Of a DNA stretch of 64,000 bases, positions 1-64,000 are shown piece by piece. A program made the position numbers and the translations under genes. The notes under the pieces are model-generated. The model had not been told where the DNA came from, made no database searches, and saw nothing but the letters and a program-made list of their open reading frames with translations. Source of the stretch: Faecalibacterium prausnitzii (GTDB lineage Bacteria > Bacillota > Clostridia > Oscillospirales > Ruminococcaceae). Where the stretch lies: assembly GCF_003324185.1 (NCBI RefSeq), contig NZ_PXUP01000001.1, positions 62,001 to 126,000 of the forward strand, written 5' to 3'. The stretch's first letter is position 1. Each line of letters opens with the position of its first letter.

Positions 1-709
1 CCTTGGCGCCAATGCGCTGTGCCAGTGCGGTCAGGTCGCTCTCGCGCTTGTCGCGGTAGCCGGCAACGTCCAGACCCAGCTTGATGTAATCGCCCTCCAG
101 ACGGTTTGCCACAAGGCTTGCCAGATAGGACAGGCTCTCCATGGTCTCGCCACGGCGGCCGATGAGGGCGCCCAGCTTTTCACCGTCCAGACGGATGATG
201 GTGGCTTCGCCCTTCTGCACGGCGCTGAAGGTCACATTCTCCACGCCCATCAGGGTGATGACCTCCCGCAGATAGTCCACAGCGGCCTTCACCTTGGCGT
301 TCTCCTCGATGACGATGGGCTCTTCCACCTCTTCTGTCTCCTCGGCAGCTTCGGCGGGCTGCTGGGCAGCGGGGGTCTGCTCTGCGGCGGGAGCGGCAGG
401 CTCTGCCACAGCAGCGGGAACTTCCTCTGCCACAGGAGCAGTCTCCTGCACGGGGGCGGCAGTCTCAACAGGCTGCTCTGCCACCGGCTCCACCGGCTTT
501 GCGGGCGCAGCGGCAGGGGCATCCGGCAACTCTACGCTCACGCGCACCTTGGCGGGGGTGGTCTTTAAGCCCAGAAAACCGGTCTTCTGGGGCATTTCCA
601 GCACTTCATAGCTGACATTCAGATCGTCGGCCTGCACGCCCAGCAGGGCGCAGGCTTTGGCGCGGGCTTCATCCACCGTCTTGCCGGTGGATTCCTGTGT
701 ACGGATCAT
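1..709 (-). CDS. jag: Jag/KhpB RNA-binding protein, partial (C-terminus beyond window)
   Basis: This is the SpoIIIJ-associated protein Jag (KhpB), a cytoplasmic RNA-binding protein of the KH-R3H family; the window edge cuts off its 3' end. The start is the ATG at 709, preceded by GGGAGG. The visible part shows an N-terminal Jag domain (about residues 1-50), a long Ala/Pro/Glu-rich linker (about 60-130) and the start of the KH domain, with the signature GALIGRRGETMESL. It lies just downstream of yidC, the usual partner in Firmicutes. The low-complexity linker is longer than in Bacillus. The assignment is firm from motif and position. Confidence 0.93.
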   Translation of the reverse strand, partial: MIRTQESTGKTVDEARAKACALLGVQADDLNVSYEVLEMPQKTGFLGLKTTPAKVRVSVELPDAPAAAPAKPVEPVAEQPVETAAPVQETAPVAEEVPAAVAEPAAPAAEQTPAAQQPAEAAEETEEVEEPIVIEENAKVKAAVDYLREVITLMGVENVTFSAVQKGEATIIRLDGEKLGALIGRRGETMESLSYLASLVANRLEGDYIKLGLDVAGYRDKRESDLTALAQRIGAK

Positions 710-727
710 AACCGTTTACCTCCCTTG

Positions 728-1801
728 TTACTGTTTATCCTGCTTGTTCAGCTCGCTCAGCGGCACGGTGCGCTCGTCCTTGTAGCGCTCGGCGTCCAAC
801 TGACGGGCATACTCCAGCCGGCGCTTGTTCATCTCGCTGGCGGAAAGGTTCTTTTCCACGCTCTTGCCGGTCTTGGGGTCGGTCACCGTGATGGTGGTGT
901 TCTTCACACCGCGCTTTTCCTGCTTGCGTTTGGCGGCGATCTCCGCTTCCACTTCCTTGCGCATCTTCTCGGGGTCGTAGAACTTGCGCATGATCTGGGT
1001 CTGTGCGGTCATGACGATGTTGGAAATGACGTAGTACAGAGAGAATGCCAGAGGGAAGGTAAAGCAGAAGAACAGGTACATCAGCGGCATCATGTACATG
1101 GTCAGCTTCATGCTGCCCTGCATCTGCTGGCCGGAAGCCTTCATGCTGATGTGGGTGGACAGGAACATGGTGATGACCGACAGCAGCGGCAGCACGATAT
1201 CCAGAGACAGACCGATCTGCGGGATGCGGGTCAGGTCGATGCCAAGGAAGTTCATGTGCTGGCCGAACTCGGTGATGGTAGCGATCTGCTCGACGCTGAA
1301 GCAGCCCAGCACGCCGCTGTTGCCTGCCAGTACCTCGGCGATGATGTTGGTATCGCGGGTGATGGCGGTAAAGGAGATGCCGGCGGCGGTCATAGCCTCG
1401 CCAGCGCTGGCCAGTGCAGCGGCGCTGATGTGGAAAATGCGCTCCAGCGGGTTATACACCACGCCGATAACACCGAACATGACAAGGAAATTCAGCAGCA
1501 TGGGCACGCAGCCGGCCGTGGGCTTATAGCCAAAGTCCTGCTGCAGCTTCATCAGCTCAGCCTGCTGCTTTTCGGGCTTGTCCTTGTACTTGGTCTGGAT
1601 CTCCGCGATCATGGGCTGGAACGCAGACATTTTTGCCATGCTCTTCTGCTGGCTGGTCTGCAGGGGGATCTTGACGAGGTTGATGAGCAGGGTGAAGAGG
1701 ATGATGTCCCAGCCGTAGTTCGGCAGCAGCTTGTAGATCCACTCCATGACATAGCCGAGAGGACCGCTCAGGATGTAAAAGAAGTTCATACCTTTGTCCA
1801 T
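728..1801 (-). CDS. yidC: Membrane protein insertase YidC/SpoIIIJ
   Basis: This is a YidC/Oxa1/Alb3 insertase of 357 aa, which inserts membrane proteins alone or with SecYEG. Hydrophobic segments are visible near residues 10-60, 95-115 and 190-260. The cytoplasmic loop of the family follows the first core helix (KYKDKPEKQQAELMKLQQ) and then the conserved GCVPMLLNF stretch. The C-terminal tail is basic, as expected for ribosome contact. A lipobox cysteine is not evident, so it may not be lipid-modified like Bacillus SpoIIIJ. It lies in the canonical order rpmH-rnpA-yidD-yidC-jag, 18 nt upstream of jag. Confidence 0.96.
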   Translation of the reverse strand: MDKGMNFFYILSGPLGYVMEWIYKLLPNYGWDIILFTLLINLVKIPLQTSQQKSMAKMSAFQPMIAEIQTKYKDKPEKQQAELMKLQQDFGYKPTAGCVPMLLNFLVMFGVIGVVYNPLERIFHISAAALASAGEAMTAAGISFTAITRDTNIIAEVLAGNSGVLGCFSVEQIATITEFGQHMNFLGIDLTRIPQIGLSLDIVLPLLSVITMFLSTHISMKASGQQMQGSMKLTMYMMPLMYLFFCFTFPLAFSLYYVISNIVMTAQTQIMRKFYDPEKMRKEVEAEIAAKRKQEKRGVKNTTITVTDPKTGKSVEKNLSASEMNKRRLEYARQLDAERYKDERTVPLSELNKQDKQ

Positions 1802-1888
1802 TCTGCCCCGGCTGTGGCCCGGGACGCATTATTTTTTTATCGTAGGACACGCCGCCCACAGTGCAGCGCGTCACAAGAAGCGAAAACT

Positions 1889-2191
1889 TTATCCCCTATG
1901 CCGCTTTTCAAACAGCTTTGCGGGCTGCAGGTTGCGGGCGGGGCTTTGCCAGCGGCCGGGCGGCGGCACGGGGTCGTATCCCCACTTGCCCAGCGGATTG
2001 CACCGGGCAATGCGCCATGCGCCCAGCAGAATGCCCTTTACACAGCCGTGGGTCAGGATGGCCTGCATGGTGTAGTTGCTGCAGCTGGGCGAAAACCGGC
2101 AGCTGCGGCCGATCCATGGGCTGAGGGTGTGCTGGTAGATGCGGATGGGCACGCACAGCGCCCTGCGGCAGAGCATTTGCAGCCGGTTCAC
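1889..2191 (-). CDS. yidD: Membrane protein insertion efficiency factor YidD
   Basis: This 100-aa YidD protein is thought to assist YidC-dependent insertion at the inner face of the membrane. It shows the family signatures YQHTLSPWIGRSCRFSPSCSNY and RCNPL, including the cysteine pair around FSPS. Its start overlaps the rnpA stop in an ATGA arrangement, so the two are translationally coupled. The N-terminus is an amphipathic segment rich in arginine, typical of the family. The C-terminus is slightly extended and basic. Confidence 0.95.
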   Translation of the reverse strand: MNRLQMLCRRALCVPIRIYQHTLSPWIGRSCRFSPSCSNYTMQAILTHGCVKGILLGAWRIARCNPLGKWGYDPVPPPGRWQSPARNLQPAKLFEKRHRG

Positions 2192-2595
2192 ACGCGGGGC
2201 TCCGGCTTTTGTTTGCGAGCGGGGGGCACGGTGGCGGGCGGCTTTGCGTCCGGGCGCTTGGCCTTATCCGGCAGACCGGCCTGGGCAAACAGCTTTGCCA
2301 CAACGCTGCTCAGCTGCCAGCTTTTCAGCTTGGGGGTCATGCCCCGGGCCACGAAGATCAGGTCGTAGCCGCCGATATTGTGATCCAGATGCTCGTCAAT
2401 CGCGGCTTTCATCACGCGGCGGGCGCGGTTGCGCTGCACGGCGTGGCCTATTTTTTTGGTGGCGGTCAGGCCTACCCGGGTGTTGCGGCCCCGGGTCTTG
2501 AGCACATACAGCACAAGTGCCGGGTTCACATAGGACTTGCCGCGGGCGTACACACGGCCAAACTCGCTGTTGCGGCGGATCGGACGATAGCGCAT
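2188..2595 (-). CDS. rnpA: Ribonuclease P protein component
   Basis: RnpA is the protein subunit of RNase P, which removes 5' leaders from tRNA precursors. The 135-aa product carries the RNR-box motif RNRARRVMK and the aromatic patch near the N-terminus. I chose the ATG at 2595 because AAAGGAGGTG lies just upstream; an in-frame ATG at 2688 would add 31 residues not typical of the family. The C-terminal tail after about residue 112 (lysine- and proline-rich) exceeds the usual 115-120 aa. The gene lies between rpmH and yidD, as in most bacteria. Confidence 0.95.
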   Translation of the reverse strand: MRYRPIRRNSEFGRVYARGKSYVNPALVLYVLKTRGRNTRVGLTATKKIGHAVQRNRARRVMKAAIDEHLDHNIGGYDLIFVARGMTPKLKSWQLSSVVAKLFAQAGLPDKAKRPDAKPPATVPPARKQKPEPRV

Positions 2596-2713
2596 AACGT
2601 CGGCACCTCCTTTCGTCCGGGTGCACATGGGTGCACTCTTTAGCCAGTATATCAAAAATTTTTGCAGTTTAAAAGCCCATCCGGGCATTTTTACGAAAAA
2701 ACTTTTGACGGGT

Positions 2714-2750
2714 AAAAAAATAAGACCGCCAATGGGATATCAGCGGTCTT
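2714..2750 (-). terminator. Hairpin terminator between rpmH and rnpA
   Basis: AAGACCGC (2722-2729) pairs with GCGGTCTT (2743-2750). On the minus strand the stem is followed by ATTTTTTT, so it can stop or attenuate transcription between rpmH and rnpA. Confidence 0.7.
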
Positions 2751-2799
2751 TTGTGCGCATATTCATTTCTGCGCCGGATCTCACCTGCAAGGTTTAAGA

Positions 2800-2934
2800 T
2801 CAGACAGTCAGGCTCTTGCGGCCCTTTGCACGGCGAGCATTGATGACCTTACGGCCGTTCTTGGTGCTCATGCGGGTCAGAAAGCCATGAACTTCCTTGC
2901 GCTGACGCTTCTTGGGCTGAAAAGTTCTCTTCAT
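2800..2934 (-). CDS. rpmH: 50S ribosomal protein L34
   Basis: The 44-aa product begins [21 protein letters not shown] and is rich in Arg and Lys, which is diagnostic for L34 of the large ribosomal subunit. The ATG at 2934 follows a GGAGGATAC Shine-Dalgarno. It is the first gene of the minus-strand cluster and points away from oriC. The sequence is full length for the family. Confidence 0.97.
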
Positions 2935-3013
2935 GGTTGTATCCTCCGTAAAAACTTATCCCCGGTATGGGGTCTTGATCGGTCCCAGATTGGGGACAGG
3001 CTTGCAATTCAAC

Positions 3014-3043
3014 AGTATATCGCATAGTATGACGTTCTGTCAA
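3014..3043 (-). promoter_or_regulatory. Promoter of rpmH cluster
   Basis: On the minus strand TTGACA (3043-3038) and TATACT (3019-3014) are 18 bp apart, a near-consensus sigma-A promoter about 80 bp upstream of rpmH. Confidence 0.75.
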
Positions 3044-3222
3044 GCATTTTTTGCAGTTTTCTGCAAACTTTTTTCTGATTTTTCTGTTAAAAGCTTTTCA
3101 ACTTTTTCACCATTTTGCTGTGGAAAACTTTTTTCTACCAGATATTGTGGTCTTTTTGGCGTGTTTCCACAAGGCTGCTGTACCATCTTATCTTATGTAT
3201 TATAAATTACATTATAGTAATA

Positions 3223-3251
3223 TAGACGCAGGGAGATTTTTGTGGTATACT
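3223..3251 (+). promoter_or_regulatory. Probable dnaA promoter
   Basis: TAGACG (3223-3228) and TATACT (3246-3251) are separated by 17 bp, about 60 bp before the dnaA start. The -35 is poor, so strength and exact use are uncertain. Confidence 0.5.
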
Positions 3252-3309
3252 AACGTGGTATCAGCAGCATTGTTGAAAACTTCGACCGATTCAATGGAGT
3301 GGATGTTTT

Positions 3310-4632
3310 ATGGATTCTTTCAAGGACGTTTTAGAAGCGGCCCAGATGTACTGCAAGGCGCAGATGGCCGAGCCAACGTACAATCTCTATATCGACGGGT
3401 TGGAGCCCATCAGCTTTGAGGACTCCAGCCATATCACCCTGTCGGTGCGCAACGATTTTATCTGCAAGATCGTCACCGACCGGTACCTTGGCCTGCTCAA
3501 GGAGGCCTTCAAGTCCGTGCTGGGCTTTGATGTGGACATCACCCTTGTGGTGCCCAGCACCCCGCCCCACGAGGTAGTGCTGGCCCAGCAGTACGAGGCA
3601 AACCCCGCCTCCCCGCAGGGCAACTACGAATTCACCTTCGAAAACTTCATCAAGGGGCCGTCCAACCAGTTTGCGTTTGCTGCTGCGCAGGCTGTGGCGG
3701 CAAACCCCTCCGGGGCCTATAACCCCCTGTTCATCTACGGCGGCTCGGGCCTTGGCAAGACCCATCTGCTGACCGCCATTCAGACCGAGATCAAGCGCAC
3801 CCACCCCGATTTCGTCATCATGTATGTCACCTGCGAGCAGTTCACCAACGAGCTGATCGCCGCCATCCGCGCCGGCAGCACCGAGGACTTCCGCATGAAG
3901 TACCGCGTGGCAGACCTTTTGCTGGTGGACGATATCCAGTTCATCGCAGGCAAGGAGTCCACACAGGAAGAGTTCTTCCACACCTTCAACTCCCTGCATG
4001 ACGCCCACAAGCAGATCGTCATCGCTTCCGATCGTCCCGCCAAGGAGATCAAGAGCCTGGAAGAGCGTCTGCGCACCCGCTTTGAGTGGGGTCTGACCGC
4101 CGATGTGCAGCCGCCGGATTTTGAGACCCGCGTTGCCATCGTGAAGCGCAAGGCAGAGCTGCTGCATCTGGACCTGCCCGAGGACGTGGCAGAGTTCATT
4201 GCCAACCACCTGAAAAACAACATCCGCCAGCTGGAGGGCGCAGTGAAAAAGCTGAACGCCTATTATATGCTGGAGGGCATCCAGCCGGTGATCAGCGTGG
4301 CGCAGAACGCCATCAAGGATATCCTCAACGAGACCCAGCCGGTACCGGTGACCATCGAAAAGATCATCGGCGAGGTATCCCGCACCTTCAACGTGTCCCC
4401 TGCCGACATCCGGGGCACCAAGCGCAACGCCAATGTGGCTTCCGCCCGCCGCGTTGCCATCTATATCCTGCGGGAGGTCACCGGCATGAGCATGGAGGAG
4501 ATCGGGCGGGAATTTTCCGGCCGTGACCACTCCACCATCGTCTACTCCCTCAAGACCATGGAACGGGACATGAAGAACGACCAGCATCTGCGGGAGACCG
4601 TGAGCGATATCATCAAGAACGTGAAGGCCTAA
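3310..4632 (+). CDS. dnaA: Chromosomal replication initiator DnaA
   Basis: DnaA binds DnaA boxes and melts the origin. The 440-aa protein shows an N-terminal helicase-loader interaction domain (about 1-80), a short linker, the AAA+ domain with Walker A GGSGLGKTHLL and Walker B LLLVDDIQF, and a C-terminal DNA-binding domain with GRDHSTIVYS. The ATG at 3310 follows a GGAG. The linker is short, as in many clostridia. It is flanked on both sides by clusters of its own probable binding sites. Confidence 0.98.
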   Translation: MDSFKDVLEAAQMYCKAQMAEPTYNLYIDGLEPISFEDSSHITLSVRNDFICKIVTDRYLGLLKEAFKSVLGFDVDITLVVPSTPPHEVVLAQQYEANPASPQGNYEFTFENFIKGPSNQFAFAAAQAVAANPSGAYNPLFIYGGSGLGKTHLLTAIQTEIKRTHPDFVIMYVTCEQFTNELIAAIRAGSTEDFRMKYRVADLLLVDDIQFIAGKESTQEEFFHTFNSLHDAHKQIVIASDRPAKEIKSLEERLRTRFEWGLTADVQPPDFETRVAIVKRKAELLHLDLPEDVAEFIANHLKNNIRQLEGAVKKLNAYYMLEGIQPVISVAQNAIKDILNETQPVPVTIEKIIGEVSRTFNVSPADIRGTKRNANVASARRVAIYILREVTGMSMEEIGREFSGRDHSTIVYSLKTMERDMKNDQHLRETVSDIIKNVKA

Positions 4633-5029
4633 ATCGGGGAAAACCGGGTAAAAGTCATACTCATTTCAGGGTATGACCCCAAAATATGGGGAGAAAACGG
4701 AACAAAAAGGGGAAAATACGCCTATATCTTGTGGCAAAAAGGCGAAGCTTTCCACACTTTCCACTTAGTTTTCAACATTTAACATCAGTTCTTCACATCG
4801 GCTGTGGAAAGAATCACCGTTCCCCACCTTTCAACATTTCCTTCACGAGCCTTCCACAACCCGGTGGAAAGTCAAAGCCCCGCATCCCGGCAAGACATTT
4901 CCGGGTTTTCAACATCTTCCCCACCCCCTACTACGATTACTACAACAAGTTCAATATATTACTGCCTTCCGGCAGCAGCCCAAAGGACAGATATTCCGCC
5001 GGAAGTGTGAAAAAAGGAGAGATACTGTT
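4633..5029. other. oriC, right half with DnaA-box array and DnaA-trio
   Basis: The dnaA-dnaN spacer carries at least eight DnaA-box-like 9-mers: 4748-4756, 4757-4765, 4769-4777, 4789-4797, 4803-4811, 4828-4836, 4850-4858 and 4906-4914 (variants of TTTTCCACA and TTTTCAACA). The last box is followed by a C-rich stretch and then NTA/NAA triplets at 4928-4948 (CTA CTA CGA TTA CTA CAA CAA). This order, box then GC-rich block then DnaA-trio then AT-rich DNA (4949-4960), matches the basal unwinding system known from Bacillus subtilis. It is the most likely site of initial strand opening. Confidence 0.8.
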
Positions 5030-6136
5030 TTGAACATCGTCTGCGATAAAACACTGCTCAGTGCAGCCATCGACGGCGTTTCCAAAGCTGTCACCATGCG
5101 CTCGTCCATCCCGGTGCTGGAGGGCATTCTGCTGAAGGCCGAGGGTTTTCAGCTCACCCTGACCGGCTACGATCTGGAAATGGGCATCGTGACCACCATC
5201 GAAGCCAACATCAAGGAGCCCGGCGAGATCGTACTGAATGCAAAGCTGCTCAGCAGCATGATCAGCCGGATGCCGGCAGGTCAGATCAGCATCGTGGCTG
5301 CGGATAACGGCAAGACCACCATCCAGAGCGGCGTGGCACAGTTCGAGATCCAGTCCATGCCCGCCACCGATTTCCCGGATCTGCCCAACACCGGCGCGGA
5401 GCAGACCCTGACCATCAAGACCGGCGTGCTGCGGGACATGATCGATCGCACCCTGTACGCCGTCAGTCAGGACGAGAAAAAACCCGCCCACACCGGCGAG
5501 CTGTTCGAGATCGAGCTGGACAAGCTGACCATAGTGGCGCTGGACGGCTATCGTCTGGCCATCGTGGAGCGCCCCATCACCGCCGTGAAGGATATCCGCA
5601 TCATCGTGCCCAGCAAGACCATGACCGAGGTGTCCCACCTGCTGGCCAACGATGACGAGGAGGATGTGCACATCAGTGCAAACCGCCGCTATGTGGTGTT
5701 CACCACCGCCGGTTACACCATCATGAGCCGCCTGATCGAGGGCGAGTTCCTGAATTACCGCAACGTCATCCCCGCCGGAAGCCGCACCCGGGTGACCATC
5801 GACACCAAGGACTTCATCTCCACCATCGAGCGCGCCTCTCTGATTATTACAGAGCGTTTAAAAAATCCCCTCCGCATCTCCTTTACAGAGGGTAAAGTCG
5901 TGGTGCGCTGCCAGACCAACCTCGGCCGCGTGGTGGACGAGTTCAGCGCCGCCTGCGAGGGCGACGAGGTGGAGATCGGCTTCAATAACCGCTATCTGCT
6001 GGATGCTTTGCGCAACGCCCGCACCGAGCAGGTGCGCATGGAGATCAGCGGACCTTTGAGCCCGGTGAAGGTGCTGCCGGTAGAGGGCAACGACTTTTTG
6101 TATCTGGTACTGCCGGTACGCTTTAAAAACGACTAA
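5030..6136 (+). CDS. dnaN: DNA polymerase III beta subunit (sliding clamp)
   Basis: The 368-aa DnaN forms the ring clamp that tethers polymerase III. Three topologically similar clamp domains cover the whole length and the C-terminus ends LPVRFKND, close to the conserved MPMR-type tail. The start is a TTG at 5030 with AAGGAGAG upstream; no in-frame ATG fits better. It is followed after 12 nt by the S4-domain gene and recF. Confidence 0.97.
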   Translation: MNIVCDKTLLSAAIDGVSKAVTMRSSIPVLEGILLKAEGFQLTLTGYDLEMGIVTTIEANIKEPGEIVLNAKLLSSMISRMPAGQISIVAADNGKTTIQSGVAQFEIQSMPATDFPDLPNTGAEQTLTIKTGVLRDMIDRTLYAVSQDEKKPAHTGELFEIELDKLTIVALDGYRLAIVERPITAVKDIRIIVPSKTMTEVSHLLANDDEEDVHISANRRYVVFTTAGYTIMSRLIEGEFLNYRNVIPAGSRTRVTIDTKDFISTIERASLIITERLKNPLRISFTEGKVVVRCQTNLGRVVDEFSAACEGDEVEIGFNNRYLLDALRNARTEQVRMEISGPLSPVKVLPVEGNDFLYLVLPVRFKND

Positions 6137-6148
6137 GGAGCGCGTTTT

Positions 6149-6364
6149 ATGCAGAAGATTCTCATTCATACCGAGTTTATCAAGCTGGATGCCCTGCTCA
6201 AATTTGCCGGTCTGTGCGAGACCGGCGGCGAAGCCAAGGAGCTGGTGCAGGGCGGTGCCGTGAAGGTGAACGGCGAGGTGTGCACCATGCGGGGCAAAAA
6301 GTGCCGCGCCGGAGACGTCATCGAGCTGGACGGGCAGAGCGTAGAGATCGGGCAGGGTCAGTAA
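6149..6364 (+). CDS. yaaA: S4-domain RNA-binding protein (YaaA/RlbA type)
   Basis: This 71-aa protein is essentially one S4 RNA-binding fold, with the pattern [18 protein letters not shown] followed by [16 protein letters not shown]. The family is conserved between dnaN and recF in Firmicutes; a ribosome-related role has been suggested for the Bacillus member. GGAG precedes the ATG, and the stop codon abuts the recF start (TAAATG), indicating coupling in one operon. Confidence 0.93.
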
Positions 6365-7486
6365 ATGCATCTGCTTTCGCTGGAAGTACAGAACTATCGC
6401 AATATTTGTGCGGCACGGCTGGAGCCCGGGCGGGAGCTTACCGTCATCTGCGGCAACAACGGGCAGGGCAAAACGAACCTTCTGGAAGCCATCTGGCTGC
6501 TGACCGGCGGCAAAAGCTTCCGGGGCGGCAAGGATGCCGAGCTTGTGCGCCGGGGAGAAGCATTCGCGGTGCTGGAAGCCGACACCCAGCGGGACCGGCC
6601 GGAGGGCTGTGAGCCCGCCGAGCCTGCCCACATCCGCATGACCGTGGGCACCCCGGAGGCCGCAAAGCCCGGGCGCTATGCGGCGGTGAACGGCGCAGCG
6701 CCCAAGCGGGCGGCGGCACTGGCAGGCAGCTTTCCGGCGGTGGTGTTCGACCCCGGCCACCTGAGCCTTGTCAAGGGGGCTCCGGAAGGGCGGCGCAAAT
6801 TTCTGGACGCTGCGCTGTGTCAGCTGTACCCCGGGTATCTGGCCAGTTACCGCCGCTATGTGCGGGTTTTGCAACAAAAAAATGCGCTGCTGCGCCACTC
6901 CGCAAACGGGCAGGAACGCCCCTACGCGGAAAAGCGCACCCTGCTGGAAGTGCTCAACACCGAACTTGCCGCGCAGGGCGAAGCCTTGCAGCAGCGGCGG
7001 CGGGAGTATCTGAAACTGCTGGCTCCCCGTGCCTGCGCCAACTACGCGGAGCTTTCCCACCGGGCAGAACGGATGAGCATCCGCTATGCCGCCCAGTTTG
7101 CGCCGGGCGGACTTGCCGACCTGCTGCGCCAGCGGCAGGAGGAGGAGCTGCGCGCCGGGCAGAGCCTGTGCGGCATCCACCGCGAGGACTTGGAGCTGCT
7201 GCTGGACGACCAGCCCGCCCGGGTGTATGCCAGTCAGGGACAGCAGCGCAGCGTGGTGCTGAGCCTGAAAATGGCCGAAGCCGCGGCGGCGGCGCAGATC
7301 ACTGGGGAGCACCCGGTACTGCTGCTGGATGATGTGCTGAGCGAGCTGGACGAGGGGCGCAAGCAGTATCTGCTCACCTGCATGAAGGAAAAGCAGACCT
7401 TTGTGACCAGCTGCGATGACACGGACTTTTTAAAGACCGACGGCGAGGTGTATCGCATGGACGGCGGGGTGCTGAACCGGGTCTGA
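6365..7486 (+). CDS. recF: DNA replication and repair protein RecF
   Basis: RecF is an SMC-like ATPase that helps load RecA at gaps. The 373-aa product has Walker A GNNGQGKTNLLEA near residue 31, the ABC signature region SQGQQRS near 289 and Walker B PVLLLDDVLSELD near 318. The start ATG directly follows the S4 gene stop. Length and order are normal. Confidence 0.97.
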   Translation: MHLLSLEVQNYRNICAARLEPGRELTVICGNNGQGKTNLLEAIWLLTGGKSFRGGKDAELVRRGEAFAVLEADTQRDRPEGCEPAEPAHIRMTVGTPEAAKPGRYAAVNGAAPKRAAALAGSFPAVVFDPGHLSLVKGAPEGRRKFLDAALCQLYPGYLASYRRYVRVLQQKNALLRHSANGQERPYAEKRTLLEVLNTELAAQGEALQQRRREYLKLLAPRACANYAELSHRAERMSIRYAAQFAPGGLADLLRQRQEEELRAGQSLCGIHREDLELLLDDQPARVYASQGQQRSVVLSLKMAEAAAAAQITGEHPVLLLDDVLSELDEGRKQYLLTCMKEKQTFVTSCDDTDFLKTDGEVYRMDGGVLNRV

Positions 7487-7575
7487 CGGCATGGATAAAT
7501 GTTGTGAGCAATACTGCATAAAAGCTGCATTTTCGTGGACTTTATGCAAACAAAAGACACGGGAGAAAATACAGT

Positions 7576-7833
7576 ATGTATATTCATCTGGGGCGGGACT
7601 ATGTCCTGAACGACCGTGACATCATTGGTATCTTTGATCTGGAGACCACCACCATCTCCCCCCGGGGGCGGGAGTTTTTGAACTACGCCCAGAAGAACGG
7701 GGCGGTGGTCAGCCTTTCGGACGAGCTGCCCCAGTGCTATGTGCTGGCAGACGGAGGGCTGGTGGATGCGGTGTATCTTTCGGAGCTGTCCAGCGCCGCC
7801 ATGCGCCGCAGAGCGCAAAAGATGGTGGAGTGA
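7576..7833 (+). CDS. remB: RemA-like DUF370 regulator
   Basis: This 85-aa protein belongs to the DUF370/RemA family, small DNA-binding regulators of biofilm and osmoprotection genes in Bacillus. It starts MYIHLGRDYVLNDRDIIGIFD, typical of the YaaB/RemB branch that sits between recF and gyrB, exactly as here. Its actual target genes in this organism are unknown. It is preceded by GGGAGA and an 89-bp spacer from recF. Confidence 0.9.
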   Translation: MYIHLGRDYVLNDRDIIGIFDLETTTISPRGREFLNYAQKNGAVVSLSDELPQCYVLADGGLVDAVYLSELSSAAMRRRAQKMVE

Positions 7834-7972
7834 AATTTGCGAAAAACGGGCGGAAGATCCACAGAAAAAGAGGGATGGGAAAGCCCCGGAACTGCCCGGA
7901 AAGCCGCACCGTGCCAGCCGGAACGCCCTCTGCGGGCAGCGCGTGAAAACACAACAAAACGGCGAGAAAAAA

Positions 7973-8009
7973 GTACACCATGGTGTACCGGTTCCCGCTT
8001 TGCTATAAT
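7973..8009 (+). promoter_or_regulatory. gyrB promoter with 16-bp perfect palindrome
   Basis: A -10 TATAAT lies at 8004-8009. The expected -35 position falls in the perfect palindrome GTACACCATGGTGTAC (7973-7988) and is not a good -35 match. This suggests a regulator-binding site overlapping the promoter. Confidence 0.5.
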
Positions 8010-8033
8010 TTGAAAAAACAAACGCAAAAATGA

Positions 8034-10046
<2,013 letters not shown>

Positions 10047-10051
10047 GCGTG

Positions 10052-10190
10052 CTCGCCCTCTCCGTCAGTTCGCTTCGCTCACTGCCACCTCTCCCAAAGG
10101 GAGAGGCCTTGGCAAAAAGATAAACTTTGCGTGGACTGCCAAGGGCTCCCACTTTGGTGGAGCTGGCGCGTAAGCGCCTGAGAGGGCGAG
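10052..10190. repeat. Dispersed palindromic repeat, copy 1
   Basis: About 140 bp bounded by inverted CTCGCCCTCTC / GAGAGGGCGAG, with an internal CTCTCCCAAAGGGAGAG palindrome. It is closely similar to 23548-23698. It fills the gyrB-gyrA spacer, so it is tolerated inside an operon. The form resembles a MITE or REP-like element; no transposase is attached. Confidence 0.85.
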
Positions 10191-10256
10191 GCTGTTTTCC
10201 GAGAAAAAAATCCCTTTCCTGTACAAAAGAGAGGGTCAAACCCTACGGAGGAACAA

Positions 10257-12839
10257 ATGGAAGAAGATTATGTGATGATACCGGGCAGCGGAACCAAAAA
10301 GATCATCCGCGATGTCAAAAAGGAGATCGAGACGGCCTTCCTGGATTATTCCATGTCGGTCATCGTGTCCCGCGCCCTGCCCGATGTGCGGGACGGCTTG
10401 AAACCCGTCCACCGCCGCATCCTGTACACCATGCATGAGCGCGGCAACGACCCCAGCCATGCATACCGCAAATCCGCCGATACCGTTGGTGCGGTGCTGG
10501 GCTCTTACCACCCCCACGGCGACGCATCGGTCTACGACGCCATGGTACGTCTGGCACAGGACTTCTCGCTGCGCTATCCGCTGGTGGATGGTCAGGGTAA
10601 CTTTGGTTCTGTGGACGGCGACCCCCCGGCTGCTTACCGTTACACCGAGGCCCGCATGAGCCGCATGGCGGTGGAGATGCTGACCGATATCGAGAAGGAC
10701 ACCATCGACTGGGACCCCAACTTTGACGAGACCAAAAAGGAGCCCAGCGTGCTGCCCTGCCGCTTCCCCAACCTGCTGGTCAACGGCAGTCAGGGCATCG
10801 CAGTTGGTATGGCCACCAACATCCCGCCCCACAACCTGAGCGAGGTCATTGACGGCTGCATCGCCTATATCGATGACCCGGACATCGACCTGCCCGGCCT
10901 GATGGAGCACATCAAGGGCCCGGACTTCCCCACCGCCGGCATCATCATGGGACGCAGCGGCATCCGCGCCGCCTACGCCACCGGACGCGGCAAGATCACC
11001 CTGCGCGGCCGCGCCACCATTGAGGAAACCAAGAACGGCCGCACCCAGATCGTGATCACCGAGATCCCCTATATGGTCAACAAGGCGCGTCTCATCGAGC
11101 ACATGGCAGACCTTGTCAAGGAAAAGCGCATCGAGGGCATTACCGGCCTGAACGATGAGACTAACCGCAAGGGTATGCGCATCGTGGTGGATATCCGCAA
11201 GGACGCCAACGCACAGGTCATCCTGAACCAGCTGTACCAGTACACTCAGCTACAGGATACCGTGGGCGTCATTATGCTGGCTATCGACCATAAGGTGCCC
11301 AAGGTGCTCACCCTGAAGCAGATGCTGCAGAAGTATGTGGAGTTTCAGGATGAGGTGGTGCGCCGCCGCACCCAGTACGACCTGAAAAAGGCCAAGGAGC
11401 GCGCCCACATTCTGGAAGGTCTGAAGAAGGCCACCGACATCGTAGACGAGCTGATCGCTACCATCCGCGCCTGCAAGGGCGGCATGGCAGAAGCCAAGGC
11501 AGCCATCATGGAGCAGTTCGGCTTTGACGACCCGCAGGCAGACGCCATCGTCAAGCTGCAGCTGGGTCGTCTGGCTGGTCTGGAGATCTTGAAGATCGAG
11601 GAAGAGCTGGCAAGCCTGCAGGCCAAGATCGAGGACTGGGAAGCCATTCTGGCGGATGACGCCCGGGTGCTTGCCATCGTCAAGGACGAGCTGCTGGAAA
11701 TGAAGAAGCGCTTCGGCGACGAGCGCCGCACCGAGATCCAGTCCGTGACCGGTGAGGTGGATATCGAGGATCTGATCGCCGAGGAACAGTGCGTCTACAC
11801 CCTGACCGAGGCCGGTTATATCAAGCGTCAGCTCAAGGCCACCTATCAGGCACAGCGCCGCGGCGGACGCGGCATCTCCGGCATGACCCGCAAGGAAGAG
11901 GATATCGTGCAGGAGATGTTCGTAGGCTCCACCCACGACTATGTGCTCTTTGTCACCGACCGGGGCCGCCTGTTCCGCATCAAGGGCTACACCATCGCCG
12001 AGGGCAGCCGCACCAGCAAGGGCATGAACATTGTCAACCTGCTGCAGCTGGCGGAGGGCGAAAAGGTCACCAACATGATCTGCCAGAGCAAGGATGCCGA
12101 GCAGTCGGGCGGCTATGTGACCATGGTCACCAAGCAGGGTCTGATCAAGCGCACCCCGCTGGAACAGTACGCCAACATCCGCAAGAGCGGCCTGATCGGC
12201 ATTGCCCTGAACGAGGGCGATGCGCTGGCATGGACCCGCCTGACCTCCGGCCATGATATGCTCATCGTTGCCACCCGCAACGGTCAGGCCATCCGCTTCA
12301 ACGAGGAAAACGCCCGCCCGATGGGCCGTAACGGCCACGGCGTGCGCGCCATCCGTCTGGCGGAGGGCGATGAAGTTGTCGGCGTGTGCATCTGCCGCGA
12401 GGGCGGCACGGTGCTGACCGTGACCGAGAACGGCAAGGGACGCCGCTCCGATATCGACACCTACCGCATCACCGCGCGCGGCGGCAAGGGCATCCGCAAC
12501 TACGATGTGAGCCGCGACAAGGTTGCCGCCGTGAAGATCGTGGATGACGTGGATGACGTGCTGCTGAGCAGTCAGGAGGGCATCATCATCCGTCTGCACG
12601 TCAACGAGATCCCGCTGCAGAGCCGCTACGGCTCCGGCGTGCGGGTGATGCGTCTGGGCGAGAACGACAAGGTGATGGTGCTGGCACGCACCGACCACGA
12701 CGACGAGGCACAGACCGAGAAGATCGACGCTTCTGAGGCCGATGCCGAGCCCACCGCCGAGCAGCTGGCCGAGATGGAGGCTGCCGACGCAGCCGCCGCC
12801 ACCGAAGCCCCGGAGGCAGACCCCGAAGAGAAGGAATAA
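10257..12839 (+). CDS. gyrA: DNA gyrase subunit A
   Basis: GyrA breaks and rejoins DNA for gyrase. The 860-aa protein carries the winged-helix/tower core with catalytic Tyr129 (AAYRYTEAR), and a C-terminal beta-pinwheel with the GyrA box QRRGGRG that wraps DNA. The last about 45 residues form an acidic Ala/Glu tail. The position equivalent to E. coli Ser83 is Ala90 ([10 protein letters not shown]), followed by Ser91 and Asp94. GGAGGAAC precedes the ATG. Confidence 0.98.
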
Positions 12840-12865
12840 TCTGCCTGCGCAATAATATTTCCTTT

Positions 12866-12985
12866 CGTGGGACGATTTGGAATGCCCGCCGCGTGCGCTT
12901 TGGGCATTTTCAGCGGAAAATTTATTTTATATTTTCGGGATAGCGGAACGCCTGCGGGCGTTCCGCTATCCCATTTTCACGGGAG
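12866..12985 (+). repeat. Two-hairpin structured repeat, copy A
   Basis: On the plus strand hairpin 1 pairs AATGCCC (12881-12887) with GGGCATT (12902-12908) around a loop containing CCGCGTGCGCTT. An AGCGGAAAA linker and AT-rich stretch follow. Hairpin 2 (12937-12972) is a perfect 16-bp stem closed by a TGCG tetraloop, followed by TTTTCACGG. Copies with different stem sequences occur at 13055, 14104 and 31183, with a shorter one at 24978. Confidence 0.8.
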
Positions 12986-12996
12986 AAGATCGTGTT

Positions 12997-13032
12997 CCGC
13001 AGCGCCGCGCTTTCGTAGAAAGCGGCGCTGCA
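12997..13032. repeat. Hairpin between repeat copies A and C
   Basis: GCAGCGCCGC pairs perfectly with GCGGCGCTGC across a 13-nt loop. It lies where two convergent structured repeats face each other. There is no T-tract, so it is not an obvious terminator. Confidence 0.55.
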
Positions 13033-13054
13033 ACTGCCGCTTGCCGTTACGACC

Positions 13055-13170
13055 CCTCCGGTGAAAATGCGTTTGGAGCGCTCCGCAGAGCGCGACAAAC
13101 GCGAAATTATAAATAATTCTTCCGCTATTGATGTGCAAAGCGCAGCGGAGCACATTTAAAATCGTTTCAC
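13055..13170 (-). repeat. Two-hairpin structured repeat, copy C
   Basis: Read on the minus strand, hairpin 1 uses ATGTGC/GCACAT (13131-13136 with 13150-13155). Hairpin 2 (13069-13102) has stems GCGTTTG/CAAACGC and GCGCTC/GAGCGC with a small internal loop and a TGCG tetraloop. Layout and linker match copy A but the stems differ in sequence. Confidence 0.78.
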
Positions 13171-13224
13171 CGTCAGGTTTGTCTGGACTTTGCCTTGAAG
13201 CTGTGCTAAAATAAACAAAATCAC

Positions 13225-13345
13225 AATACCCGTGGGGGAGTAGCAGGCGCTTTGCAGAGCGCAGCAAGTCAACATAATGACTGTTTCGGTCTGGCTTGCT
13301 TTCATTTGCGAGACTCATGTGTTTTGGTGCGTGTTTGCTGCGCCC
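13225..13345 (+). promoter_or_regulatory. yybP-ykoY manganese riboswitch aptamer
   Basis: The conserved GGGGAGTAG block (13234-13243) and the later GCGAGACTCATG block match the two halves of the yybP-ykoY Mn2+ aptamer. It lies upstream of mntP, the classic gene controlled by this riboswitch. The boundaries are approximate. Confidence 0.85.
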
Positions 13346-13373
13346 GTGCACATGGAGTGGATCTCAAAAAATC

Positions 13374-13418
13374 ACCCGGTCCCGGACGTACAATGCGCCC
13401 GGGGCCGGGTTTTGTTTT
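13374..13418 (+). terminator. Riboswitch expression-platform terminator
   Basis: ACCCGGTCCCGG pairs with the CCGGGGCCGGGT region, followed by TTTGTTTT. It lies between the Mn2+ aptamer and the mntP start and is the likely off-state structure. Confidence 0.75.
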
Positions 13419-13455
13419 GGTTTGGATTACGGTCAACAAACAGGAGGCAGACAGA

Positions 13456-14037
13456 ATGGAATGGAGTTTTGTATTTTTTCTCAACAGCGTTTTGCTGGGC
13501 GTGGGGCTTGCGATGGATGCGTTTTCGGTGTCCATGGCAAACGGTCTGCACGACCCGAAGATGACGAAAAGCACCATGGTGAAGATTGCGGGCACTTTCG
13601 GCATTTTTCAGGCCGCAATGCCTATGATCGGCTGGGTGTGCGTGCATACCATCGTGGAGCTGTTTGCGTCCTTTGAGACCCTGATCCCGTGGATCGCGCT
13701 GGCACTGCTGGGCTACATCGGCGGCAAGATGCTGCTGGACGGCATCCGGGGCGAGGAAGCCGAGGAGGCGGCGCAGCTCAGCGCCGGGGCGCTGTTCATG
13801 CAAGGCATTGCCACCAGCATCGATGCCCTTTCGGTGGGCTTCACCATCTCGGAATACGGCTGGTTGATGGCACTTACCGCTGCCATCATCATTGCGGTGG
13901 TCACCTTCATCCTCTGCATGGCAGGCTTGCGCATCGGCAAAAAGTTCGGCACACAGCTTTCCGGCAAGGCAAGTATTCTGGGCGGTGTCATCCTCATCGG
14001 CATCGGTCTGGAGATCTTCATCACCGGAGTGTTCTGA
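13456..14037 (+). CDS. mntP: Manganese efflux pump MntP
   Basis: MntP is a six-helix membrane exporter that lowers cytoplasmic Mn2+. The 193-aa protein has the two DUF204 repeats, each with a membrane Asp motif: AMDAFSVSMANG near residue 21 and SIDALSVGF near 118. I chose the ATG at 13456 with AGGAGG upstream; the reading frame is open from 13252 but that region is the riboswitch. Mn2+ binding to the leader should switch expression on. Confidence 0.95.
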   Translation: MEWSFVFFLNSVLLGVGLAMDAFSVSMANGLHDPKMTKSTMVKIAGTFGIFQAAMPMIGWVCVHTIVELFASFETLIPWIALALLGYIGGKMLLDGIRGEEAEEAAQLSAGALFMQGIATSIDALSVGFTISEYGWLMALTAAIIIAVVTFILCMAGLRIGKKFGTQLSGKASILGGVILIGIGLEIFITGVF

Positions 14038-14044
14038 ATATAAC

Positions 14045-14079
14045 AAGCCCGGAGCGTCTGCGGACACTCCGGGCTTTTG
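14045..14079 (+). terminator. mntP terminator with TGCG loop
   Basis: AGCCCGGAGCGTC pairs with GACACTCCGGGCT around a TGCG tetraloop, followed by TTTTG. The loop is the same as in the dispersed structured repeats. Confidence 0.8.
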
Positions 14080-14103
14080 CCTGTGATGGATACCCCTTTA
14101 TAA

Positions 14104-14225
14104 TTACTTCCGTGAAAAAGCGAAATGGGAAAATCCGCAGATTTTCCCATTTCGCAAATAAAAAATAATTTTTCCGCTGAAGATGCCCAGAGCAACGCGG
14201 AGGGCATTTTAAATCGTCTTTGTTC
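14104..14225 (-). repeat. Two-hairpin structured repeat, copy B
   Basis: Read on the minus strand: hairpin 1 ATGCCC/GGGCAT (14183-14188 with 14202-14207), then an AGCGGAAAAATTATTTTT linker. Hairpin 2 is a perfect 16-bp stem at 14120-14155 with stem GCGAAATGGGAAAATC and TGCG loop, then TTTTTCACGG. The stem is AT-richer than in copy A yet fully paired. Confidence 0.8.
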
Positions 14226-14243
14226 CCCGTGGAACAATTTGAC

Positions 14244-14930
14244 TTATTTCATGTTTTCCGGCTCAAAAAAGTCGGCATATTCCTTGGTCAGCTTGCTGCC
14301 AAGGCGGCGGATGCCGCCGTACAGGTGGCGCTCCACCAGCGGCTCAAAGGCGGCAAGGTCGCACCGCTCGATGGCGTTCAGCAGGTTGCGGTGGTCTGCA
14401 ATCACCTCGTCCAGCCCGCCGGTGGTCATGGTGTCCAGCATACGGAACCGGCTGTAATCGGCGTGGGCATTCTGCAGGGTGCTCCACAGGTACATCTTAT
14501 CCATGGCGGCAAACCACGTCTCGTGCAGGCGGCAGTCCATCTCGTACAGCTTGTTGAAGTCCGGGTTCTCGGCGCGGGCCAGCGCCTCGTAGGCGTCCAC
14601 CCGCGCACGGATCTGCGCCCGCTGCGCCGGGGTGGCGATGGGGGCAAAGTCCCGCAGAATGCGCCCCTCCACGGCGGTGCGCTCGTAGATCAGCTCGTCC
14701 ACGATGCGCCGGTTCAGCCGGGTGACGGTGGTGCCCTTGTAGGGCACGATGCGCACCAGCCCGTTTTCCTGCAATTTTTGCAGCACCACCCGGATCAGGG
14801 AGCGCGGCGCACCGAACCGGGCGCACAGTGGGTTCTCGCTCAGCGAAGAGCCGGGACGGATGGTCAGGTCGATGATCTCCCGTTCCAGCACGGCGTAAAT
14901 TTCGGCATCAGTCTTGTATTGCTGTTCCAT
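14244..14930 (-). CDS. GntR-family (FadR/FCD type) transcriptional regulator
   Basis: The product is a 228-aa cytoplasmic regulator with an N-terminal winged helix (about residues 15-70, motif GSSLSENPLCARFGAPRSLIRVVLQKLQ). An all-helical FCD-type ligand domain (about 80-220) usually binds a carboxylate. A GTG at 14939 is possible, but the ATG at 14930 has AGGTGAG at good spacing. It follows the RluA gene on the same strand and probably forms an operon with it. The ligand and targets are unknown. Confidence 0.85.
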   Translation of the reverse strand: MEQQYKTDAEIYAVLEREIIDLTIRPGSSLSENPLCARFGAPRSLIRVVLQKLQENGLVRIVPYKGTTVTRLNRRIVDELIYERTAVEGRILRDFAPIATPAQRAQIRARVDAYEALARAENPDFNKLYEMDCRLHETWFAAMDKMYLWSTLQNAHADYSRFRMLDTMTTGGLDEVIADHRNLLNAIERCDLAAFEPLVERHLYGGIRRLGSKLTKEYADFFEPENMK

Positions 14931-14931
14931 A

Positions 14932-15627
14932 TCACTCACCTAGTTCCAAAAACTCCTTCCACGGTGCGGCGGCGGGCAGGGGCAGAGAAAAGGCCATGGG
15001 CTTGCCGGTGTCCGGGTGCACAAAGCGCAGGCCGCAGCTTTGCAGGGCAATGCTGCCCTTCTGGCGGCTGCCGTATTTGCCGTCGCCGTACAGCGGGTGC
15101 CTGCGGCTGGCAAACTGCACCCGGATCTGATGGGTGCGCCCGGTGTGCAGGGTGATCTCGGCAAGGCTGTTCTCCCCTGCCGTGGCAAGGATGCGGTATT
15201 CCAGCACCGCCTCCCGCACCCCTTTGCGGGGACGGCTGACCGGGAACACCCTGCCCTTGCGGCTGTCCTTGAACAGGTAATCCCGCAGCACCCCGGCGGC
15301 GGGCAGCTGCGCGTCCGGCGCACCGGCAATGATTGCGCGGTACTGCTTGACGAACTGCGGCGCGGCGGCTTTGCCCTCGGCGCGGCCATCCTGCACGGCA
15401 TAGGCGTCCTGACTTTGGGTCACCTGACGGCTCAGGGCGGCGGCAGCTGCCGGGGTGCGGGCATAGACCATCAACCCGGACACTCCGGTGTCCAACCGGT
15501 GCACCACCCCCACAAAGGCATCAGGTGCGTTCCAGTGCGCCCGCAGCGCGGCGGGCACGCCCTCCTCGCTGGAAAGCCCGGCGGGCTTGTCCAGCACCAC
15601 AAGGGCGGCGTCCTCGTATAAGATCAC
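14932..15627 (-). CDS. RluA-family pseudouridine synthase
   Basis: This 231-aa enzyme isomerizes uridines in rRNA or tRNA. It has the catalytic motif HRLDTGVSGLMVYAR near residue 43 (Asp is the nucleophile) and the family's C-terminal RTHQIRVQFA and HPLYGDGKYG motifs. No N-terminal S4 domain is present, as in RluA/RluC-short forms. The start is a GTG overlapping the nudF stop (GTGA). The specific RNA target cannot be told from sequence. Confidence 0.92.
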   Translation of the reverse strand: MILYEDAALVVLDKPAGLSSEEGVPAALRAHWNAPDAFVGVVHRLDTGVSGLMVYARTPAAAAALSRQVTQSQDAYAVQDGRAEGKAAAPQFVKQYRAIIAGAPDAQLPAAGVLRDYLFKDSRKGRVFPVSRPRKGVREAVLEYRILATAGENSLAEITLHTGRTHQIRVQFASRRHPLYGDGKYGSRQKGSIALQSCGLRFVHPDTGKPMAFSLPLPAAAPWKEFLELGE

Positions 15628-16178
15628 AGCTTGCCCTCGGCCAGCAGAGCCTTCAGCTTCAGGATGCCCGCAATGGTCTTGCCGTCTTTAATTTCGCCGC
15701 TCATGACCATCTGATACGCCTTTTCCAGCGGCACACGGTCGGGGGTCAGGAACTCGTCCGCATCAAGGTGCATCTTGGTCTCGTGCAGACCGGTGGCTAC
15801 CCAAGTATAGATGACCTCGGTATCGTAGCCCACGGTGGGGTAGAATTCGCCCAGCGAGATGTAGTTGTCGGCGGTCAGGCCGCACTCCTCTTCCAGCTCC
15901 CGCTTGGCGGCTGCAAAGGGGTCCTCGCCCTTTTCCAGCTTACCGGCGGGCAACTCCCACAACTGCTGCTGCATGGCATAGCGGAACTGCCGCACCATGC
16001 AGATGGTGCCGTCTGCAAAATAAGGCAGGATGCAGGCACCGCCGTGGTGATGCACCACCTCGCGGGTAGCGGTCTTGCCGTTTTCCAGCAGTGCGGTGTC
16101 CTTGGTCAGGGTGATGACCCGCCCCTCGAACAGGGTCTCGCTGGAGAGAGTTTTTTCAAAGTGTACTGTATCGTTCAT
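15624..16178 (-). CDS. nudF: NUDIX hydrolase, probable ADP-ribose pyrophosphatase
   Basis: The 184-aa protein carries the NUDIX box GKLEKGEDPFAAAKREL...EEC near residues 79-101, with the preceding WELPAG typical of ADP-ribose pyrophosphatases. It would hydrolyse ADP-ribose to AMP and ribose-5-phosphate. It is the first gene of the nudF-rluA-gntR cluster and overlaps the next gene by 4 nt. Exact substrate specificity is inferred from the subfamily only. Confidence 0.9.
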   Translation of the reverse strand: MNDTVHFEKTLSSETLFEGRVITLTKDTALLENGKTATREVVHHHGGACILPYFADGTICMVRQFRYAMQQQLWELPAGKLEKGEDPFAAAKRELEEECGLTADNYISLGEFYPTVGYDTEVIYTWVATGLHETKMHLDADEFLTPDRVPLEKAYQMVMSGEIKDGKTIAGILKLKALLAEGKL

Positions 16179-16224
16179 TTACCTTACGCCCCTTTTCCGG
16201 CGCTGCGCCGGTTTTATGCTCTCA

Positions 16225-16253
16225 GTTTACGGCAAAGTACGGTTTGTTGTCAA
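16225..16253 (-). promoter_or_regulatory. Probable nudF operon promoter
   Basis: On the minus strand TTGACA (16253-16248) is followed after 17 bp by GTAAAC (16230-16225). The -10 is weak but spacing and position fit. Confidence 0.45.
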
Positions 16254-16431
16254 TAAAGATATGATAAATACAAGGGGAGGGAGTTCCCTCTTGCGAAAAA
16301 ATCACAATTTCTGGAAGAGCCCGCCCCCCAAAACCGAAAATCTGCATCACTGCTTGCTTTAACGCACTAAAGAAAGTACAAAACCGCTAAAAAATTTCTT
16401 AATTTTTGGTGCGTTTGTCGGGCGGTTTGCG

Positions 16432-16460
16432 TTTACTTTATTGCCGGAATCTGCTATTAT
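16432..16460 (+). promoter_or_regulatory. nifJ promoter
   Basis: TTTACT (16432-16437) and TATTAT (16455-16460) with 17-bp spacing lie about 100 bp before nifJ. The rest of the 16179-16431 spacer shows nothing else I can name. Confidence 0.65.
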
Positions 16461-16475
16461 AGTATACAAGCAATA

Positions 16476-16531
16476 GTGCCTTTTATGGGGTTCTCCGGTC
16501 CCAGCGGGCATATTGCCCCGCGCAAAAGGTA
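16476..16531 (+). promoter_or_regulatory. Structured 5' leader of nifJ
   Basis: GTGCCTTTT and GGGG (16476-16493) can pair with CCCC and AAAAGGTAC (16515-16531) with one G-U pair, enclosing a small GGGC/GCCC hairpin. The fold ends just before the GGAGGAAG ribosome site. It may stabilise or regulate this highly expressed message. No known riboswitch family was recognised. Confidence 0.45.
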
Positions 16532-16559
16532 CCAAATTCTGAATAATGGAGGAAGAAAA

Positions 16560-19500
16560 ATGCCTAGAGCAAAGCAAACTATGGATGGCAATACCGCTGC
16601 CGCCCATGTAGCGTATGCCTACACGGACGTGGCTGCCATCTACCCCATTACCCCGTCTTCTCCGATGGCTGACTCTGTGGACCAGTGGTCTGCAGCCGGC
16701 CAGAAGAACATCTTCGGCAACCAGGTCAAGGTCGTTGAGATGGAGTCCGAGGCCGGCGCCGCTGGTGCTGTCCACGGCTCTCTGGGTGCAGGTGCTGTTA
16801 CCACCACCTTCACCGCTTCTCAGGGCCTGCTGCTGATGATCCCCAACATGTACAAGATCGCTGCTGAGCAGCTGCCCTGCGTGTTCGATGTTTCTGCACG
16901 TACCGTTGCTACCCAGTCCCTGAACATCTTTGGTGATCACAGCGACGTTATGGCTTGCCGCCAGACCGGCTTTGCAATGCTGGTCGAGAGCAGCGTGCAG
17001 GAAGTTATGGATCTGTCCCCTGTCGCACATCTGTGCGCCATCGAGGGCAAGGTTCCCTTCCTGAACTTCTTCGATGGCTTCCGTACCTCTCACGAGTACC
17101 AGAAGATCGAGAAGTGGGACTACGCTGATCTGAAGGAAATGTGCAACATGGAGGCTGTTGAGGAGTTCCGCAAGAAGGCTCTGAACCCCGAAAGCCCCAA
17201 GATGCGCGGTTCCCACGAGAACGGCGACGTGTTCTTCCAGCACCGCGAGGCCTGCAACAGCGTTTACAACGCTCTGCCGGCTGTTGTTGAGAAGTACATG
17301 GCTAAGATCAACGCAAAGCTGGGCACCAACTACGATCTGTTCAACTACTACGGCGCAGCCGATGCTGACCGCGTGATCGTGGCTATGGGCTCCATCTGCG
17401 ACGTTGCTGACGAGGTCATCGACTACCTGAACGCCAAGGGCGAGAAGGTCGGTATCATCAAGGTCCGCCTGTACCGTCCCTGGGTGTCCTCCGCTCTGCT
17501 GAAGGTCCTGCCCAAGACCGCCAAGAAGGTGGCTGTGCTGGACCGCACCAAGGAGCCCGGCTCTCTGGGCGAGCCCCTGTATCTGGATGTTGCCGCTACC
17601 CTGCGTGAGGCTGGCCTGAACGATATCGTTCTGACCGGCGGCCGCTACGGTCTGGGCAGCAAGGACACTCCCCCGTCCTCCATCTTCGCTCTGTACAAGG
17701 AGCTGGAGAAGGATCAGCCGAAGGAGCGTTTCACTCTGGGTATCACCGATGACGTCACCTTCCTGTCCCTGCCCGAGGTCAAGCCCGCTCCCATCACCGC
17801 AGCTGCTGGCACCAAGGAGTGCAAGTTCTGGGGTCTGGGCGGCGACGGCACCGTCGGCGCAAACAAGAACTCCGTCAAGATCATTGGCGACCATACCGAC
17901 AAGTATGTTCAGGCATACTTCCAGTATGACTCCAAGAAGACCGGCGGCGTGACCATCAGCCACCTGCGTTTCGGCGACAAGCCCATCCGCAGCCCCTACT
18001 ACATCAACCAGGCTGACTTCGTGGCCTGCCACAACCCCGCTTACATCCACATGGGCATGAAGATGGTCCAGGATGTCAAGCCCGGCGGCGTGTTCATGAT
18101 CAACTGCCAGTGGTCCGATGAGGAGCTGGGCCAGCACCTGAACGCCGAGGCAAAGAAGTATATCGCTGACAACAACATCCAGCTGTATACCATCAATGCT
18201 ATCGATAAGGCTATCGAGATCGGCATGGGCAAGCGCACCAACACCATCCTGCAGTCTGCATTCTTCAAGCTGGCTGACGTCATGCCCATCGAGGATGCCG
18301 TCAACTTCATGAAGCAGGCCGCTCAGAAGAGCTACGGCAAGAAGGGCCAGGACGTCGTTGAGATGAACTGGAAGGCCATTGACGCAGGCGTTGACGCTAT
18401 CCACAAGGTAGACGTGCCCGCATCCTGGTCCAACCCCGAGGCTGATCCCGCACCCAAGGCTCTGGCTGGCCGTCCGGAACTGGTCAAGCAGATCCGCGAG
18501 GTCATGGAGCCCATTGCCCGTATGGACGGCGACAGCCTGCCTGTCTCCTCCTTCGTGGCAAATGCAAACGGCGAGTGGGAGCAGGGCGCTTCTGCATACG
18601 AGAAGCGCGGCACCGCTGTCAACGTCCCCGAGTGGGATGCTGCAAAGTGCGTTGGCTGCAACCAGTGTGCATTCGTGTGCTCTCATGCAACCATCCGTCC
18701 CTTCCTGCTGACCGCTGACGAGCTGGCAGCTGCTCCTGCCCAGACCAAGAGCCGCGATAACAAGCTGACCCCCGAGTACAAGTTTGTTATGGCTGTTTCT
18801 CCGCTGGACTGCATGGGCTGCGGCGAGTGCGTCACCGTCTGCCCCACCAAGGCTATCACCATGGTTCCTCAGGACAGCCAGGCCGATCAGCAGGCAGTCT
18901 TTGACTACTGCGTGGCCAACATCTCCAAGAAGGCTACCAAGATGGCTGATGACACCGTCATGGGCTCTCAGTTCAACCAGCCCCTGCTGGAGTTCTCTGG
19001 CTCCTGCGCAGGCTGTGCCGAGACCTCTTACGCTCGCCTGATCACTCAGCTGTTCGGCGAGAAGATGTACATCTCCAACGCTACCGGCTGCTCCTCCATC
19101 TGGGGCGGCACCGCTTCCATCTCTCCGTACACCGTCAACAAGGACAGCGGCCATGGTCCTGCATGGTGCAACTCCCTGTTCGAGGATAACGCAGAGCATG
19201 GTCTGGGCCTGTACATCGGCCAGAAGACCATCCGCGAGAACCTGATCAAGGAGATCGCAGAGGTTGCTGGTTCCGACAAGGCTTCTGCTGAGCTGAAGGC
19301 TGCTTACGAGAAGTTCATCGCAACCAAGAACAACACCAAGGCCAACGACGAGCCCGCAAAGGCCCTGATCGCTGAGCTGGAGAAGGCTGCTGCTGCCGGC
19401 TGCGAGAAGTCTGCAGAGATCCTGAAGAGCAAGCAGTACATCGCCAAGAAGTCCGTCTGGATCTTCGGCGGCGACGGCTGGGCATACGACATCGGCTTCG

Positions 19501-20105
19501 GCGGTCTGGATCACGTTCTGGCTTCCGGCGAGGATGTCAACGTGATGGTCTTCGATACTGAGATGTACTCCAACACCGGTGGACAGGCTTCCAAGGCCTC
19601 CAACATCGGCGAGGTCTGCCAGTTCGCTGCTGCAGGTAAGGAGATCAGCAAGAAGAGCCTGTCCGAGATCGCAATGACCTACGGCTACATCTATGTTGCT
19701 CAGATCGCTCTGGGCGCTAACATGAACCAGGCTGTCAAGGCTATTGCCGAGGCTGAGGCTTACCCCGGCCCCTCTCTGATCATCGGCTACGCTCCCTGCG
19801 AGCTGCACGGTGTCAAGGGCGGCATGACCAACTGCCAGAACGAGATGAAGAAGGCAGTCGAGGCTGGCTACTGGAACCTGTTCACCTTCAACCCCGCCAA
19901 CAAGGCACAGGGCAAGAACCCCTTCACCCTGACCTCCAAGGCTGTGGACAACGAGAAGTATCAGGCTCTGCTGGCAAACGAGACCCGTTACAGCCGTCTG
20001 ACCCGCGCCTTCCCCGAGCGTGCTAAGGAGCTGTTCGCTCGCAACCAGGAGGTTGCAAACGACCGCTACGAGCACCTGACCCGTCTGGTCGAGCTGTACA
20101 AGTAA
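16560..20105 (+). CDS. nifJ: Pyruvate:ferredoxin (flavodoxin) oxidoreductase
   Basis: This 1181-aa single-chain enzyme converts pyruvate and CoA to acetyl-CoA and CO2, reducing ferredoxin; it is central to anaerobic fermentation. The N-terminal pyruvate-binding domain begins with AYTDVAAIYPITPSSPM. Two 4Fe-4S motifs (CVGCNQCAFVC near 694, CMGCGECVTVC near 750) follow. The C-terminal TPP domain has GSCAGCAETSY and NATGCSSIWGG. The ATG at 16560 has GGAGGAAG upstream. Codon use is strongly biased to GCT, GTT and CGT relative to neighbours, a sign of very high expression. A 2[4Fe-4S] ferredoxin gene at 31379 is a likely partner. Confidence 0.97.
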   Translation: MPRAKQTMDGNTAAAHVAYAYTDVAAIYPITPSSPMADSVDQWSAAGQKNIFGNQVKVVEMESEAGAAGAVHGSLGAGAVTTTFTASQGLLLMIPNMYKIAAEQLPCVFDVSARTVATQSLNIFGDHSDVMACRQTGFAMLVESSVQEVMDLSPVAHLCAIEGKVPFLNFFDGFRTSHEYQKIEKWDYADLKEMCNMEAVEEFRKKALNPESPKMRGSHENGDVFFQHREACNSVYNALPAVVEKYMAKINAKLGTNYDLFNYYGAADADRVIVAMGSICDVADEVIDYLNAKGEKVGIIKVRLYRPWVSSALLKVLPKTAKKVAVLDRTKEPGSLGEPLYLDVAATLREAGLNDIVLTGGRYGLGSKDTPPSSIFALYKELEKDQPKERFTLGITDDVTFLSLPEVKPAPITAAAGTKECKFWGLGGDGTVGANKNSVKIIGDHTDKYVQAYFQYDSKKTGGVTISHLRFGDKPIRSPYYINQADFVACHNPAYIHMGMKMVQDVKPGGVFMINCQWSDEELGQHLNAEAKKYIADNNIQLYTINAIDKAIEIGMGKRTNTILQSAFFKLADVMPIEDAVNFMKQAAQKSYGKKGQDVVEMNWKAIDAGVDAIHKVDVPASWSNPEADPAPKALAGRPELVKQIREVMEPIARMDGDSLPVSSFVANANGEWEQGASAYEKRGTAVNVPEWDAAKCVGCNQCAFVCSHATIRPFLLTADELAAAPAQTKSRDNKLTPEYKFVMAVSPLDCMGCGECVTVCPTKAITMVPQDSQADQQAVFDYCVANISKKATKMADDTVMGSQFNQPLLEFSGSCAGCAETSYARLITQLFGEKMYISNATGCSSIWGGTASISPYTVNKDSGHGPAWCNSLFEDNAEHGLGLYIGQKTIRENLIKEIAEVAGSDKASAELKAAYEKFIATKNNTKANDEPAKALIAELEKAAAAGCEKSAEILKSKQYIAKKSVWIFGGDGWAYDIGFGGLDHVLASGEDVNVMVFDTEMYSNTGGQASKASNIGEVCQFAAAGKEISKKSLSEIAMTYGYIYVAQIALGANMNQAVKAIAEAEAYPGPSLIIGYAPCELHGVKGGMTNCQNEMKKAVEAGYWNLFTFNPANKAQGKNPFTLTSKAVDNEKYQALLANETRYSRLTRAFPERAKELFARNQEVANDRYEHLTRLVELYK

Positions 20106-20478
20106 GCTGTTTTTAAGCGGCGGCAAAGACACCAAATGAACCAGCGGCCCCTGCTCTTTCCCGTGTGAAGAGTGGCAGCCCCGCATCGGCGGTTACTGCG
20201 CAATGCAGCGGTGCGGAACTGTGGAATTTGCCTTTGCCGTGCACAGAACAGGCTGAACGTTTTGCCCTGTACCTGACAGAACGGTCGAAAAACCTGATTT
20301 CATTCCCCTCCTTTTGCGCAGGGGCTTGAGATACCAAAGCGCCCGCGAGGGCCCTTGAGAGCACACCCCGCGTGTGTCAGGAGCATAAGGTCTGCGTGCA
20401 GATACCTTGCTCCGCCTGCGGCATAAGACCTGCCTTGCAGGGATCTTGCCTCAGTGAAAAAACTGCATCAGTTTTTAG
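20106..20478 (+). other. Gene-free region with tandem hairpins downstream of nifJ
   Basis: No convincing gene is present. Two related hairpins stand in tandem: GGAGCATAAGGTCTGC with its partner ending at CCTTGCTCC (about 20380-20415), and GCATAAGACCTGCCTTGCAGG with GATCTTGC (about 20421-20449). A CACAC/GTGTG hairpin precedes them. This could be a nifJ 3' UTR or a small RNA; no family was recognised. Confidence 0.4.
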
Positions 20479-20515
20479 CGCCCCGCTCACCGCAAGGTGA
20501 CCGGGGCGTATTTTT
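20479..20515 (+). terminator. Terminator downstream of nifJ
   Basis: CGCCCCG-CTCACC pairs with GGTGACCGGGGCG around GCAA, followed by TATTTTTG. Confidence 0.8.
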
Positions 20516-20530
20516 GTGTAAATGAAACTA

Positions 20531-20564
20531 TAAGCCCGGAGCGTCTGCGGACGCTCCGGGCTTA
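20531..20564. terminator. TGCG-loop hairpin between nifJ and HigA-like gene
   Basis: A perfect 15-bp stem TAAGCCCGGAGCGTC closes on a TGCG loop. It lies just past the stop of the minus-strand antitoxin gene and probably ends that operon. T-tracts on both sides are weak. Confidence 0.55.
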
Positions 20565-20582
20565 TATATTGACGAAAAAAAG

Positions 20583-20864
20583 TTATTTGTTCGTCACAAA
20601 TTCAATTTTGACATTCATCCCCATCCCTGCGGCAAGGCGCTGCAAGGTGCGCAGAGAAGGGTTTGCATTCCCTCGTTCCAGTTTGCTGATATCGGCCTGT
20701 GCAATGCCGGTGCGCTCCGAAAGCTGTTTCTGTGTCAGACCGCTTTCCTTCCGGGCATCGATCATAGCTTGCGCAATGGTAAGCTCCGGCTGAAGAGCAT
20801 CCCATTCTGCCTTAAAAGAAGGCCGCTGTAATTGTTCATTCAAATAACTCCGAAAATCACTCAT
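20583..20864 (-). CDS. higA: XRE-family antitoxin (HigA-like)
   Basis: The 93-aa protein has one HTH-XRE domain (about residues 45-85) with ESGLTQKQLSERTGIAQADISKLERG. It lies immediately downstream of, and overlaps by 4 nt, a HigB-like toxin gene, the toxin-first order typical of HigBA systems. It should neutralise the toxin and repress the operon at the palindrome upstream of the pair. The family assignment rests on domain and context. Confidence 0.88.
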   Translation of the reverse strand: MSDFRSYLNEQLQRPSFKAEWDALQPELTIAQAMIDARKESGLTQKQLSERTGIAQADISKLERGNANPSLRTLQRLAAGMGMNVKIEFVTNK

Positions 20865-21220
20865 GAGGAACTCTCCTTTCGATAAAAATAGTCCGCACGA
20901 TACTTTTGCGCCAGTGCAATTTCCTCCGGCGGTGTTTTTTGTGTCTTTTTGACAAAGCCATTTGTCAGGATGATCTGATGTCCGACCACGAAGAAATATA
21001 AAATGCGCGTAATGTTGCTGCTTTGCTTGGCACGCAATTCAAAAATGCCATCTCCCAATGATTTGGAATAAGGCTCCCGCAGTTGTGTGCCGTTGGTTTC
21101 CAATAGGGAGATCGTGCCTAAAAGCTTTGCCAGCATTTTGTCATCCAGTGTATCCAGAAAATCACGAACCGGGCAGCTGCCGTCTGCTTTATAATAAAAA
21201 TTTACTTCAAAAGCAGACAT
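20861..21220 (-). CDS. higB: RelE/HigB-like toxin (Gp49-like family)
   Basis: The 119-aa protein resembles the phage Gp49-like/HigB group of ribosome-dependent mRNA interferases. It carries VRDFLDTLDDKMLAKLLGTISLLETNG and a C-terminal GFVKKTQKTPPEEIALA motif. The ATG at 21220 with AAAGGATG upstream is chosen over an in-frame start at 21286, which would lie within the promoter. Toxicity has not been shown and is inferred from family. Confidence 0.87.
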   Translation of the reverse strand: MSAFEVNFYYKADGSCPVRDFLDTLDDKMLAKLLGTISLLETNGTQLREPYSKSLGDGIFELRAKQSSNITRILYFFVVGHQIILTNGFVKKTQKTPPEEIALAQKYRADYFYRKESSS

Positions 21221-21245
21221 TTTCAGCATCCTTTCCGTTTGGTGG

Positions 21246-21286
21246 TATCCTACTATTATAATATAGGATAAAACAAATATTGTCAA
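21246..21286 (-). promoter_or_regulatory. higBA promoter and operator palindrome
   Basis: Minus strand TTGACA (21286-21281), 17 bp, TATTAT (21263-21258). The inverted repeat TATCCTA...TAGGATA (21246-21270) straddles the -10 and is the likely antitoxin operator. Confidence 0.75.
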
Positions 21287-21394
21287 GAAGATTTTTTATC
21301 ACAAAATCTTCCAGAATTTTCCGCTTCCTTTTTACAGTTTCTTCATAGCTTCTTAACGAAATGAATTGTGAAAGCTGTTATACTTTTGCCATGG

Positions 21395-21455
21395 GAAGCG
21401 GGGCCGCAACCACTTCCCAAGTAACATGATTCCTCCTCACACCAAGGCAATATCC
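21395..21455 (-). repeat. Conserved 60-bp repeat, copy 1 (pair with 26104-26163)
   Basis: Read on the minus strand it contains TTGGTGTGAGGAGGAATCAT followed by GGGAAGTGGTTGCGGCCCC. It is about 85% identical to a plus-strand copy at 26104-26163. In both, a hairpin with a TTGCGG loop and a different stem lies immediately 5'. GAGGAGGAATCATG mimics a ribosome site and start codon, but only short ORFs follow. Confidence 0.7.
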
Positions 21456-21458
21456 AAG

Positions 21459-21504
21459 CAAAACACCCTTCTCTGTGCGCCGCAACACGGAGAAGGGTGT
21501 TTTG
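21459..21504. terminator. Bidirectional hairpin with T-tracts
   Basis: AAAACACCCTTCTC pairs with GAGAAGGGTGTTTT. The minus-strand reading has a TTGCGG loop and precedes the 60-bp repeat. Confidence 0.7.
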
Positions 21505-21599
21505 TTTCTGTAAGACGCCGTAAAAATCTTTGCAAAACTTCGCTTTAGGGTTGACCCCATTTTTTTGCGGCGCTATAATAAAAAAGGATATAGCCAGTG

Positions 21600-21900
21600 C
21601 AGCGCCCGGCGCGGGTGCTGCGGCTGCGGAATTTACGAAAACTGGGAGGTGAACGCAGGACAATGGACCCTGATCATAGTCGAAGTAGATCCACCGATGC
21701 GGTAGATCGGACAACAAAAAGTACTGCGTTCGCCTTTTTGCCCCCGGCGGCTTAAAAAGCCCCCGGCATAGGAAAGGCGCGGCTTTGCGTGCGCGGAAAC
21801 GGCTGCTTTTGCAGCATTCCGGCACCGGGCGGCGCGTTTTTTGTTTCCCGACCTGCTGCATCCTCCGGCGCGGAGAAAGCCCTCCGTGCCGTATAGTGCC
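21600..21900 (+). promoter_or_regulatory. Structured mgtE leader, possible Mg2+-responsive element
   Basis: GAACGCAG (about 21652) pairs with CTGCGTTC (about 21724-21731), enclosing an ACCG/CGGT hairpin flanked by GATC/GATC. The closing stem is followed by GCCTTTTT, a terminator-like layout, and further hairpins follow before the mgtE ribosome site. The conserved words of the M-box were not found, so this is either a divergent form or another class. Confidence 0.4.
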
Positions 21901-21915
21901 CAGAGGAGGTAGCCC

Positions 21916-23491
21916 ATGGATATGGAAGAAAAGAAGCTGGAAACCAACACGGAACAGAACCTGCCGGTGCAGGAACTGCCCTCCGATATCCCCGCCGAGG
22001 TGCGTCAGAAGCTGGCGGAGGATCTGAACGAGGAAGCCACCGAGGACCTGAAGCAGGATATGCGGGAGGCAGAGCGGGAGGAAGCCAATGACGAAGAGGT
22101 CAAGGCAAACCCCGAGATGCTGACCAAGAGCCGTCTGCTGAAGCTGCTGATCAAAAAGCAGTACGTCAAGCTGCGCGAGGTGACTGAGGAAGAGCAGCCC
22201 GCCGACCTTGCCGAGCTGCTGGAGGAGCTGGACGAGAACAACCGTCTGGTGGTGTTCCGTCTGCTGAAAAAGGAAGTTGCCACCGAAGCCTTTGCCTATA
22301 TGTCCGACGAAGCCCGGGACGATCTGGTGAACGCCTTCTCGGACGTGGAGCTGGTGAGCGCCATCGAGGAGATGAGCCTGGACGATGCCGCCGACCTGCT
22401 GGAAGATATGCCCGCAGGCGTGGTCAAGCGGGTGCTGGAAAAATCCTCCCGGGAGACCCGCGAGAGCCTGAACAAGCTGCTGAACTACCCGGAAAGCTCT
22501 GCCGGCAGCCTGATGACCCCGGAATATGTGCGTCTGCGCATGGATATGACGGTGGAACAGGCCTTTGCAGCCATCCGCAAGCAGGGCGAGAATGCCGAGA
22601 CCGTCTACACCTGCTATGTGGTGGAGAGCAACCGGCTTGCAGGGCGTTGTCTCGGCCCGCAATCTGCTGTTGGCAGACCCCAAGACCCCCATCACGGAGA
22701 TCATGGAGGACAATCTGGTCACCGTGAAGGTCACCGACGATCAGGAGTTTGTGGCGCGTGAGATGCAGCGCTATGACTTTACCGCCATGCCTGTTCTGGA
22801 CAACGAGGGGATGTTCGTGGGTATCATCACCATCGACGATGCCATTGACGTTCTGACCGACGAGAGCACCGAGGATATGCAGAAGATGGCTGCTATTCTC
22901 CCGGATGACGACGCCACCACCTACTTTGGCACCAGCGTGTGGACCCACGCCAAGCAGCGCATCCCGTGGCTGCTGATCCTGATGCTGTCCGCTACTTTTA
23001 CCGGCATGGTCACCACCCACTACGAGGAAGCCTTTGTCAGCCTGCCGCTGCTGGTGTCCTTCATGCCCATGCTGATGGATACCGCCGGTAACTGCGGCAA
23101 CCAGATCAGCACCCTGATGGTGCGCGGTCTGGCACTGGGCGAGGTAGAGCCTGCCGACTTTATGCGGGTGCTGGGCAAGGAGCTGCGGGTGTCTGCCATC
23201 GTGGGCGCAGTGCTGGGCGTTGTGAACGGCCTGCGCATCTACCTGATGTACACCTTCCTCTTCCCCGGTCAGTACGCCAACGTGATGGGCTACGCCATCG
23301 TGGTCAGCGTGTCGCTGTTCTTCAGCGTCATTTTGGCAAAGCTGGTGGGCGGTATGCTGCCGCTTGCCGCCAAAAAGCTGGGTGCCGACCCCGCCATCAT
23401 GGCTACCCCCTTCATCACCACCATCGTGGACGCCTGCAGCCTGATCCTCTATTTCCAGATCGCACAGCTGGTGTTCCGCAATATGATGTAA
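21916..23491 (+). pseudogene. mgtE: Magnesium transporter MgtE, frameshifted
   Basis: MgtE is a CBS-domain Mg2+ channel. The first frame (21916-about 22636) encodes an acidic N-terminal extension, the MgtE N domain (LAELLEELDENNRLVVFRLL) and the start of CBS1. The coding then continues in the +1 frame from about 22637 to 23491 with LQGVVSARNLLLADPKTPI, CBS2 and the five-helix membrane domain. One extra base (or two missing) at 22633-22637 causes the break. Both halves are well conserved, so this is a recent lesion or a sequencing error. A joined product would be about 524 aa. GGAGG precedes the ATG. Confidence 0.9.
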
Positions 23492-23504
23492 GCTGTCAGC
23501 TACT

Positions 23505-23546
23505 GCACCCCGGACAAGCAAACTCGCTTGTCCGGGGTGCTTTTTT
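23505..23546 (+). terminator. mgtE terminator
   Basis: CACCCCGGACAAG pairs with CTTGTCCGGGGTG and is followed by CTTTTTT. Confidence 0.85.
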
Positions 23547-23547
23547 A

Positions 23548-23698
23548 GCATCCTCGCCCTCTCCGTCTGCTCACTGCGTTCGCATCCACCTCTCCCAAAG
23601 GGAGAGGCCTTGGCAAAGAGATGAAGTTTGCGTGGACTGCCAAAGGCTCTCCCTTTGGGAGAGCTGGCACCGAAGGTGACTGAGAGGGCGAGGATGCT
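23548..23698. repeat. Dispersed palindromic repeat, copy 2
   Basis: About 150 bp with outer inverted repeat AGCATCCTCGCCCTCT / AGAGGGCGAGGATGCT and internal CTCTCCCAAAGGGAGAG. It is closely related to 10052-10190. This copy has longer terminal inverted repeats. Confidence 0.85.
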
Positions 23699-23716
23699 AC
23701 CCTTGTGCAGCAGCTT

Positions 23717-24165
23717 TTTCCAGTGTGGAAAACCGCTGTTTGTGTCCGTTTTCCACACCGGGTTTTTCTCCCCGGCGGTTTGTGGAAAACTGCCTTGGGG
23801 GAGATTCCAGATTGGAGAAAAGCAAACCCGTAAGCCGGAGTAAACTGTAAAAACGAAAGAAAAACCTTCGACTTTCTTTTTTATAAAAGGCAGAATGCCC
23901 ACATTTTTGCCCACGAATTTCCAGAATGCGGCGGCATCCATTACGGCTTGTATAGGACTTTCCTCCATCGAATGTGGAAAACTATGTGGAAAAGGTGGAA
24001 AACATCGTTGGAAACTGCGCTTCTTTTTCACAAAAACGGTGGAAAACCCGGTGGAAAAAGTGAAAAGTTCATTCCAGAACGGATAGTCCATACAATTTTC
24101 GGTTGTCGTTTTGGGACTTAAAACCCGCATGAATGCTGTGCTTTTCCCGCCTTTTCCACACCCCG
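23717..24165. other. Cluster of DnaA-box-like motifs in a gene-free region
   Basis: Six TGTGGAAAA/TTTTCCACA sites (23724, 23749, 23781, 23973, 23985, 24152) and three GGTGGAAAA variants (23994, 24038, 24050) lie within 440 bp. They match the box type seen at oriC (3119). No convincing coding sequence is present between mgtE and the rhomboid gene (23492-24326). It may bind DnaA away from the origin. Confidence 0.55.
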
Positions 24166-24326
24166 GCGGCTGCGGTGTGAAAAAACTGCGCGTGCAGCCT
24201 GTCTGCCGGGAAAGAAAGTGCAGTTTCAACGCCTTCCGCGTGGATTTTCTTGAATGCGGGGGCCTGTCATGGTAAAATAGGGGTAACATGAAACTGGCGG
24301 GGCATCCCGCAACGGAGGCGAAACAC

Positions 24327-24971
24327 ATGAACAACTGGCTGAACAGGCTGGAGCGCAAGTATGGCCGCTACGGCATCCCGAACCTGACCAATATTCTGGT
24401 GGCGGGGCAGATCTTAGTGCTGGCCATCGAGCTGTTTGTTGACCGCACCATTTCCTTCTGGCTGGGGCTCAGCCGCAGCCTGCTGCTGCAGGGGCAGGTC
24501 TGGCGGGTAATCAGCTTTATATTCATCCCCTTTTCTGGTGGCAGCATCCTTAGCGTGGTGCTGGGCATCTACTTCACATGGTTCATTGGCACGGCGCTGG
24601 AACGGGAGTGGGGCGATTTCCGCTACACGGTGTATCTGCTGTCCGGCGTGTTGGGCACGGTGCTGGGCTGTCTGCTCACCGGTGTGACCGCCAGCACCTA
24701 CTGCCTGTCTCTTTCGCTGCTGCTGGCTTTTGCCATGCTGTACCCGGAGGTGCAGCTGCTGCTCTTCTTCGTCATCCCCATCCGGGTGAAGTATTTCGGC
24801 GTTTTCGCAGCGGTGCTGTGGGTGTTCAGCTTTCTGGGCGCATCCCTGCCCGGCAAGCTGGACTACCTGTTGTCCATGCTCAACGTCTGGCTCTTCTTTG
24901 CCCCCATGGTCTACCGCTCCCTCCGCGCATGGGTGCGCCGGGAGCAGTGGAAACGGAAGAACAGGAGATAA
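24327..24971 (+). CDS. Rhomboid-like integral membrane protein, probably inactive
   Basis: The 214-aa protein has about six hydrophobic helices and the rhomboid-like opening NILVAGQILVLAIELF, with GQVWRVISFIFIP resembling the GE-WR segment of the family. The catalytic GxSG serine and the paired histidine are not visible, so it may be a pseudoprotease or related scaffold. I chose the ATG at 24327 with GGAGGCG upstream; an in-frame ATG at 24288 lacks one. The C-terminus is strongly basic (RREQWKRKNRR). Confidence 0.75.
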   Translation: MNNWLNRLERKYGRYGIPNLTNILVAGQILVLAIELFVDRTISFWLGLSRSLLLQGQVWRVISFIFIPFSGGSILSVVLGIYFTWFIGTALEREWGDFRYTVYLLSGVLGTVLGCLLTGVTASTYCLSLSLLLAFAMLYPEVQLLLFFVIPIRVKYFGVFAAVLWVFSFLGASLPGKLDYLLSMLNVWLFFAPMVYRSLRAWVRREQWKRKNRR

Positions 24972-24977
24972 ACCCTC

Positions 24978-25045
24978 CCGTGAAAATGGAATACCGGAGC
25001 GTCCGCAGACGCTCCGGTATTCCGAAATATAAAATAAATCTTACC
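24978..25045 (-). repeat. Structured repeat, truncated copy E
   Basis: A perfect 16-bp stem (24988-25023, arm GGAATACCGGAGCGTC) with TGCG loop on the minus strand, flanked by TTTTCACGG and AAAATAAAT-type sequence as in copies A-D. Hairpin 1 is missing. It may also terminate the rhomboid-like gene. Confidence 0.65.
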
Positions 25046-25070
25046 GTCTCACAAAAGGAGTACCCCCATC

Positions 25071-26036
25071 ATGATGCTGGACCGCATGGAAGGCAACGCA
25101 GAACTGAAAACCAGCGTGCAGCAGATGCTGGCCACCCGGCGGCTGACCCATAGCGTTTTGCTGGTGGGCGAAGCCGGGCTTGGCACCGGTTTTGCCGCCC
25201 GCTGCATCGCCGCCGACTACCTCTACCCCGCCGGCGGTGCCGCCGCCGAAGCCCTTTTGCGGGGCGAGTGCTGCCGCGCCGTGGCAAAAGCCGGTAAGCG
25301 CGACAGCGGCACGGTGGAGACCGGCATCGTGCGGGAAGCCATCTCGGTGTCCGGTATGGGCAGCGGCGGAAAGTATCTGGTGGGTCAGGTCACTGCCATG
25401 CGCAGCGAAATTTTCAACACCAGCCTTTCCGCCGAGGGGCGCGCGGTGCTTTTGTACCATGTGGAGCGGATGAACGAGGAATCCGCCAACGCCCTGCTGA
25501 AGGTGATGGAAGAGCCCCCGGAGGGGGTGCTGTTCCTGCTCACGGCAGATTCGCTGGCCAGCGTGCTGCCCACCATCCGCAGCCGCTGCGTCAGCTTTGC
25601 GGTGGCGCCGGTGTCCCCTGCCGACTGCACCCGCTACTGCGCAGCGCAGGGGGTGGACAAAAAAACAGCTGCACTGTACAGTGAGCTGTTCGATGGTCAT
25701 ATTGGCACGGTGCTGGCGGTCGCCCGGGACGAAGGGCGCGCCGCACAGGTGGAAAAGGCGCTGGAGCTTGCCCGCGCCGCTGCCGCCCGCGATAGCTACA
25801 CCGCCGCTGTGCTGCTTGCCGCCTACGAAAAGGACAAGGCGGCGGCCGCTGCCCTGCTGACCGATTTCCGCGCCGTGGCAGCGGCAGGCCTGCGCAGCAG
25901 CCCCCACGCCCCGGTGCAGGGCACACAGGCGCGGCAGGCGGTACGTCTGGCAGACGCCGCTTTGCAGCGGCTGGGCGCACAGGTGAACCCCAAGGTGGTG
26001 CTTTCAGTGTTCGCGGCAAAGCTGCGCACCCTTTAA
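25071..26036 (+). CDS. holB: DNA polymerase III delta' subunit (clamp loader)
   Basis: The 321-aa protein resembles HolB/DnaX-type clamp-loader subunits, with EESANALLKVMEEPPEGVLFLLTA and TIRSRC motifs typical of delta'. The P-loop is degenerate (GEAGLGTGFAAR), consistent with a delta' that does not hydrolyse ATP. AAAGGAG precedes two adjacent ATGs (25071 and 25074). In Bacillus holB neighbours yaaT and trmN6; here those lie 5-6 kb away on the opposite strand, a rearranged version of that cluster. Confidence 0.88.
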   Translation: MMLDRMEGNAELKTSVQQMLATRRLTHSVLLVGEAGLGTGFAARCIAADYLYPAGGAAAEALLRGECCRAVAKAGKRDSGTVETGIVREAISVSGMGSGGKYLVGQVTAMRSEIFNTSLSAEGRAVLLYHVERMNEESANALLKVMEEPPEGVLFLLTADSLASVLPTIRSRCVSFAVAPVSPADCTRYCAAQGVDKKTAALYSELFDGHIGTVLAVARDEGRAAQVEKALELARAAAARDSYTAAVLLAAYEKDKAAAAALLTDFRAVAAAGLRSSPHAPVQGTQARQAVRLADAALQRLGAQVNPKVVLSVFAAKLRTL

Positions 26037-26047
26037 AAATAACGAAA

Positions 26048-26099
26048 CAACAAGAAACCCCTCCGGCGCTTGCGGTACACCGGAGGGATTTCTTGTTTG
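26048..26099 (+). terminator. holB terminator with TTGCGG loop
   Basis: AAGAAACCCCTCCGG pairs with CCGGAGGGATTTCTT around a loop containing TTGCGG, followed by GTTT. It directly precedes the 60-bp repeat copy 2. Confidence 0.7.
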
Positions 26100-26103
26100 G
26101 GGT

Positions 26104-26163
26104 ATTGCTTTGGTGTGAGGAGGAATCATGTGCGGGGAAGTGGTTGCGGCCCCACTGTCCCTG
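26104..26163 (+). repeat. Conserved 60-bp repeat, copy 2
   Basis: It contains TTGGTGTGAGGAGGAATCAT and GGGGAAGTGGTTGCGGCCCC. It is in opposite orientation to the copy at 21395-21455 and, like it, is preceded by a variable-stem hairpin with a TTGCGG loop. Confidence 0.7.
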
Positions 26164-26286
26164 CAAGATACAGTATACCCGATTTTACGAAAAAAGTCAT
26201 TACATTTCTGTGAAAAATCAAAAAAGTTCTTGAAACTTTGTACCGCACTGCGAAAAAAATACAAAATGAAACGTTTGAGGAAGCCC

Positions 26287-26805
26287 TCACCCGTTTTTCA
26301 TCTGCTCTGCGTGCAGCTTTCCGTGCTCTACATAATGCGCGGCGTTGTGCAGGTTGGCTTCCACCTGCGCGGCACTCACCTGCTTGATGACCCGGGCGGG
26401 CACGCCCACCGCCACCGAGTTGTCCGGGATGACCATGCCTTCCGGCACAAGCGCCCCTGCCCCGATGATGCAGTTTTTGCCCACCACGCAATGGTTCAGC
26501 AAGGTGGCGTGCATCCCGATCAAACTGCCGTCCCCTACGGTGCAGCCGTGCACCAGTGCGCAGTGCCCTACCGTGACGTTTTCGCCAAGGGTCACGCCGC
26601 CGCCGATGTCGCAGTGCAGCACCGCGTTGTCTTGTACGTTGCTGTTTTTGCCGATGGTCAACGTGCCGTCATCCCCGCGCAGCACCGCACCGTACCAGAC
26701 GGTAGAGCCGGGCTTTAAAACCACATCTCCCTGCACGGTAGCGCTGGGGGCTACAAAAGCTGCGCCCTCATCGCGGGGCGTTTTTCCACAAAAGGATAAG
26801 AACAT
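26287..26805 (-). CDS. Gamma-carbonic anhydrase family protein
   Basis: The 172-aa protein is a left-handed beta-helix hexapeptide-repeat protein of the gamma-CA/YrdA family. Metal-binding histidines are visible in NAVLHCD, VTVGHCALVHGC. Some family members hydrate CO2, others have no shown activity. AAAGGTGG precedes the ATG. It is transcribed divergently from the DacF gene. Confidence 0.9.
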   Translation of the reverse strand: MFLSFCGKTPRDEGAAFVAPSATVQGDVVLKPGSTVWYGAVLRGDDGTLTIGKNSNVQDNAVLHCDIGGGVTLGENVTVGHCALVHGCTVGDGSLIGMHATLLNHCVVGKNCIIGAGALVPEGMVIPDNSVAVGVPARVIKQVSAAQVEANLHNAAHYVEHGKLHAEQMKNG

Positions 26806-26912
26806 TGTTAAAAACCACCTTTCTCTTTTGGCTCTTTTATGGTATTCTTATAAGTAAGGAACAAAAATGTGCGCGCCGGTTTTGCCGGAGCGGGATTCAA
26901 GGGGGTACGCTC

Positions 26913-28205
26913 ATGCTTCATAACACGTTCTGCCGCTGGCTGGCGGCGCTGGTGCTCACACTGGCAGTGGCTCTTTCGGCAGTGCTGCCAGTATTTGCAG
27001 TATACCCCATGCCCGTCCAGACTGCAACCGAGACCGAGGCGGTGTATCTGTTCAACGCGGACACCGGCAAGACCATCCTGAGCCAGAACGCCGACCAGCA
27101 GAAATATGTGGCAAGCCTGACCAAGCTGATGACCGCCCTGCTGCTGGTGGAAAGCGGCAAGGACCTGAACGGTGAGGTGACCGTGCCCACCGATTTAACG
27201 CAGGAGTTCAAGGATATCCAGAACGCCAACGGCACCACCATGGGGCTGCGCATCGGCGAGACCGTGCGCCGCATCGACCTGCTGAACGCTATGCTCATCG
27301 TCAGCGCCAACGACGCCGCCAGCGTCATTGCGTGGGACGTGGGGGGCAGCGTGGTGGGTTTTGTGCAGCAGATGAACGCCCGGGCGGCAGAGCTGGGCTG
27401 CACCGGCACGAACTTTACCTGTGCTCACGGCCTGTTTGACTACGGCAACGTGTCCACCGCGCAGGATCTGGCAAAGATCGCCGCCGCCTGCGCGGAGAAC
27501 CAGACCTTTGCACAGGTGGCGGGCACCGCCAGCTATGTGCTGCCAGCCACCAATCTGCGCAAGGCAGAGCACACCATCAGCAGCTCTAACAGCCTGATGA
27601 ACAGCGAAAGCACCAACTACCGGGAGTATGTCAAGTGGGTCAAGGGCGGCTTTACCACGCTGGCAGGCCGCTGCATCGTGGCTTTTGCCCAGCAGGACGG
27701 CCACAACTATGGGCTGGTGATCCTTGGCTGCGACACGCCGGACCATCTGTTTACCGCGTGTGACGACCTGTTCGACTGGGCCTTTGCCAGCTTTGCAGAC
27801 CGGCCGCTGGTGGATACCCAAACCGTGCTGACCACCGTAGACCTGAACAAGTGCCGCACCGAGCCGGCTGTGGAGCTGTACGCCGCCGCGCCGGTCAGCG
27901 GCTACGGCCACAGCGACGATAAGGTGAGTTATTCCTTCGACCTGCCCGAGAGCGTCTCCGCTACCGTCAAGGAAGGCCAGAAGCTGGGCACCGCCACCGT
28001 CTATCTGGACGGCTACGAGGTGGGACAGGTAGACCTTGTGACCCACCGGGAGTATGTGTCGGACTTCCGCACCGATATCAAGGCCACCCTGCTGCTGCTC
28101 TGCGCCCTGATTTTGATTTTGTGCGCACTGGGCTTTGTCACCCTGCGCTGCGGCGGCGGGATGACCCTCAACCAGCGCCGCCGTCAGATGAAAAAGAGAA
28201 GATAA
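26913..28205 (+). CDS. dacF: D-alanyl-D-alanine carboxypeptidase (DacF/PBP5 type)
   Basis: This 430-aa low-molecular-weight penicillin-binding protein trims peptidoglycan stem peptides. The N-terminal signal peptide ends near PVFAVYP. The SxxK motif SLTK and the SxN motif SAND are clear. The third motif, normally KTG, reads KGG (WVKGGFTT). A C-terminal PBP5-like domain and a membrane helix near residues 390-415 (TLLLLCALILILCALGFV) follow, so it is membrane-anchored. The ATG at 26913 with AAGGGGG is preferred to an in-frame ATG at 26805. Confidence 0.92.
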   Translation: MLHNTFCRWLAALVLTLAVALSAVLPVFAVYPMPVQTATETEAVYLFNADTGKTILSQNADQQKYVASLTKLMTALLLVESGKDLNGEVTVPTDLTQEFKDIQNANGTTMGLRIGETVRRIDLLNAMLIVSANDAASVIAWDVGGSVVGFVQQMNARAAELGCTGTNFTCAHGLFDYGNVSTAQDLAKIAAACAENQTFAQVAGTASYVLPATNLRKAEHTISSSNSLMNSESTNYREYVKWVKGGFTTLAGRCIVAFAQQDGHNYGLVILGCDTPDHLFTACDDLFDWAFASFADRPLVDTQTVLTTVDLNKCRTEPAVELYAAAPVSGYGHSDDKVSYSFDLPESVSATVKEGQKLGTATVYLDGYEVGQVDLVTHREYVSDFRTDIKATLLLLCALILILCALGFVTLRCGGGMTLNQRRRQMKKRR

Positions 28206-28210
28206 GAAGC

Positions 28211-28251
28211 GTAAAGCGCCTGTCCGGCGAAGCCGGACAGGCGCTTTTATC
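28211..28251. terminator. Terminator between convergent dacF and birA
   Basis: AAAGCGCCTGTCCGGC pairs with GCCGGACAGGCGCTTTT, loop GAA. It serves dacF on the plus strand and may also serve birA. Confidence 0.85.
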
Positions 28252-28253
28252 CT

Positions 28254-29021
28254 TTATACTACCCCGTAGATGCCGTGCACCGACACTTCCCCGGTGAAAA
28301 CGTGCTGCTCCCCGGCATCGGTGCGCACCACTAAACGCCCCTCGGCGTCCACGTCCACGGCCTCGCCTGCGCCCTGACTGCCGTCCGGCAGGTCAAAGGT
28401 GACCCGGCGGCCCAGATTGATGCAGGCAGCCTTGTACTCCTCCCGGAAGGGCGCAAAGCCGTCCCGGGCAAAGGTGTACAGGTTGCGGTCAAAGCCGAAG
28501 TCGGTCAGCCCCTCGGCCAGCCATGCGGGGTCTGTGGCAAGATCCACCGCAGCGCCCTGCAAGGCCAGCGAGGTGCCGTGGGGCAGATCGGCGGCGTCAA
28601 AATAGCTCTGGGGCTGGGCAAGGTTGATGCCGATGCCGCACAAAATGCCCCGCCCCTGCTGCTGGTAGCCGTAGCTTACACTCTCGCACAGGATGCCCAC
28701 GATTTTTTTGCCGTTCAGCAAAAGGTCGTTGGGCCACTTGATCTGGCAGTCCACGCCGTAGCGCAGCTGCAGCTGGCGGCGCACCGCAAGGCTTGCCAGC
28801 AGCGGCAGGGTGGCAGGCTGTGCCAGCGGCTCTTTGATGGCCACCGTGTAGTACAGCGCCTTGCCCTCGGCGTTTACCCAGCTGCGGCCAAGCCGCCCGC
28901 GCCCGGCGGTCTGGTTTTCGGTATATACCGCCGCCACCGGGCCGAACTCCTCAAAATGCTCTTTTACATAGGCGTTGGTGCTGCCGCATTCCGGCAGATA
29001 GCGCACCTCGTTGATGCTCAT
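28254..29021 (-). CDS. birA: Biotin--[acetyl-CoA-carboxylase] ligase
   Basis: The 255-aa enzyme attaches biotin to biotin-dependent carboxylases via biotinyl-AMP. The motifs GSTNAYVKE, the biotin-binding TAGRGRLGRSW and KWPNDLLL are present. There is no N-terminal HTH, so it is a group I ligase without repressor function. Its start overlaps the upstream yfcE-like gene by 4 nt. It ends a four-gene operon trmN6-rsmI-yfcE-birA. Confidence 0.94.
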   Translation of the reverse strand: MSINEVRYLPECGSTNAYVKEHFEEFGPVAAVYTENQTAGRGRLGRSWVNAEGKALYYTVAIKEPLAQPATLPLLASLAVRRQLQLRYGVDCQIKWPNDLLLNGKKIVGILCESVSYGYQQQGRGILCGIGINLAQPQSYFDAADLPHGTSLALQGAAVDLATDPAWLAEGLTDFGFDRNLYTFARDGFAPFREEYKAACINLGRRVTFDLPDGSQGAGEAVDVDAEGRLVVRTDAGEQHVFTGEVSVHGIYGVV

Positions 29022-29509
29022 TGCTTGGGTACCTCTTTGTGCTCATAGGCGGTCACTGCGCCGTTTTCCAGCGTCAGCAGACCGTAGGTGTCCGGGCCGG
29101 TGTAGCAGCGCCCGCAGGAGCCGGGGTTGAACAAAAATACATTGCCCCGCTGCTCCGCGTGGGGAATATGGGAATGGCCGAACAGCGCCACCTCTGCCCC
29201 GCGGGCTGCGGCAGCATCTGCAAGCGTGTCCAGATCGTATTTTACACCGTACATGTGACCGTGCGTATAGAAAACCACCGTCTGATCGAAGCCCGCCAAG
29301 CCGTCCAGCGGCTCCAGCGCACCGTAATCGCAGTTGCCGGCCACGGAGTACACCCGCAGATGAGGGAAAAAGGCCAGCGCCTGTTCCAGATCCCGCAGGC
29401 CGTCCCCCAAAAAGATCACAGCATCCACGTTGTTCTGCTCTTTGTTCAAAATGCGCTTAATGGCGTCACGCGCGCCGTGGCTGTCGCTCAGGACCAGTAG
29501 TTTTGTCAC
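29018..29509 (-). CDS. yfcE: YfcE/MJ0936-family phosphodiesterase
   Basis: The 163-aa metallophosphoesterase has the binuclear metal motifs SDSHG, FLGDG, GNCD and FGHSH. The family hydrolyses phosphodiesters in vitro; the natural substrate is unknown. I chose the GTG at 29509 because GAGGAGG precedes it; the frame is open further upstream to 29641 but that overlaps rsmI. It lies between rsmI and birA. Confidence 0.9.
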   Translation of the reverse strand: MTKLLVLSDSHGARDAIKRILNKEQNNVDAVIFLGDGLRDLEQALAFFPHLRVYSVAGNCDYGALEPLDGLAGFDQTVVFYTHGHMYGVKYDLDTLADAAAARGAEVALFGHSHIPHAEQRGNVFLFNPGSCGRCYTGPDTYGLLTLENGAVTAYEHKEVPKQ

Positions 29510-29531
29510 GGAAAAATATCCTCCTCTATAC

Positions 29532-30380
29532 TCATTCGGCAGTCTGCTGCAACAACAGCAGCTGCTTGTAAACTTCGCTCTTGGAATAGGCTGTGCCCTG
29601 TGCAGCAGTCTTGGCGGCGGCAGAAGCGCTGAAGCCCTCAATGGTCAGCGCAAAAGCGCGCTGCGCCGCCTGTTCCAGGGTCAGCTCCTCTTCCTCGGCG
29701 GCACCGGCGGGTGCACCCGCCATCACCAGTACATACTCGCCCCGGGGTTCGGCGGCGCGGTAGTGCTCCACGGCTTCGCCCAGAGTGGTTTTCCAGATCT
29801 CCTCGTGGAGCTTGGTCAGCTCCCGGCACAGGGTAATGCTGCGGTCTGCGCCAAAGGCGGCGGTCAGATCGTCCAGCGTGGTGCGCAGCTTGTGGGGCGC
29901 TTCGTAAAAGATGACGGTGCGCTTTTCCTGCAAAAGCTCGGCCAGACGCTCTTTTTTCTGCTTGCGGTTCACCGGCAGAAAGCCCTCGAACACCCAGCGG
30001 GAGGTGTCCTGCCCGGAGACCGCCAGCGCCGTGACGCAGGCAGAAGCGGCCGGGATGGGCACCACCTTGATGCCCCGCGCCAGTGCGTCCCGCACGATGA
30101 CCTCGCCCGGGTCGGACACGCAGGGCATGCCGGCGTCGCTGCACAAGGCACAGCTCTCCCCTGCCTCGATGCGCTGCAAAATGGCTTCGCCCTTCTGCAA
30201 GGCGTGCTCGTAGTAGCTGACCATGGGCTTTTTCAGCCCCAGATAATTCAGCAGCTTCATGGTCACACGGGTGTCCTCGGCGGCAATAAAGTCAGCCGCG
30301 CCAAAGGTGGCAGCCACCCGGGGCGGCATATCCTCCAGATTGCCGATGGGGGTCGCCACGATGTAGAGAGTTCCTGCCAT
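29532..30380 (-). CDS. rsmI: 16S rRNA (cytidine(1402)-2'-O)-methyltransferase RsmI
   Basis: The 282-aa tetrapyrrole-methylase-fold enzyme methylates the 2'-O of C1402 in 16S rRNA. The signature YIVATPIGNLEDMPPRV, AAEDTR and CSDAGMPCVSDPG motifs are all present. It sits 15 nt downstream of trmN6, the conserved yabB-yabC pairing of Firmicutes. Confidence 0.95.
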   Translation of the reverse strand: MAGTLYIVATPIGNLEDMPPRVAATFGAADFIAAEDTRVTMKLLNYLGLKKPMVSYYEHALQKGEAILQRIEAGESCALCSDAGMPCVSDPGEVIVRDALARGIKVVPIPAASACVTALAVSGQDTSRWVFEGFLPVNRKQKKERLAELLQEKRTVIFYEAPHKLRTTLDDLTAAFGADRSITLCRELTKLHEEIWKTTLGEAVEHYRAAEPRGEYVLVMAGAPAGAAEEEELTLEQAAQRAFALTIEGFSASAAAKTAAQGTAYSKSEVYKQLLLLQQTAE

Positions 30381-30395
30381 AATTACCTCCTGAAT

Positions 30396-31070
30396 TTATC
30401 GTCCGTACAGCGCCGCTCCGGCGCGGATGAGCACGTCCGGCTCCACCCGCAGGCCGGTCCTGCGGTTCTTCTGGGCTTCCACAAGGAACAGCCACGGGGC
30501 GTTTTCCGGGGCGTTCTTTACAAAGGCCAGCCGCTTGGGCTCCAGCCGGTGGGCGCGCAGCACGGCAAGCACCTCAGCCAGCCGCTCGGGGCGGTGACAC
30601 AGCGCCAGACGCCCGCCGTCCTTCAAAAGCCGGAAGCCGCAGGCACAGACATCCTCAAGCGCGCAGGTGTTTTCGTGCCGGGCAAGGGCGTGGGCGGCGT
30701 TCTGGCTCTGCGGCCCCTCGGTAAAATAAGGGGGATTGCACGCGCACACGTCAAATTGCCCCTCGTCCTGCCGCCATGTGCGCAGGTCGGCACAGACGGG
30801 AATGATGTGGGTGAGCTGCTGCTCTTCCACCGCTGCCGCCAGTAGGGCGCTGCCCTCGGGCTGCAGCTCCAGCGCGGTGCAGGGGCCGCGGTGCCCCCGG
30901 TCGTGCCATTCCAGCGCTACGATGCCGCAGCCAGAGCACAGGTCTGCGGCTTTCTGGCTGCGCTTCGGCTCGCAGAAGCGTGCCAGCAGCAGCGCGTCCG
31001 AGCCGAACCGGTGCTCCGGGGTGCAGTAGACCATAGTTCTATTATACAAAACTTCCGTAGAATGTTCCAT
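30396..31070 (-). CDS. trmN6: tRNA1(Val) (adenine(37)-N6)-methyltransferase family protein
   Basis: The 224-aa SAM-dependent methyltransferase has the SAM-binding AADLCSGCGIVAL motif and the NPPYF catalytic motif of adenine-N6 methyltransferases. Neighbours rsmI and RicT support a YabB/TrmN6 identity. The start at ATG 31070 gives MEHSTEVLYN; its ribosome site is weak, and a later ATG (31034) is an alternative. The exact tRNA target is inferred. Confidence 0.85.
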   Translation of the reverse strand: MEHSTEVLYNRTMVYCTPEHRFGSDALLLARFCEPKRSQKAADLCSGCGIVALEWHDRGHRGPCTALELQPEGSALLAAAVEEQQLTHIIPVCADLRTWRQDEGQFDVCACNPPYFTEGPQSQNAAHALARHENTCALEDVCACGFRLLKDGGRLALCHRPERLAEVLAVLRAHRLEPKRLAFVKNAPENAPWLFLVEAQKNRRTGLRVEPDVLIRAGAALYGR

Positions 31071-31182
31071 AGACAGTGTGCCGTTTCCCTTCCAAAAAAT
31101 GCAGGGTATTTTCCTGCGGAATTTGTGCATGAAACAAAAAGGGCGGCGGCTGCGCAGCATTTTGTGCAGTGCCTCTTTTGCG

Positions 31183-31295
31183 GTGGACGATCAGGAATGG
31201 CCGCCGCGTGTGCTTTGGCCATGTGCGGCGGAAAAATGTTTTTGATTCAGCAGTTCGGCGCGTCTGCGGACGCGCCGAACTGCGTTTTTCATGAA
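31183..31295 (+). repeat. Two-hairpin structured repeat, copy D
   Basis: Hairpin 1 pairs ATGGCC (31197-31202) with GGCCAT (31217-31222) around CGCCGCGTGTGCTTT-like loop sequence, then a GCGGAAAAATG linker. Hairpin 2 (31250-31283) has a perfect 15-bp stem with TGCG loop, followed by TTTTTCATG. The same architecture as copy A with different stems. Confidence 0.8.
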
Positions 31296-31312
31296 TTTAC
31301 TTTATGATACCA

Positions 31313-31353
31313 CAAAAAAGGACTGCTGCACAGGTGTGCAGCAGTCCTTTTTG
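31313..31353. terminator. Bidirectional terminator after ferredoxin
   Basis: AAAAAGGACTGCTGCACA pairs with TGTGCAGCAGTCCTTTTT. It ends the minus-strand ferredoxin gene. Confidence 0.85.
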
Positions 31354-31378
31354 ATGCGTTTTCAGCAAAAACTACTGA

Positions 31379-31549
31379 TTATTCAGCAGCGATTGCACCA
31401 GTGGGGCAAGCACCCTCGCAAGCACCGCAATCGATGCAGGAATCAGCGTTCACAACTGCAGCGCCGTTCTCGATGGTGATAGCGCCAACCGGGCAAGCGC
31501 CCTCGCAAGCGCCGCAGCCAACACATGCGTCAGAAACCTTGTGTGCCAT
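31379..31549 (-). CDS. 2[4Fe-4S] ferredoxin
   Basis: The 56-aa protein has two CxxCxxCxxxCP clusters (CVGCGACEGACP and CIDCGACEGACP), the clostridial-type low-potential electron carrier. It is a plausible electron acceptor for the pyruvate:ferredoxin oxidoreductase in this window. The ATG at 31549 follows AAAAGGAGAG. It is monocistronic with its own terminator. Confidence 0.96.
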   Translation of the reverse strand: MAHKVSDACVGCGACEGACPVGAITIENGAAVVNADSCIDCGACEGACPTGAIAAE

Positions 31550-31820
31550 AATAAACTCTCCTTTTTTATCCCGTGCCGATGTAATTATGAAGAAACGTAC
31601 CTTGGCACGGCCACGCACGCCCCCCGGAATTTGTATCCTTGTCTGCATTCTAACAAAGCAGGCCGGAAAAGGCAAGACTAACCGTGCCGCCACAACAATA
31701 AAATAAAATATTTTGTGGGGTTGCACAAAAGCACGGCCTAACTTATAGCCAAAATTGCCGGAGATTTTTAGCGAAAATCACGAAGTCTGGTTAGTTTTGT
31801 GATACTAACCACTCGGACAC

Positions 31821-32762
31821 TCATTCCTTTTCGCTTGCGCGGCGGCGGGGGCAGGCGGGGCGCTTTTCGTCGTCGGAGCTTGCCACCACCGGGGCGGGGT
31901 TGCGCACGCCGGAGTAATCATCGTCCGGGTCGGGACGGCGGGGCGGGCGCTTGCCGCCGCTCACATACTCGCACACGCCCACCTTGTAATACCGGGGCGC
32001 AAGGCTCTCGGTGCCGCAGCGCACCCGCAGGTAGCCGGATACCGGGTTCACCTCCAGCACAGTGCCCAGACCGTCCGGGGTGCGCACCGTGCTGCCCACC
32101 ATGGGCATGATGCTGTTCAGGTACTCGTAGGCGCTCTCCTCGTAGGCAAGGCAGCACATCAGACGGCCGCAGGCACCGCTGATCTTGGTAGGGTTCAGCG
32201 AAAGGCCCTGCTCCTTGGCCATCTTGATGGAAACGGGCTGGAAATCCTTCAAAAAGCGGCTGCAGCAGAAGGGCTGACCGCAGATACCCAGACCGCCGAT
32301 CATCTTGCTCTCGTCGCGCACGCCGATCTGGCGCAGCTCGATGCGGGTGTGGAAGATGCCGGCCAGATCCTTGACCAGCTCCCGGAAGTCCACCCGCCCG
32401 TCGGCGGTGAAATAGAACATGATCTTGGAGCGGTCCAGCGTGTACTCGGCCTCCACCAGCTTCATCTCCAGCCCGTGGCGGGCGATGCACTCCTGACAGG
32501 TGCGGTAGGCGCGCTTTTCGTCCTCGCGGTTCTGGCGCATCCGGCGGATATCCACGCTGTCGGCCATGCGGGTGATGGGTTTCAGCGCCTTGGGGACGGC
32601 GGCATCCGCCAGCTCCAGCACGCCCTGCACCACCTCGCCGCACTCCACGCCGCGGGCAGTCTCCACGATCACATACTCCCCGGCATGGATGACAGCATCA
32701 CCGGGATCAAAATAATAGCTTTTGCCGTTTTCCTTGAAACGGACCGAAATGACTTTTTTCAT
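31821..32762 (-). CDS. ricT: PSP1-domain protein RicT/YaaT
   Basis: The 313-aa protein has the PSP1 domain with conserved cysteines in GICGQPFCCSRFL and ISGACGRLMCCLAYE. In Bacillus, YaaT (RicT) with YmcA and YlbF forms an Fe-S-containing complex that directs RNase Y processing. The C-terminal tail is proline- and charge-rich and probably disordered. The ATG at 32762 follows CGAGGAAC; an in-frame start at 32798 is less likely. Confidence 0.9.
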   Translation of the reverse strand: MKKVISVRFKENGKSYYFDPGDAVIHAGEYVIVETARGVECGEVVQGVLELADAAVPKALKPITRMADSVDIRRMRQNREDEKRAYRTCQECIARHGLEMKLVEAEYTLDRSKIMFYFTADGRVDFRELVKDLAGIFHTRIELRQIGVRDESKMIGGLGICGQPFCCSRFLKDFQPVSIKMAKEQGLSLNPTKISGACGRLMCCLAYEESAYEYLNSIMPMVGSTVRTPDGLGTVLEVNPVSGYLRVRCGTESLAPRYYKVGVCEYVSGGKRPPRRPDPDDDYSGVRNPAPVVASSDDEKRPACPRRRASEKE

Positions 32763-33169
32763 AGTGTTCCTCGTTTTTGTATCGGATAAGCCCCGCAAGG
32801 GGCAGCTTTTTCAGTCTGCTGTTAGTATACCATAATCAAAAGCACATTTCTATGCAAAAAGAAAAGTCTTTATATCCCCTGAATTTTCCCTCCCCTGCAA
32901 TGATCCGCCCCGCTCAACCGTATGCAGTATGGAAAAGGTGTCGAAATTTTGTCCGGCGGCAGAAGGGAGGAAAGCGGACAGAATGCCGGTTTTGGGGCGG
33001 CAAAGTTGTGCGTTTCGCAGATTTTGACAAAACTTTCGCAAAAAGATTCGCCGCACCTCTATTGAAAGCGCGCGCCTTGCGTGTATAATAGGAATGTTAG
33101 GAACCCATTGCCCCCAAAGAGGGAGGAACTGTTGCGCCGGGCGGTGCGGCAGAGAAACGGTAGGATAAG
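32763..33169 (+). promoter_or_regulatory. Intergenic region with RND permease promoter
   Basis: A promoter TTGAAA (33062-33067), 16 bp, TATAAT (33084-33089) lies about 80 bp before the RND gene. A small GCCCC/GGGGC hairpin is near 32790. I see no gene in the remaining sequence. Confidence 0.6.
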
Positions 33170-36100
33170 ATGGAAAAATTCAGTGTCAAAAAACCATTTA
33201 CGGTGCTGGTTGCAGTCATCATGGTGCTGATGCTCGGCTTTGTGTCGATCACCAAGATGAAAACCAACCTGCTGCCGAATGTCAGCACACCGTATCTGAT
33301 GGTGGTCACCGTGTATCCCGGTGCCAGCCCGGAGCGTGTGGAGACCGAGGTCTCGGACGTGCTGCAAAACGCGCTTACGGTGCCGGGTGTTTCAAAGATC
33401 ACCGCCACCTCGGCTGAAAACTACAGCCTGCTGCTGATGCAGTTCGTGGATGACACGGATATGGACAGCGCACTGGTGCAGGTGTCCAACAAGCTGGATC
33501 AGGCCAAGAGCGACCTGCCGGAGACGGCGCTGACCCCTTCTGTGATACAGTACAGCATGAACATGAACGCCTTTATGACCGTGGCTGTCAGCCGCGAGGG
33601 CAGTTCGGTGTACGACCTTTCTGATTTTATCAAGAACACCATGACTCCCTACGTCCAGCGCAAGGGCGGCGTGTCCAGCGTATCCTCCAGCGGCCTTGTG
33701 GAGCAGCTGGTGCAGGTGCAGCTGAATCAGGAAAAGGTGGACGCCATCAACGAAAAGCTGATGGAGCTTATCGACACTCAGCTGGAAGTGGCGCACACAC
33801 AGTTGGAGGAGGCCGAGGCCAAGATCAAGGCCGGCCGCGCAGAATACGATAAGCAGTTCAAAAACTTCGGCAATACCGTGTCCAACACGGTCATGGGCAC
33901 CCTCAGCTCCGAGGTCGGCGAAGCCGTAGAAGTAGTGCGCAAGCAGGCGGAGGCGCTGCTGCAAAGCGTCAACAACCTGATCGCCGTGGTCAAGGAGCCT
34001 GAGGTGCAGCAGGCACTCATCGAGGTGCAGGCTGGTTTGCAGCGGGTCATGGACAAGTTCAACAACACCGGTATGCGGGATATCGACTCCCTGATCGAGA
34101 TCGTGTCCGAGCTGCGGGATATCACCGATAAGCTCTCCTCTGCTTTGCAGACCCTGCAAAACCGCATCAACACCGAGACCGGTACGCAGGGCGAGGGCGC
34201 TGCGGATTTGGCAGACGAGCTGCAATTGCAGGACAGCCTAAACGTCATCTATAAGACGCTGGAAGATACCATCAAGGCCATGGACAACGTGCCCGGCATG
34301 ATGAGCGAGTTCTCCAAAGCGCTGGGCAACTTTACCCAGCAGCAAATGGTCGCCTATATGCAGTTTACCGAAGCCCGCGAGCAGCTGAATGAGTACGAAA
34401 AGCAGCTCAGCGAGGCCAAGACCCAGTACGAGGCCGCCAAGGAAAAGGCGCTTGCCAGCGCCGATGTGACCAAGCAGCTGGATATCAAGACCCTTGCCAC
34501 CCTCATCTACGCCCAGAACTTCTCCATGCCCGCCGGTTACGTTAAGGATGAAAGCGGCGAGTCGTGGCTGCTGAAGGTGGGCGAGGAATACGACAGCGTG
34601 GACGATATCCGCGGTGCACTGCTGCTCCATGTGGAGGGCTACGGCGACGTGCGCCTTTCCGATGTGGCAGACGTGGAGATCATCGACAACGCCGCCGACA
34701 GCTACACCCGCCTGAACGGCGAGCAGGCTTCGGTGCTGAAAATTTACAAGGACGACAGTTCCAGCGCAGGTGACGTATCTGCCAACTGTCTGGACGCTTT
34801 CAAGGAGCTGGAAGCCCAGTACGAGGGTCTGCACGTTGTGGTGCTGTCCAATCAGGGCAACTACATCAGCATCCTGATCAAGAGCATCCTCACCAGTATG
34901 CTGGTGGGTGCCGCACTGGCCATCGTCGTGCTGGCCATCTTCCTGAAGGACGTCAAGCCCACGCTGGTGGTCGGCGTCAGTATCCCCCTGTCGGTGCTGT
35001 TTGCCGTGGTGCTGATGTACTTCACCGGGCTGGACCTGAACGTCATGACGCTGGCCGGCCTGTCGCTGGGCATCGGTATGCTGGTGGATAACTCTGTCGT
35101 TGTCATCGAGAACATCTACCGTCTGCGCGGCCGCGGCGTGCCCGCCGCCCGCGCTGCGGTGCAGGGTGCGCGTCAGGTGGGTATGTCCGTTGTGGCCTCT
35201 ACCCTTACCTCGGTGTGTGTGTTCCTGCCGGCAGTGTTTTCTGCCAGCCTCATCCGCAGCCTGATGGGTCCCATGTCCCTGTGCATCGGCTACTGCCTGA
35301 TGGCTTCCCTCATCGTGGCACTGACTGTGGTGCCTGCTGCCTCGGCTACCGTGCTGAAGAATGCCCAGCCCAAAAAGCTGGCATGGTTCGATAAAATTCA
35401 GAACGCCTACGGCCGCAGTCTGGAAAAGGCGCTGAAAAATCGCTTTGTACCGCTGGCAGCCGCAGTGCTGCTGCTGGTGTTCTGCTGCTGGCGGGTGGTC
35501 TCCATGGGCATCGTGCTGCTGCCCACCAGCACCAGCAACGAGGCCATGATCACCCTTTCCACCACCGATACCCTCTCGAAGGAGGAGTCCTACGATGTAG
35601 CCGGTAAGGTGGTGCAGGCTGTGATGGCTGTGGACGGCGTGGAGGAGGTAGGCATTACCCCCGACAACACTGTGGCGGGCATGGATGTTTCCAACCTCGG
35701 CCTGCCCTCCACCATCACTGACCTGCTGAACGCCGCCAACGGCTACGGCAAGTATAAGATCAACGTCAAGCTCAACGAGGAGCTCTCCTCTTCCAAGATC
35801 GACGCCGCCTGCAAGGCCATGGAGGACGCTGTGGCCGGGGTGGCGGATTGCACCGCCACCGTCCAGCAGTACGGCATGACTGATGACCTGACCAGTCAGC
35901 TGTCCACCGGTCTGACCATCAAGATCTACGGCACCGATGCCGAGACCCTGACCGCTCTGTCCGAGAAGGTGGTAGACATCGTGAACAACACCGAGGGCTT
36001 CCAGAACGCCACCAACGGTCTGGGCGCGGGCGATTCCACCATCATCCTGCAGGTGGACCGCGATAAGGTACGCGCCAACGGCCTGACCGTTGCGCAGGTG

Positions 36101-37114
36101 TACCAGCAGATCGCGGCAAAGCTGACCACCACCACCACGGCACAGACCCCTGTTACCGTGGACGGCACCACCATGGATGTGCAGATCAGCAACAATCTGG
36201 ACCCGCTGACCAAGGAAAACATGATGGACATGACCTTTGAGACCACCGTCATGTCCGCAGACGGCACCACCGCCACCGGAACCTGCAAGCTGTCGGATAT
36301 CGCCAGCTGGACCACCGGCACCGCACCGGACTCCATCACCAGCGAGAACCGGAACCAGTTCGTCACCGTCACTGCCGAGACTGCCCCGGGCTACAACACC
36401 ACGGTGCAGGCGCGTGCCGTGAAAAAGGCGCTGGATGCCTTTGCCCTCACTGATGAGATGCCGGAGGGCTGCTCCTTCTCCATGGGCGGCGAGAGCGACA
36501 GCGTCAACTATATGACCGACGAGATGATCCAGTGGATGGCCCTGGCCCTGCCCTTTGTCTACCTTGTTATGGTGGCACAGTTCCAGAGCCTGCTGTCCCC
36601 CTTCATCGTGCTGTTCACCGTGCCGCTGGCCTTTACCGGCGGTCTGCTGGGTCTGCTGCTCACCGGCCAGCAGCTGACCATGATCTCCATGATGGGTTTC
36701 ATCGTGCTGATGGGTACGGTCGTCAACAACGGCATCGTGTTCGTGGACTACGCCAACCAGCTGCGCATGGGCGGCATGGAGCGCCGCGCCGCACTGGTGG
36801 CTACCGGCAAGACCCGTATGCGCCCCATTCTGATGACCACCCTGACCACCGTGCTGGCCATGCTGCAAATGGTGTTCAGCAACGATATGGCAAGCCAGCT
36901 GATGAGCGGTATGGCCATCGTCATCATCTGCGGCCTGAGCTATGCCACCCTGATGACCCTGTATATCGTGCCGATCCTGTACGATATCCTGTTCAAGAAG
37001 CCGCCGCTCAACGTGGACATCGGCAGCGACGAGGACTTGGACGACATCCCGGACGATGCCGCCGAGTTCATTGCCGCCCAGTCCTCTGCGGCACAGCCTC
37101 AGCCGGAGGCATAA
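33170..37114 (+). CDS. RND-superfamily (HAE1-like) efflux permease with coiled-coil insertion
   Basis: The 1314-aa permease has the two-fold RND layout: a first helix (about 10-30), a large extracytoplasmic loop, helices around 570-740, a second loop, and helices around 1120-1290. The proton-relay region GIGMLVDNSVVVIENIYRLR is present. Residues about 190-445 form a long, charged, heptad-rich insertion (TQLEVAHTQLEEAEAKIKAG, YEKQLSEAKTQYEAAKEKAL) not found in AcrB (1049 aa). It may take the place of a separate adaptor in reaching the wall. No adaptor or outer channel gene is adjacent. TAGGATAAG precedes the ATG. The substrate is unknown. Confidence 0.9.
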   Translation: MEKFSVKKPFTVLVAVIMVLMLGFVSITKMKTNLLPNVSTPYLMVVTVYPGASPERVETEVSDVLQNALTVPGVSKITATSAENYSLLLMQFVDDTDMDSALVQVSNKLDQAKSDLPETALTPSVIQYSMNMNAFMTVAVSREGSSVYDLSDFIKNTMTPYVQRKGGVSSVSSSGLVEQLVQVQLNQEKVDAINEKLMELIDTQLEVAHTQLEEAEAKIKAGRAEYDKQFKNFGNTVSNTVMGTLSSEVGEAVEVVRKQAEALLQSVNNLIAVVKEPEVQQALIEVQAGLQRVMDKFNNTGMRDIDSLIEIVSELRDITDKLSSALQTLQNRINTETGTQGEGAADLADELQLQDSLNVIYKTLEDTIKAMDNVPGMMSEFSKALGNFTQQQMVAYMQFTEAREQLNEYEKQLSEAKTQYEAAKEKALASADVTKQLDIKTLATLIYAQNFSMPAGYVKDESGESWLLKVGEEYDSVDDIRGALLLHVEGYGDVRLSDVADVEIIDNAADSYTRLNGEQASVLKIYKDDSSSAGDVSANCLDAFKELEAQYEGLHVVVLSNQGNYISILIKSILTSMLVGAALAIVVLAIFLKDVKPTLVVGVSIPLSVLFAVVLMYFTGLDLNVMTLAGLSLGIGMLVDNSVVVIENIYRLRGRGVPAARAAVQGARQVGMSVVASTLTSVCVFLPAVFSASLIRSLMGPMSLCIGYCLMASLIVALTVVPAASATVLKNAQPKKLAWFDKIQNAYGRSLEKALKNRFVPLAAAVLLLVFCCWRVVSMGIVLLPTSTSNEAMITLSTTDTLSKEESYDVAGKVVQAVMAVDGVEEVGITPDNTVAGMDVSNLGLPSTITDLLNAANGYGKYKINVKLNEELSSSKIDAACKAMEDAVAGVADCTATVQQYGMTDDLTSQLSTGLTIKIYGTDAETLTALSEKVVDIVNNTEGFQNATNGLGAGDSTIILQVDRDKVRANGLTVAQVYQQIAAKLTTTTTAQTPVTVDGTTMDVQISNNLDPLTKENMMDMTFETTVMSADGTTATGTCKLSDIASWTTGTAPDSITSENRNQFVTVTAETAPGYNTTVQARAVKKALDAFALTDEMPEGCSFSMGGESDSVNYMTDEMIQWMALALPFVYLVMVAQFQSLLSPFIVLFTVPLAFTGGLLGLLLTGQQLTMISMMGFIVLMGTVVNNGIVFVDYANQLRMGGMERRAALVATGKTRMRPILMTTLTTVLAMLQMVFSNDMASQLMSGMAIVIICGLSYATLMTLYIVPILYDILFKKPPLNVDIGSDEDLDDIPDDAAEFIAAQSSAAQPQPEA

Positions 37115-37133
37115 GGCTTACAGCCTGTATCAC

Positions 37134-37175
37134 CAAAGCGCCCCGCATTTCCACCGGAAGTGCGGGGCGCTTTTT
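37134..37175 (+). terminator. RND permease terminator
   Basis: AAAGCGCCCCGCA pairs with TGCGGGGCGCTTTTT. Confidence 0.85.
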
Positions 37176-37272
37176 GCTATTGTAGGCACTTTCGATGATT
37201 CCAACAAAAAATCGCCGCAAAAATTGGATGGTAATTCTAAAAGGATTCCAACACAAAACTGTAAAACTGTGA

Positions 37273-37327
37273 TATAATCATAAATACAGACAAGATGCAA
37301 AAGGGGGCAGTCTGCCCCTTTTGCATT
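37273..37327 (+). promoter_or_regulatory. galM -10 element and palindromic leader
   Basis: TATAAT at 37273-37278 has a weak -35. About 20 nt downstream the perfect hairpin TGCAAAAGGGGGCAG / CTGCCCCTTTTGCA (37297-37326) lies in the 5' leader without a T-tract. It may stabilise the mRNA. Confidence 0.5.
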
Positions 37328-37357
37328 TCCGAAAAAAGCTTTAGGAGGCGAGGCCCA

Positions 37358-38431
37358 ATGGCACAGATCCGTTCCAAGCCCTTCGGTGTGACCAAAGAGG
37401 GCGCTAATGTTACCGAGTACATCCTCTCGAACCCCGGCGGTATGTCCGTCAGTGTGCTGGATTACGGCTGCGTGATCAAAAATATCATCGTCCCGGCCAA
37501 GAACGGCCCGGTGGATGTGGTGCTGGGTCACGACACCATGGCAGATTACGAGAACGACTTCACCTCGTCCGGCAGCACCTGCTGCGGTGCTTTTGTGGGG
37601 CGCTACGCCAACCGCATCGAAAACGCCGTCTTTACCTTGGGCGGCAAGACCTACCAGCTGGAAAAAAACAACGGCGAAAACCACCTGCACGGCTGTTTTT
37701 CCCGGAAAATCTATGAGGTGAAGTACTTCGGCGACACCCTGCTGATGGAGGCTGTAAGCCCTGACGGCGAGGACGGCTTTCCCGGCACCCTGAAGATCGC
37801 GGTGCGCTATACCCTCACCGATGACAACACCTTCCGCATGGACTACCGTGTGTCCTCGGACGCTGACACGATCGTAAACCTGACCAACCACAGCTACTTC
37901 AATCTGGACGGCGGCGGCGACGTGCTGAACCAGAAGCTGCGCATCTACGCCTCCCGCTATCTGGAGGGCAACAATACCACCTGCCCCACCGGCAACATCC
38001 TGCCCGTGGCAAACACCCCCATGGACTTTACTGCCGGTAAGACCATCGGCAAGGAGATCGACACCGGCTTCTCCCAGACCACCATGGTGGGCGGCGGCTA
38101 CGACCACTGCTATGTCATCGACCGCGCACGCGGCTCCAGCCAGAGCATCTGCGCATGGGCGACCAGTGATAAGACCGGCATCAGCATGAAGCTGTACACC
38201 ACCCAGCCGGGCATCCAGCTGTACACCGGCAACTTTTTGCAGGACTGCCCCGCCCCGGGCAAGGGCGGCGAGCCCATGCGGAAGTACGGCGGCTTTGCCT
38301 TGGAGACCCAGCACTATCCGTGCAGCCCCTCTCACCCGGAGTTCCCCTCCACGGTGCTGCGGGCAGGCAAGGTGTTCCGCGCCACCACCACCCTGCGGTT
38401 CTTCACCGGCAAGCAGTGCGGAAAGCTTTAA
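37358..38431 (+). CDS. galM: Aldose 1-epimerase (mutarotase)
   Basis: The 357-aa GalM converts beta- to alpha-galactose (and glucose) for the Leloir pathway. Family motifs FVGRYANRIENA, NGENHLHG, NLTNHSYFNL and the catalytic-glutamate region LETQHYP are visible. The ATG at 37358 follows TAGGAGGCG. It precedes galE on the same strand but each has its own terminator or promoter. Confidence 0.95.
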   Translation: MAQIRSKPFGVTKEGANVTEYILSNPGGMSVSVLDYGCVIKNIIVPAKNGPVDVVLGHDTMADYENDFTSSGSTCCGAFVGRYANRIENAVFTLGGKTYQLEKNNGENHLHGCFSRKIYEVKYFGDTLLMEAVSPDGEDGFPGTLKIAVRYTLTDDNTFRMDYRVSSDADTIVNLTNHSYFNLDGGGDVLNQKLRIYASRYLEGNNTTCPTGNILPVANTPMDFTAGKTIGKEIDTGFSQTTMVGGGYDHCYVIDRARGSSQSICAWATSDKTGISMKLYTTQPGIQLYTGNFLQDCPAPGKGGEPMRKYGGFALETQHYPCSPSHPEFPSTVLRAGKVFRATTTLRFFTGKQCGKL

Positions 38432-38441
38432 AAATGATACA

Positions 38442-38481
38442 CCATGCAAAAACGTCTGCCGAAGCAGACGTTTTTGCATGG
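38442..38481. terminator. galM terminator
   Basis: Perfect inverted repeat CCATGCAAAAACGTCTGC with loop CGAA. The T-run is inside the stem. Confidence 0.75.
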
Positions 38482-38636
38482 TGGGAGGATGCGACTGAGG
38501 GAGTTTCCCTCTCCATTTCTATGTTTTGCACAAACAGCGCATTCTCTCCATGTGAAAAGTGCGAAAAATCTCTGTCAATCAAAAGTGCAATGCGCGAAGA
38601 TGCAACAAAAATATATCTGAATAAAGAAAGCGCCCC

Positions 38637-38665
38637 TTGCAGTCGGCGGCAAAAAGCGGTATGCT
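38637..38665 (+). promoter_or_regulatory. galE promoter
   Basis: TTGCAG (38637-38642), 17 bp, TATGCT (38660-38665). The remainder of the 38482-38736 spacer shows nothing else. Confidence 0.55.
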
Positions 38666-38736
38666 TTAAGCAGACCGGGCAGCGCCCGGCGCAAAGAGAA
38701 AAAGCAAGAAATACTATGTGAGAGAGGTACTCGGCT

Positions 38737-39762
38737 ATGGCAATTTTGGTTTCCGGCGGTGCCGGCTACATCGGCAGCCACACCTGCATTGAGCTGTTGA
38801 ACGCTGGCTACGATATCGTAGTGGCAGATAACTATTATAACGCTTCTCCCGTGGTTCTGGATCGGGTCAAGCAGATCACCGGCAAGGATTTCCGCTTCTA
38901 CAAGGCAGACATGACCCGCCGCGAGGACGTGGAGAAGATCTTCTCCGAGTGCCCGGACATCACCGCTGTCATCCAGTTTGCAGCCTACAAGGCTGTGGGC
39001 GAGAGCGTGTCCAAGCCCATCGAGTACTACTATAATAACCTCAACTGCACGCTGGTCATTCTGGACGTGATGCGCCATCACGACTGCCACAACTTCGTGT
39101 TCAGCTCCTCCGCTACCGTCTACGGCGACCCCGCCAGTGTGCCCATCACCGAGGACTTCCCTGTGGGTGCTACCACCAACCCCTACGGCACCACCAAGGC
39201 CTTCACCGAGCGCATTCTGCAGGACGTCTGCAAGGCTGACCCCAGCCTGAATGTGGCGCTGCTGCGCTACTTCAACCCCATCGGCGCCCACAAGAGCGGC
39301 CTGATCGGCGAGGACCCCAACGGCATCCCCAACAACCTGATGCCCTACATTGCCAAGGTGGCTGTGGGCAAGCTGGAAAAGGTGCACGTCTTTGGCAACG
39401 ACTACCCCACCCCGGACGGCACCGGTGTGCGTGACTACATCCACGTTGTGGATCTGGCCCGGGGCCATGTGTGCGCCATCCGCAAGCTGGAGACCGGCTG
39501 CGGCCTCTTCATCTGCAATCTGGGCACCGGCAAGGGTTACAGCGTGCTGGATGTCATCCATGCCTTCTCCAAGGCCTGCGGCAAGGAGATCCCCTACGTC
39601 ATCGACCCGCGCCGCCCCGGTGATATCGCCGAGTGCTACGCAGACCCCACCAAGGCCAAGAACGAGCTGGGCTGGGTGGCCGAGTACGGCATCGAGGAGA
39701 TGTGCGCCGACAGCTGGAACTGGCAGAAGAACAACCCCGATGGCTACCACACCGTGAAGTAA
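38737..39762 (+). CDS. galE: UDP-glucose 4-epimerase
   Basis: The 341-aa SDR enzyme interconverts UDP-galactose and UDP-glucose. It has the NAD-binding GGAGYIGSHT motif, the catalytic SSSATVYGD serine/threonine region and the YGTTK tyrosine-lysine pair. Length is standard. The Shine-Dalgarno is a modest GAGAGG. Together with galM it indicates galactose or exopolysaccharide-precursor metabolism. Confidence 0.96.
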   Translation: MAILVSGGAGYIGSHTCIELLNAGYDIVVADNYYNASPVVLDRVKQITGKDFRFYKADMTRREDVEKIFSECPDITAVIQFAAYKAVGESVSKPIEYYYNNLNCTLVILDVMRHHDCHNFVFSSSATVYGDPASVPITEDFPVGATTNPYGTTKAFTERILQDVCKADPSLNVALLRYFNPIGAHKSGLIGEDPNGIPNNLMPYIAKVAVGKLEKVHVFGNDYPTPDGTGVRDYIHVVDLARGHVCAIRKLETGCGLFICNLGTGKGYSVLDVIHAFSKACGKEIPYVIDPRRPGDIAECYADPTKAKNELGWVAEYGIEEMCADSWNWQKNNPDGYHTVK

Positions 39763-39778
39763 TCATGATTTGAACCGG

Positions 39779-39820
39779 AGCACCGCATATTCTCGCCTGA
39801 GAGTGTGCGGTGCTTTTTTT
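39779..39820 (+). terminator. galE terminator
   Basis: GCACCGCA pairs with TGCGGTGC with an inner CTC/GAG stem, followed by eight T. Confidence 0.85.
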
Positions 39821-39837
39821 TGTGTCTATATTCTCTA

Positions 39838-39870
39838 TTGACATCCGCTGTCAGTTAGCCTATACTACAT
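39838..39870 (+). promoter_or_regulatory. feoAB promoter with DtxR-like half-site
   Basis: TTGACA (39838-39843), 17 bp, TATACT (39861-39866). GTTAGCCTA overlaps the -10 and matches the core of the DtxR/IdeR iron box. A further GTTAAC...CTAAC is present just downstream. Iron-dependent repression is the inference. Confidence 0.6.
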
Positions 39871-39924
39871 TTGTTAACACAGACTAACACATAAGAACAG
39901 TACATATAAAAGAAGGCAACGGAT

Positions 39925-42267
39925 ATGACGTTAAAAGAGTTACAGATCGGCAAAAGCGCCATAGTGGACGCTGTGGGCGGTGCAGGCGCACTGCGGCAGC
40001 ATTTTCTGGATATGGGTCTGATCCCCGGAGCAGAGGTCACGCTGGTAAAGCTGGCGCCCATGGGCGACCCCATGGAGCTGCGCATCCACGGCTATGAGCT
40101 GACCCTGCGTCTGGACGACGCGGCACAGATCACCGTGACCCCCACCGAAAAGACCCCGGCGGTGCACGCCCCGGTGGCAGAGAAGATGGTGGAGCACCCG
40201 GGTCTTGGTGAGGGCGGCAAATACCACACCAAGGAGGGGGAGCATCCCCTGCCGGAGGATAAGACCCTGACCTTTGCGCTGGCGGGCAACCAGAACTGCG
40301 GTAAGACCACCCTGTTCAACCAGCTCACCGGTTCCAACCAGCACGTCGGTAACTTTCCGGGCGTGACGGTGGACCGCAAGAGCGGTGCCATCAAGGGGCA
40401 CCCGGAGACTGAGGTCACCGACCTGCCGGGCATCTACTCCATGTCCCCCTATTCCAGCGAGGAGATCGTTACCCGACAGTTCATCATCGGCGAAAAGCCC
40501 ACCGGCATCATCAATATCGTGGATGCCACCAACATCGAGCGCAACCTCTACCTGACCATGCAGCTGATGGAGCTGGATATCCCCATGGTGCTGGCGCTGA
40601 ACATGATGGACGAAATGCGCGGCAATGGCGGTACGGTGCGCATCAACAAGATGGAAGCCATGCTGGGCATCCCGGTCATCCCCATCTCTGCCGCCAAGAA
40701 CGAGGGCGTGGACGAACTGGTAGACCACGCTGTCCATGTGGCAAAGTATCAGGAGCGCCCCGGGCGCATGGATTTTTGCAGCGAGGATGACCACGGCGGC
40801 GCGGTGCACCGCTGCATCCACGGCATCCTGCACCTCATCGAGGATCACGCCAAGGCGGCGGGCATCCCGGTGCGTTTCGCCGCCACCAAGCTGGTGGAGG
40901 GCGACCCCCGCATTGAGGAAGCGCTGAAGCTGGACCCCAACGAAAAAGAAATGATCGAGCATATCATCGTGCAGATGGAGCAGGAGCGCGGGCTGGATCG
41001 CGCCGCCGCCATTGCGGATATGCGCTTCTCCTTTATTCAGGAACTGGTGGCGCAGACGGTAGTCAAGCCCCACGAAAGCAAGGAGCAGCTGCGCTCCAAC
41101 CGCATCGACAAGTTCCTTACCGGCAAGTACACCGCCATCCCGGCGTTTATCGCCATCATGGGTCTGGTGTTCTTCCTCACCTTCAACGTCATCGGCCTGT
41201 TCTTCCAGAACCTCATGGAAATGGGCATTGATGCCCTGACCGGCGTTGTGGACACCGCCCTGACCAACTGGAATGTCAACGCGGCGGTGCACTCGCTGGT
41301 CATCGACGGCATCTTTACCGGCGTGGGCAGCGTGCTGAGCTTTCTGCCCATCATCGTGGTGCTGTTCTTCTTCCTCTCCATGCTGGAGGATACCGGCTAC
41401 ATGGCGCGTGTGGCCTTTGTGATGGATAAGCTGCTGCGCCGCATCGGCCTGTCCGGCCGCAGCATCGTGCCCATGCTCATCGGCTTTGGCTGCACTGTGC
41501 CCGGCGTGATGGCAAGCCGCACCCTGCCCTCGGAGCGCGACCGCAAAATGACCATTCTGCTCACCCCGTTCATGAGCTGCTCCGCAAAGCTGCCCATTTA
41601 CAGCCTGTTTGCGGCGGCGTTCTTCCCCAAGTACGCAGGGCTTGTGATGGTGCTGCTGTACTTCACCGGCATTCTGGTGGGCGTACTGGCGGCGCTGCTG
41701 CTCAAGAGCACCGTGTTCAAGGGCGAAGCCGTGCCCTTTGTCATGGAGCTGCCCAACTACCGCCTGCCCGGCCTGAAAAACGTGGCGCAGCTGCTGTGGG
41801 AAAAGGCGCGGGACTTTTTGCAGAGAGCCTTTACGGTCATCTTTGGTGCCACCATCATCATCTGGTTCCTGCAGAACTTTGACCTGCGCCTGTCGCTGAC
41901 CGCCGACCCGCAGACCAGCATTCTGGCGCGCATCGCGGGCGATATCGCCCCGCTGTTTGCCCCGCTGGGCTTTGCGGACTGGCGCATCTCCACCGCCCTT
42001 ATCTCCGGCTTTATGGCCAAGGAGAGCGTGGTGTCCTCGCTGCTGGTCCTCTTCGGCTCTACGGCTGCCCTGACCACAGCCCTCACCCCGGCACAGGCCG
42101 CACCGCTGCTGGTGTTCTGCCTGCTGTACACCCCCTGCATCGCGGCGGTGGCCTCGGTCAAGCGGGAGCTTGGCGGCAAGTGGGCCACCATCATGGTGGT
42201 CAACCAGTGCGCCGTGGCATGGCTGTGTGCCCTGCTGGTGCGTCTGGTCGCTGTGGCGGTGTTCTGA
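39925..42267 (+). CDS. feoB: FeoA-FeoB fusion, ferrous iron transporter
   Basis: The 780-aa protein joins an N-terminal SH3-like FeoA domain (residues 1-75, GLIPGAEVTLVKLAPMGDP) to a complete FeoB. The G domain has G1 GNQNCGKTTLFNQLTG, switch-region FPGVTVD, G3 DLPGIYS and G4 NMMDE. The GDI-type helical domain and a C-terminal membrane domain with two Gate motifs (SFLPIIVVLFFFLSMLEDTGY) follow. It imports Fe2+ across the cytoplasmic membrane. The fusion saves a separate feoA gene. A MarR-family gene follows. Confidence 0.96.
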   Translation: MTLKELQIGKSAIVDAVGGAGALRQHFLDMGLIPGAEVTLVKLAPMGDPMELRIHGYELTLRLDDAAQITVTPTEKTPAVHAPVAEKMVEHPGLGEGGKYHTKEGEHPLPEDKTLTFALAGNQNCGKTTLFNQLTGSNQHVGNFPGVTVDRKSGAIKGHPETEVTDLPGIYSMSPYSSEEIVTRQFIIGEKPTGIINIVDATNIERNLYLTMQLMELDIPMVLALNMMDEMRGNGGTVRINKMEAMLGIPVIPISAAKNEGVDELVDHAVHVAKYQERPGRMDFCSEDDHGGAVHRCIHGILHLIEDHAKAAGIPVRFAATKLVEGDPRIEEALKLDPNEKEMIEHIIVQMEQERGLDRAAAIADMRFSFIQELVAQTVVKPHESKEQLRSNRIDKFLTGKYTAIPAFIAIMGLVFFLTFNVIGLFFQNLMEMGIDALTGVVDTALTNWNVNAAVHSLVIDGIFTGVGSVLSFLPIIVVLFFFLSMLEDTGYMARVAFVMDKLLRRIGLSGRSIVPMLIGFGCTVPGVMASRTLPSERDRKMTILLTPFMSCSAKLPIYSLFAAAFFPKYAGLVMVLLYFTGILVGVLAALLLKSTVFKGEAVPFVMELPNYRLPGLKNVAQLLWEKARDFLQRAFTVIFGATIIIWFLQNFDLRLSLTADPQTSILARIAGDIAPLFAPLGFADWRISTALISGFMAKESVVSSLLVLFGSTAALTTALTPAQAAPLLVFCLLYTPCIAAVASVKRELGGKWATIMVVNQCAVAWLCALLVRLVAVAVF

Positions 42268-42283
42268 ACGCAATCATCATATT

Positions 42284-42330
42284 GAAAAAGAGAACCGGCG
42301 CGTCCGCAGGATGTGCTGGTTCTCTTTTTC
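42284..42330 (+). terminator. feoB terminator
   Basis: GAGAACCGGCGCGTC pairs with GATGTGCTGGTTCTC through several G-T wobbles and is followed by TTTTTC. The loop reads CGCA on this strand (TGCG on the other). Confidence 0.7.
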
Positions 42331-42332
42331 TC

Positions 42333-42361
42333 TTGACATCTCCCTGCATCTGCACTATAAT
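42333..42361 (+). promoter_or_regulatory. marR-like gene promoter
   Basis: TTGACA (42333-42338), 17 bp, TATAAT (42356-42361): full consensus. Confidence 0.85.
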
Positions 42362-42405
42362 ACTTCAAAAATGAACTGTCCATATAAGAACAAAAGGAGC
42401 ATTCC

Positions 42406-42840
42406 ATGAACCCTACCATAGAAATCAGTTTCAAGACCGCGCAGGCGTACAGCGCCATGTGCAAGCCGTTGTGTCAGGAACTAAAGCTGCCCCAGACCGC
42501 CTTTGATATCCTGATGTTTTTAGCCAACAACCCGGACTGCACCACCGCCCGGGATATCGTGGAGATCCGCAAGATCAAAGCGAACCTTGTGTCGGTAAAC
42601 GTGGACCGCTTGGTGCAGGAGGGGTATCTGGAGCGCCGCGCCGTGGCGGGCGACCGCCGCAAGACCCAGCTGCTGTGCACCGAAAAGGCGCAGCCGGTCA
42701 TCGCACGGGGGCGCGAGGTGCAGGAACGCTTTTTTGCCCGTCTGCTGCAAAACACCGATGCCGCCACCCGGGAGGCGTTTTTCCGCACCATGGAAGTCAT
42801 CGGGAAAAATCTGGACGAGATCCTGCTGCAATTTTCATGA
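42406..42840 (+). CDS. MarR-family transcriptional regulator
   Basis: The 144-aa protein has a winged HTH (about residues 30-95; TAFDILMFLANNPDCTTARDIV, then SVNVDRLVQEGYLERRAVAGDRRKTQ), flanked by dimerization helices. AAAAGGAG precedes the ATG. Its own strong promoter follows the feoB terminator, so co-transcription with feoB is not required. The ligand and targets are unknown; proximity suggests a link to iron or oxidative stress but is not proof. Confidence 0.88.
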   Translation: MNPTIEISFKTAQAYSAMCKPLCQELKLPQTAFDILMFLANNPDCTTARDIVEIRKIKANLVSVNVDRLVQEGYLERRAVAGDRRKTQLLCTEKAQPVIARGREVQERFFARLLQNTDAATREAFFRTMEVIGKNLDEILLQFS

Positions 42841-42844
42841 TCTA

Positions 42845-42888
42845 TAACAAAAAACAGCCAAGCCCGCAGGCTTGGCTGTTTTTGTATC
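42845..42888. terminator. Bidirectional terminator between convergent genes
   Basis: AAAAACAGCCAAGCC pairs with GGCTTGGCTGTTTTT. It separates the MarR gene from tig. Confidence 0.85.
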
Positions 42889-42894
42889 TTAAGC

Positions 42895-44199
42895 TTACTT
42901 GCTCTCTACCTTTTCCTCGATGGTGGAGTGGTCGATGACCCAATCGGCAGCCTTGCGGATGCCCTCGTTGCGGCGCAGGGCGGCAACGTCGGTGCCTGCC
43001 TTGATCTCTTCCACCGTCTTTTTAGTCTTTTCAGCGCGCTCAGCCAGCTGCTTGTCGATCTCCTCATCGGTGGGCAGCAGGTTCTCCTGCTGTGCGATCT
43101 GCAGCAGTGCCATGCGGGCGCGGGTGTTCTTCTCTGCGGCGGCACGCACCTTGGCAGTAAAGCTCTCGCGGGTCTCGTGGATCTGGCTCAGATAGGTGGT
43201 CAGGCTCATGCGCTGCATCTGCAGCTGCTGCTGGATGACCTGCATCTGCTGCTGGTAGGCGTTTTCCACCAGAATGCTGGGGATCTCGCCCTCTGCGGCA
43301 TCGGCCAGCTGACCAAGGATCATGTCCTTGGCGTGGTTCAGCGCACCGCCGTGGCGGCCGTCGAACAGCTGCTGCTTCACGAAAGCGCGGTACTCCTCCA
43401 TGGTCTCCTTGCCCATCTTCTTGGCAAAGTCGCTGTTCAGGGCAGGCAGCTGACGCACGCACACGTCATGCAGCTTGATCTTGAACACAGCAGGCTTGCC
43501 AGCCAGCTCCTTGTTGGGGTAGTTCTTGGGGAAGGTGACGTTGATCTCGAACTCGTCCCCTGCCTTGTGGCCCAGAATGCCATCCTCGAAACCGGGGATC
43601 ATGCGGCCGCTGCCCAGCTGCACCGACTGGTCCTTTGCCGTGCCGCCCTTAAAGGCCACACCGTCCAGAAGACCCTCAAAGTCCATGTGCACCACATTGC
43701 CCTTTACAGCGGGGCCCTTGTGGGGCACCAGCTCTGCGGCGTAATTGCGGCGGCGCTCCAGCACCGTGTCGATCTCCTTGTCGGTCACCTCCGGGGTGAC
43801 GCACTGGGAGGTAAAGCCGGTGGTCTTGGTCAGCTTCAGCTCGGGCTGCAGCGCCACGGTGGCGGTAGCCACAAAGCCCTCGTCCTTCTTCACGCTTACC
43901 AGATCGTAGCTGGGATCATCCACCGGCGCAAAGCCGTGTTCCTTCAAAGCAGCCTCGTACAAAGCAGGCACATCCTGATCCATCAGGTCGTTGATGGCAT
44001 CGTACCAGAAGGTGTGCTCGCCGCGGTCAGCCTCGATCTGTGCGCGGTCGGCCTCGCCCTTCTGGAAGCCCTTGATGGTATAAGTGGCGCGGGTGCGCTC
44101 ATAGACCGCATTGGAGGCGGCCTCCAGTTCCTCAGCCGTAGCGCTGAAGGTCATTTTGCAGACACTCTTTTCAGGAGTTTCCACGCTTACCAGTTTCAT
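42895..44199 (-). CDS. tig: Trigger factor (ribosome-associated chaperone)
   Basis: The 434-aa trigger factor folds nascent chains and has prolyl isomerase activity. The ribosome-binding N domain includes the GFQKGEADRAQIE region (the usual signature is GFRxGKxP, so it is altered here). The FKBP-like domain spans about 155-240 (GNVVHMDFEGLLDG, GSGRMIPGFEDGI), followed by the helical C domain. The ATG at 44199 has CGGAGGG upstream. There is no clpP/clpX next to it, unlike the common arrangement. Confidence 0.92.
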   Translation of the reverse strand: MKLVSVETPEKSVCKMTFSATAEELEAASNAVYERTRATYTIKGFQKGEADRAQIEADRGEHTFWYDAINDLMDQDVPALYEAALKEHGFAPVDDPSYDLVSVKKDEGFVATATVALQPELKLTKTTGFTSQCVTPEVTDKEIDTVLERRRNYAAELVPHKGPAVKGNVVHMDFEGLLDGVAFKGGTAKDQSVQLGSGRMIPGFEDGILGHKAGDEFEINVTFPKNYPNKELAGKPAVFKIKLHDVCVRQLPALNSDFAKKMGKETMEEYRAFVKQQLFDGRHGGALNHAKDMILGQLADAAEGEIPSILVENAYQQQMQVIQQQLQMQRMSLTTYLSQIHETRESFTAKVRAAAEKNTRARMALLQIAQQENLLPTDEEIDKQLAERAEKTKKTVEEIKAGTDVAALRRNEGIRKAADWVIDHSTIEEKVESK

Positions 44200-44454
44200 A
44201 GGATCTACCCTCCGTGTTGTTCCCTTGGCGGCGGGGCGGCGCTGCAAGGCAGCAGCCAGAACGCCATTTTGGGGACATTTTCAAACATTAATAAAGTTAT
44301 TATAGCACAAGTGCAGCAAAAGCGGTATAATAAACTTGATAAAAATGTGCCGTTTTGGCAATTTTAGTCCATTCAAGCAGGAAAAAAGCGCGTTTTGCGG
44401 CAGCAGCTGCCGCGCAAAAGTGGGAAAACCCTCAGGAAAGGAAGGCTGTCCCCT

Positions 44455-45135
44455 ATGCGATTATTTGATGTTCTGGGCCCGGTGATGATCGGACCCTCCT
44501 CCAGCCACACCGCCGGTGCGGCAAAGATCGGCTATACTGCACAAAAGCTTCTGGGCGAGGTGCCGGCGCAGGCAGACATTGGCCTGTACGGCAGCTTTGC
44601 CACCACCGGCAAAGGCCACGGCACCGACCGTGCACTGGTGGCGGGGCTGCTGGGCCTGCGCCCGGACGACCCCCGCCTGCCGGACAGCTTTGCACTGGCC
44701 GCGCAGCGGGGGATGCAGTTCAGCATCCACCCGGTAGAGCTGCGCTCTGCCCACCCCAACACCGCCGTGCTCACCCTGACCAGCCGCACCGGGCGGCAGC
44801 TTTCGCTCAAGGCGGCGTCGGTGGGCGGCGGACGCATCCGCGTCACGGAAATTGACGGCGTCCCGGCGGATTTCGGCGGGGACAGCAACACCCTCATCAT
44901 CCACAACGAGGACACCCCCGGCTGCATTGCCGAGGTGACCATGGCGCTGGCACTGCGGCGCATCAATATCGCGTCCATGCAGGTGTTCCGCGCCGCTGCG
45001 GGCGGCTATGCGGTGATGGTGCTGGAATGCGACTCCCACATCCCCCACGCGCTGGAGCGGCAGCTGGCGGTGATGCCGGGTCTGCTGAAGGTGACCTGCC
45101 TGAACGTGGACGAGCCGGAAGAAACGGAGGAATGA
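44455..45135 (+). CDS. sdaAB: L-serine dehydratase, beta subunit
   Basis: With SdaAA this 226-aa subunit deaminates L-serine to pyruvate and ammonia. The MRLFDVLGPVMIGPSSSHTAG start is typical, and a C-terminal ACT domain (TPGCIAEVTMALALRRINIA) may sense serine. The ATG at 44455 is preferred over an in-frame ATG at 44395 because AGGAAAGGAAGG lies between them. It is 3 nt from sdaAA. Confidence 0.95.
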   Translation: MRLFDVLGPVMIGPSSSHTAGAAKIGYTAQKLLGEVPAQADIGLYGSFATTGKGHGTDRALVAGLLGLRPDDPRLPDSFALAAQRGMQFSIHPVELRSAHPNTAVLTLTSRTGRQLSLKAASVGGGRIRVTEIDGVPADFGGDSNTLIIHNEDTPGCIAEVTMALALRRINIASMQVFRAAAGGYAVMVLECDSHIPHALERQLAVMPGLLKVTCLNVDEPEETEE

Positions 45136-45138
45136 GCC

Positions 45139-46014
45139 ATGGCATTTTTGTCCTGTGAAGAGATGCTGGCTGCCGCCCGCAGCCAGAAGATCACGCTGGC
45201 AGAAGCGGTGCTGCGCAGCGATTTGGAGGAGAGCCGCCTGACCGAGGCGCACAGCCGCGCCGCCATGCGGCATTTGTGGCAGGTGATGCAGGCCACCAGT
45301 CAGGAATACGACCCCGTGCAGCGCAGCCGCAGCGGCCTTTCCGGCGGCGATGCCGCCAAGGTGGAGCAGGCGTGGCAGCAGGGGCGCCTGCTGGGCGATG
45401 ATTATCTGGCCGCTGTCACGGCAGAAGCCCTGAAGACCGCCGAGTGCAACGCCTGCATGAAGCGCATCGTGGCCGCGCCCACGGCGGGCAGTTGCGGGGT
45501 GCTGCCGGCGGTGCTGCTGCCGCTGGCGCGCGCCGGGCAGGCAGACGAGGACGCCGTCTGCGACGCACTGTATGTGGCGGCAGGCTTCGGGCAGGTCATC
45601 GCCGCCCGCGCCACGCTGGCGGGCGCAGAGGGCGGCTGTCAGGCCGAGGTAGGCGCAGCCAGCGCCATGGCTGCCGCCGCCCTGTGTAACCTGAAGGGCG
45701 GCACCCCGGAGCAGTGCGCCGCTGCTGCCGCCATGGCACTGGGCAACCTGCTGGGTCTGGTCTGCGATCCCGTGGCGGGTCTGGTGGAAGTGCCCTGCAT
45801 CAAGCGCAACGTGGTGGGCGCGGTGAACGCGGTCTCCTGCGCCAACATGGCACTGGCCGGGGTGGACTACGCCATCCCCTGCGACGAGGTCATCGACGCC
45901 ATGGGCCGCGTGGGCAGTCTGCTCTCCCCCGACCTGCGCGAGACCGGTCAGGGCGGCCTTGCCGCCACTCCCACCGGTGTAAAGATCGCCCGTCAGCTGG
46001 CGCAGGAGGGCTGA
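45139..46014 (+). CDS. sdaAA: L-serine dehydratase, iron-sulfur alpha subunit
   Basis: The 291-aa catalytic subunit holds a 4Fe-4S cluster. Motifs APTAGSCGVLPAVL, EGGCQAEVGAASAMAAA and VEVPCIKRNVVG contain the conserved cysteines. It is oxygen-sensitive and feeds pyruvate to the POR pathway. It follows sdaAB in an operon. The next 200 bp hold only the tRNA promoter. Confidence 0.95.
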   Translation: MAFLSCEEMLAAARSQKITLAEAVLRSDLEESRLTEAHSRAAMRHLWQVMQATSQEYDPVQRSRSGLSGGDAAKVEQAWQQGRLLGDDYLAAVTAEALKTAECNACMKRIVAAPTAGSCGVLPAVLLPLARAGQADEDAVCDALYVAAGFGQVIAARATLAGAEGGCQAEVGAASAMAAAALCNLKGGTPEQCAAAAAMALGNLLGLVCDPVAGLVEVPCIKRNVVGAVNAVSCANMALAGVDYAIPCDEVIDAMGRVGSLLSPDLRETGQGGLAATPTGVKIARQLAQEG

Positions 46015-46168
46015 GCGCCACGCCCACTCTCCCCCGCCCGGCGGGCAAAAAGCAGCCGTAGAAGCCGCTTTTTGCGCCGATGCGGCAGAAGAATTACAGA
46101 AAAGCCGCAGTAAAATCAAAGAAAAGACGTTCTTTTTTGGAAAATATAAAAATATTTTAAAAAAGCTG

Positions 46169-46197
46169 TTGACAAACCCCGCCCTTCGTGATAAAAT
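46169..46197 (+). promoter_or_regulatory. tRNA-Arg promoter
   Basis: TTGACA (46169-46174), 17 bp, TAAAAT (46192-46197), with a GTTCCG/CGGAAC hairpin between it and the tRNA. Confidence 0.75.
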
Positions 46198-46222
46198 ACA
46201 TCATGTTCCGAACGGAACGTAT

Positions 46223-46299
46223 GCGTTGGTAGCTCAGCTGGATAGAGTGACTGACTACGAATCAGTAGGCCGGGGGTTCGAGTCCCTTCCATCGCACCA
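46223..46299 (+). tRNA. tRNA-Arg (anticodon ACG)
   Basis: A 77-nt cloverleaf with encoded CCA; the anticodon stem ACTGA/TCAGT encloses CTACGAA. The ACG anticodon reads CGN arginine codons after inosine modification. The acceptor stem GCGTTGG/CCATCGC has a U-U mismatch at pair 4-69, and the T-stem has two G-U pairs. Its last 45 nt are the attachment core of the mobile element. Confidence 0.93.
46255..46299 (+). repeat. attL core: 45-bp tRNA 3' end
   Basis: Runs from the anticodon loop to CCA of the tRNA. Identical to 60211-60255. Confidence 0.92.
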
Positions 46300-46304
46300 G
46301 AAAA

Positions 46305-46337
46305 TGCCGTGAAATCGAAAGATTTCATGGCTTTTTT
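46305..46337 (+). terminator. Element-borne terminator behind tRNA
   Basis: GCCGTGAAATC pairs with GATTTCATGGC, then TTTTTTG. It replaces the tRNA's original terminator, now at 60264. Confidence 0.8.
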
Positions 46338-46354
46338 GTTTTGTAAGCCATGGT

Positions 46355-46384
46355 TGCACGGTTTCTGCACGGTTTTTGCACGGT
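46355..46384 (+). repeat. Integrase arm-type repeats, left end
   Basis: Three TGCACGGT units at 46355, 46366 and 46377, exactly 11 bp apart, 56 bp from the attL core. The same array occurs at 60041-60070. Confidence 0.75.
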
Positions 46385-46449
46385 CGGTGTTATCCATGTC
46401 CGATGATGTAGGGCGCTGTATTGCATTGCAATCAGTGCCCTTTTTTGCA

Positions 46450-47838
46450 TCAGGTGAGCAGGGCCAGGCGGAGCTTTGCCTTCATTTCCGGGTCGGCATC
46501 CTTGAGCAACTCCAGCAGAGCCGTCATGGAGATGGTGGGTTCGCCTGCGGCGGGTACAGCCTGCGGGCTGGGGGTGTCGGGCTTGGCATAGAAGCCGCTT
46601 TCAAACTTCTTGCCCAGCTCCACACGGGAGGACTGCTGGATATGGGCGTAGGTGTTCACCAGCATATCCGCACTGGCGTGTCCCGTAGTCCCCTGCACCG
46701 CCTTGATGTCGCCGCCGGAGATCATTAGTTGGTAGGTGGCACTGGAATGCCGCAGACCGTGGAACACGATGCGGGGGAACTCCGGGTGTGCGTCCTGCCA
46801 CTTCAGGAACTTCTTGCGGATGAGCACCGGCTCCACCGCCAGACCGTTGGGCAGCCGCAGCAGCATCCCGCTGTTGCGGTACCGCTCCGGGTCGAGGGCT
46901 TCTTCCCGCTTCAGCCGTTCCAGCCACTGCTTCAGCTCCTCCCGCAGGGCGGCGGTCATGAAGATGGTGCGGCAGGAGGCCTCGGTCTTGGTGTCCTTCA
47001 GGATGAGGGAGGTCTTGCTGCCCTCCAGCTTGTCCGGGAAGATGCGGAGGATGCAGCCCTTGTCCACCTGTGCCAGCGTGTCCTTCTGCACCCGCTGCAT
47101 GGAACGGTTGACGGTGAAGGTGCCCATGCCGTTGGCGGCATCAAAGTCGATGTCCTCCGGGGTCAGACCTGCCACCTCCCCTTCTCGCAGCGCACCCACC
47201 AGCGTCAGGTGCACCGCCAGATGCAGGATGGGGTCCTCCATGCTGTCCAGCGCTGCCCGCATCTCGTCCACCTCCCAGATGCTGCGCTCTTGGGTGGTCT
47301 TTTTGGGTGCTTCCACCGGGACGGGGCTTTTGATGAGGATGCCCCACTCCACCGCCAGCAGAAAGGAATTGTGCAGCAGTTGGTGGACTTCATGGAGGGT
47401 AGTGCCGGAGAGGGTGCGCTTCTGCTGCTTGGGCGAGAGGTCTCGCCGCTTGCCGCCCACATACTGTCCGCAAGGGGTCTTGCTCAGGGTGTCGTACAGG
47501 GCTTCGATGTGGTAGGGCCGCAGCTTCTGCATCTGCATCTCCCCGATATAAGGGATGATGAGGTTCTGGATGAGCGCCAGATTGGACTGGTAGGTCTTGG
47601 GTGCCCACTTGTGCTTGCTGCACTGCTTGGGCAGCCAGTCCATCAGGAACTCCGCCACCGTCACGGTGGACGGGATCAGGAAATTGCCGGTCGCCAGCTC
47701 ATGCTCGATCTGTTTCTGGCGTTTCACCGCCTCCTCCTTGGTGGGAAAGCTCTCCCATTTGTCGCAGCTCTTGCCGTGCTCGTCCTGATAGGTGTAGCGG
47801 ACGCTGTAAGAGCTGCCGCGTTTCGTGATATATGCCAT
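46450..47838 (-). CDS. int: Tyrosine integrase
   Basis: The 462-aa site-specific recombinase has an N-terminal AP2-like arm-binding domain (about 1-50), a SAM-like core-binding domain (about 60-180) and the catalytic domain. Active residues are visible in GALREGE, HGLRHSSAT, TGHAS and the nucleophile region NTYAH. It lies next to the attL tRNA and should drive integration and excision. The last about 45 residues extend past the catalytic tyrosine. It is the terminal gene of the minus-strand backbone. Confidence 0.95.
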   Translation of the reverse strand: MAYITKRGSSYSVRYTYQDEHGKSCDKWESFPTKEEAVKRQKQIEHELATGNFLIPSTVTVAEFLMDWLPKQCSKHKWAPKTYQSNLALIQNLIIPYIGEMQMQKLRPYHIEALYDTLSKTPCGQYVGGKRRDLSPKQQKRTLSGTTLHEVHQLLHNSFLLAVEWGILIKSPVPVEAPKKTTQERSIWEVDEMRAALDSMEDPILHLAVHLTLVGALREGEVAGLTPEDIDFDAANGMGTFTVNRSMQRVQKDTLAQVDKGCILRIFPDKLEGSKTSLILKDTKTEASCRTIFMTAALREELKQWLERLKREEALDPERYRNSGMLLRLPNGLAVEPVLIRKKFLKWQDAHPEFPRIVFHGLRHSSATYQLMISGGDIKAVQGTTGHASADMLVNTYAHIQQSSRVELGKKFESGFYAKPDTPSPQAVPAAGEPTISMTALLELLKDADPEMKAKLRLALLT

Positions 47839-47853
47839 AGATTTGCCTCCTTA

Positions 47854-48159
47854 TCAAGCTGCCCGGTAGAGCCACGCATCGAAGCTGTCTTTCGGGATGC
47901 GGATGCTTCCGCCTGCCCGCAGGACACGGAACTCGGTGGTGCTGTTGCACAGGTTGTAGGCGGCACGCTGGCTGATGGCCAGCATCTGTGCGACCTCCTT
48001 TACCGTGTACACCAGCGTCGGGGCTTTAGGGCTGTTGGTCGGAGACTTGACGGCATTGGTTCGAGTGACCACCTCCATTGTAGTCGGATCAGAGTCCGAC
48101 TGCAAGGACTTTTTCGTATAATCCAAAGATTTCACATTCTCGTACATTTTATTACACAT
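47854..48159 (-). CDS. xis: Excisionase-like HTH protein
   Basis: The product of about 101 aa has a C-terminal MerR/HTH_17-type fold (YTVKEVAQMLAISQRAAYNL, then FRVLRAGGSIRIPKDSFDAWL), common in recombination directionality factors. It lies 15 bp upstream of the integrase. The ATG at 48159 has AAGGAG at good spacing; ATG 48165 is too close. Function as excisionase is inferred from fold and position. The N-terminal 50 residues are polar and likely flexible. Confidence 0.78.
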   Translation of the reverse strand: MCNKMYENVKSLDYTKKSLQSDSDPTTMEVVTRTNAVKSPTNSPKAPTLVYTVKEVAQMLAISQRAAYNLCNSTTEFRVLRAGGSIRIPKDSFDAWLYRAA

Positions 48160-48171
48160 AGGCATTGCTCC

Positions 48172-49146
48172 TTACTTATCATGGTGCATCGCAGGCTCCT
48201 GCGTGCGGTTCTCATAAAATCGAATGACCTCCGGCGGGATGCTGTCCAGCGTTTTCAGGGCGGCTTCATAGTCCTGTCGCAGCTTGGCATCCTCCAGACG
48301 CTTCAAGACGCTCCCCTCCTTCGCTTTGTCCAGCGAGGCAGAGAGCGTCTTGTTCTTCTCTTTCAGCTTTTCGTTTTCGGCGGCGGTCTTGGTGAAGGCT
48401 ACATTGTACTTCCGCAGCTGGTCCTTCATCCGTGCCACGTTGGGGATATAGCTGTCCAGCACCTTGCTGATCTCCGCCGCACGGCTCTTGCCGTTGAAGG
48501 GGTTGATGCCCACCAGCAGGGCGTCCAACTGCTCCTTCTGCTTGGTCAGCTGGGTCATCTCCTTGAAGATGCGGGGCGGGATGTGCTCTCGCCCGGTCTG
48601 ACTGGCGCTTTCACCCCGTTCCAGTTCCGGGTACTGCTTGACCATGTGCTGCCAGAACTCGTCTTGCCACTTCACAAGGTTCTTGCGGTTGCCGATGATC
48701 TCCTTAGCACTCAACCGCCCGTCTGCGGTCAAGGGCACAAAGCAGAGGTGCAGGTGGGGCGTTTTCTCGTCCATGTGGACAACGGCAGAGAGAAAAGTGT
48801 CCGGACGCTGTCTGCCCTCCAAAAATTTCAAGGCGTACGCAAAGTACGCCCTGATCTCCCGGTTGCTTTTATCCTTGAAGAACTCCGGGCTGGCGGTGAC
48901 GAGAGCCTCCACCACCCGCACGCTGTCCTTGCGGACACGGCAGTGGGCGGCGGCTATCATGCGGTCGGCTTCTTCCCGGTATTTGCCCTGCGGCTGCACC
49001 AGATGGAGGTTGTAGCGGCTCCGGCTCGTGTCGATATCCGGGTTGCTGGCGTACTGCTCCTTGGTGCGCTCGTTATGGGCCTCGATGGGGCTGATGGCAG
49101 GCCCCTTGTATTTTTTGAATCTTAAAATGCCGTATTGGGCTTTCAT
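48172..49146 (-). CDS. mob: MobV-family relaxase (Pre/Mob)
   Basis: The 324-aa relaxase would nick the element's oriT and lead the strand to a recipient. The MobV three-histidine motif HMDEKTPHLH (about residues 123-132) and the N-terminal NLHLVQ region are present. A coiled coil spans about 205-300. It is shorter than plasmid Pre proteins (about 400 aa). GTAC-rich repeats immediately upstream are the likely oriT. There are no mating-pair genes, so transfer must use another element's machinery. Confidence 0.9.
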   Translation of the reverse strand: MKAQYGILRFKKYKGPAISPIEAHNERTKEQYASNPDIDTSRSRYNLHLVQPQGKYREEADRMIAAAHCRVRKDSVRVVEALVTASPEFFKDKSNREIRAYFAYALKFLEGRQRPDTFLSAVVHMDEKTPHLHLCFVPLTADGRLSAKEIIGNRKNLVKWQDEFWQHMVKQYPELERGESASQTGREHIPPRIFKEMTQLTKQKEQLDALLVGINPFNGKSRAAEISKVLDSYIPNVARMKDQLRKYNVAFTKTAAENEKLKEKNKTLSASLDKAKEGSVLKRLEDAKLRQDYEAALKTLDSIPPEVIRFYENRTQEPAMHHDK

Positions 49147-49164
49147 AGATCACGCTCCTTCTTT

Positions 49165-49320
49165 GGGTGTACAAAAAATCTGTACGAACTTCAAATAACC
49201 CGTACGGTCTGTACGGCGTACAGAAATCTAAAATACAAACGATGACACGTTTTAATTTGTTTCGATTTGCCGTACAGATGCGTACAAGTACAGACCGTAC
49301 AGGTTGTACGAACTTCTTCC
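49165..49320. repeat. GTAC-palindrome array upstream of mob (candidate oriT or oriV)
   Basis: Ten GTAC words lie in about 140 bp. GTACGGTCTGTAC (49202-49214) is the inverse complement of GTACAGACCGTAC (49288-49300). TGTACGAACTTC occurs at both ends (49181-49192 and 49305-49316). Confidence 0.65.
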
Positions 49321-49336
49321 GTAAAAAATGCACTTT

Positions 49337-50653
49337 TTACGGGCAGGGGTGGACAAGCGGCTCGATGCCCACGAAACCCCGCACCCTGCGGCCACCGGGC
49401 AGGTAGATGTTGTTGGTGGCTTCAAGGTTATAGCGGCGGTCGTTCTGGCGCAGTTCTGCGCTGAAACGGATGGCCGACACGCTGTGACAGGCGTTGTCCT
49501 CGCACCACTGCTTGTAAATGTCGTAGAACTCCTTGGAGCTGATGGAGTAGTCCGCCTTGAAGCGGAAATAGCCCTCGGATTCCATGAAGTCGATGACATT
49601 GTTGCTGCTGCGCTTGATGGTGTCCACGTTGGCGGCGGCACGTTCGCTGACCGTGAAGCGGAAATCGTTCTGCACCAGCCGGTGCAGCCCTTCCAGACAC
49701 CAGAGCAGGATGCCTTCCAACTCGGCGCACATCTTCTCCACAAGGAAGGGGTCATCCGTGCGGTCGGCAGGCTTGTCCTTGGTGGTCAGGATAAGCTGGC
49801 GGCGGAAGAAGCCGTCCGAATGGTCGTACAGTGAAGTCAGCGCACCGTTGCCAAAGCAGAGGAACCGGGCGTAAATGTCCCGCTGGTAGCTTTGGACACC
49901 CTTGCGCTCCAAGTCCAGCTTGGCTTCGGCGGTCACAATGGTCTTGATATAGTTGGTCTTGGGCAGGGCGTTCATGTCCATGTCGTCGTCGATCATCAGC
50001 AGGCGGCGTTCCAGATCGGCACGGGCAAAGCGGTTGTTCTCCACTTTCTGGACGCTGCCATTGCTGGCGGCATCTCCCATGAGCCGTTTCAGCACCAGCC
50101 CGATGCGGGACTTGCCCTCGCCGCCCTTGCCGACAATGAGCATCATCTTCTGCCCCTTGGTGCTGGGGATAAGGCAGTAGCCCAGATATTCCTGCAAGGT
50201 GGGAATGTCAGCATCGTCCAGCAGCTCGTGCAGAAAGGTCAGCCAACGGTCCGGGCTGGCAGCTTTCGGGTCATACCTCACAGGCAGACGGTTCTGGCAG
50301 AACAGCCGACTCTCCTGAAAAGAGCCGTCCGGCAGATGGTACACGCCGTTCTGGAGGTGGATGCAGTCCTGCTCGATGGGAAACGGGTCGGAAAAGGCCA
50401 GCAGCTTGATGGTCTCCAGAATGTTGGTGACCTTTTTGGACAGGCCGGAGGTGACGTATTCCTCGATGTTCTCCAAGATGCGCTGCTTGATCTCACTTTC
50501 GTCCTCCACCGGTCCGTCCAGCGTGTACAGCGTTCCGTTGACGCATTTCAGCGGCCACTGTTCCAGAAAGGCACGTCCAAACTGGACTTCGTCAATTTTC
50601 TTGCCGTTGTACCAGTCCGGCCATAAGGGGTTGCGGGAAATGTTTTTCTTCAT
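49337..50653 (-). CDS. D5/P4-type superfamily 3 helicase
   Basis: The 438-aa protein has the phage/plasmid primase P4-family C-terminal region: a D5_N-like segment (about 60-150), Walker A GKGGEGKSRIG near residue 175, and Walker B LLMIDDDMD. Such helicases unwind element origins. Together with the CHC2 protein encoded upstream it could replicate an excised circle. It lies downstream of the CHC2 gene. The polymerase-primase (AEP) domain often fused to such helicases is absent. Confidence 0.88.
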   Translation of the reverse strand: MKKNISRNPLWPDWYNGKKIDEVQFGRAFLEQWPLKCVNGTLYTLDGPVEDESEIKQRILENIEEYVTSGLSKKVTNILETIKLLAFSDPFPIEQDCIHLQNGVYHLPDGSFQESRLFCQNRLPVRYDPKAASPDRWLTFLHELLDDADIPTLQEYLGYCLIPSTKGQKMMLIVGKGGEGKSRIGLVLKRLMGDAASNGSVQKVENNRFARADLERRLLMIDDDMDMNALPKTNYIKTIVTAEAKLDLERKGVQSYQRDIYARFLCFGNGALTSLYDHSDGFFRRQLILTTKDKPADRTDDPFLVEKMCAELEGILLWCLEGLHRLVQNDFRFTVSERAAANVDTIKRSSNNVIDFMESEGYFRFKADYSISSKEFYDIYKQWCEDNACHSVSAIRFSAELRQNDRRYNLEATNNIYLPGGRRVRGFVGIEPLVHPCP

Positions 50654-50677
50654 AGGGTGGTTCTCCTTTAGAAAAGT

Positions 50678-50712
50678 GAAGTGGCGGGTCTCACGGTGAG
50701 ACCTACCACTTC
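50678..50712. repeat. GTCTCA hairpin between CHC2 gene and helicase
   Basis: GAAGTGGcgGGTCTCA pairs with TGAGACCtaCCACTTC (lower case unpaired). A near copy is at 60542-60578. Confidence 0.65.
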
Positions 50713-50726
50713 AGGTGAATCAATCG

Positions 50727-51329
50727 TCAGGCGCACTTTGCCTGAGCAAGGCGGTCGGTGCGCTCCTCCAGCATCAGCAGGTACGACCCGGACAGCAGTT
50801 GTGTGGCGGCAGCGGCCTTCTGCTGGGGCGTCCCAAATGCAACGCAGTCCGTCAGGTGCTCGATGGTCTCGGTCGTGTGGAGGGCTTCTTCAAACCGTGG
50901 GTCATGCGGTTCCTCCGGGGTGGCGGGCTTGTAGCGCTCCTGCCAGTCGTGCAACAGGTCGAGATAATCGGTCAGCACCCGCAGGCAGTAGGCGATGTCT
51001 GCCCACTGCTCGTCTGTCAGGCCGCGCTTGGGCGGCAGCAGAGCGATGGCATTGGCGGGCGGCTTGTCCGGGTCAAGCCCGAAGTCGTGTATCAGCTTCT
51101 CGGCGGCTTGCCGGGGGTTCAGGTCAAACAGCTTGGCGGTGAGGTCGATGGCATCTCCATTGGCCCCGCAAGCGAAGCAATAATAGTAGGATTCGTTCAG
51201 CATCATACTGGGGTGGTTGTCGGAGTGGAACGGACAGCACACCATGCCATGGCGGTCGGGTCCCATGCCGTACATCTCTCCCACCTGCCGAACGGTGATG
51301 GCGGACTTGATCTTTTGATATAAACTCAA
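50727..51329 (-). CDS. CHC2 zinc-finger protein (DnaG N-terminal-like)
   Basis: The 200-aa protein has a CHC2-type zinc finger (CCPFHSDNHPS...YYYCFACGANGDAID, about residues 30-63) as in DnaG-type primases, but no TOPRIM domain. It may recognise template DNA for priming by a host or element partner. I chose TTG at 51329 with AAAGGAG immediately upstream; a GTG at 51359 is in frame but has no ribosome site. It is the first gene of the leftward backbone operon. Confidence 0.85.
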   Translation of the reverse strand: MSLYQKIKSAITVRQVGEMYGMGPDRHGMVCCPFHSDNHPSMMLNESYYYCFACGANGDAIDLTAKLFDLNPRQAAEKLIHDFGLDPDKPPANAIALLPPKRGLTDEQWADIAYCLRVLTDYLDLLHDWQERYKPATPEEPHDPRFEEALHTTETIEHLTDCVAFGTPQQKAAAATQLLSGSYLLMLEERTDRLAQAKCA

Positions 51330-51781
51330 AATTTCTCCTTTGGTCAAAGGCTCTGGCACGGATCGATTTGATCCCTGCCACGTTCAAAGTCACCGGCGTT
51401 CCCCAAAATGGGAACTTCGGTGAAGCCGGTCTCCCTTGCTGTCTCCCGACAGGAAATCTTTTTGGACTCTGTGTCGGCCCTATGCAGGGCGCTCGCTCCC
51501 CCGATGGGAGGTCTTGGCGGTCTGGGCAGTTCGGACGGTCATTCTGTTGTCAAGGTCCTGTTATGAAAGATATTTCAGAGGGCTTTCGCGGGAAGCCCTT
51601 AATATGTTCGCTGCCGGGGAGTTAATATGTTTTCTTTCTGTCTATAGGATAGCACCGCAATGGCCGCTGTGCCGTATATCCATAATGTCGGAAAACAGGT
51701 GCAGAAACTGCAAAATTCCACGCTTATGGACAGGAACCGCCGGAAGTGGTATACTGTGCAAAAAACATCGGAGGTGCGACC
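51330..51781. promoter_or_regulatory. Divergent control region with hairpins
   Basis: This spacer between the CHC2 gene and the XRE gene holds CACCGgcGTTCCC / GGGAACttCGGTG (about 51392-51424), GGGCTT/AAGCCC (about 51580) and an XRE promoter TGGACA (51727-51732), 17 bp, TATACT (51750-51755). No gene is visible. A small RNA or leader controlling the replication genes is possible. Confidence 0.5.
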
Positions 51782-52597
51782 ATGAACATCAAGCTGACAC
51801 TGGGAGAACGGCTCAAAGACCTGCGTGTGGAGCGGAATCTGAAGCTGGAAACGCTGGCAGAGCAGACGGGTCTGTCCAAATCGGCACTGTCGAAATACGA
51901 GAGCGACGACGTGACCGATCTCAGCATTTATGCAGTGACAACGCTGGCTGAGTTCTATGGCGTGACCACGGACTACCTGCTGGGGGTGACGGAAAACAAA
52001 AAACGCCCAGATGCAGTCCTTTCGGACTTGCATCTGAGCGATGGCGCAGTGGACGTATTAAGGAATGGAAAATTCAATCATCGGCTGCTGTGTGAGCTGA
52101 TCGTGCATGAGAATTTTCAGAGGTTCATGACCGATCTGGAGATCTATGTGGACGGATATGTCAGCGCAAACATTCAAAACCTCAATGCTGGTCTGGAAGC
52201 GACCCGGCAAATGCTGAAAAAGAAGTATGCAGCAGATGAAAACGATCTATACATGAGCACCTTGAAGCTGGGGCAGATCGATGAAGATGAGTACTTTGGC
52301 CGGGTCTTGTACGATGAGTTGGTGGCCATCCTGAAGAACATCAAGACGGAACACCGCAAGGACAAGACCACTTCGGATGGTTCAATGATCGACAACCTGA
52401 TGAAGGAACTGGAGGATGCACAGAAACATGAAGGGTCTGCGGATGAAAAGAAGATTCGAACAGCATTGAAGGCGATCGGCATCAACTACGATAAGCTGAC
52501 AGAAGATGAAAGAAAGCTGATAAAGAAGATCCTTTATAAAACGGCAATGCTGAAACCGGGGACACTTGCAGGCAACCGGGGCAAGCACAGACGCTGA
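51782..52597 (+). CDS. XRE-family transcriptional regulator
   Basis: The 271-aa protein has an N-terminal HTH-XRE (about residues 8-65; LKLETLAEQTGLSKSALSKYE) and a long helical C-terminal region without a recognised domain. It is transcribed divergently from the replication and mobilization operon, the usual place of an element repressor. CGGAGGTGCG precedes the ATG at 51782. There is no ImmA-type peptidase partner. Confidence 0.88.
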   Translation: MNIKLTLGERLKDLRVERNLKLETLAEQTGLSKSALSKYESDDVTDLSIYAVTTLAEFYGVTTDYLLGVTENKKRPDAVLSDLHLSDGAVDVLRNGKFNHRLLCELIVHENFQRFMTDLEIYVDGYVSANIQNLNAGLEATRQMLKKKYAADENDLYMSTLKLGQIDEDEYFGRVLYDELVAILKNIKTEHRKDKTTSDGSMIDNLMKELEDAQKHEGSADEKKIRTALKAIGINYDKLTEDERKLIKKILYKTAMLKPGTLAGNRGKHRR

Positions 52598-52946
52598 TCA
52601 TTTGCTCTGCGCCAGATAGGGAAAAACGCTGCTGCGGCAGGAAGGAGAACGTACACCATTGGTTCCTCTGAAAGCCTGCGCTGGGTGGGCGGAGATCGTC
52701 AACTGCCATGCCCATCCGCGCATCCTTCTGCCACAGAACAGGTGCTTGCCGGAGCCTCTCGCAGCCCCTTTTCCGCATCAGCCGGAACCAAGGTGTAACA
52801 CACTAGACTTTGCAGGCAAAGTCGTGTGCCAACGAGCGTTCCGCCGCTCTTTGGATTCTTCCCGGCAGGGCACTGGAAAATGGGGTGCCCTGTGCAGCAC
52901 GGGGCGCATCCGTTACCTCGCACAAAAAATTGACTGCAAGTTTTAC
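52598..52946 (+). other. Gene-free spacer with CACAC...GTGTG inverted repeat
   Basis: The main feature is an imperfect hairpin CACAC-ACTTTG / CAAAGT-GTGTG (about 52797-52829). An open frame from 52659 looks non-coding. The repeat could be a nic-region relic of another mobile element. Confidence 0.4.
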
Positions 52947-53011
52947 TTGACAATTCGCGGAATATGCACTATCATAGCCATAAGATGAATATAATGTTTA
53001 TAACGATATAC
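52947..53011 (+). promoter_or_regulatory. gntR promoter and probable auto-operator
   Basis: TTGACA (52947-52952), 17 bp, TATCAT (52970-52975). GTTTATAACGATATAC (52996-53011) follows; GTCTATAACGA recurs at 53960 before the PTS operon. Confidence 0.7.
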
Positions 53012-53034
53012 TCAATTTGAGGGTGAGGTATTTC

Positions 53035-53763
53035 ATGGCGATCAATGATAGTGCTGTCGTCCCGCTTTACCAGCAGGTAAAGGATGACATTCGTGCCGCG
53101 ATCGAGAGCGGCAAGTACAAAACCAACGAAAAGATCCCTCCGGAGCCGGAACTGAGCGCGGAGTATTCGGTCAGCCGCATCACGGTGCGCCGTGCCGTGG
53201 AAGAACTGTGCGCCGAAGGGTATCTGGTCAAAATGCAGGGGCGGGGCACCTTTGTCAGTAAGCCCCGCATCCATCGCAAGTTTACCAGCGGCAGAGGTGC
53301 TGCCAGCTTTACGGAGATCTGCAAAGAAAACGGCATGGTGCCGGGTGCCCGGCTGCTGAACCGTCAGATCGTGCCGGTGCGTAAGGATGAGGAAGCCTTC
53401 TTCCATGTAGGCCCGGAAGCCTTGCTCATCTATATCCAGCGTCTGCGCACCGCCGATGGTCAGCCGGTTTTTCTGGAGAACCTGTTCCTGCCCTACGAGC
53501 CTTATAAGAGCCTGATGAGCGAGAACCTCAATGATGTTTCCATGTTTGACGCCATTGAGCACATCTCCGGGCTGCGCCCTGCAACGACCTCCCGCCAGCG
53601 TATCGAGGCAGTGCGAGCCACAGCAGAACAGGCACAGCTGCTCAACCTTTCGCTGGGCGAGCCGCTGCTGTATCTGAACGCCTACTTCCATGACCAATAT
53701 GACCACCCGCTGTGCATCGGGCGGCAGTATTACATTGGAAGCCGGTATATGTTTGAGTTTTAA
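53035..53763 (+). CDS. GntR/HutC-family regulator with UTRA domain
   Basis: The 242-aa protein has an N-terminal winged HTH (PLYQQVKDDIRAAIESGKY...ITVRRAVEELCAEGYL) and a C-terminal UTRA ligand domain (about 90-235), which typically binds a phosphorylated sugar. It is the likely specific regulator of the downstream PTS operon. The start ATG at 53035 follows GGTGAGG. A strong terminator separates it from the operon. Confidence 0.92.
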   Translation: MAINDSAVVPLYQQVKDDIRAAIESGKYKTNEKIPPEPELSAEYSVSRITVRRAVEELCAEGYLVKMQGRGTFVSKPRIHRKFTSGRGAASFTEICKENGMVPGARLLNRQIVPVRKDEEAFFHVGPEALLIYIQRLRTADGQPVFLENLFLPYEPYKSLMSENLNDVSMFDAIEHISGLRPATTSRQRIEAVRATAEQAQLLNLSLGEPLLYLNAYFHDQYDHPLCIGRQYYIGSRYMFEF

Positions 53764-53778
53764 GGGCAGAATTCTGTC

Positions 53779-53822
53779 CAAAAAGAGCGTCTTTTCCACC
53801 CGGAAAAGACGCTCTTTTTGTC
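53779..53822 (+). terminator. gntR terminator
   Basis: AAAGAGCGTCTTTTCC pairs with GGAAAAGACGCTCTTT, then TTG. Confidence 0.85.
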
Positions 53823-53913
53823 GTTCCAAGGAGAATTGTTGGTGAAACTGCTAAAATATAGGGGAGATGCTTTGTGCACTTTACCAAAGTAAAGATTTTT
53901 TTAGAAAAACCTC

Positions 53914-53975
53914 TTGACGTCTGTGCAAAATGTGGTACTATGTACATGACGATTATGACGTCTATAACGAATAGG
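53914..53975 (+). promoter_or_regulatory. PTS operon promoter and operator
   Basis: TTGACG (53914-53919), 16 bp, TACTAT (53936-53941). GTCTATAACGAATAGG at 53960-53975 resembles the site before gntR and lies just downstream of the start site, a repressing position. Confidence 0.65.
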
Positions 53976-54022
53976 ATGATACAGACGTCGAAGAGATGAA
54001 GGAAACACAAGAAAGGTCGTGG

Positions 54023-54451
54023 ATGCGTATGAACCGAATCATTCTTGCTTCGCACGGAGGGCTGTCCGCCGGAATGAAGGACACCGTGCAGATGATCCTT
54101 GGTGAGTTGCCGAACCTTTATGCCCTTGCCACCCTGCGGGATGAGACCGAGCCTATCACGGTGGCGGCACGCCGGTTGCTGGATGGCTTTGCAGCAGAGG
54201 ATGCTGTGTACATCGTGACCGATGTGATGGGCGGCAGCGTGAACAACGAGATGCTGACCCTGCTGCCGGAGTATCCGGCGGTGCACCTGATCTGCGGCAT
54301 GAACGCTTCTCTGGTGCTGACCCTTGCTTCCAACGACGAAGCCCTGACACAGGACGAACTGGCCGAGTGCATTGCAGATGCCAAGGCGCAGATCATTGAT
54401 TGCAACCTGCTGCTGAAAAACGCAGCCCAAGATGAGGAGGATGACCTATGA
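54023..54451 (+). CDS. PTS mannose-family EIIA component
   Basis: The 142-aa EIIA passes phosphate from HPr to EIIB. The phosphorylatable histidine is in ASHGG near residue 11, with the fold signature VTDVMGGSVNNEM. The start at ATG 54023 is 6 nt after AAAGG; ATG 54029 is an alternative. It overlaps EIIB by 4 nt. Mannose-family systems carry IIA and IIB here as separate proteins. Confidence 0.92.
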   Translation: MRMNRIILASHGGLSAGMKDTVQMILGELPNLYALATLRDETEPITVAARRLLDGFAAEDAVYIVTDVMGGSVNNEMLTLLPEYPAVHLICGMNASLVLTLASNDEALTQDELAECIADAKAQIIDCNLLLKNAAQDEEDDL

Positions 54452-54915
54452 TCAAATTAGTACGTCTGGACTACCGCCTGCTGCACGGTCAGGTGGTATT
54501 CTCGTGGACCGGCCATGTGGGCGCACAGCGCATCATCGTGGTGGACGATGACGCTGCCAGCGACGAGATGAAAAAGTCCGCCCTGCTGCTAAGCAAGCCT
54601 GCCGGTGTCCGGGTGAACATCTTTACGGTGGACAAGGCCATCGCCAAGATGCCAAAGGTGGAGCAGCTGGACGAGAAGATCATGATGATCTTCGGCAACA
54701 CCGCTGCGCTGCTCAAGTTCTGCCAGGCATACCCCAAGATCAAAGAGATCAACTACGGCGCTGTGGCAAATAAGCCCGGCTCCAAGGCCTTTGACCAGTC
54801 GGTATTCCTGACCCCGGAGGAGCAGGCAGACACCCAGAAGCTGCTGGATATGGGCATTAAGATCTACAGCCAGCAGACCCCCACCTTTAAGGTAGTACCC
54901 ATCGATCACACCTGA
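54448..54915 (+). CDS. PTS mannose/sorbose-family EIIB component
   Basis: The 155-aa EIIB has the active histidine in DYRLLHGQV and a typical VVDD...KPAGVRVNIF core. It transfers phosphate to the incoming substrate in the IIC-IID channel. Translation is coupled to EIIA (ATGA). Confidence 0.95.
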   Translation: MIKLVRLDYRLLHGQVVFSWTGHVGAQRIIVVDDDAASDEMKKSALLLSKPAGVRVNIFTVDKAIAKMPKVEQLDEKIMMIFGNTAALLKFCQAYPKIKEINYGAVANKPGSKAFDQSVFLTPEEQADTQKLLDMGIKIYSQQTPTFKVVPIDHT

Positions 54916-54946
54916 TCGTAAGGAGATAAGAAGGAGGATTTGACCC

Positions 54947-55756
54947 ATGTTTGTTACCGCATTGCTTCTGGGTCTGGTTGGCGTGTTCTGTATTCTGGAC
55001 TCGCGCATTCTGGGCCGCATGAACTTCGAGCGTCCGCTCATCACCTGCACCATCGTCGGTGCGCTGCTGGGTGATCTGCAGACCGGCCTGACCCTTGGCG
55101 CATCCATCGAGCTGATGAGCCTTGGCATCGTGAACATCGGCGCAGCCGCACCCCCGGACATGAACATGGCTGCCATCATCTGCGCAGCTTTTGCCATCCT
55201 GACCGATGCTTCTGCCGAGACTGCACTGGCGCTGGCCATCCCCATCGCTGTTCTGGGCCAGATGCTGGGCGTGCTGATGCGCACCATCCTGTCCAACTTG
55301 ACCCACGTTGCCGACCACGCCATTGCAGAAGGCAAGTTCCGCAAGGCATGGAGTATGCACATCGTCTGGGGCACAGTGCTGTACAGCCTGATGTACTTCA
55401 TCCCCATTTTCCTGTCCGTCTACTTCGGCACAGATCTGGTGCAGAAGATCGTGGCTTTCATCCCCGCATGGCTGACCGATGGCCTGAACCTCGGCAGTAA
55501 GTTCCTTACCGCTTACGGTATTGCCCTGCTGCTGTCCACCATGCTCAACCGCGACCTGACCGTCTACTTCCTGCTGGGCTTCTTCTTTGTGGGCTATCTG
55601 GGTCTGGATGTTACCGCTGTGGCAATCTTCGCCGCAATTCTGGCTGTGATCCTGACCGGTCTGAAGTATGGCAAGGGCGCACCCGCCGCAGCCGCTGCCG
55701 GTGCAGCTGCTGCCAACCCGGATTACGACCCGCTGGAAGATGACGACGATCTTTGA
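54947..55756 (+). CDS. PTS mannose-family EIIC component
   Basis: The 269-aa multi-helix membrane subunit forms the sugar channel with EIID; the GALLGDLQTGLTLGASIELM motif marks the family. It ends in an Ala-rich linker and acidic tail (DPLEDDDDL). AAGGAGG precedes the ATG. Substrate specificity cannot be read directly. Confidence 0.93.
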   Translation: MFVTALLLGLVGVFCILDSRILGRMNFERPLITCTIVGALLGDLQTGLTLGASIELMSLGIVNIGAAAPPDMNMAAIICAAFAILTDASAETALALAIPIAVLGQMLGVLMRTILSNLTHVADHAIAEGKFRKAWSMHIVWGTVLYSLMYFIPIFLSVYFGTDLVQKIVAFIPAWLTDGLNLGSKFLTAYGIALLLSTMLNRDLTVYFLLGFFFVGYLGLDVTAVAIFAAILAVILTGLKYGKGAPAAAAAGAAAANPDYDPLEDDDDL

Positions 55757-55771
55757 TAGGAGGAAGCTGAA

Positions 55772-56608
55772 ATGAGCAACGCAACCAAGACTGCAAAGCG
55801 CAGCGACTTCAAGAAATACTTCCAGTTTATGTGGCGTTCCCTGAACATTCAGGCCTCCTGGAACTACGAACGTCAGATGAACATGGGCTTTTTGTACGGC
55901 ATCGCTCCCACGCTGGACGAGCTGTACCCCAACGAGAACGACCCCGAGCAGCTGGCGCACAAAAAGGAAGCCTACGAGCGTGAGATGGCGTTCTACAACT
56001 GCACCCCCCAGACCAGTGCCTTTACGCTGGGTCTGGCTGCTTCCATGGAGGAGCAGTACGCCGCCGACCGTGAGAACTTCAACCCGGAGACCATCAACGC
56101 CGTCAAGACCTCGCTGATGGGCCCCCTGTCCGGCGTGGGCGACTCCTTCTTCCAGGGCACTGTCCGCCTGATCGCTTTTGGTCTGGGCATCTCTCTGGCA
56201 CAGCAGGGCAGCGTTCTGGGCCCCATTCTGGCTATGATCATCTCCATCGTCCCCTCTGTGCTGGTCACATGGTTTGCCGGTAAGCTGGGCTACACCATGG
56301 GCAGCAAGTACCTGACCAAGCTCAACGGCGGCATGATGGACAAGTTGATGTACGTCTGCGGCATCGTAGGCCTGATGGTCATTGGTGCCATGGTGGCAAG
56401 CATGGTGGGTTTGACTACCCCCATTACCTTCGCAAGCACCGGTCTGGTGCTGCAGGATGTGCTGAACAGCATTCTGCCGAACCTTCTGAACCTTGGCATC
56501 GTGATGCTGATGTACACCCTGATCCGCAAAAAGGTCAAGACCGGCTGGCTGCTGGGCATCTGCATCGTGGGCGGTGTTGCCATCAACGCCCTTGGTCTGT
56601 TGGTGTAA
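55772..56608 (+). CDS. PTS mannose-family EIID component
   Basis: The 278-aa subunit has an N-terminal soluble part (SLNIQASWNYERQMNMGFLYG, diagnostic for EIID), the GPLSGVGDSFFQG loop and C-terminal helices. It completes the IIABCD set. TAGGAGG precedes the ATG at 55772. Confidence 0.94.
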   Translation: MSNATKTAKRSDFKKYFQFMWRSLNIQASWNYERQMNMGFLYGIAPTLDELYPNENDPEQLAHKKEAYEREMAFYNCTPQTSAFTLGLAASMEEQYAADRENFNPETINAVKTSLMGPLSGVGDSFFQGTVRLIAFGLGISLAQQGSVLGPILAMIISIVPSVLVTWFAGKLGYTMGSKYLTKLNGGMMDKLMYVCGIVGLMVIGAMVASMVGLTTPITFASTGLVLQDVLNSILPNLLNLGIVMLMYTLIRKKVKTGWLLGICIVGGVAINALGLLV

Positions 56609-56695
56609 CCGGGTTTCCGGCTTACATAGATATCCGTACGCCTGTAATTTGTGATTCATCAGAACAAAAAGAAAAATAATTTGGAGGATTGCATT

Positions 56696-57679
56696 ATGTA
56701 TAACATTGATCTGGCAAACGTCAAGTCCATCGTGGCAGACATCGTGGCAAAGCACAACGTGGAGAACGTGGCCTTTGTTGGCTGCGGTGCTTCCAAGGCA
56801 GAGCTGTACCCCGCAAAGTACTTCCTTGCAAACTGCAGCAAGAAGCTGCGTGTAGCACACTACACCGCCAACGAGTTCAACTACGATACCCCCGATTGGC
56901 TGGGCGATACCACTGTGGTCATCACCGCTTCTCTGGGCGGCAGCACCCCTGAGACCGTCAAGGCCAACAGCGTGGCAAAGGCCGCCGGTGCAACCGTTGT
57001 CAGCGTTACCCACGCTGCCGGTTCTGCCCTGACCAAGGAAGCTGACTACACCATCGTCCACGGCTTTGAGGCAAACTACGCCGCCAAGCTGGAAAAGATG
57101 GGCTACGTTCTGGCACTGGCTGTGGAGATCCTGCAGCAGGTGGAGGGCTTTGACAAGTACGACAAGATGATCGAGGGCCTGACCAACGTGTTCGAGGCTG
57201 CCGAGAACGCTGCCAACTCTGCCCGCAAGTCTGCCAAGGAGTTCGCTGAGAAGTACAAGGACGCTCCCGTCGTCTACGTCATGTCCAGCGGCGCTTCCAT
57301 GGAGGTCGCTTACTCCACCTCCATCTGCCTGATGATGGAGATGCAGTGGGTCAACTCCGGCTCCTTCCACAGCGGCGAGTTCTTCCACGGCCCCTTCGAG
57401 ATCGTGGACAAGGACGTGCCCTTCATCCTGCTGATGAACGACGGCAAGACCCGTCCCGTGGATGCCCGCGCACTGACCTTCCTGCACCGCTTCGATGCTC
57501 TGACCACCGTTGTGGATGCAAAGGATTACGGTCTGGGCAATGCTGTGGACAGCAGCGTCATCACCTACTTCAACCCGCTGATGCACACCGCTGTGTTCCG
57601 CGTCTATGCTGAGGAGCTGTCCTACGTTCGTCAGCATCCGCTGACCCTGCGCCGCTATATGTGGAAGCTGGAGTACTAA
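56696..57679 (+). CDS. SIS-domain sugar-amine deglycase (FrlB/GfrF-like)
   Basis: The 327-aa protein has two SIS domains (VAFVGCGASKAELYP and VVYVMSSGASMEVAY), a catalytic-type SGEFFHGPFEI motif and the C-terminus HPLTLRRYMWKLEY seen in fructoselysine-6-phosphate deglycases. It should act on the phosphorylated product of the PTS, splitting an amino sugar or Amadori compound into sugar-6-phosphate and amine. A GlmS-related isomerase role is the alternative. TTGGAGG precedes the ATG at 56696. Confidence 0.82.
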   Translation: MYNIDLANVKSIVADIVAKHNVENVAFVGCGASKAELYPAKYFLANCSKKLRVAHYTANEFNYDTPDWLGDTTVVITASLGGSTPETVKANSVAKAAGATVVSVTHAAGSALTKEADYTIVHGFEANYAAKLEKMGYVLALAVEILQQVEGFDKYDKMIEGLTNVFEAAENAANSARKSAKEFAEKYKDAPVVYVMSSGASMEVAYSTSICLMMEMQWVNSGSFHSGEFFHGPFEIVDKDVPFILLMNDGKTRPVDARALTFLHRFDALTTVVDAKDYGLGNAVDSSVITYFNPLMHTAVFRVYAEELSYVRQHPLTLRRYMWKLEY

Positions 57680-57704
57680 GCGGTCATCCGGGATCAATAG
57701 ACCC

Positions 57705-57742
57705 ATGCTTGGGGGAGGGGCTTGCCCCTCCCCCTTTTTTGA
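57705..57742 (+). terminator. Terminator between SIS and HAD genes
   Basis: GGGGGAGGGG pairs with CCCCTCCCCC around CTTG, then TTTTTT. It may only partly stop transcription. Confidence 0.8.
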
Positions 57743-57760
57743 TGAAGAGGGAAATGAAGA

Positions 57761-58387
57761 ATGATTGAAGCAGTGATTTTTGATATGGATGGGGTGCTGG
57801 CGGATACGGAATATTACTACGAGAACCGCCGTAAAAACTTTCTGCTGGAAAACGGCATCCCCATCCCGGAGGGCAACTTCATCGGCTCCAACGAAAAAGC
57901 CATCTGGGAAGCCATTGTTCCCAACGACCCTGTGCGCCGTCAGGAGATGCTGATGGCTTATCGGGAGTACCGCAAGGCTCGCCCCACTCCCTACGGCAAG
58001 CTTACCGATCCGCAGGCAGAGCCGCTGATGAATGCGCTGCGCAGCTGCGGGCTGAAGGTGGCGGTGGCGTCCTCCAGCGCAGCACCGGATATCATGAAGA
58101 TGCTCACGGAGGGCGGCTTGAAAGCCATGGTGGATTTTGCTTTCAGCGGCGAGGACTGCGCCGCCCATAAGCCTGCACCGGACATCTATCTCAAGGCGCT
58201 GAATGCACTGGGGCTGACGGCAGACAAGGCCATTGCGGTGGAGGATTCTCCCACGGGTATCGCCTCCGCAAAGGCGGCAGGATTAAAGGTTCTGGCACTG
58301 AAGCCCCGCCACGGCGAGCCGCTGGACCAGTCCGCCGCAGACTGCATCATCACCCAGCTGATGGATGTAAAGGAGCATCTGGACTGA
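57761..58387 (+). CDS. HAD-superfamily sugar-phosphatase-like hydrolase
   Basis: The 208-aa HAD protein of the beta-phosphoglucomutase/phosphatase subgroup has motif I DMDGVLADTE, motif II SSSAAP, motif III lysine HKPAPDIY and motif IV EDSPTG. Its place in the operon suggests dephosphorylation or isomerization of a sugar phosphate from the PTS substrate. It follows the SIS gene after a hairpin and is 1 nt from the YitT gene. Confidence 0.88.
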   Translation: MIEAVIFDMDGVLADTEYYYENRRKNFLLENGIPIPEGNFIGSNEKAIWEAIVPNDPVRRQEMLMAYREYRKARPTPYGKLTDPQAEPLMNALRSCGLKVAVASSSAAPDIMKMLTEGGLKAMVDFAFSGEDCAAHKPAPDIYLKALNALGLTADKAIAVEDSPTGIASAKAAGLKVLALKPRHGEPLDQSAADCIITQLMDVKEHLD

Positions 58388-58388
58388 G

Positions 58389-59282
58389 ATGGAAGCGATC
58401 AAGAACGGCCTGCGCAAAAACCTGACCCCAGCACAGCTGTGGAGCGGCGCACGCTTTTTTCTGCTGCTGAATCTGGGACTTATCATCTATGCAGTAGCAC
58501 TGAACTTTTACTGTGCGCCCAACCACTTTGTATTTGGCGGCACCACCGGTCTTTCCATCGTTCTGGCCACCTGCTTTCCGGCTCTGAGCGTCAGCACCTT
58601 TATGTGGATCACCAATGCGGTGCTGGATGTGCTGGGCTGCGTCTTTCTGGGCATAAAGACCATGGGTTGGACACTGTACTCCTCCTTCATGCTCAGCTTT
58701 TATTCCAGTATGTGCGAAAAGATGTTTCCCGTGTCGCAGCCTTTGACGGATGACACTCTTCTGGAGCTGTGCTTTGCGGTGGCGCTGCCTGCCATTGCCA
58801 GCGGCATCGTATTCAACATCGGGGCATCCACCGGCGGCACCGAGATCGTGGCGATGATCCTGCACAAGTACATCAAGGTGGAGATCGGCAGGGCTCTGCT
58901 GCTCAGCGATATCGGCACAGTGCTGTTTGCGGCTTACCTCTACGGCCCGCAGACCGGGATGTACTGCGTGCTGGGACTCATCGGGCGCAGCACCATCGTG
59001 GATACAGCTATCGAGAGCCTGAATCTCCGCAAGGTGTGTACGGTCATCACCTCAAGGCCGGAGCCCATCCGGCATTTCGTTACGGAAACACTGGGACGCA
59101 CAGCGACCCAGCAGAACGCCACCGGCGTGTACACCGGCGAGCCCCGCACCATGATTATGGTGGCGCTGACCCGGCGGCAGGCAGGGCTGCTGCGGGATTT
59201 CCTGCGCCGGGAGGACCCGGAGGCCTTTCTGACCATTGTCAACTCCAGCGAGATCATCGGCAAAGGGTTCCAGTCCATCTGA
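58389..59282 (+). CDS. YitT-family membrane protein (DUF161-DUF2179)
   Basis: The 297-aa protein has 5-6 membrane helices (about 20-190; NFYCAPNHFVFGGTTGLSIVL, GIVFNIGASTGGTEIVAMIL) and a cytosolic C-terminal DUF2179 domain (about 205-295). The biochemical role of the family is unknown. It is the last cargo gene, directly after the HAD gene, so it may handle a product of this pathway, or be a hitchhiker. Confidence 0.88.
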   Translation: MEAIKNGLRKNLTPAQLWSGARFFLLLNLGLIIYAVALNFYCAPNHFVFGGTTGLSIVLATCFPALSVSTFMWITNAVLDVLGCVFLGIKTMGWTLYSSFMLSFYSSMCEKMFPVSQPLTDDTLLELCFAVALPAIASGIVFNIGASTGGTEIVAMILHKYIKVEIGRALLLSDIGTVLFAAYLYGPQTGMYCVLGLIGRSTIVDTAIESLNLRKVCTVITSRPEPIRHFVTETLGRTATQQNATGVYTGEPRTMIMVALTRRQAGLLRDFLRREDPEAFLTIVNSSEIIGKGFQSI

Positions 59283-59287
59283 AAACG

Positions 59288-59334
59288 CAGAATGCCCGCC
59301 CACTGTGGCTTTCCACAGGTGGGCGGGCATTATT
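59288..59334 (+). terminator. Cargo operon terminator
   Basis: AATGCCCGCCCAC pairs with GTGGGCGGGCATT with an inner TGTGG/CCACA stem. Confidence 0.8.
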
Positions 59335-59352
59335 ATATATGGTAAATGGTTG

Positions 59353-59489
59353 TTTACGCTGACTTCCCGGGATTTACGCTGAAAATACGCTGACTTGGCA
59401 TGGTTTACGCTGAATTTACGCTGAAAACGCGCAATCGCGCGAACAAAGCGCGAATAAATCCGGCTGACCGCGAATAAACCGCGAACAAA
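59353..59489. repeat. Nine-unit iteron array with 11/20-bp periodicity
   Basis: TTTACGCTGA-type units start at 59353, 59373, 59384 (AATACGCTGA), 59404 and 59415. CGCGAAYAAA units start at 59438, 59449, 59469 and 59480. Steps are 20, 11, 20, 11, 23, 11, 20, 11. It lies between the last cargo gene and attR with no gene inside. Confidence 0.8.
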
Positions 59490-59644
59490 GATCGCACGGG
59501 CGTGCATTCTTCATGCGTGGGAAGGTGCGACGTGAAAGTTGGAACTTGTAAAAATAAACTGTAATACGATTGAATTTCGGAAAAGTGGAATCGCACGCTG
59601 GAATGCGCGCGTGCAATGTTGCCTGAATAAAAGTCAGCGATAAA

Positions 59645-59686
59645 AACGCGCGCCGCGCGATTAGCATTTTTGCCGCGCGTTTTCTA
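59645..59686. terminator. GC-rich hairpin near right end of element
   Basis: AAAACGCGCG pairs with CGCGCGTTTT. It lies just past the stop of the minus-strand small gene and may terminate it. Confidence 0.55.
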
Positions 59687-59690
59687 AGGC

Positions 59691-59939
59691 TCAATCTTCC
59701 AGCCTGCTATGGTCACAACCCAGCGACAGATAGTGCTCCATCTCCCCTCTCAGCACCATCCGTGCATACTCCAAGGGCTTATTGTACAGCAACCAGTCCA
59801 GCTCTGCCCGCTGTGCCGGGGTGGTGCCGTATTCGTCCTCCACAGCGGCGCAGTCGATGGCAAGAGTGGTGCCATCCTCGAACCGGGCTTCCACCCGGTT
59901 GGTGTCCATGTTGTAGCGGCAGGAAAGCAATTTCGTCAT
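59691..59939 (-). CDS. Small conserved protein (DUF6061-like)
   Basis: The 82-aa acidic protein begins MTKLLSCRYNMDTNRVEARF and resembles small proteins of unknown function (DUF6061 type) that often accompany integrated elements of gut Firmicutes; this is from memory of the family. GGAGG at 8-nt spacing precedes ATG 59939 (ATG 59954 is less likely). No catalytic motif is seen. Confidence 0.65.
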   Translation of the reverse strand: MTKLLSCRYNMDTNRVEARFEDGTTLAIDCAAVEDEYGTTPAQRAELDWLLYNKPLEYARMVLRGEMEHYLSLGCDHSRLED

Positions 59940-60040
59940 AGTCGTATCCTCCAAGACTTGATTTTTGGTGTGCGGTCACTCGAACCAATGCCGTCAAGTC
60001 GTTGTCGGATGAAGTGGATTTTAGTTTGTCTGGGAGTAAG

Positions 60041-60070
60041 TGCACGGTTTCTGCACGGTTTTTGCACGGT
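60041..60070 (+). repeat. Integrase arm-type repeats, right end
   Basis: Three TGCACGGT units at 60041, 60052 and 60063, spaced 11 bp, matching 46355-46384. An inverted relative AAAACGTGCA follows. Confidence 0.75.
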
Positions 60071-60210
60071 TTCAAAACGTGCAAAGGGTGCAAATCGTTG
60101 CAAAATCGGACAAAGGGTGCAGAAACTCGAAGCTCAAAACCTGCGATGTATCGCAAAGAAATGACGCTAAAACGTAACTTCCAAAAATTGAGGGAATCGC
60201 CCGGCGTGCG

Positions 60211-60255
60211 CTACGAATCAGTAGGCCGGGGGTTCGAGTCCCTTCCATCGCACCA
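60211..60255 (+). repeat. attR core: 45-bp copy of tRNA-Arg 3' end
   Basis: Identical to 46255-46299; only the 3' part of the tRNA is present. Confidence 0.92.
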
Positions 60256-60263
60256 AACCATGA

Positions 60264-60307
60264 AAATCCGAACCTTTTCTCAATAGGAGAAGGGTTCGGA
60301 TTTTTTG
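60264..60307 (+). terminator. Original tRNA-Arg terminator, displaced by the element
   Basis: AAATCCGAACC pairs with GGTTCGGATTT, then TTTG, 9 bp after the attR CCA. Confidence 0.8.
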
Positions 60308-60855
60308 TTTCTTCGGAAAGCAAAATGCCGCGTTTGCGCAGCAACAAAAGCCCCAGTGGGGCTTTTGAGCGACCGAACGGTCTTGCGTTAGCAAGATGGA
60401 GGGGCCTCCGCCCCGACAAGTGACCATAAAAGAAAAATACCGCCCATGCAGCGTAGCGATGATTTTGTCGGGTGAAGTAAGCGGCAAAATGAATCGGGTA
60501 TGTTGCGGGACGGTAAGTTCTTTCGTGGACTTTTCCTCACGGAAGTGGTGGGTCTCACGGTGATAACCAACCACTTTCTGTGCCTGTGTTCAAAATGAAC
60601 ACGACCACATTTTGTGGGTGGTTTCAAACCAATCCACAAAGACGGTGGGATTTACAGAAAAAATACTACTGTATGTGAAATTCGTCAAGAGGGTTTTGGA
60701 AAACCCCTATTCTCACACTCATCCACCCTATCATGTGGGAAACCACGGGCATGATCTTGTGATCATGCGTTCTCCCAAAATGCTGACCCCAAATGAATAC
60801 GATGTGTTTTTCAGCTTTCTGGAAAACACGGTGATGAAAAACGCATACTGACAGT
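60308..60855. other. Degenerate region outside attR
   Basis: No convincing gene. It holds a GTCTCA hairpin (60542-60578) like that at 50678, a perfect GCATGATC/GATCATGC hairpin near 60752 and an open frame to 60851 ending in NEYDVFFSFLENTVMKNAY that lacks a ribosome site. It may be a remnant of an older insertion. Confidence 0.4.
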
Positions 60856-60890
60856 AAAACCGCTCCGAGCGTTCTGCCCGGAGCGGTTTT
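60856..60890. terminator. Terminator of HPr gene
   Basis: AAAACCGCTCCG pairs with CGGAGCGGTTTT, usable on both strands. Confidence 0.8.
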
Positions 60891-60935
60891 GCGTCAGCAG
60901 TATTTATGCAGAACGGTCATAGACGGAGGGAGAAG

Positions 60936-61190
60936 TCATGCGTCCTTGCACAGCTTGGTCAATTCTTCGATGGCGGCATCCTCGTCCAGGCCATCGGCGG
61001 CGATGGTCACGGTCTCGCCGCACTTCACGGCCAGACCCATTACGGCAAAGATCTTCTTCATGTCGGCGACTTTGCCGTTCTTAGTCATAGTGACTTTGCT
61101 CTCAAAGCCTTTGGCAGCTTTGCTCAGGATACCGGCGGGACGGGCGTGCAGGCCTTCTTTGTCCTGAATGGTGATATCGATGCTCTTCAT
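60936..61190 (-). CDS. HPr-family phosphocarrier protein
   Basis: The 84-aa HPr carries phosphate from EI to EIIA proteins. The active His is in GLHARPAG near residue 15. The Ser46 regulatory segment is VADMKKIFAVMGL: the serine position is not the usual KSIMGVM, so HPr-kinase control may be absent. AAGGAG precedes the ATG. It lies 24 bp downstream of the mtlA-like gene and could serve that system or the element's PTS. Confidence 0.92.
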   Translation of the reverse strand: MKSIDITIQDKEGLHARPAGILSKAAKGFESKVTMTKNGKVADMKKIFAVMGLAVKCGETVTIAADGLDEDAAIEELTKLCKDA

Positions 61191-61214
61191 AAAAATCTCT
61201 CCTTCTTGGAATCG

Positions 61215-62900
61215 TTATTGTAAGTGCTCCAGCACATAGTTCATATCGGAAGTGGTCTTGAGCTGTTCCAGCGCATCCTCGTCTTCAAGGATCTCGCAGA
61301 CATTGCCCAGCAGGTCAAGATGGTCGTTGCCGACACCGGCAATGCCGAACACGAGGTAGGCTTTTTCATCGCCGAAGTCCACGCCCTGCGGATATTGCAG
61401 CAGGACAACGCCGGACTTTTTAACGGTGCCCTTCTTCTGGCTGGTGCCGTGGGGAATGGCTACGCCCATGCCCATGTAGGTGCTCACCAGCTTTTCGCGC
61501 TCCACCATGGCATCGGCGTAACTGTCATCCACATAGCCCCGCTTTGCCAGCAGCGCACCGGCGGCACGGATGGCCTCCTCCTTGGTGACGGAGGGCAGAC
61601 CCAGCTGGATGTCCTCCGCCTGGATCTTCATCACGGAACCGTTGGCTTTGGAAGCCTCGGTCACGGCAGCCGCCAGAGGGGCTACGGCTGCATTGCGCAG
61701 GTCGGATACGATCTCCTCATTGGCGGCAGCTTCGGCCTTGGCATCCAGTGCCGGGGTAGTGGAGGTCAGTGCATTGTACAATGCGTCCAGATGCGGATCT
61801 GCAAGGAAGTTGTCCAGCGTGATGAGCTGTGCCTGCGGGGCGCACTTGGCGGCACGGTCAGCCAGAACGCGCTGGCAGACCACCACGTCCGCGTCGGCGG
61901 GGATGGTATCCACGCTGGAGTTGGTCACGGTCAAGTCGGGGCGCTCCGCCTTAATGCGGTTGTGGAACTTGGTAGCACCCATGGCGCTGGAACCCATACC
62001 GGCATCGCAGGCAAAGACGATCTTGCGGATCTGACCGACATTTACGGCAGTAGGCTCAGGAATCTCGCCCTTAGCCTGTGCCTTCATCTCCTTCATTTCG
62101 TTCTGGGCGTCGGTCAGGCTCTTGGTGTGACCGGAGGTCGCTTTCAAAATGACCGAGGACAGAACAAAGGAAACAGCACCGGCGATGACAACGCCCAGCA
62201 GAACGGTGAGAATGGAATCCCGGGGAGCCATTGCCATGTAGGCGATGATGGAACCGGGAGAAGCAGGACCGGACAGACCTGCACCGGTCATAGAGTAGAA
62301 CAGGATGGCGCAGAAGTTGCCCACGATGGGGGCGATGATGATCACGGGATTCATCAGGATGTAGGGGAAGTAGATCTCGTGGATGCCGCCCAGCAGGTGG
62401 ATGATCACAGCACCGGGAGCGGACTGGCGGGTGGTGTCGTCCTTGCAGAAGAAGCAGTAGGCCAGCAGGACACCAAGACCGGGACCGGGGTTGGCTTCCA
62501 GCATATACATGATGGAACGACCGGTCTCAGCGGCCTGGCTTGCACCGATGGGGCTGAAGATGCCGTGGTTGATGGCGTTGTTCAGGAACAATACCTTGGC
62601 AGGCTCAATAAAGATGGACACCAGCGGCAGCAGGCTGTGCGCCACAAGGAAGTCCACACCGGCGGTCAGCACGGTGAGGATGGCAGTCATGAACGGGCCG
62701 ATGACGTAGTAGCCGAGGATGGCCAGCAACATACCCAGAATGCCGATGGAGAAGTTGTTGATCAGCATCTCGAAACCGGCGGGGATATGGCCTTCCACCT
62801 TCTTGTCGAACTGCTTGATGACCCAGCCGGCCAGAGGGCCCATGACCATGGCGCCCATCAGCATGGTGTAGTCCGAGCCGCAGATGCAGCCCACCACGGC
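61215..62900 (-). pseudogene. mtlA: Mannitol-type PTS EIICBA, N-terminally truncated
   Basis: About 560 codons of a mannitol-family permease remain. They comprise EIIC from GSDYTMLMGAM onward with GGIHEIYFPYILMNP, EIIB with phosphocysteine CDAGMGSSAMGATKF (about codons 290-380 of the remnant) and EIIA with GVAIPHGTSQKKG. Compared with MtlA, roughly the first 90 residues (two to three helices) are missing. The frame stays open upstream to 63194 but that part is antisense to the mtlR-like gene and has no PTS similarity. No normal start or ribosome site is present, so it is probably non-functional. Confidence 0.85.
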
Positions 62901-64000
62901 GGCGCTGGCTGAAAGCATCGGGGTCAGCCGCCGCACCGTGCTGCGGGAGCTGCCCGCTGTGGAGCAGTGGATGCAGGCTGCCGGGGCGCATTTTGTGCGA
63001 AATCCCGGCAAGGGTCTGCTGCTGGATGAAGCGCCGGAGCGGCGAGACGCACTGCGCACCCAGCTGAACAGCGGCGACAGGAAAGAACTTTCCCGCGCAG
63101 AGCGGCGGCAGCAGCTTTTGACAAGGCTGCTCAGCGAACAGGAGCCCTGCAAAACAGCGGTACTGGCACGGGCGCTTGGCGTTTCGGAAAGCACGCTGTC
63201 TGCAGACTTGGATGAACTTGAGACTAAGCTACACCCCTACCGGGTGGAGATGTTCCGCCGCCCCGGCGTGGGGGTCTGGCTGCAGGGGGATGCTTCTTCC
63301 TACCGGAGGGTGGTGTCTGCCCTGCTGCGCAGCAGTATGCCGGAAAAGGAACTGGCAGAGGTGCTCTGCGGACGGATGCCGGAAAACGAGATCTTCTCGA
63401 CCCTGCTGGATACAAAAACGGCCGAAAAGGTCTGGGCGGTTTTGCAGCAGTTTGAACAGGAAGAGCAGCTCCATCTGCCGGATGCAGGCTTTCTGGCGCT
63501 GGCGATCCATTGCACCCTGACCATTCAGCAGCTGCGGCAGGGCGGCGACAAGGGCAGCGCCCCCAGAGGGCTGCGCCCGGCGGGCAATCATGCTGCCCGG
63601 CTGGTGGCGGCGCTGAACCGCGCCTTCGGGCTGACCCTGCCGCCTGAGGAAGCGCAGTATCTGGAACTTTATCTCGCTGCTTATCTGGGTGCGGAGGATC
63701 CTTGGGGCAGTGCGCAGGAGATGGAACTGCGGAATCTGGAAGCCGCCCTTATCCGGGAAATGGAAAAGGCGCTGCACACAGACCTTTCCGGTTACACCTC
63801 CCTGCGGGATGACCTGTACTGCCACCTGCGCCCCATGCTGCTGCGGGTGGAGCAGAACATTCGTACCGAAAACCCCCAGCTGGACACCATCCGCACCGCC
63901 TACCCCGGCCTGTGGAAAGCCACCCGCGCCGCCTGTGATGCGGTGCAGCAGCAATTCGTCCTGCCCGCCATCTCGGACGACGAAGCGGCCTACCTTGCCA
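62884..64000 (+). CDS. mtlR: MtlR/BglG-type PRD regulator, truncated at 5' end and cut by window
   Basis: An uninterrupted frame runs from about 62884 to the window end. It shows an HTH (AALAESIGVSRRTVLREL), a second HTH (KTAVLARALGVSESTLSADL), PRD1 (LALAIHCTLTIQQL...YLELYLAAYLG) and the start of PRD2 (LYCHLRPMLLRVEQN). This is the order of mannitol-operon activators whose PRDs are phosphorylated by HPr. The usual first 20-30 residues are missing. The in-frame ATG at 62884 overlaps mtlA and has no ribosome site. The gene is head to head with the truncated mtlA. Confidence 0.8.
   Translation, partial: MQPTTAALAESIGVSRRTVLRELPAVEQWMQAAGAHFVRNPGKGLLLDEAPERRDALRTQLNSGDRKELSRAERRQQLLTRLLSEQEPCKTAVLARALGVSESTLSADLDELETKLHPYRVEMFRRPGVGVWLQGDASSYRRVVSALLRSSMPEKELAEVLCGRMPENEIFSTLLDTKTAEKVWAVLQQFEQEEQLHLPDAGFLALAIHCTLTIQQLRQGGDKGSAPRGLRPAGNHAARLVAALNRAFGLTLPPEEAQYLELYLAAYLGAEDPWGSAQEMELRNLEAALIREMEKALHTDLSGYTSLRDDLYCHLRPMLLRVEQNIRTENPQLDTIRTAYPGLWKATRAACDAVQQQFVLPAISDDEAAYLA

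Follow-up and report, generated by a model that had tools for sequence, protein, structure and literature searches.

The window analysed here is a 64-kb stretch of a Faecalibacterium prausnitzii genome, and a tRNA-Arg(ACG) gene within it is followed by an island at 46255-60255. A sequence-only reading had taken this island for an integrative mobilizable element with a sugar-uptake operon as cargo, flanked by a perfect 45-bp direct repeat of the tRNA 3' end and encoding a tyrosine integrase, a MobV relaxase, a D5 helicase and a CHC2 primase-like protein. This is still the best reading. The tRNA and both copies of the att repeat were recovered, and Pfam/NCBIfam confirmed all four proteins. The att repeat is the only 45-mer repeated on the plus strand of the window. 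The analysis added an oriT, an excisionase-like gene, 11-bp arm-type repeats at both ends, tandem arrays and cargo swaps. The ends and the backbone are made up as follows.

46223..46299, plus strand: tRNA-Arg(acg), the integration target (ARAGORN)
46255..46299, plus strand: att repeat on the tRNA side, perfect 45-bp direct repeat
46355..46384, plus strand: left arm-type repeats, TGCACGGT units with 11-bp spacing (repeat search)
46450..47838, minus strand: tyrosine integrase with R218, H360xxR and the GH..Y motif (Pfam/NCBIfam, motif check)
47854..48165, minus strand: excisionase-like HTH_17 protein (Pfam/NCBIfam)
48172..49146, minus strand: MobV relaxase with HNER and HxDExxPHxH motifs (Pfam/NCBIfam, structure match, motif check)
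49186..49316, no strand assigned: GTAC-rich inverted and direct repeats between mobV and the D5 gene (repeat search)
49337..50653, minus strand: P4-family primase C-terminal/D5_N/DUF5906 protein with Walker A (Pfam/NCBIfam, motif check)
50727..51359, minus strand: CHC2 zinc-finger primase-like protein (Pfam/NCBIfam)
51746..52597, plus strand: HTH regulator, RstR-like N terminus below cut-off (Pfam/NCBIfam)
52790..52832, minus strand: predicted MobV-type oriT, IR1 arms at 52822-52816 and 52813-52807 (sequence)
59691..59954, minus strand: DUF6061 protein, the right-end gene common to types A and B (Pfam/NCBIfam, comparison)
60041..60073, plus strand: right arm-type repeats, TGCACGGT unit, oriented as at the left end (repeat search)
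60211..60255, plus strand: att repeat on the distal side, perfect 45-bp direct repeat
60256..60310, plus strand: terminator-like right flank, common to several other array ends (sequence comparison)

Every backbone gene of the window copy is open, and the motifs of the integrase, MobV and Walker A were all found. The relaxase scored 151.5 bits against NF041497 (cut-off, 100) and could be aligned to 4lvi, deposited as a plasmid recombination enzyme. Its Mob_Pre domain, catalytic His region and HxDExxPHxH motif place it in the MOBV family. The excisionase-like protein reached 27.3 bits against TIGR01764, just below the cut-off of 28.8. The arm-type TGCACGGT repeats are candidate arm sites for the integrase, and the GTAC-rich repeats may possibly serve as a replication or regulatory site.

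The predicted oriT is located at the junction of backbone and cargo, about 3.6 kb from mobV. It would be a MobV origin of the pMV158 type: IR1, an 8-nt spacer and the nick sequence TAGTGTG/TT assign it to the MOBV1 type at the sequence level, and this layout matches the pMV158 oriT as described in PMC5863519 (7-bp inverted repeat, 8 nt, G/T nick). The nick is predicted on the minus strand between 52799 and 52798. The oriT sequence AAGTnTAGTGTGTT occurred once in the 64 kb, even with two mismatches allowed, and at no more than one mismatch it had no occurrence in 100 mononucleotide shuffles. The same oriT was present in 8 of 13 IMG/VR loci with a MobV at least 49% identical, and it was missing from 7 of another 10 relatives whose integrase is similar. 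The island has a site-specific recombinase of its own with att repeats and its own relaxase and oriT (MobV above cut-off, oriT by sequence), and no T4SS family was found among its scanned proteins (Pfam/NCBIfam), in keeping with an integrative mobilizable element, which is without a complete conjugation pore. The island is probably mobilizable.

The cargo contains the genes that had been proposed for it, a mannose-family PTS with SIS, HAD and YitT genes and a GntR regulator; this content was borne out by Pfam/NCBIfam, the source of each gene call below.

52850..59365, plus strand: exchangeable PTS cassette (limits by comparison with the G023 type B element)
53017..53763, plus strand: GntR-UTRA regulator
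53996..54451, plus strand: EIIA, mannose family
54448..54915, plus strand: EIIB, sorbose/mannose family
54947..55756, plus strand: EIIC
55772..56608, plus strand: EIID
56651..57679, plus strand: SIS protein, fructoselysine-6-P deglycase-like (also structure matches); translation may in fact begin 15 codons further downstream, at an ATG (MYNIDL)
57761..58387, plus strand: HAD hydrolase, beta-phosphoglucomutase-like
58389..59282, plus strand: YitT/DUF2179 membrane protein
59353..59424, plus strand: TTTACGCTGA repeats at the right cargo border (repeat search)

With mannose-family EIIA to EIID and a SIS protein, the cassette has the gene make-up of a gfr operon. Its substrate is uncertain because the SIS protein scored 111 bits against the curated fructoselysine-6-P deglycase model, for which the cut-off is 430. 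Judged by family and by the published annotation of an operon described in like terms, the cassette most likely serves to import and cleave an Amadori compound, for instance fructoselysine. It is possible, although we lean against it, that another sugar, for example an amino sugar, is imported and that the SIS protein is an isomerase or deaminase. The SIS superfamily is broad, the deglycase model was not reached, and a single SIS gene is found here versus gfrE and gfrF in the descriptions of Salmonella. However, the best solved relatives of the SIS protein were 3fkj (putative phosphosugar isomerases, E 3e-81), followed by 9otj (SIS domain protein, E 3e-77) and 3eua (putative fructose-aminoacid-6-phosphate deglycase, E 4e-75), and the operon whose description in PMC12136445 has like content was published there as gfr. 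In a draw of 396 family genomes that includes only 7 of the 31 Faecalibacterium genomes, the SIS protein was matched at E<=1e-120 in two (its own genome and G245, of another genus, 83% identical), and the integrase at E<=1e-200 in five, all Faecalibacterium.

When the genomes were compared, the same backbone (type A) was found with other cargo, as the sequence-only reading had suggested looking for; exopolysaccharide genes and restriction systems were carried on it. G023 and G006 have the full backbone gene set with other cargo and G003 and G028 have part of it: D5 and CHC2 had no match in G003, and in G028 D5 had none and mobV matched in two pieces. Therefore, the backbone of some relatives is incomplete or contains a different replication module. 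The view that the cargo is metabolic rather than resistance or defence holds for the window copy but not for the type A element of G006, whose integrase, MobV and D5 are 99%, 98% and 99% identical to those of the window copy and which carries a restriction-modification system. Conversely, the PTS cassette was found on a different backbone, type B, in G023 and G006, where the integrase is merely 52% identical and the cargo is 97.8% and 96.1% identical to the window cassette in DNA, respectively. Across the compared carriers, the DNA identity of the cassette was 96-98%. Faecalibacterium sp. I4-3-84 (NZ_CP094466) has the PTS cassette on a type A element, and strain I4-1-79 (NZ_CP094467) has it on a type B element. 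The tig gene is 81% identical in G010 and G026, yet their cargo is 98.3% and 96.5% identical, so the cassette moved between species. The int-mobV stretch is 93.9% (G010) and 94.1% (G026) identical with tig at just 81%; therefore, the backbone itself moved as well.

Homology ended 0-66 bp beyond oriT in 13 of 13 different-cargo pairs; these pairs have common ancestry and do not count as independent. The region from oriT to the DUF6061 right end is, by these comparisons, an exchangeable cargo bay. We think it rather unlikely that oriT itself is the port of the cargo. In that case MobV (Mob/Pre) would also join different elements at their oriT sites, whole metabolic or defence cassettes would change hands at the oriT edge on one side and through homology within the DUF6061 right end on the other, and the tRNA-Arg array would act as a cassette exchange. 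This is not our main claim because the type A swaps are explained equally well if the conserved backbone and right end recombine by homology and because type B elements had no match to the oriT palindrome.

Among 30 genomes in which the tRNA flank was read, an element was present at tRNA-Arg(ACG) in 12, with four integrase types, and tandem arrays were present in 8. The proposed search for an empty site was successful in part. The tRNA is followed directly by a terminator of the 60256 type in G006, G008 and G017; however, two of these cases are on short contigs, the third has a displaced array, and the terminator-like sequence recurs elsewhere. Much of the first 450 bases of the right flank is dispersed repeat sequence, and in the stretches of other genomes that were fetched, the flank was not seen next to the tRNA past its first 120 bp or so. 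The mtlA gene was present in 2 of 31 genomes, and only 1 of the 38 ORFs called in the roughly 44 kb downstream (dehydrogenase-like) matched those stretches. With a repetitive flank, a rare mtlA and mostly unmatched ORFs, the tRNA-terminator junction alone could be used to locate empty sites.

A decayed, immobile genomic island, whose att repeats and genes would be relics and whose cassette would spread solely through homologous recombination from one chromosomal island to another, seems unlikely to us. The attP junction, sought as one exact 76-base pattern under strict matching, had no match in viral_contigs, and some relatives look broken, as in the split mobV match of G028 and the truncated left att of G006. 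These points are countered by the open backbone genes of the window copy with their checked motifs and by the int-mobV identity to G010 and G026 despite the divergence of tig. The P4-type primase and D5 domains, together with partial matches to nine records deposited as Bacteriophage sp., would also suit a phage satellite (PICI/P4-like) with integrase, AlpA-like Xis, primase and helicase that is moved by a helper phage. We regard this as highly improbable: the MobV relaxase of the element is complete and has an oriT to match it, and no capsid, terminase, packaging or helper-phage hijack genes were found among its proteins (Pfam and NCBIfam). Four of the nine scaffolds (MT837704, MT837045, MT839795 and MT836827) were considered as circular forms and were not taken as such because they match in pieces and lack any exact repeat of 15-399 bases at their termini. 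Over 6.1 kb, MT837704 has 99.5% identity to the A'-B junction in the G012 chromosomal array. The plasmid collection gave no match to the element in megablast mode. Nine VirD4-family matches in the same genome, of which two are fragments of a single gene, are possible helpers for transfer.

Taken with the mechanism below and its exchangeable cargo bay, it is highly likely that 46255-60255 is an integrative mobilizable element of Faecalibacterium in tRNA-Arg(ACG) with a metabolic cassette. The 3' end of this tRNA would be the integration port of a whole element family. Int and Xis would excise the element as a circle, MobV would nick oriT between 52799 and 52798, and the strand would be exported by a resident conjugative system; by the nick polarity, the backbone would lead and the cargo would come last. 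The primase and helicase proteins may act in replication or second-strand synthesis. Int would then re-integrate the element into the recipient tRNA-Arg or into an att copy of a resident element, and integration at such copies could give rise to the tandem arrays observed.

These elements may bear on a trait linked to gut health. A microSLAM study (2025, PMC12136445) describes a seven-gene gfr (fructoselysine) operon of F. prausnitzii as commoner in healthy than in IBD guts; in the statistics given there, a single subunit gene, in one species, remained significant after multiple-testing correction, and for the others the unadjusted p was <0.05. The passages on the operon report plasmid-like contigs and mobile-element sequences nearby, name no vehicle, and call for work on how this species acquires and spreads it. 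Type A and B elements are a candidate vehicle for which the tRNA port, the att core and the relaxase are known and the nick site is predicted, and the spread of the operon therefore becomes testable. A near-identical operon on two unrelated island types suggests how a trait linked to the healthy gut may spread. If the operons are the same, whether a strain has the trait is determined less by its lineage than by the mobile elements it carries. In addition, the bounding of the cargo bay by oriT is a simple guide for locating cargo in relatives.

By description rather than by sequence, the cassette resembles the F. prausnitzii gfr operon as presented in that study in genus, in a regulator, four PTS subunits, one deglycase and one gene without a Salmonella counterpart, in an occasional eighth gene and in patchy presence. 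With Salmonella gfrABCDEF, as outlined in PMC12675984, it shares a mannose-family PTS with a deglycase but differs in having one deglycase instead of two, a GntR-UTRA regulator, and additional HAD and YitT genes. In relaxase family, oriT inverted repeat, spacing and nick sequence, the element is like the MobM-Pre and oriT/RSA systems of pMV158 and pT181 as they are described in PMC5863519, PMC5714925 and PMC5703833; unlike them, it is integrated and not a rolling-circle plasmid, and its oriT lies far from the relaxase gene, that of pMV158 being described as just upstream of mobM. Tn4451, Tn6215 and IMESag-rpsI, listed as MobV IMEs of Firmicutes in PMC5704250, likewise, by that account, encode an integrase and a MobV relaxase, lack a transfer pore and depend on a helper. 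Set beside their descriptions, not their sequences, the present element differs in its tRNA-Arg(ACG) target, P4-type primase and CHC2 protein, metabolic cargo and distance of about 3.6 kb between oriT and mobV. MobV elements and tandem accretion are thus known kinds, and what is new is the Faecalibacterium tRNA-Arg family, its oriT-bounded cargo bay and the suggested link to the gfr operon.

The last 45 bases of tRNA-Arg(acg) were repeated perfectly at 60211-60255, and this att pair was the sole repeated 45-mer on the + strand of the 64-kb window. The sequence-only reading had based an integrative mobilizable element on such a repeat of the tRNA 3' end together with an integrase, a MobV relaxase, a D5 protein and a CHC2 protein; a tRNA call, a repeat search and domain scans recovered all of them, in the following arrangement.

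46223-46299, tRNA-Arg(acg), the integration target
Between the att copies, backbone genes: tyrosine integrase, excisionase-like HTH protein, MobV relaxase, P4-family primase/D5 protein, CHC2 protein, HTH regulator
52790-52832, minus strand, predicted oriT: inverted repeat, 8 nt, then the G/T step in TAGTGTG/TT
After the HTH regulator, cargo side: GntR-UTRA regulator, four mannose-family PTS subunits, SIS, HAD hydrolase, YitT; then, at the right end, the DUF6061 protein

The MobV relaxase scored above its curated cut-off and aligned to 4lvi (E 2e-17). The motifs R/HxxR/GH..Y in the integrase and HNER and HxDExxPHxH in MobV, as well as a Walker A motif, were present; we take these as signatures of integrases, MobV and P-loop proteins. 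Judged from its sequence, the element appears intact, with a well-located oriT and an exchangeable cargo bay, and it ties to a published open question. Near both ends lie TGCACGGT units in a single orientation with an 11-base spacing, which are candidate integrase arm sites; the 10-mer TGCACGGTTT had five copies in the window, all within these repeats.

Two other features of the ends were observed. The type A left end (46255-46342) is identical over 88 bases to the left end of the type B element in G023, although the integrases of the two are just 52% identical, and a hairpin within these bases may replace the tRNA's own terminator. A perfect 27-mer at 48044-48070 (-), in the xis coding region, has an inverted copy at 59974-60000 (+), upstream of the DUF6061 gene. 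Since the same changes appear in both copies in the A' elements of G012 and G016, and likewise in the C39 element of G000, the own genome, the two copies may bind one common factor, or the DUF6061 leader RNA (fold z -2.5) may pair with xis mRNA; against strict pairing, the copies differ by 1 base in G010, 2 in G028 and 3 in G006.

A 200-base tRNA query matched in 60 of the 61 genomes searched, own included; in distant genomes the match was perhaps from another tRNA. The 3' side of the tRNA was read in 30 of the 31 Faecalibacterium genomes (G024 was left out, as the contig fetched does not include its tRNA). The locus is a hotspot: in 12 of these 30 an integrase match placed an element at the tRNA. 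Several of the contigs (G001, G008, G011 and G017 among them) stop within 1 kb after the tRNA, and these sites may or may not be occupied.

Elements at the tRNA, by integrase likeness to the window element
Type A: G000, G003, G010, G026, G028 (99-100%)
Type A': G016 (81%)
Type B: G005, G007, G012, G021 (52%), G022 (53%)
Type C: G023 (24% over 57% of the length)

Element ends without an integrase match were found at the tRNA of G030, and in G004 and G013 a gene matching the integrase distantly (23%), outside these types, was next to the tRNA. Two or more elements stood in tandem in G003, G006, G010, G012, G016, G023 and G026, and also in G005, judged from end sequences on separate contigs; tandem accretion is already described for mobilizable elements in the part of PMC5704250 available. 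The own genome has further integrases of the same family elsewhere (C13:211616-213447, C39, C76; protein 76-78% identical).

The proposal that an empty site would show the tRNA followed directly by the terminator held in part. A terminator-like sequence lay directly 3' of the tRNA in G017, G008 and G006 (93%, 91% and 91% identical to the window's post-att terminator); the G017 and G008 contigs end 0.4 and 0.8 kb beyond this junction, and in G006, where the left att is reduced to its last bases, the array is displaced, its PTS and type A elements lying some 24 kb downstream. Similar terminator-like sequences also occur elsewhere in the genus. Past roughly 120 bp, no fetched stretch of another genome had the G000 right flank (HPr, mtlA) at this locus. 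Positions 60330-60700 consist of repeats present many times across Faecalibacterium genomes. The mannitol PTS gene (61215-63194), matched at E<=1e-80 in 2 of the 31 genus genomes (own counted), aligns to its family only from model residue 85 or so (query residue 99), and its start overlaps a divergently oriented regulator ORF, pointing to a deletion or an assembly join.

The same backbone with other cargo, which the sequence-only reading had named as a check, was found in the type A elements of G003, G006, G023 and G028. In these PTS-free elements the match to the window extends to 52832 (G003, G006, G023) or 52892 (G028) and resumes at 59414-59691, continuing to att; G003 additionally matches 59354-59427. 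The backbone gene set was complete in G023 and G006; D5 and CHC2 matches were not found in G003, nor a D5 match in G028, where the mobV match was in two pieces. Where the cargo ends on the right, both A and B elements with the PTS, and some other A elements, have TTTACGCTGA repeats (59353-59424 in the window).

Cargo other than the window's PTS cassette (one representative scanned per cluster)
Type A, G003 and G023: UDP-sugar dehydrogenase, deacetylase, glycosyltransferase
Type A, G006: type II restriction-modification with Vsr
Type A, G028 and one G016 contig: methylase/ResIII and Schlafen-like
Type A', G012: radical-SAM and MFS
Type B, G012, G021, G005: type III restriction-modification with TIR protein
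Type B, G007 and G003: two-component and ABC; second B of G012: two-component pair
Type B, one G016 contig: kinase/sugar transporter/ROK
Type B, G010: a different mannose PTS

Conversely, the PTS cassette was carried by type A (G000, G010, G026) and type B elements (G023, 52850-59365 at 97.8%; G006, 52849-59442 at 96.0-96.1%), the G023 type B element having a relaxase of another family, PF03432. Across the 31 genus genomes, five (G000 among them) had a SIS 99-100% identical, all five copies being in elements at the tRNA-Arg locus (that of G006 24 kb from the tRNA); the SIS of G024 was 81% identical and those of G013 and G016 41-42%. In G024 the copy is bounded on one side by this att and an A'-type end, and on the left it runs off the contig. 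The tig gene of G000 is 81% identical to that of G010 or G026, but the cassette is 98.3% and 96.5% identical and the int-mobV stretch 93.9% and 94.1%, which indicates that both moved between species. The tig genes of G023 and G006 match that of G000 at 98% and 97%, so cassette identity there is uninformative on interspecies transfer; the backbone change itself shows, at the sequence level, cassette movement.

The predicted oriT resembles that of pMV158, for which the available part of PMC5863519 gives a 7-bp inverted repeat 8 nt upstream of the G/T nick and the MobM site AAGtaTAGTGTG. The motif AAGTnTAGTGTGTT occurred once in 64 kb with two mismatches permitted, and was absent from 100 mononucleotide shuffles of the window at one mismatch. 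The 43-nt stretch folds more stably than 200 of 200 shuffles (z -2.8); widened to 56 nt, it is unremarkable (z -1.4, 22/200 shuffles equally good). Among 23 IMG/VR loci found by MobV, 13 had a relative at least 49% identical, and 8 of these, two of which (L193, L198) resemble each other, had the same oriT downstream of the HTH gene at 0.2-3.3 kb (0.2 kb in the window). Of the five without it, L187, L189 and L192 lacked an HTH match, L188 starts inside the HTH gene and L186 had a weak HTH match. The window-type oriT was missing in 7 of 10 further relatives with a similar integrase; the three positives were two relatives whose MobV is 67% identical and a third whose relaxase is only 26% like the window's. 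Locus L213 (G012:C1:2743500-2763000) combines an integrase at 82%, a relaxase at 26%, D5 at 99% and the same oriT type, with cargo like that of G012's A' element; going by this locus, the element modules recombine separately.

The cargo border lies at or shortly past oriT. In 15 hand-chosen element pairs, some at other sites, homology extended 2608 and 1029 bp beyond oriT in two like-cargo pairs and ended 0, 0, 1, 1, 1, 12, 33, 33, 37, 37, 61, 64 and 66 bp beyond it in the other 13, within which cargo proteins did not match each other (three elements compared by blastp only, without a Pfam scan). As the pairs were chosen and share ancestry, this border is a structural rule and the 13 pairs are not 13 events. 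According to the available parts of PMC5714925 and PMC5703833, RecA is not needed for Mob/Pre proteins to recombine oriT/RSA sites, which makes it possible that oriT serves as a cargo port for cassette exchange. Counting against such a port, the window-type oriT was not found in type B elements, and cargo swaps by homologous recombination in the backbone and right end also fit.

Many mobilizable elements are reported in Faecalibacterium, in general terms, in the available parts of PMC6295017, PMC12716062 and PMC6907783. No account of the cassette vehicle was found in the literature on Faecalibacterium mobilizable elements and fructoselysine, a search with most subscription papers and element databases outside its scope. 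The nearest PDB entries to SIS were 3fkj (E 3e-81), 9otj (E 3e-77) and 3eua (E 4e-75), the last a putative fructose-aminoacid-6-phosphate deglycase; in a profile scan SIS fell far short of the curated deglycase cut-off. Among 79 SIS-relative loci in named genomes, EIIA-D matches were also present in 38, with a HAD match in 36 of the 38, and an integrase match in 2, both Faecalibacterium. The available part of PMC12136445 describes a seven-gene gfr operon of F. prausnitzii with one deglycase and at times an eighth gene, present in 49 NCBI genomes out of 85 (a share the paper prints as 53%), rarer in IBD and frequently on contigs classified as plasmids, a classification that a MobV/primase backbone would be expected to draw. 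Likened by that description only, the window cassette agrees with the gfr operon in gene content.
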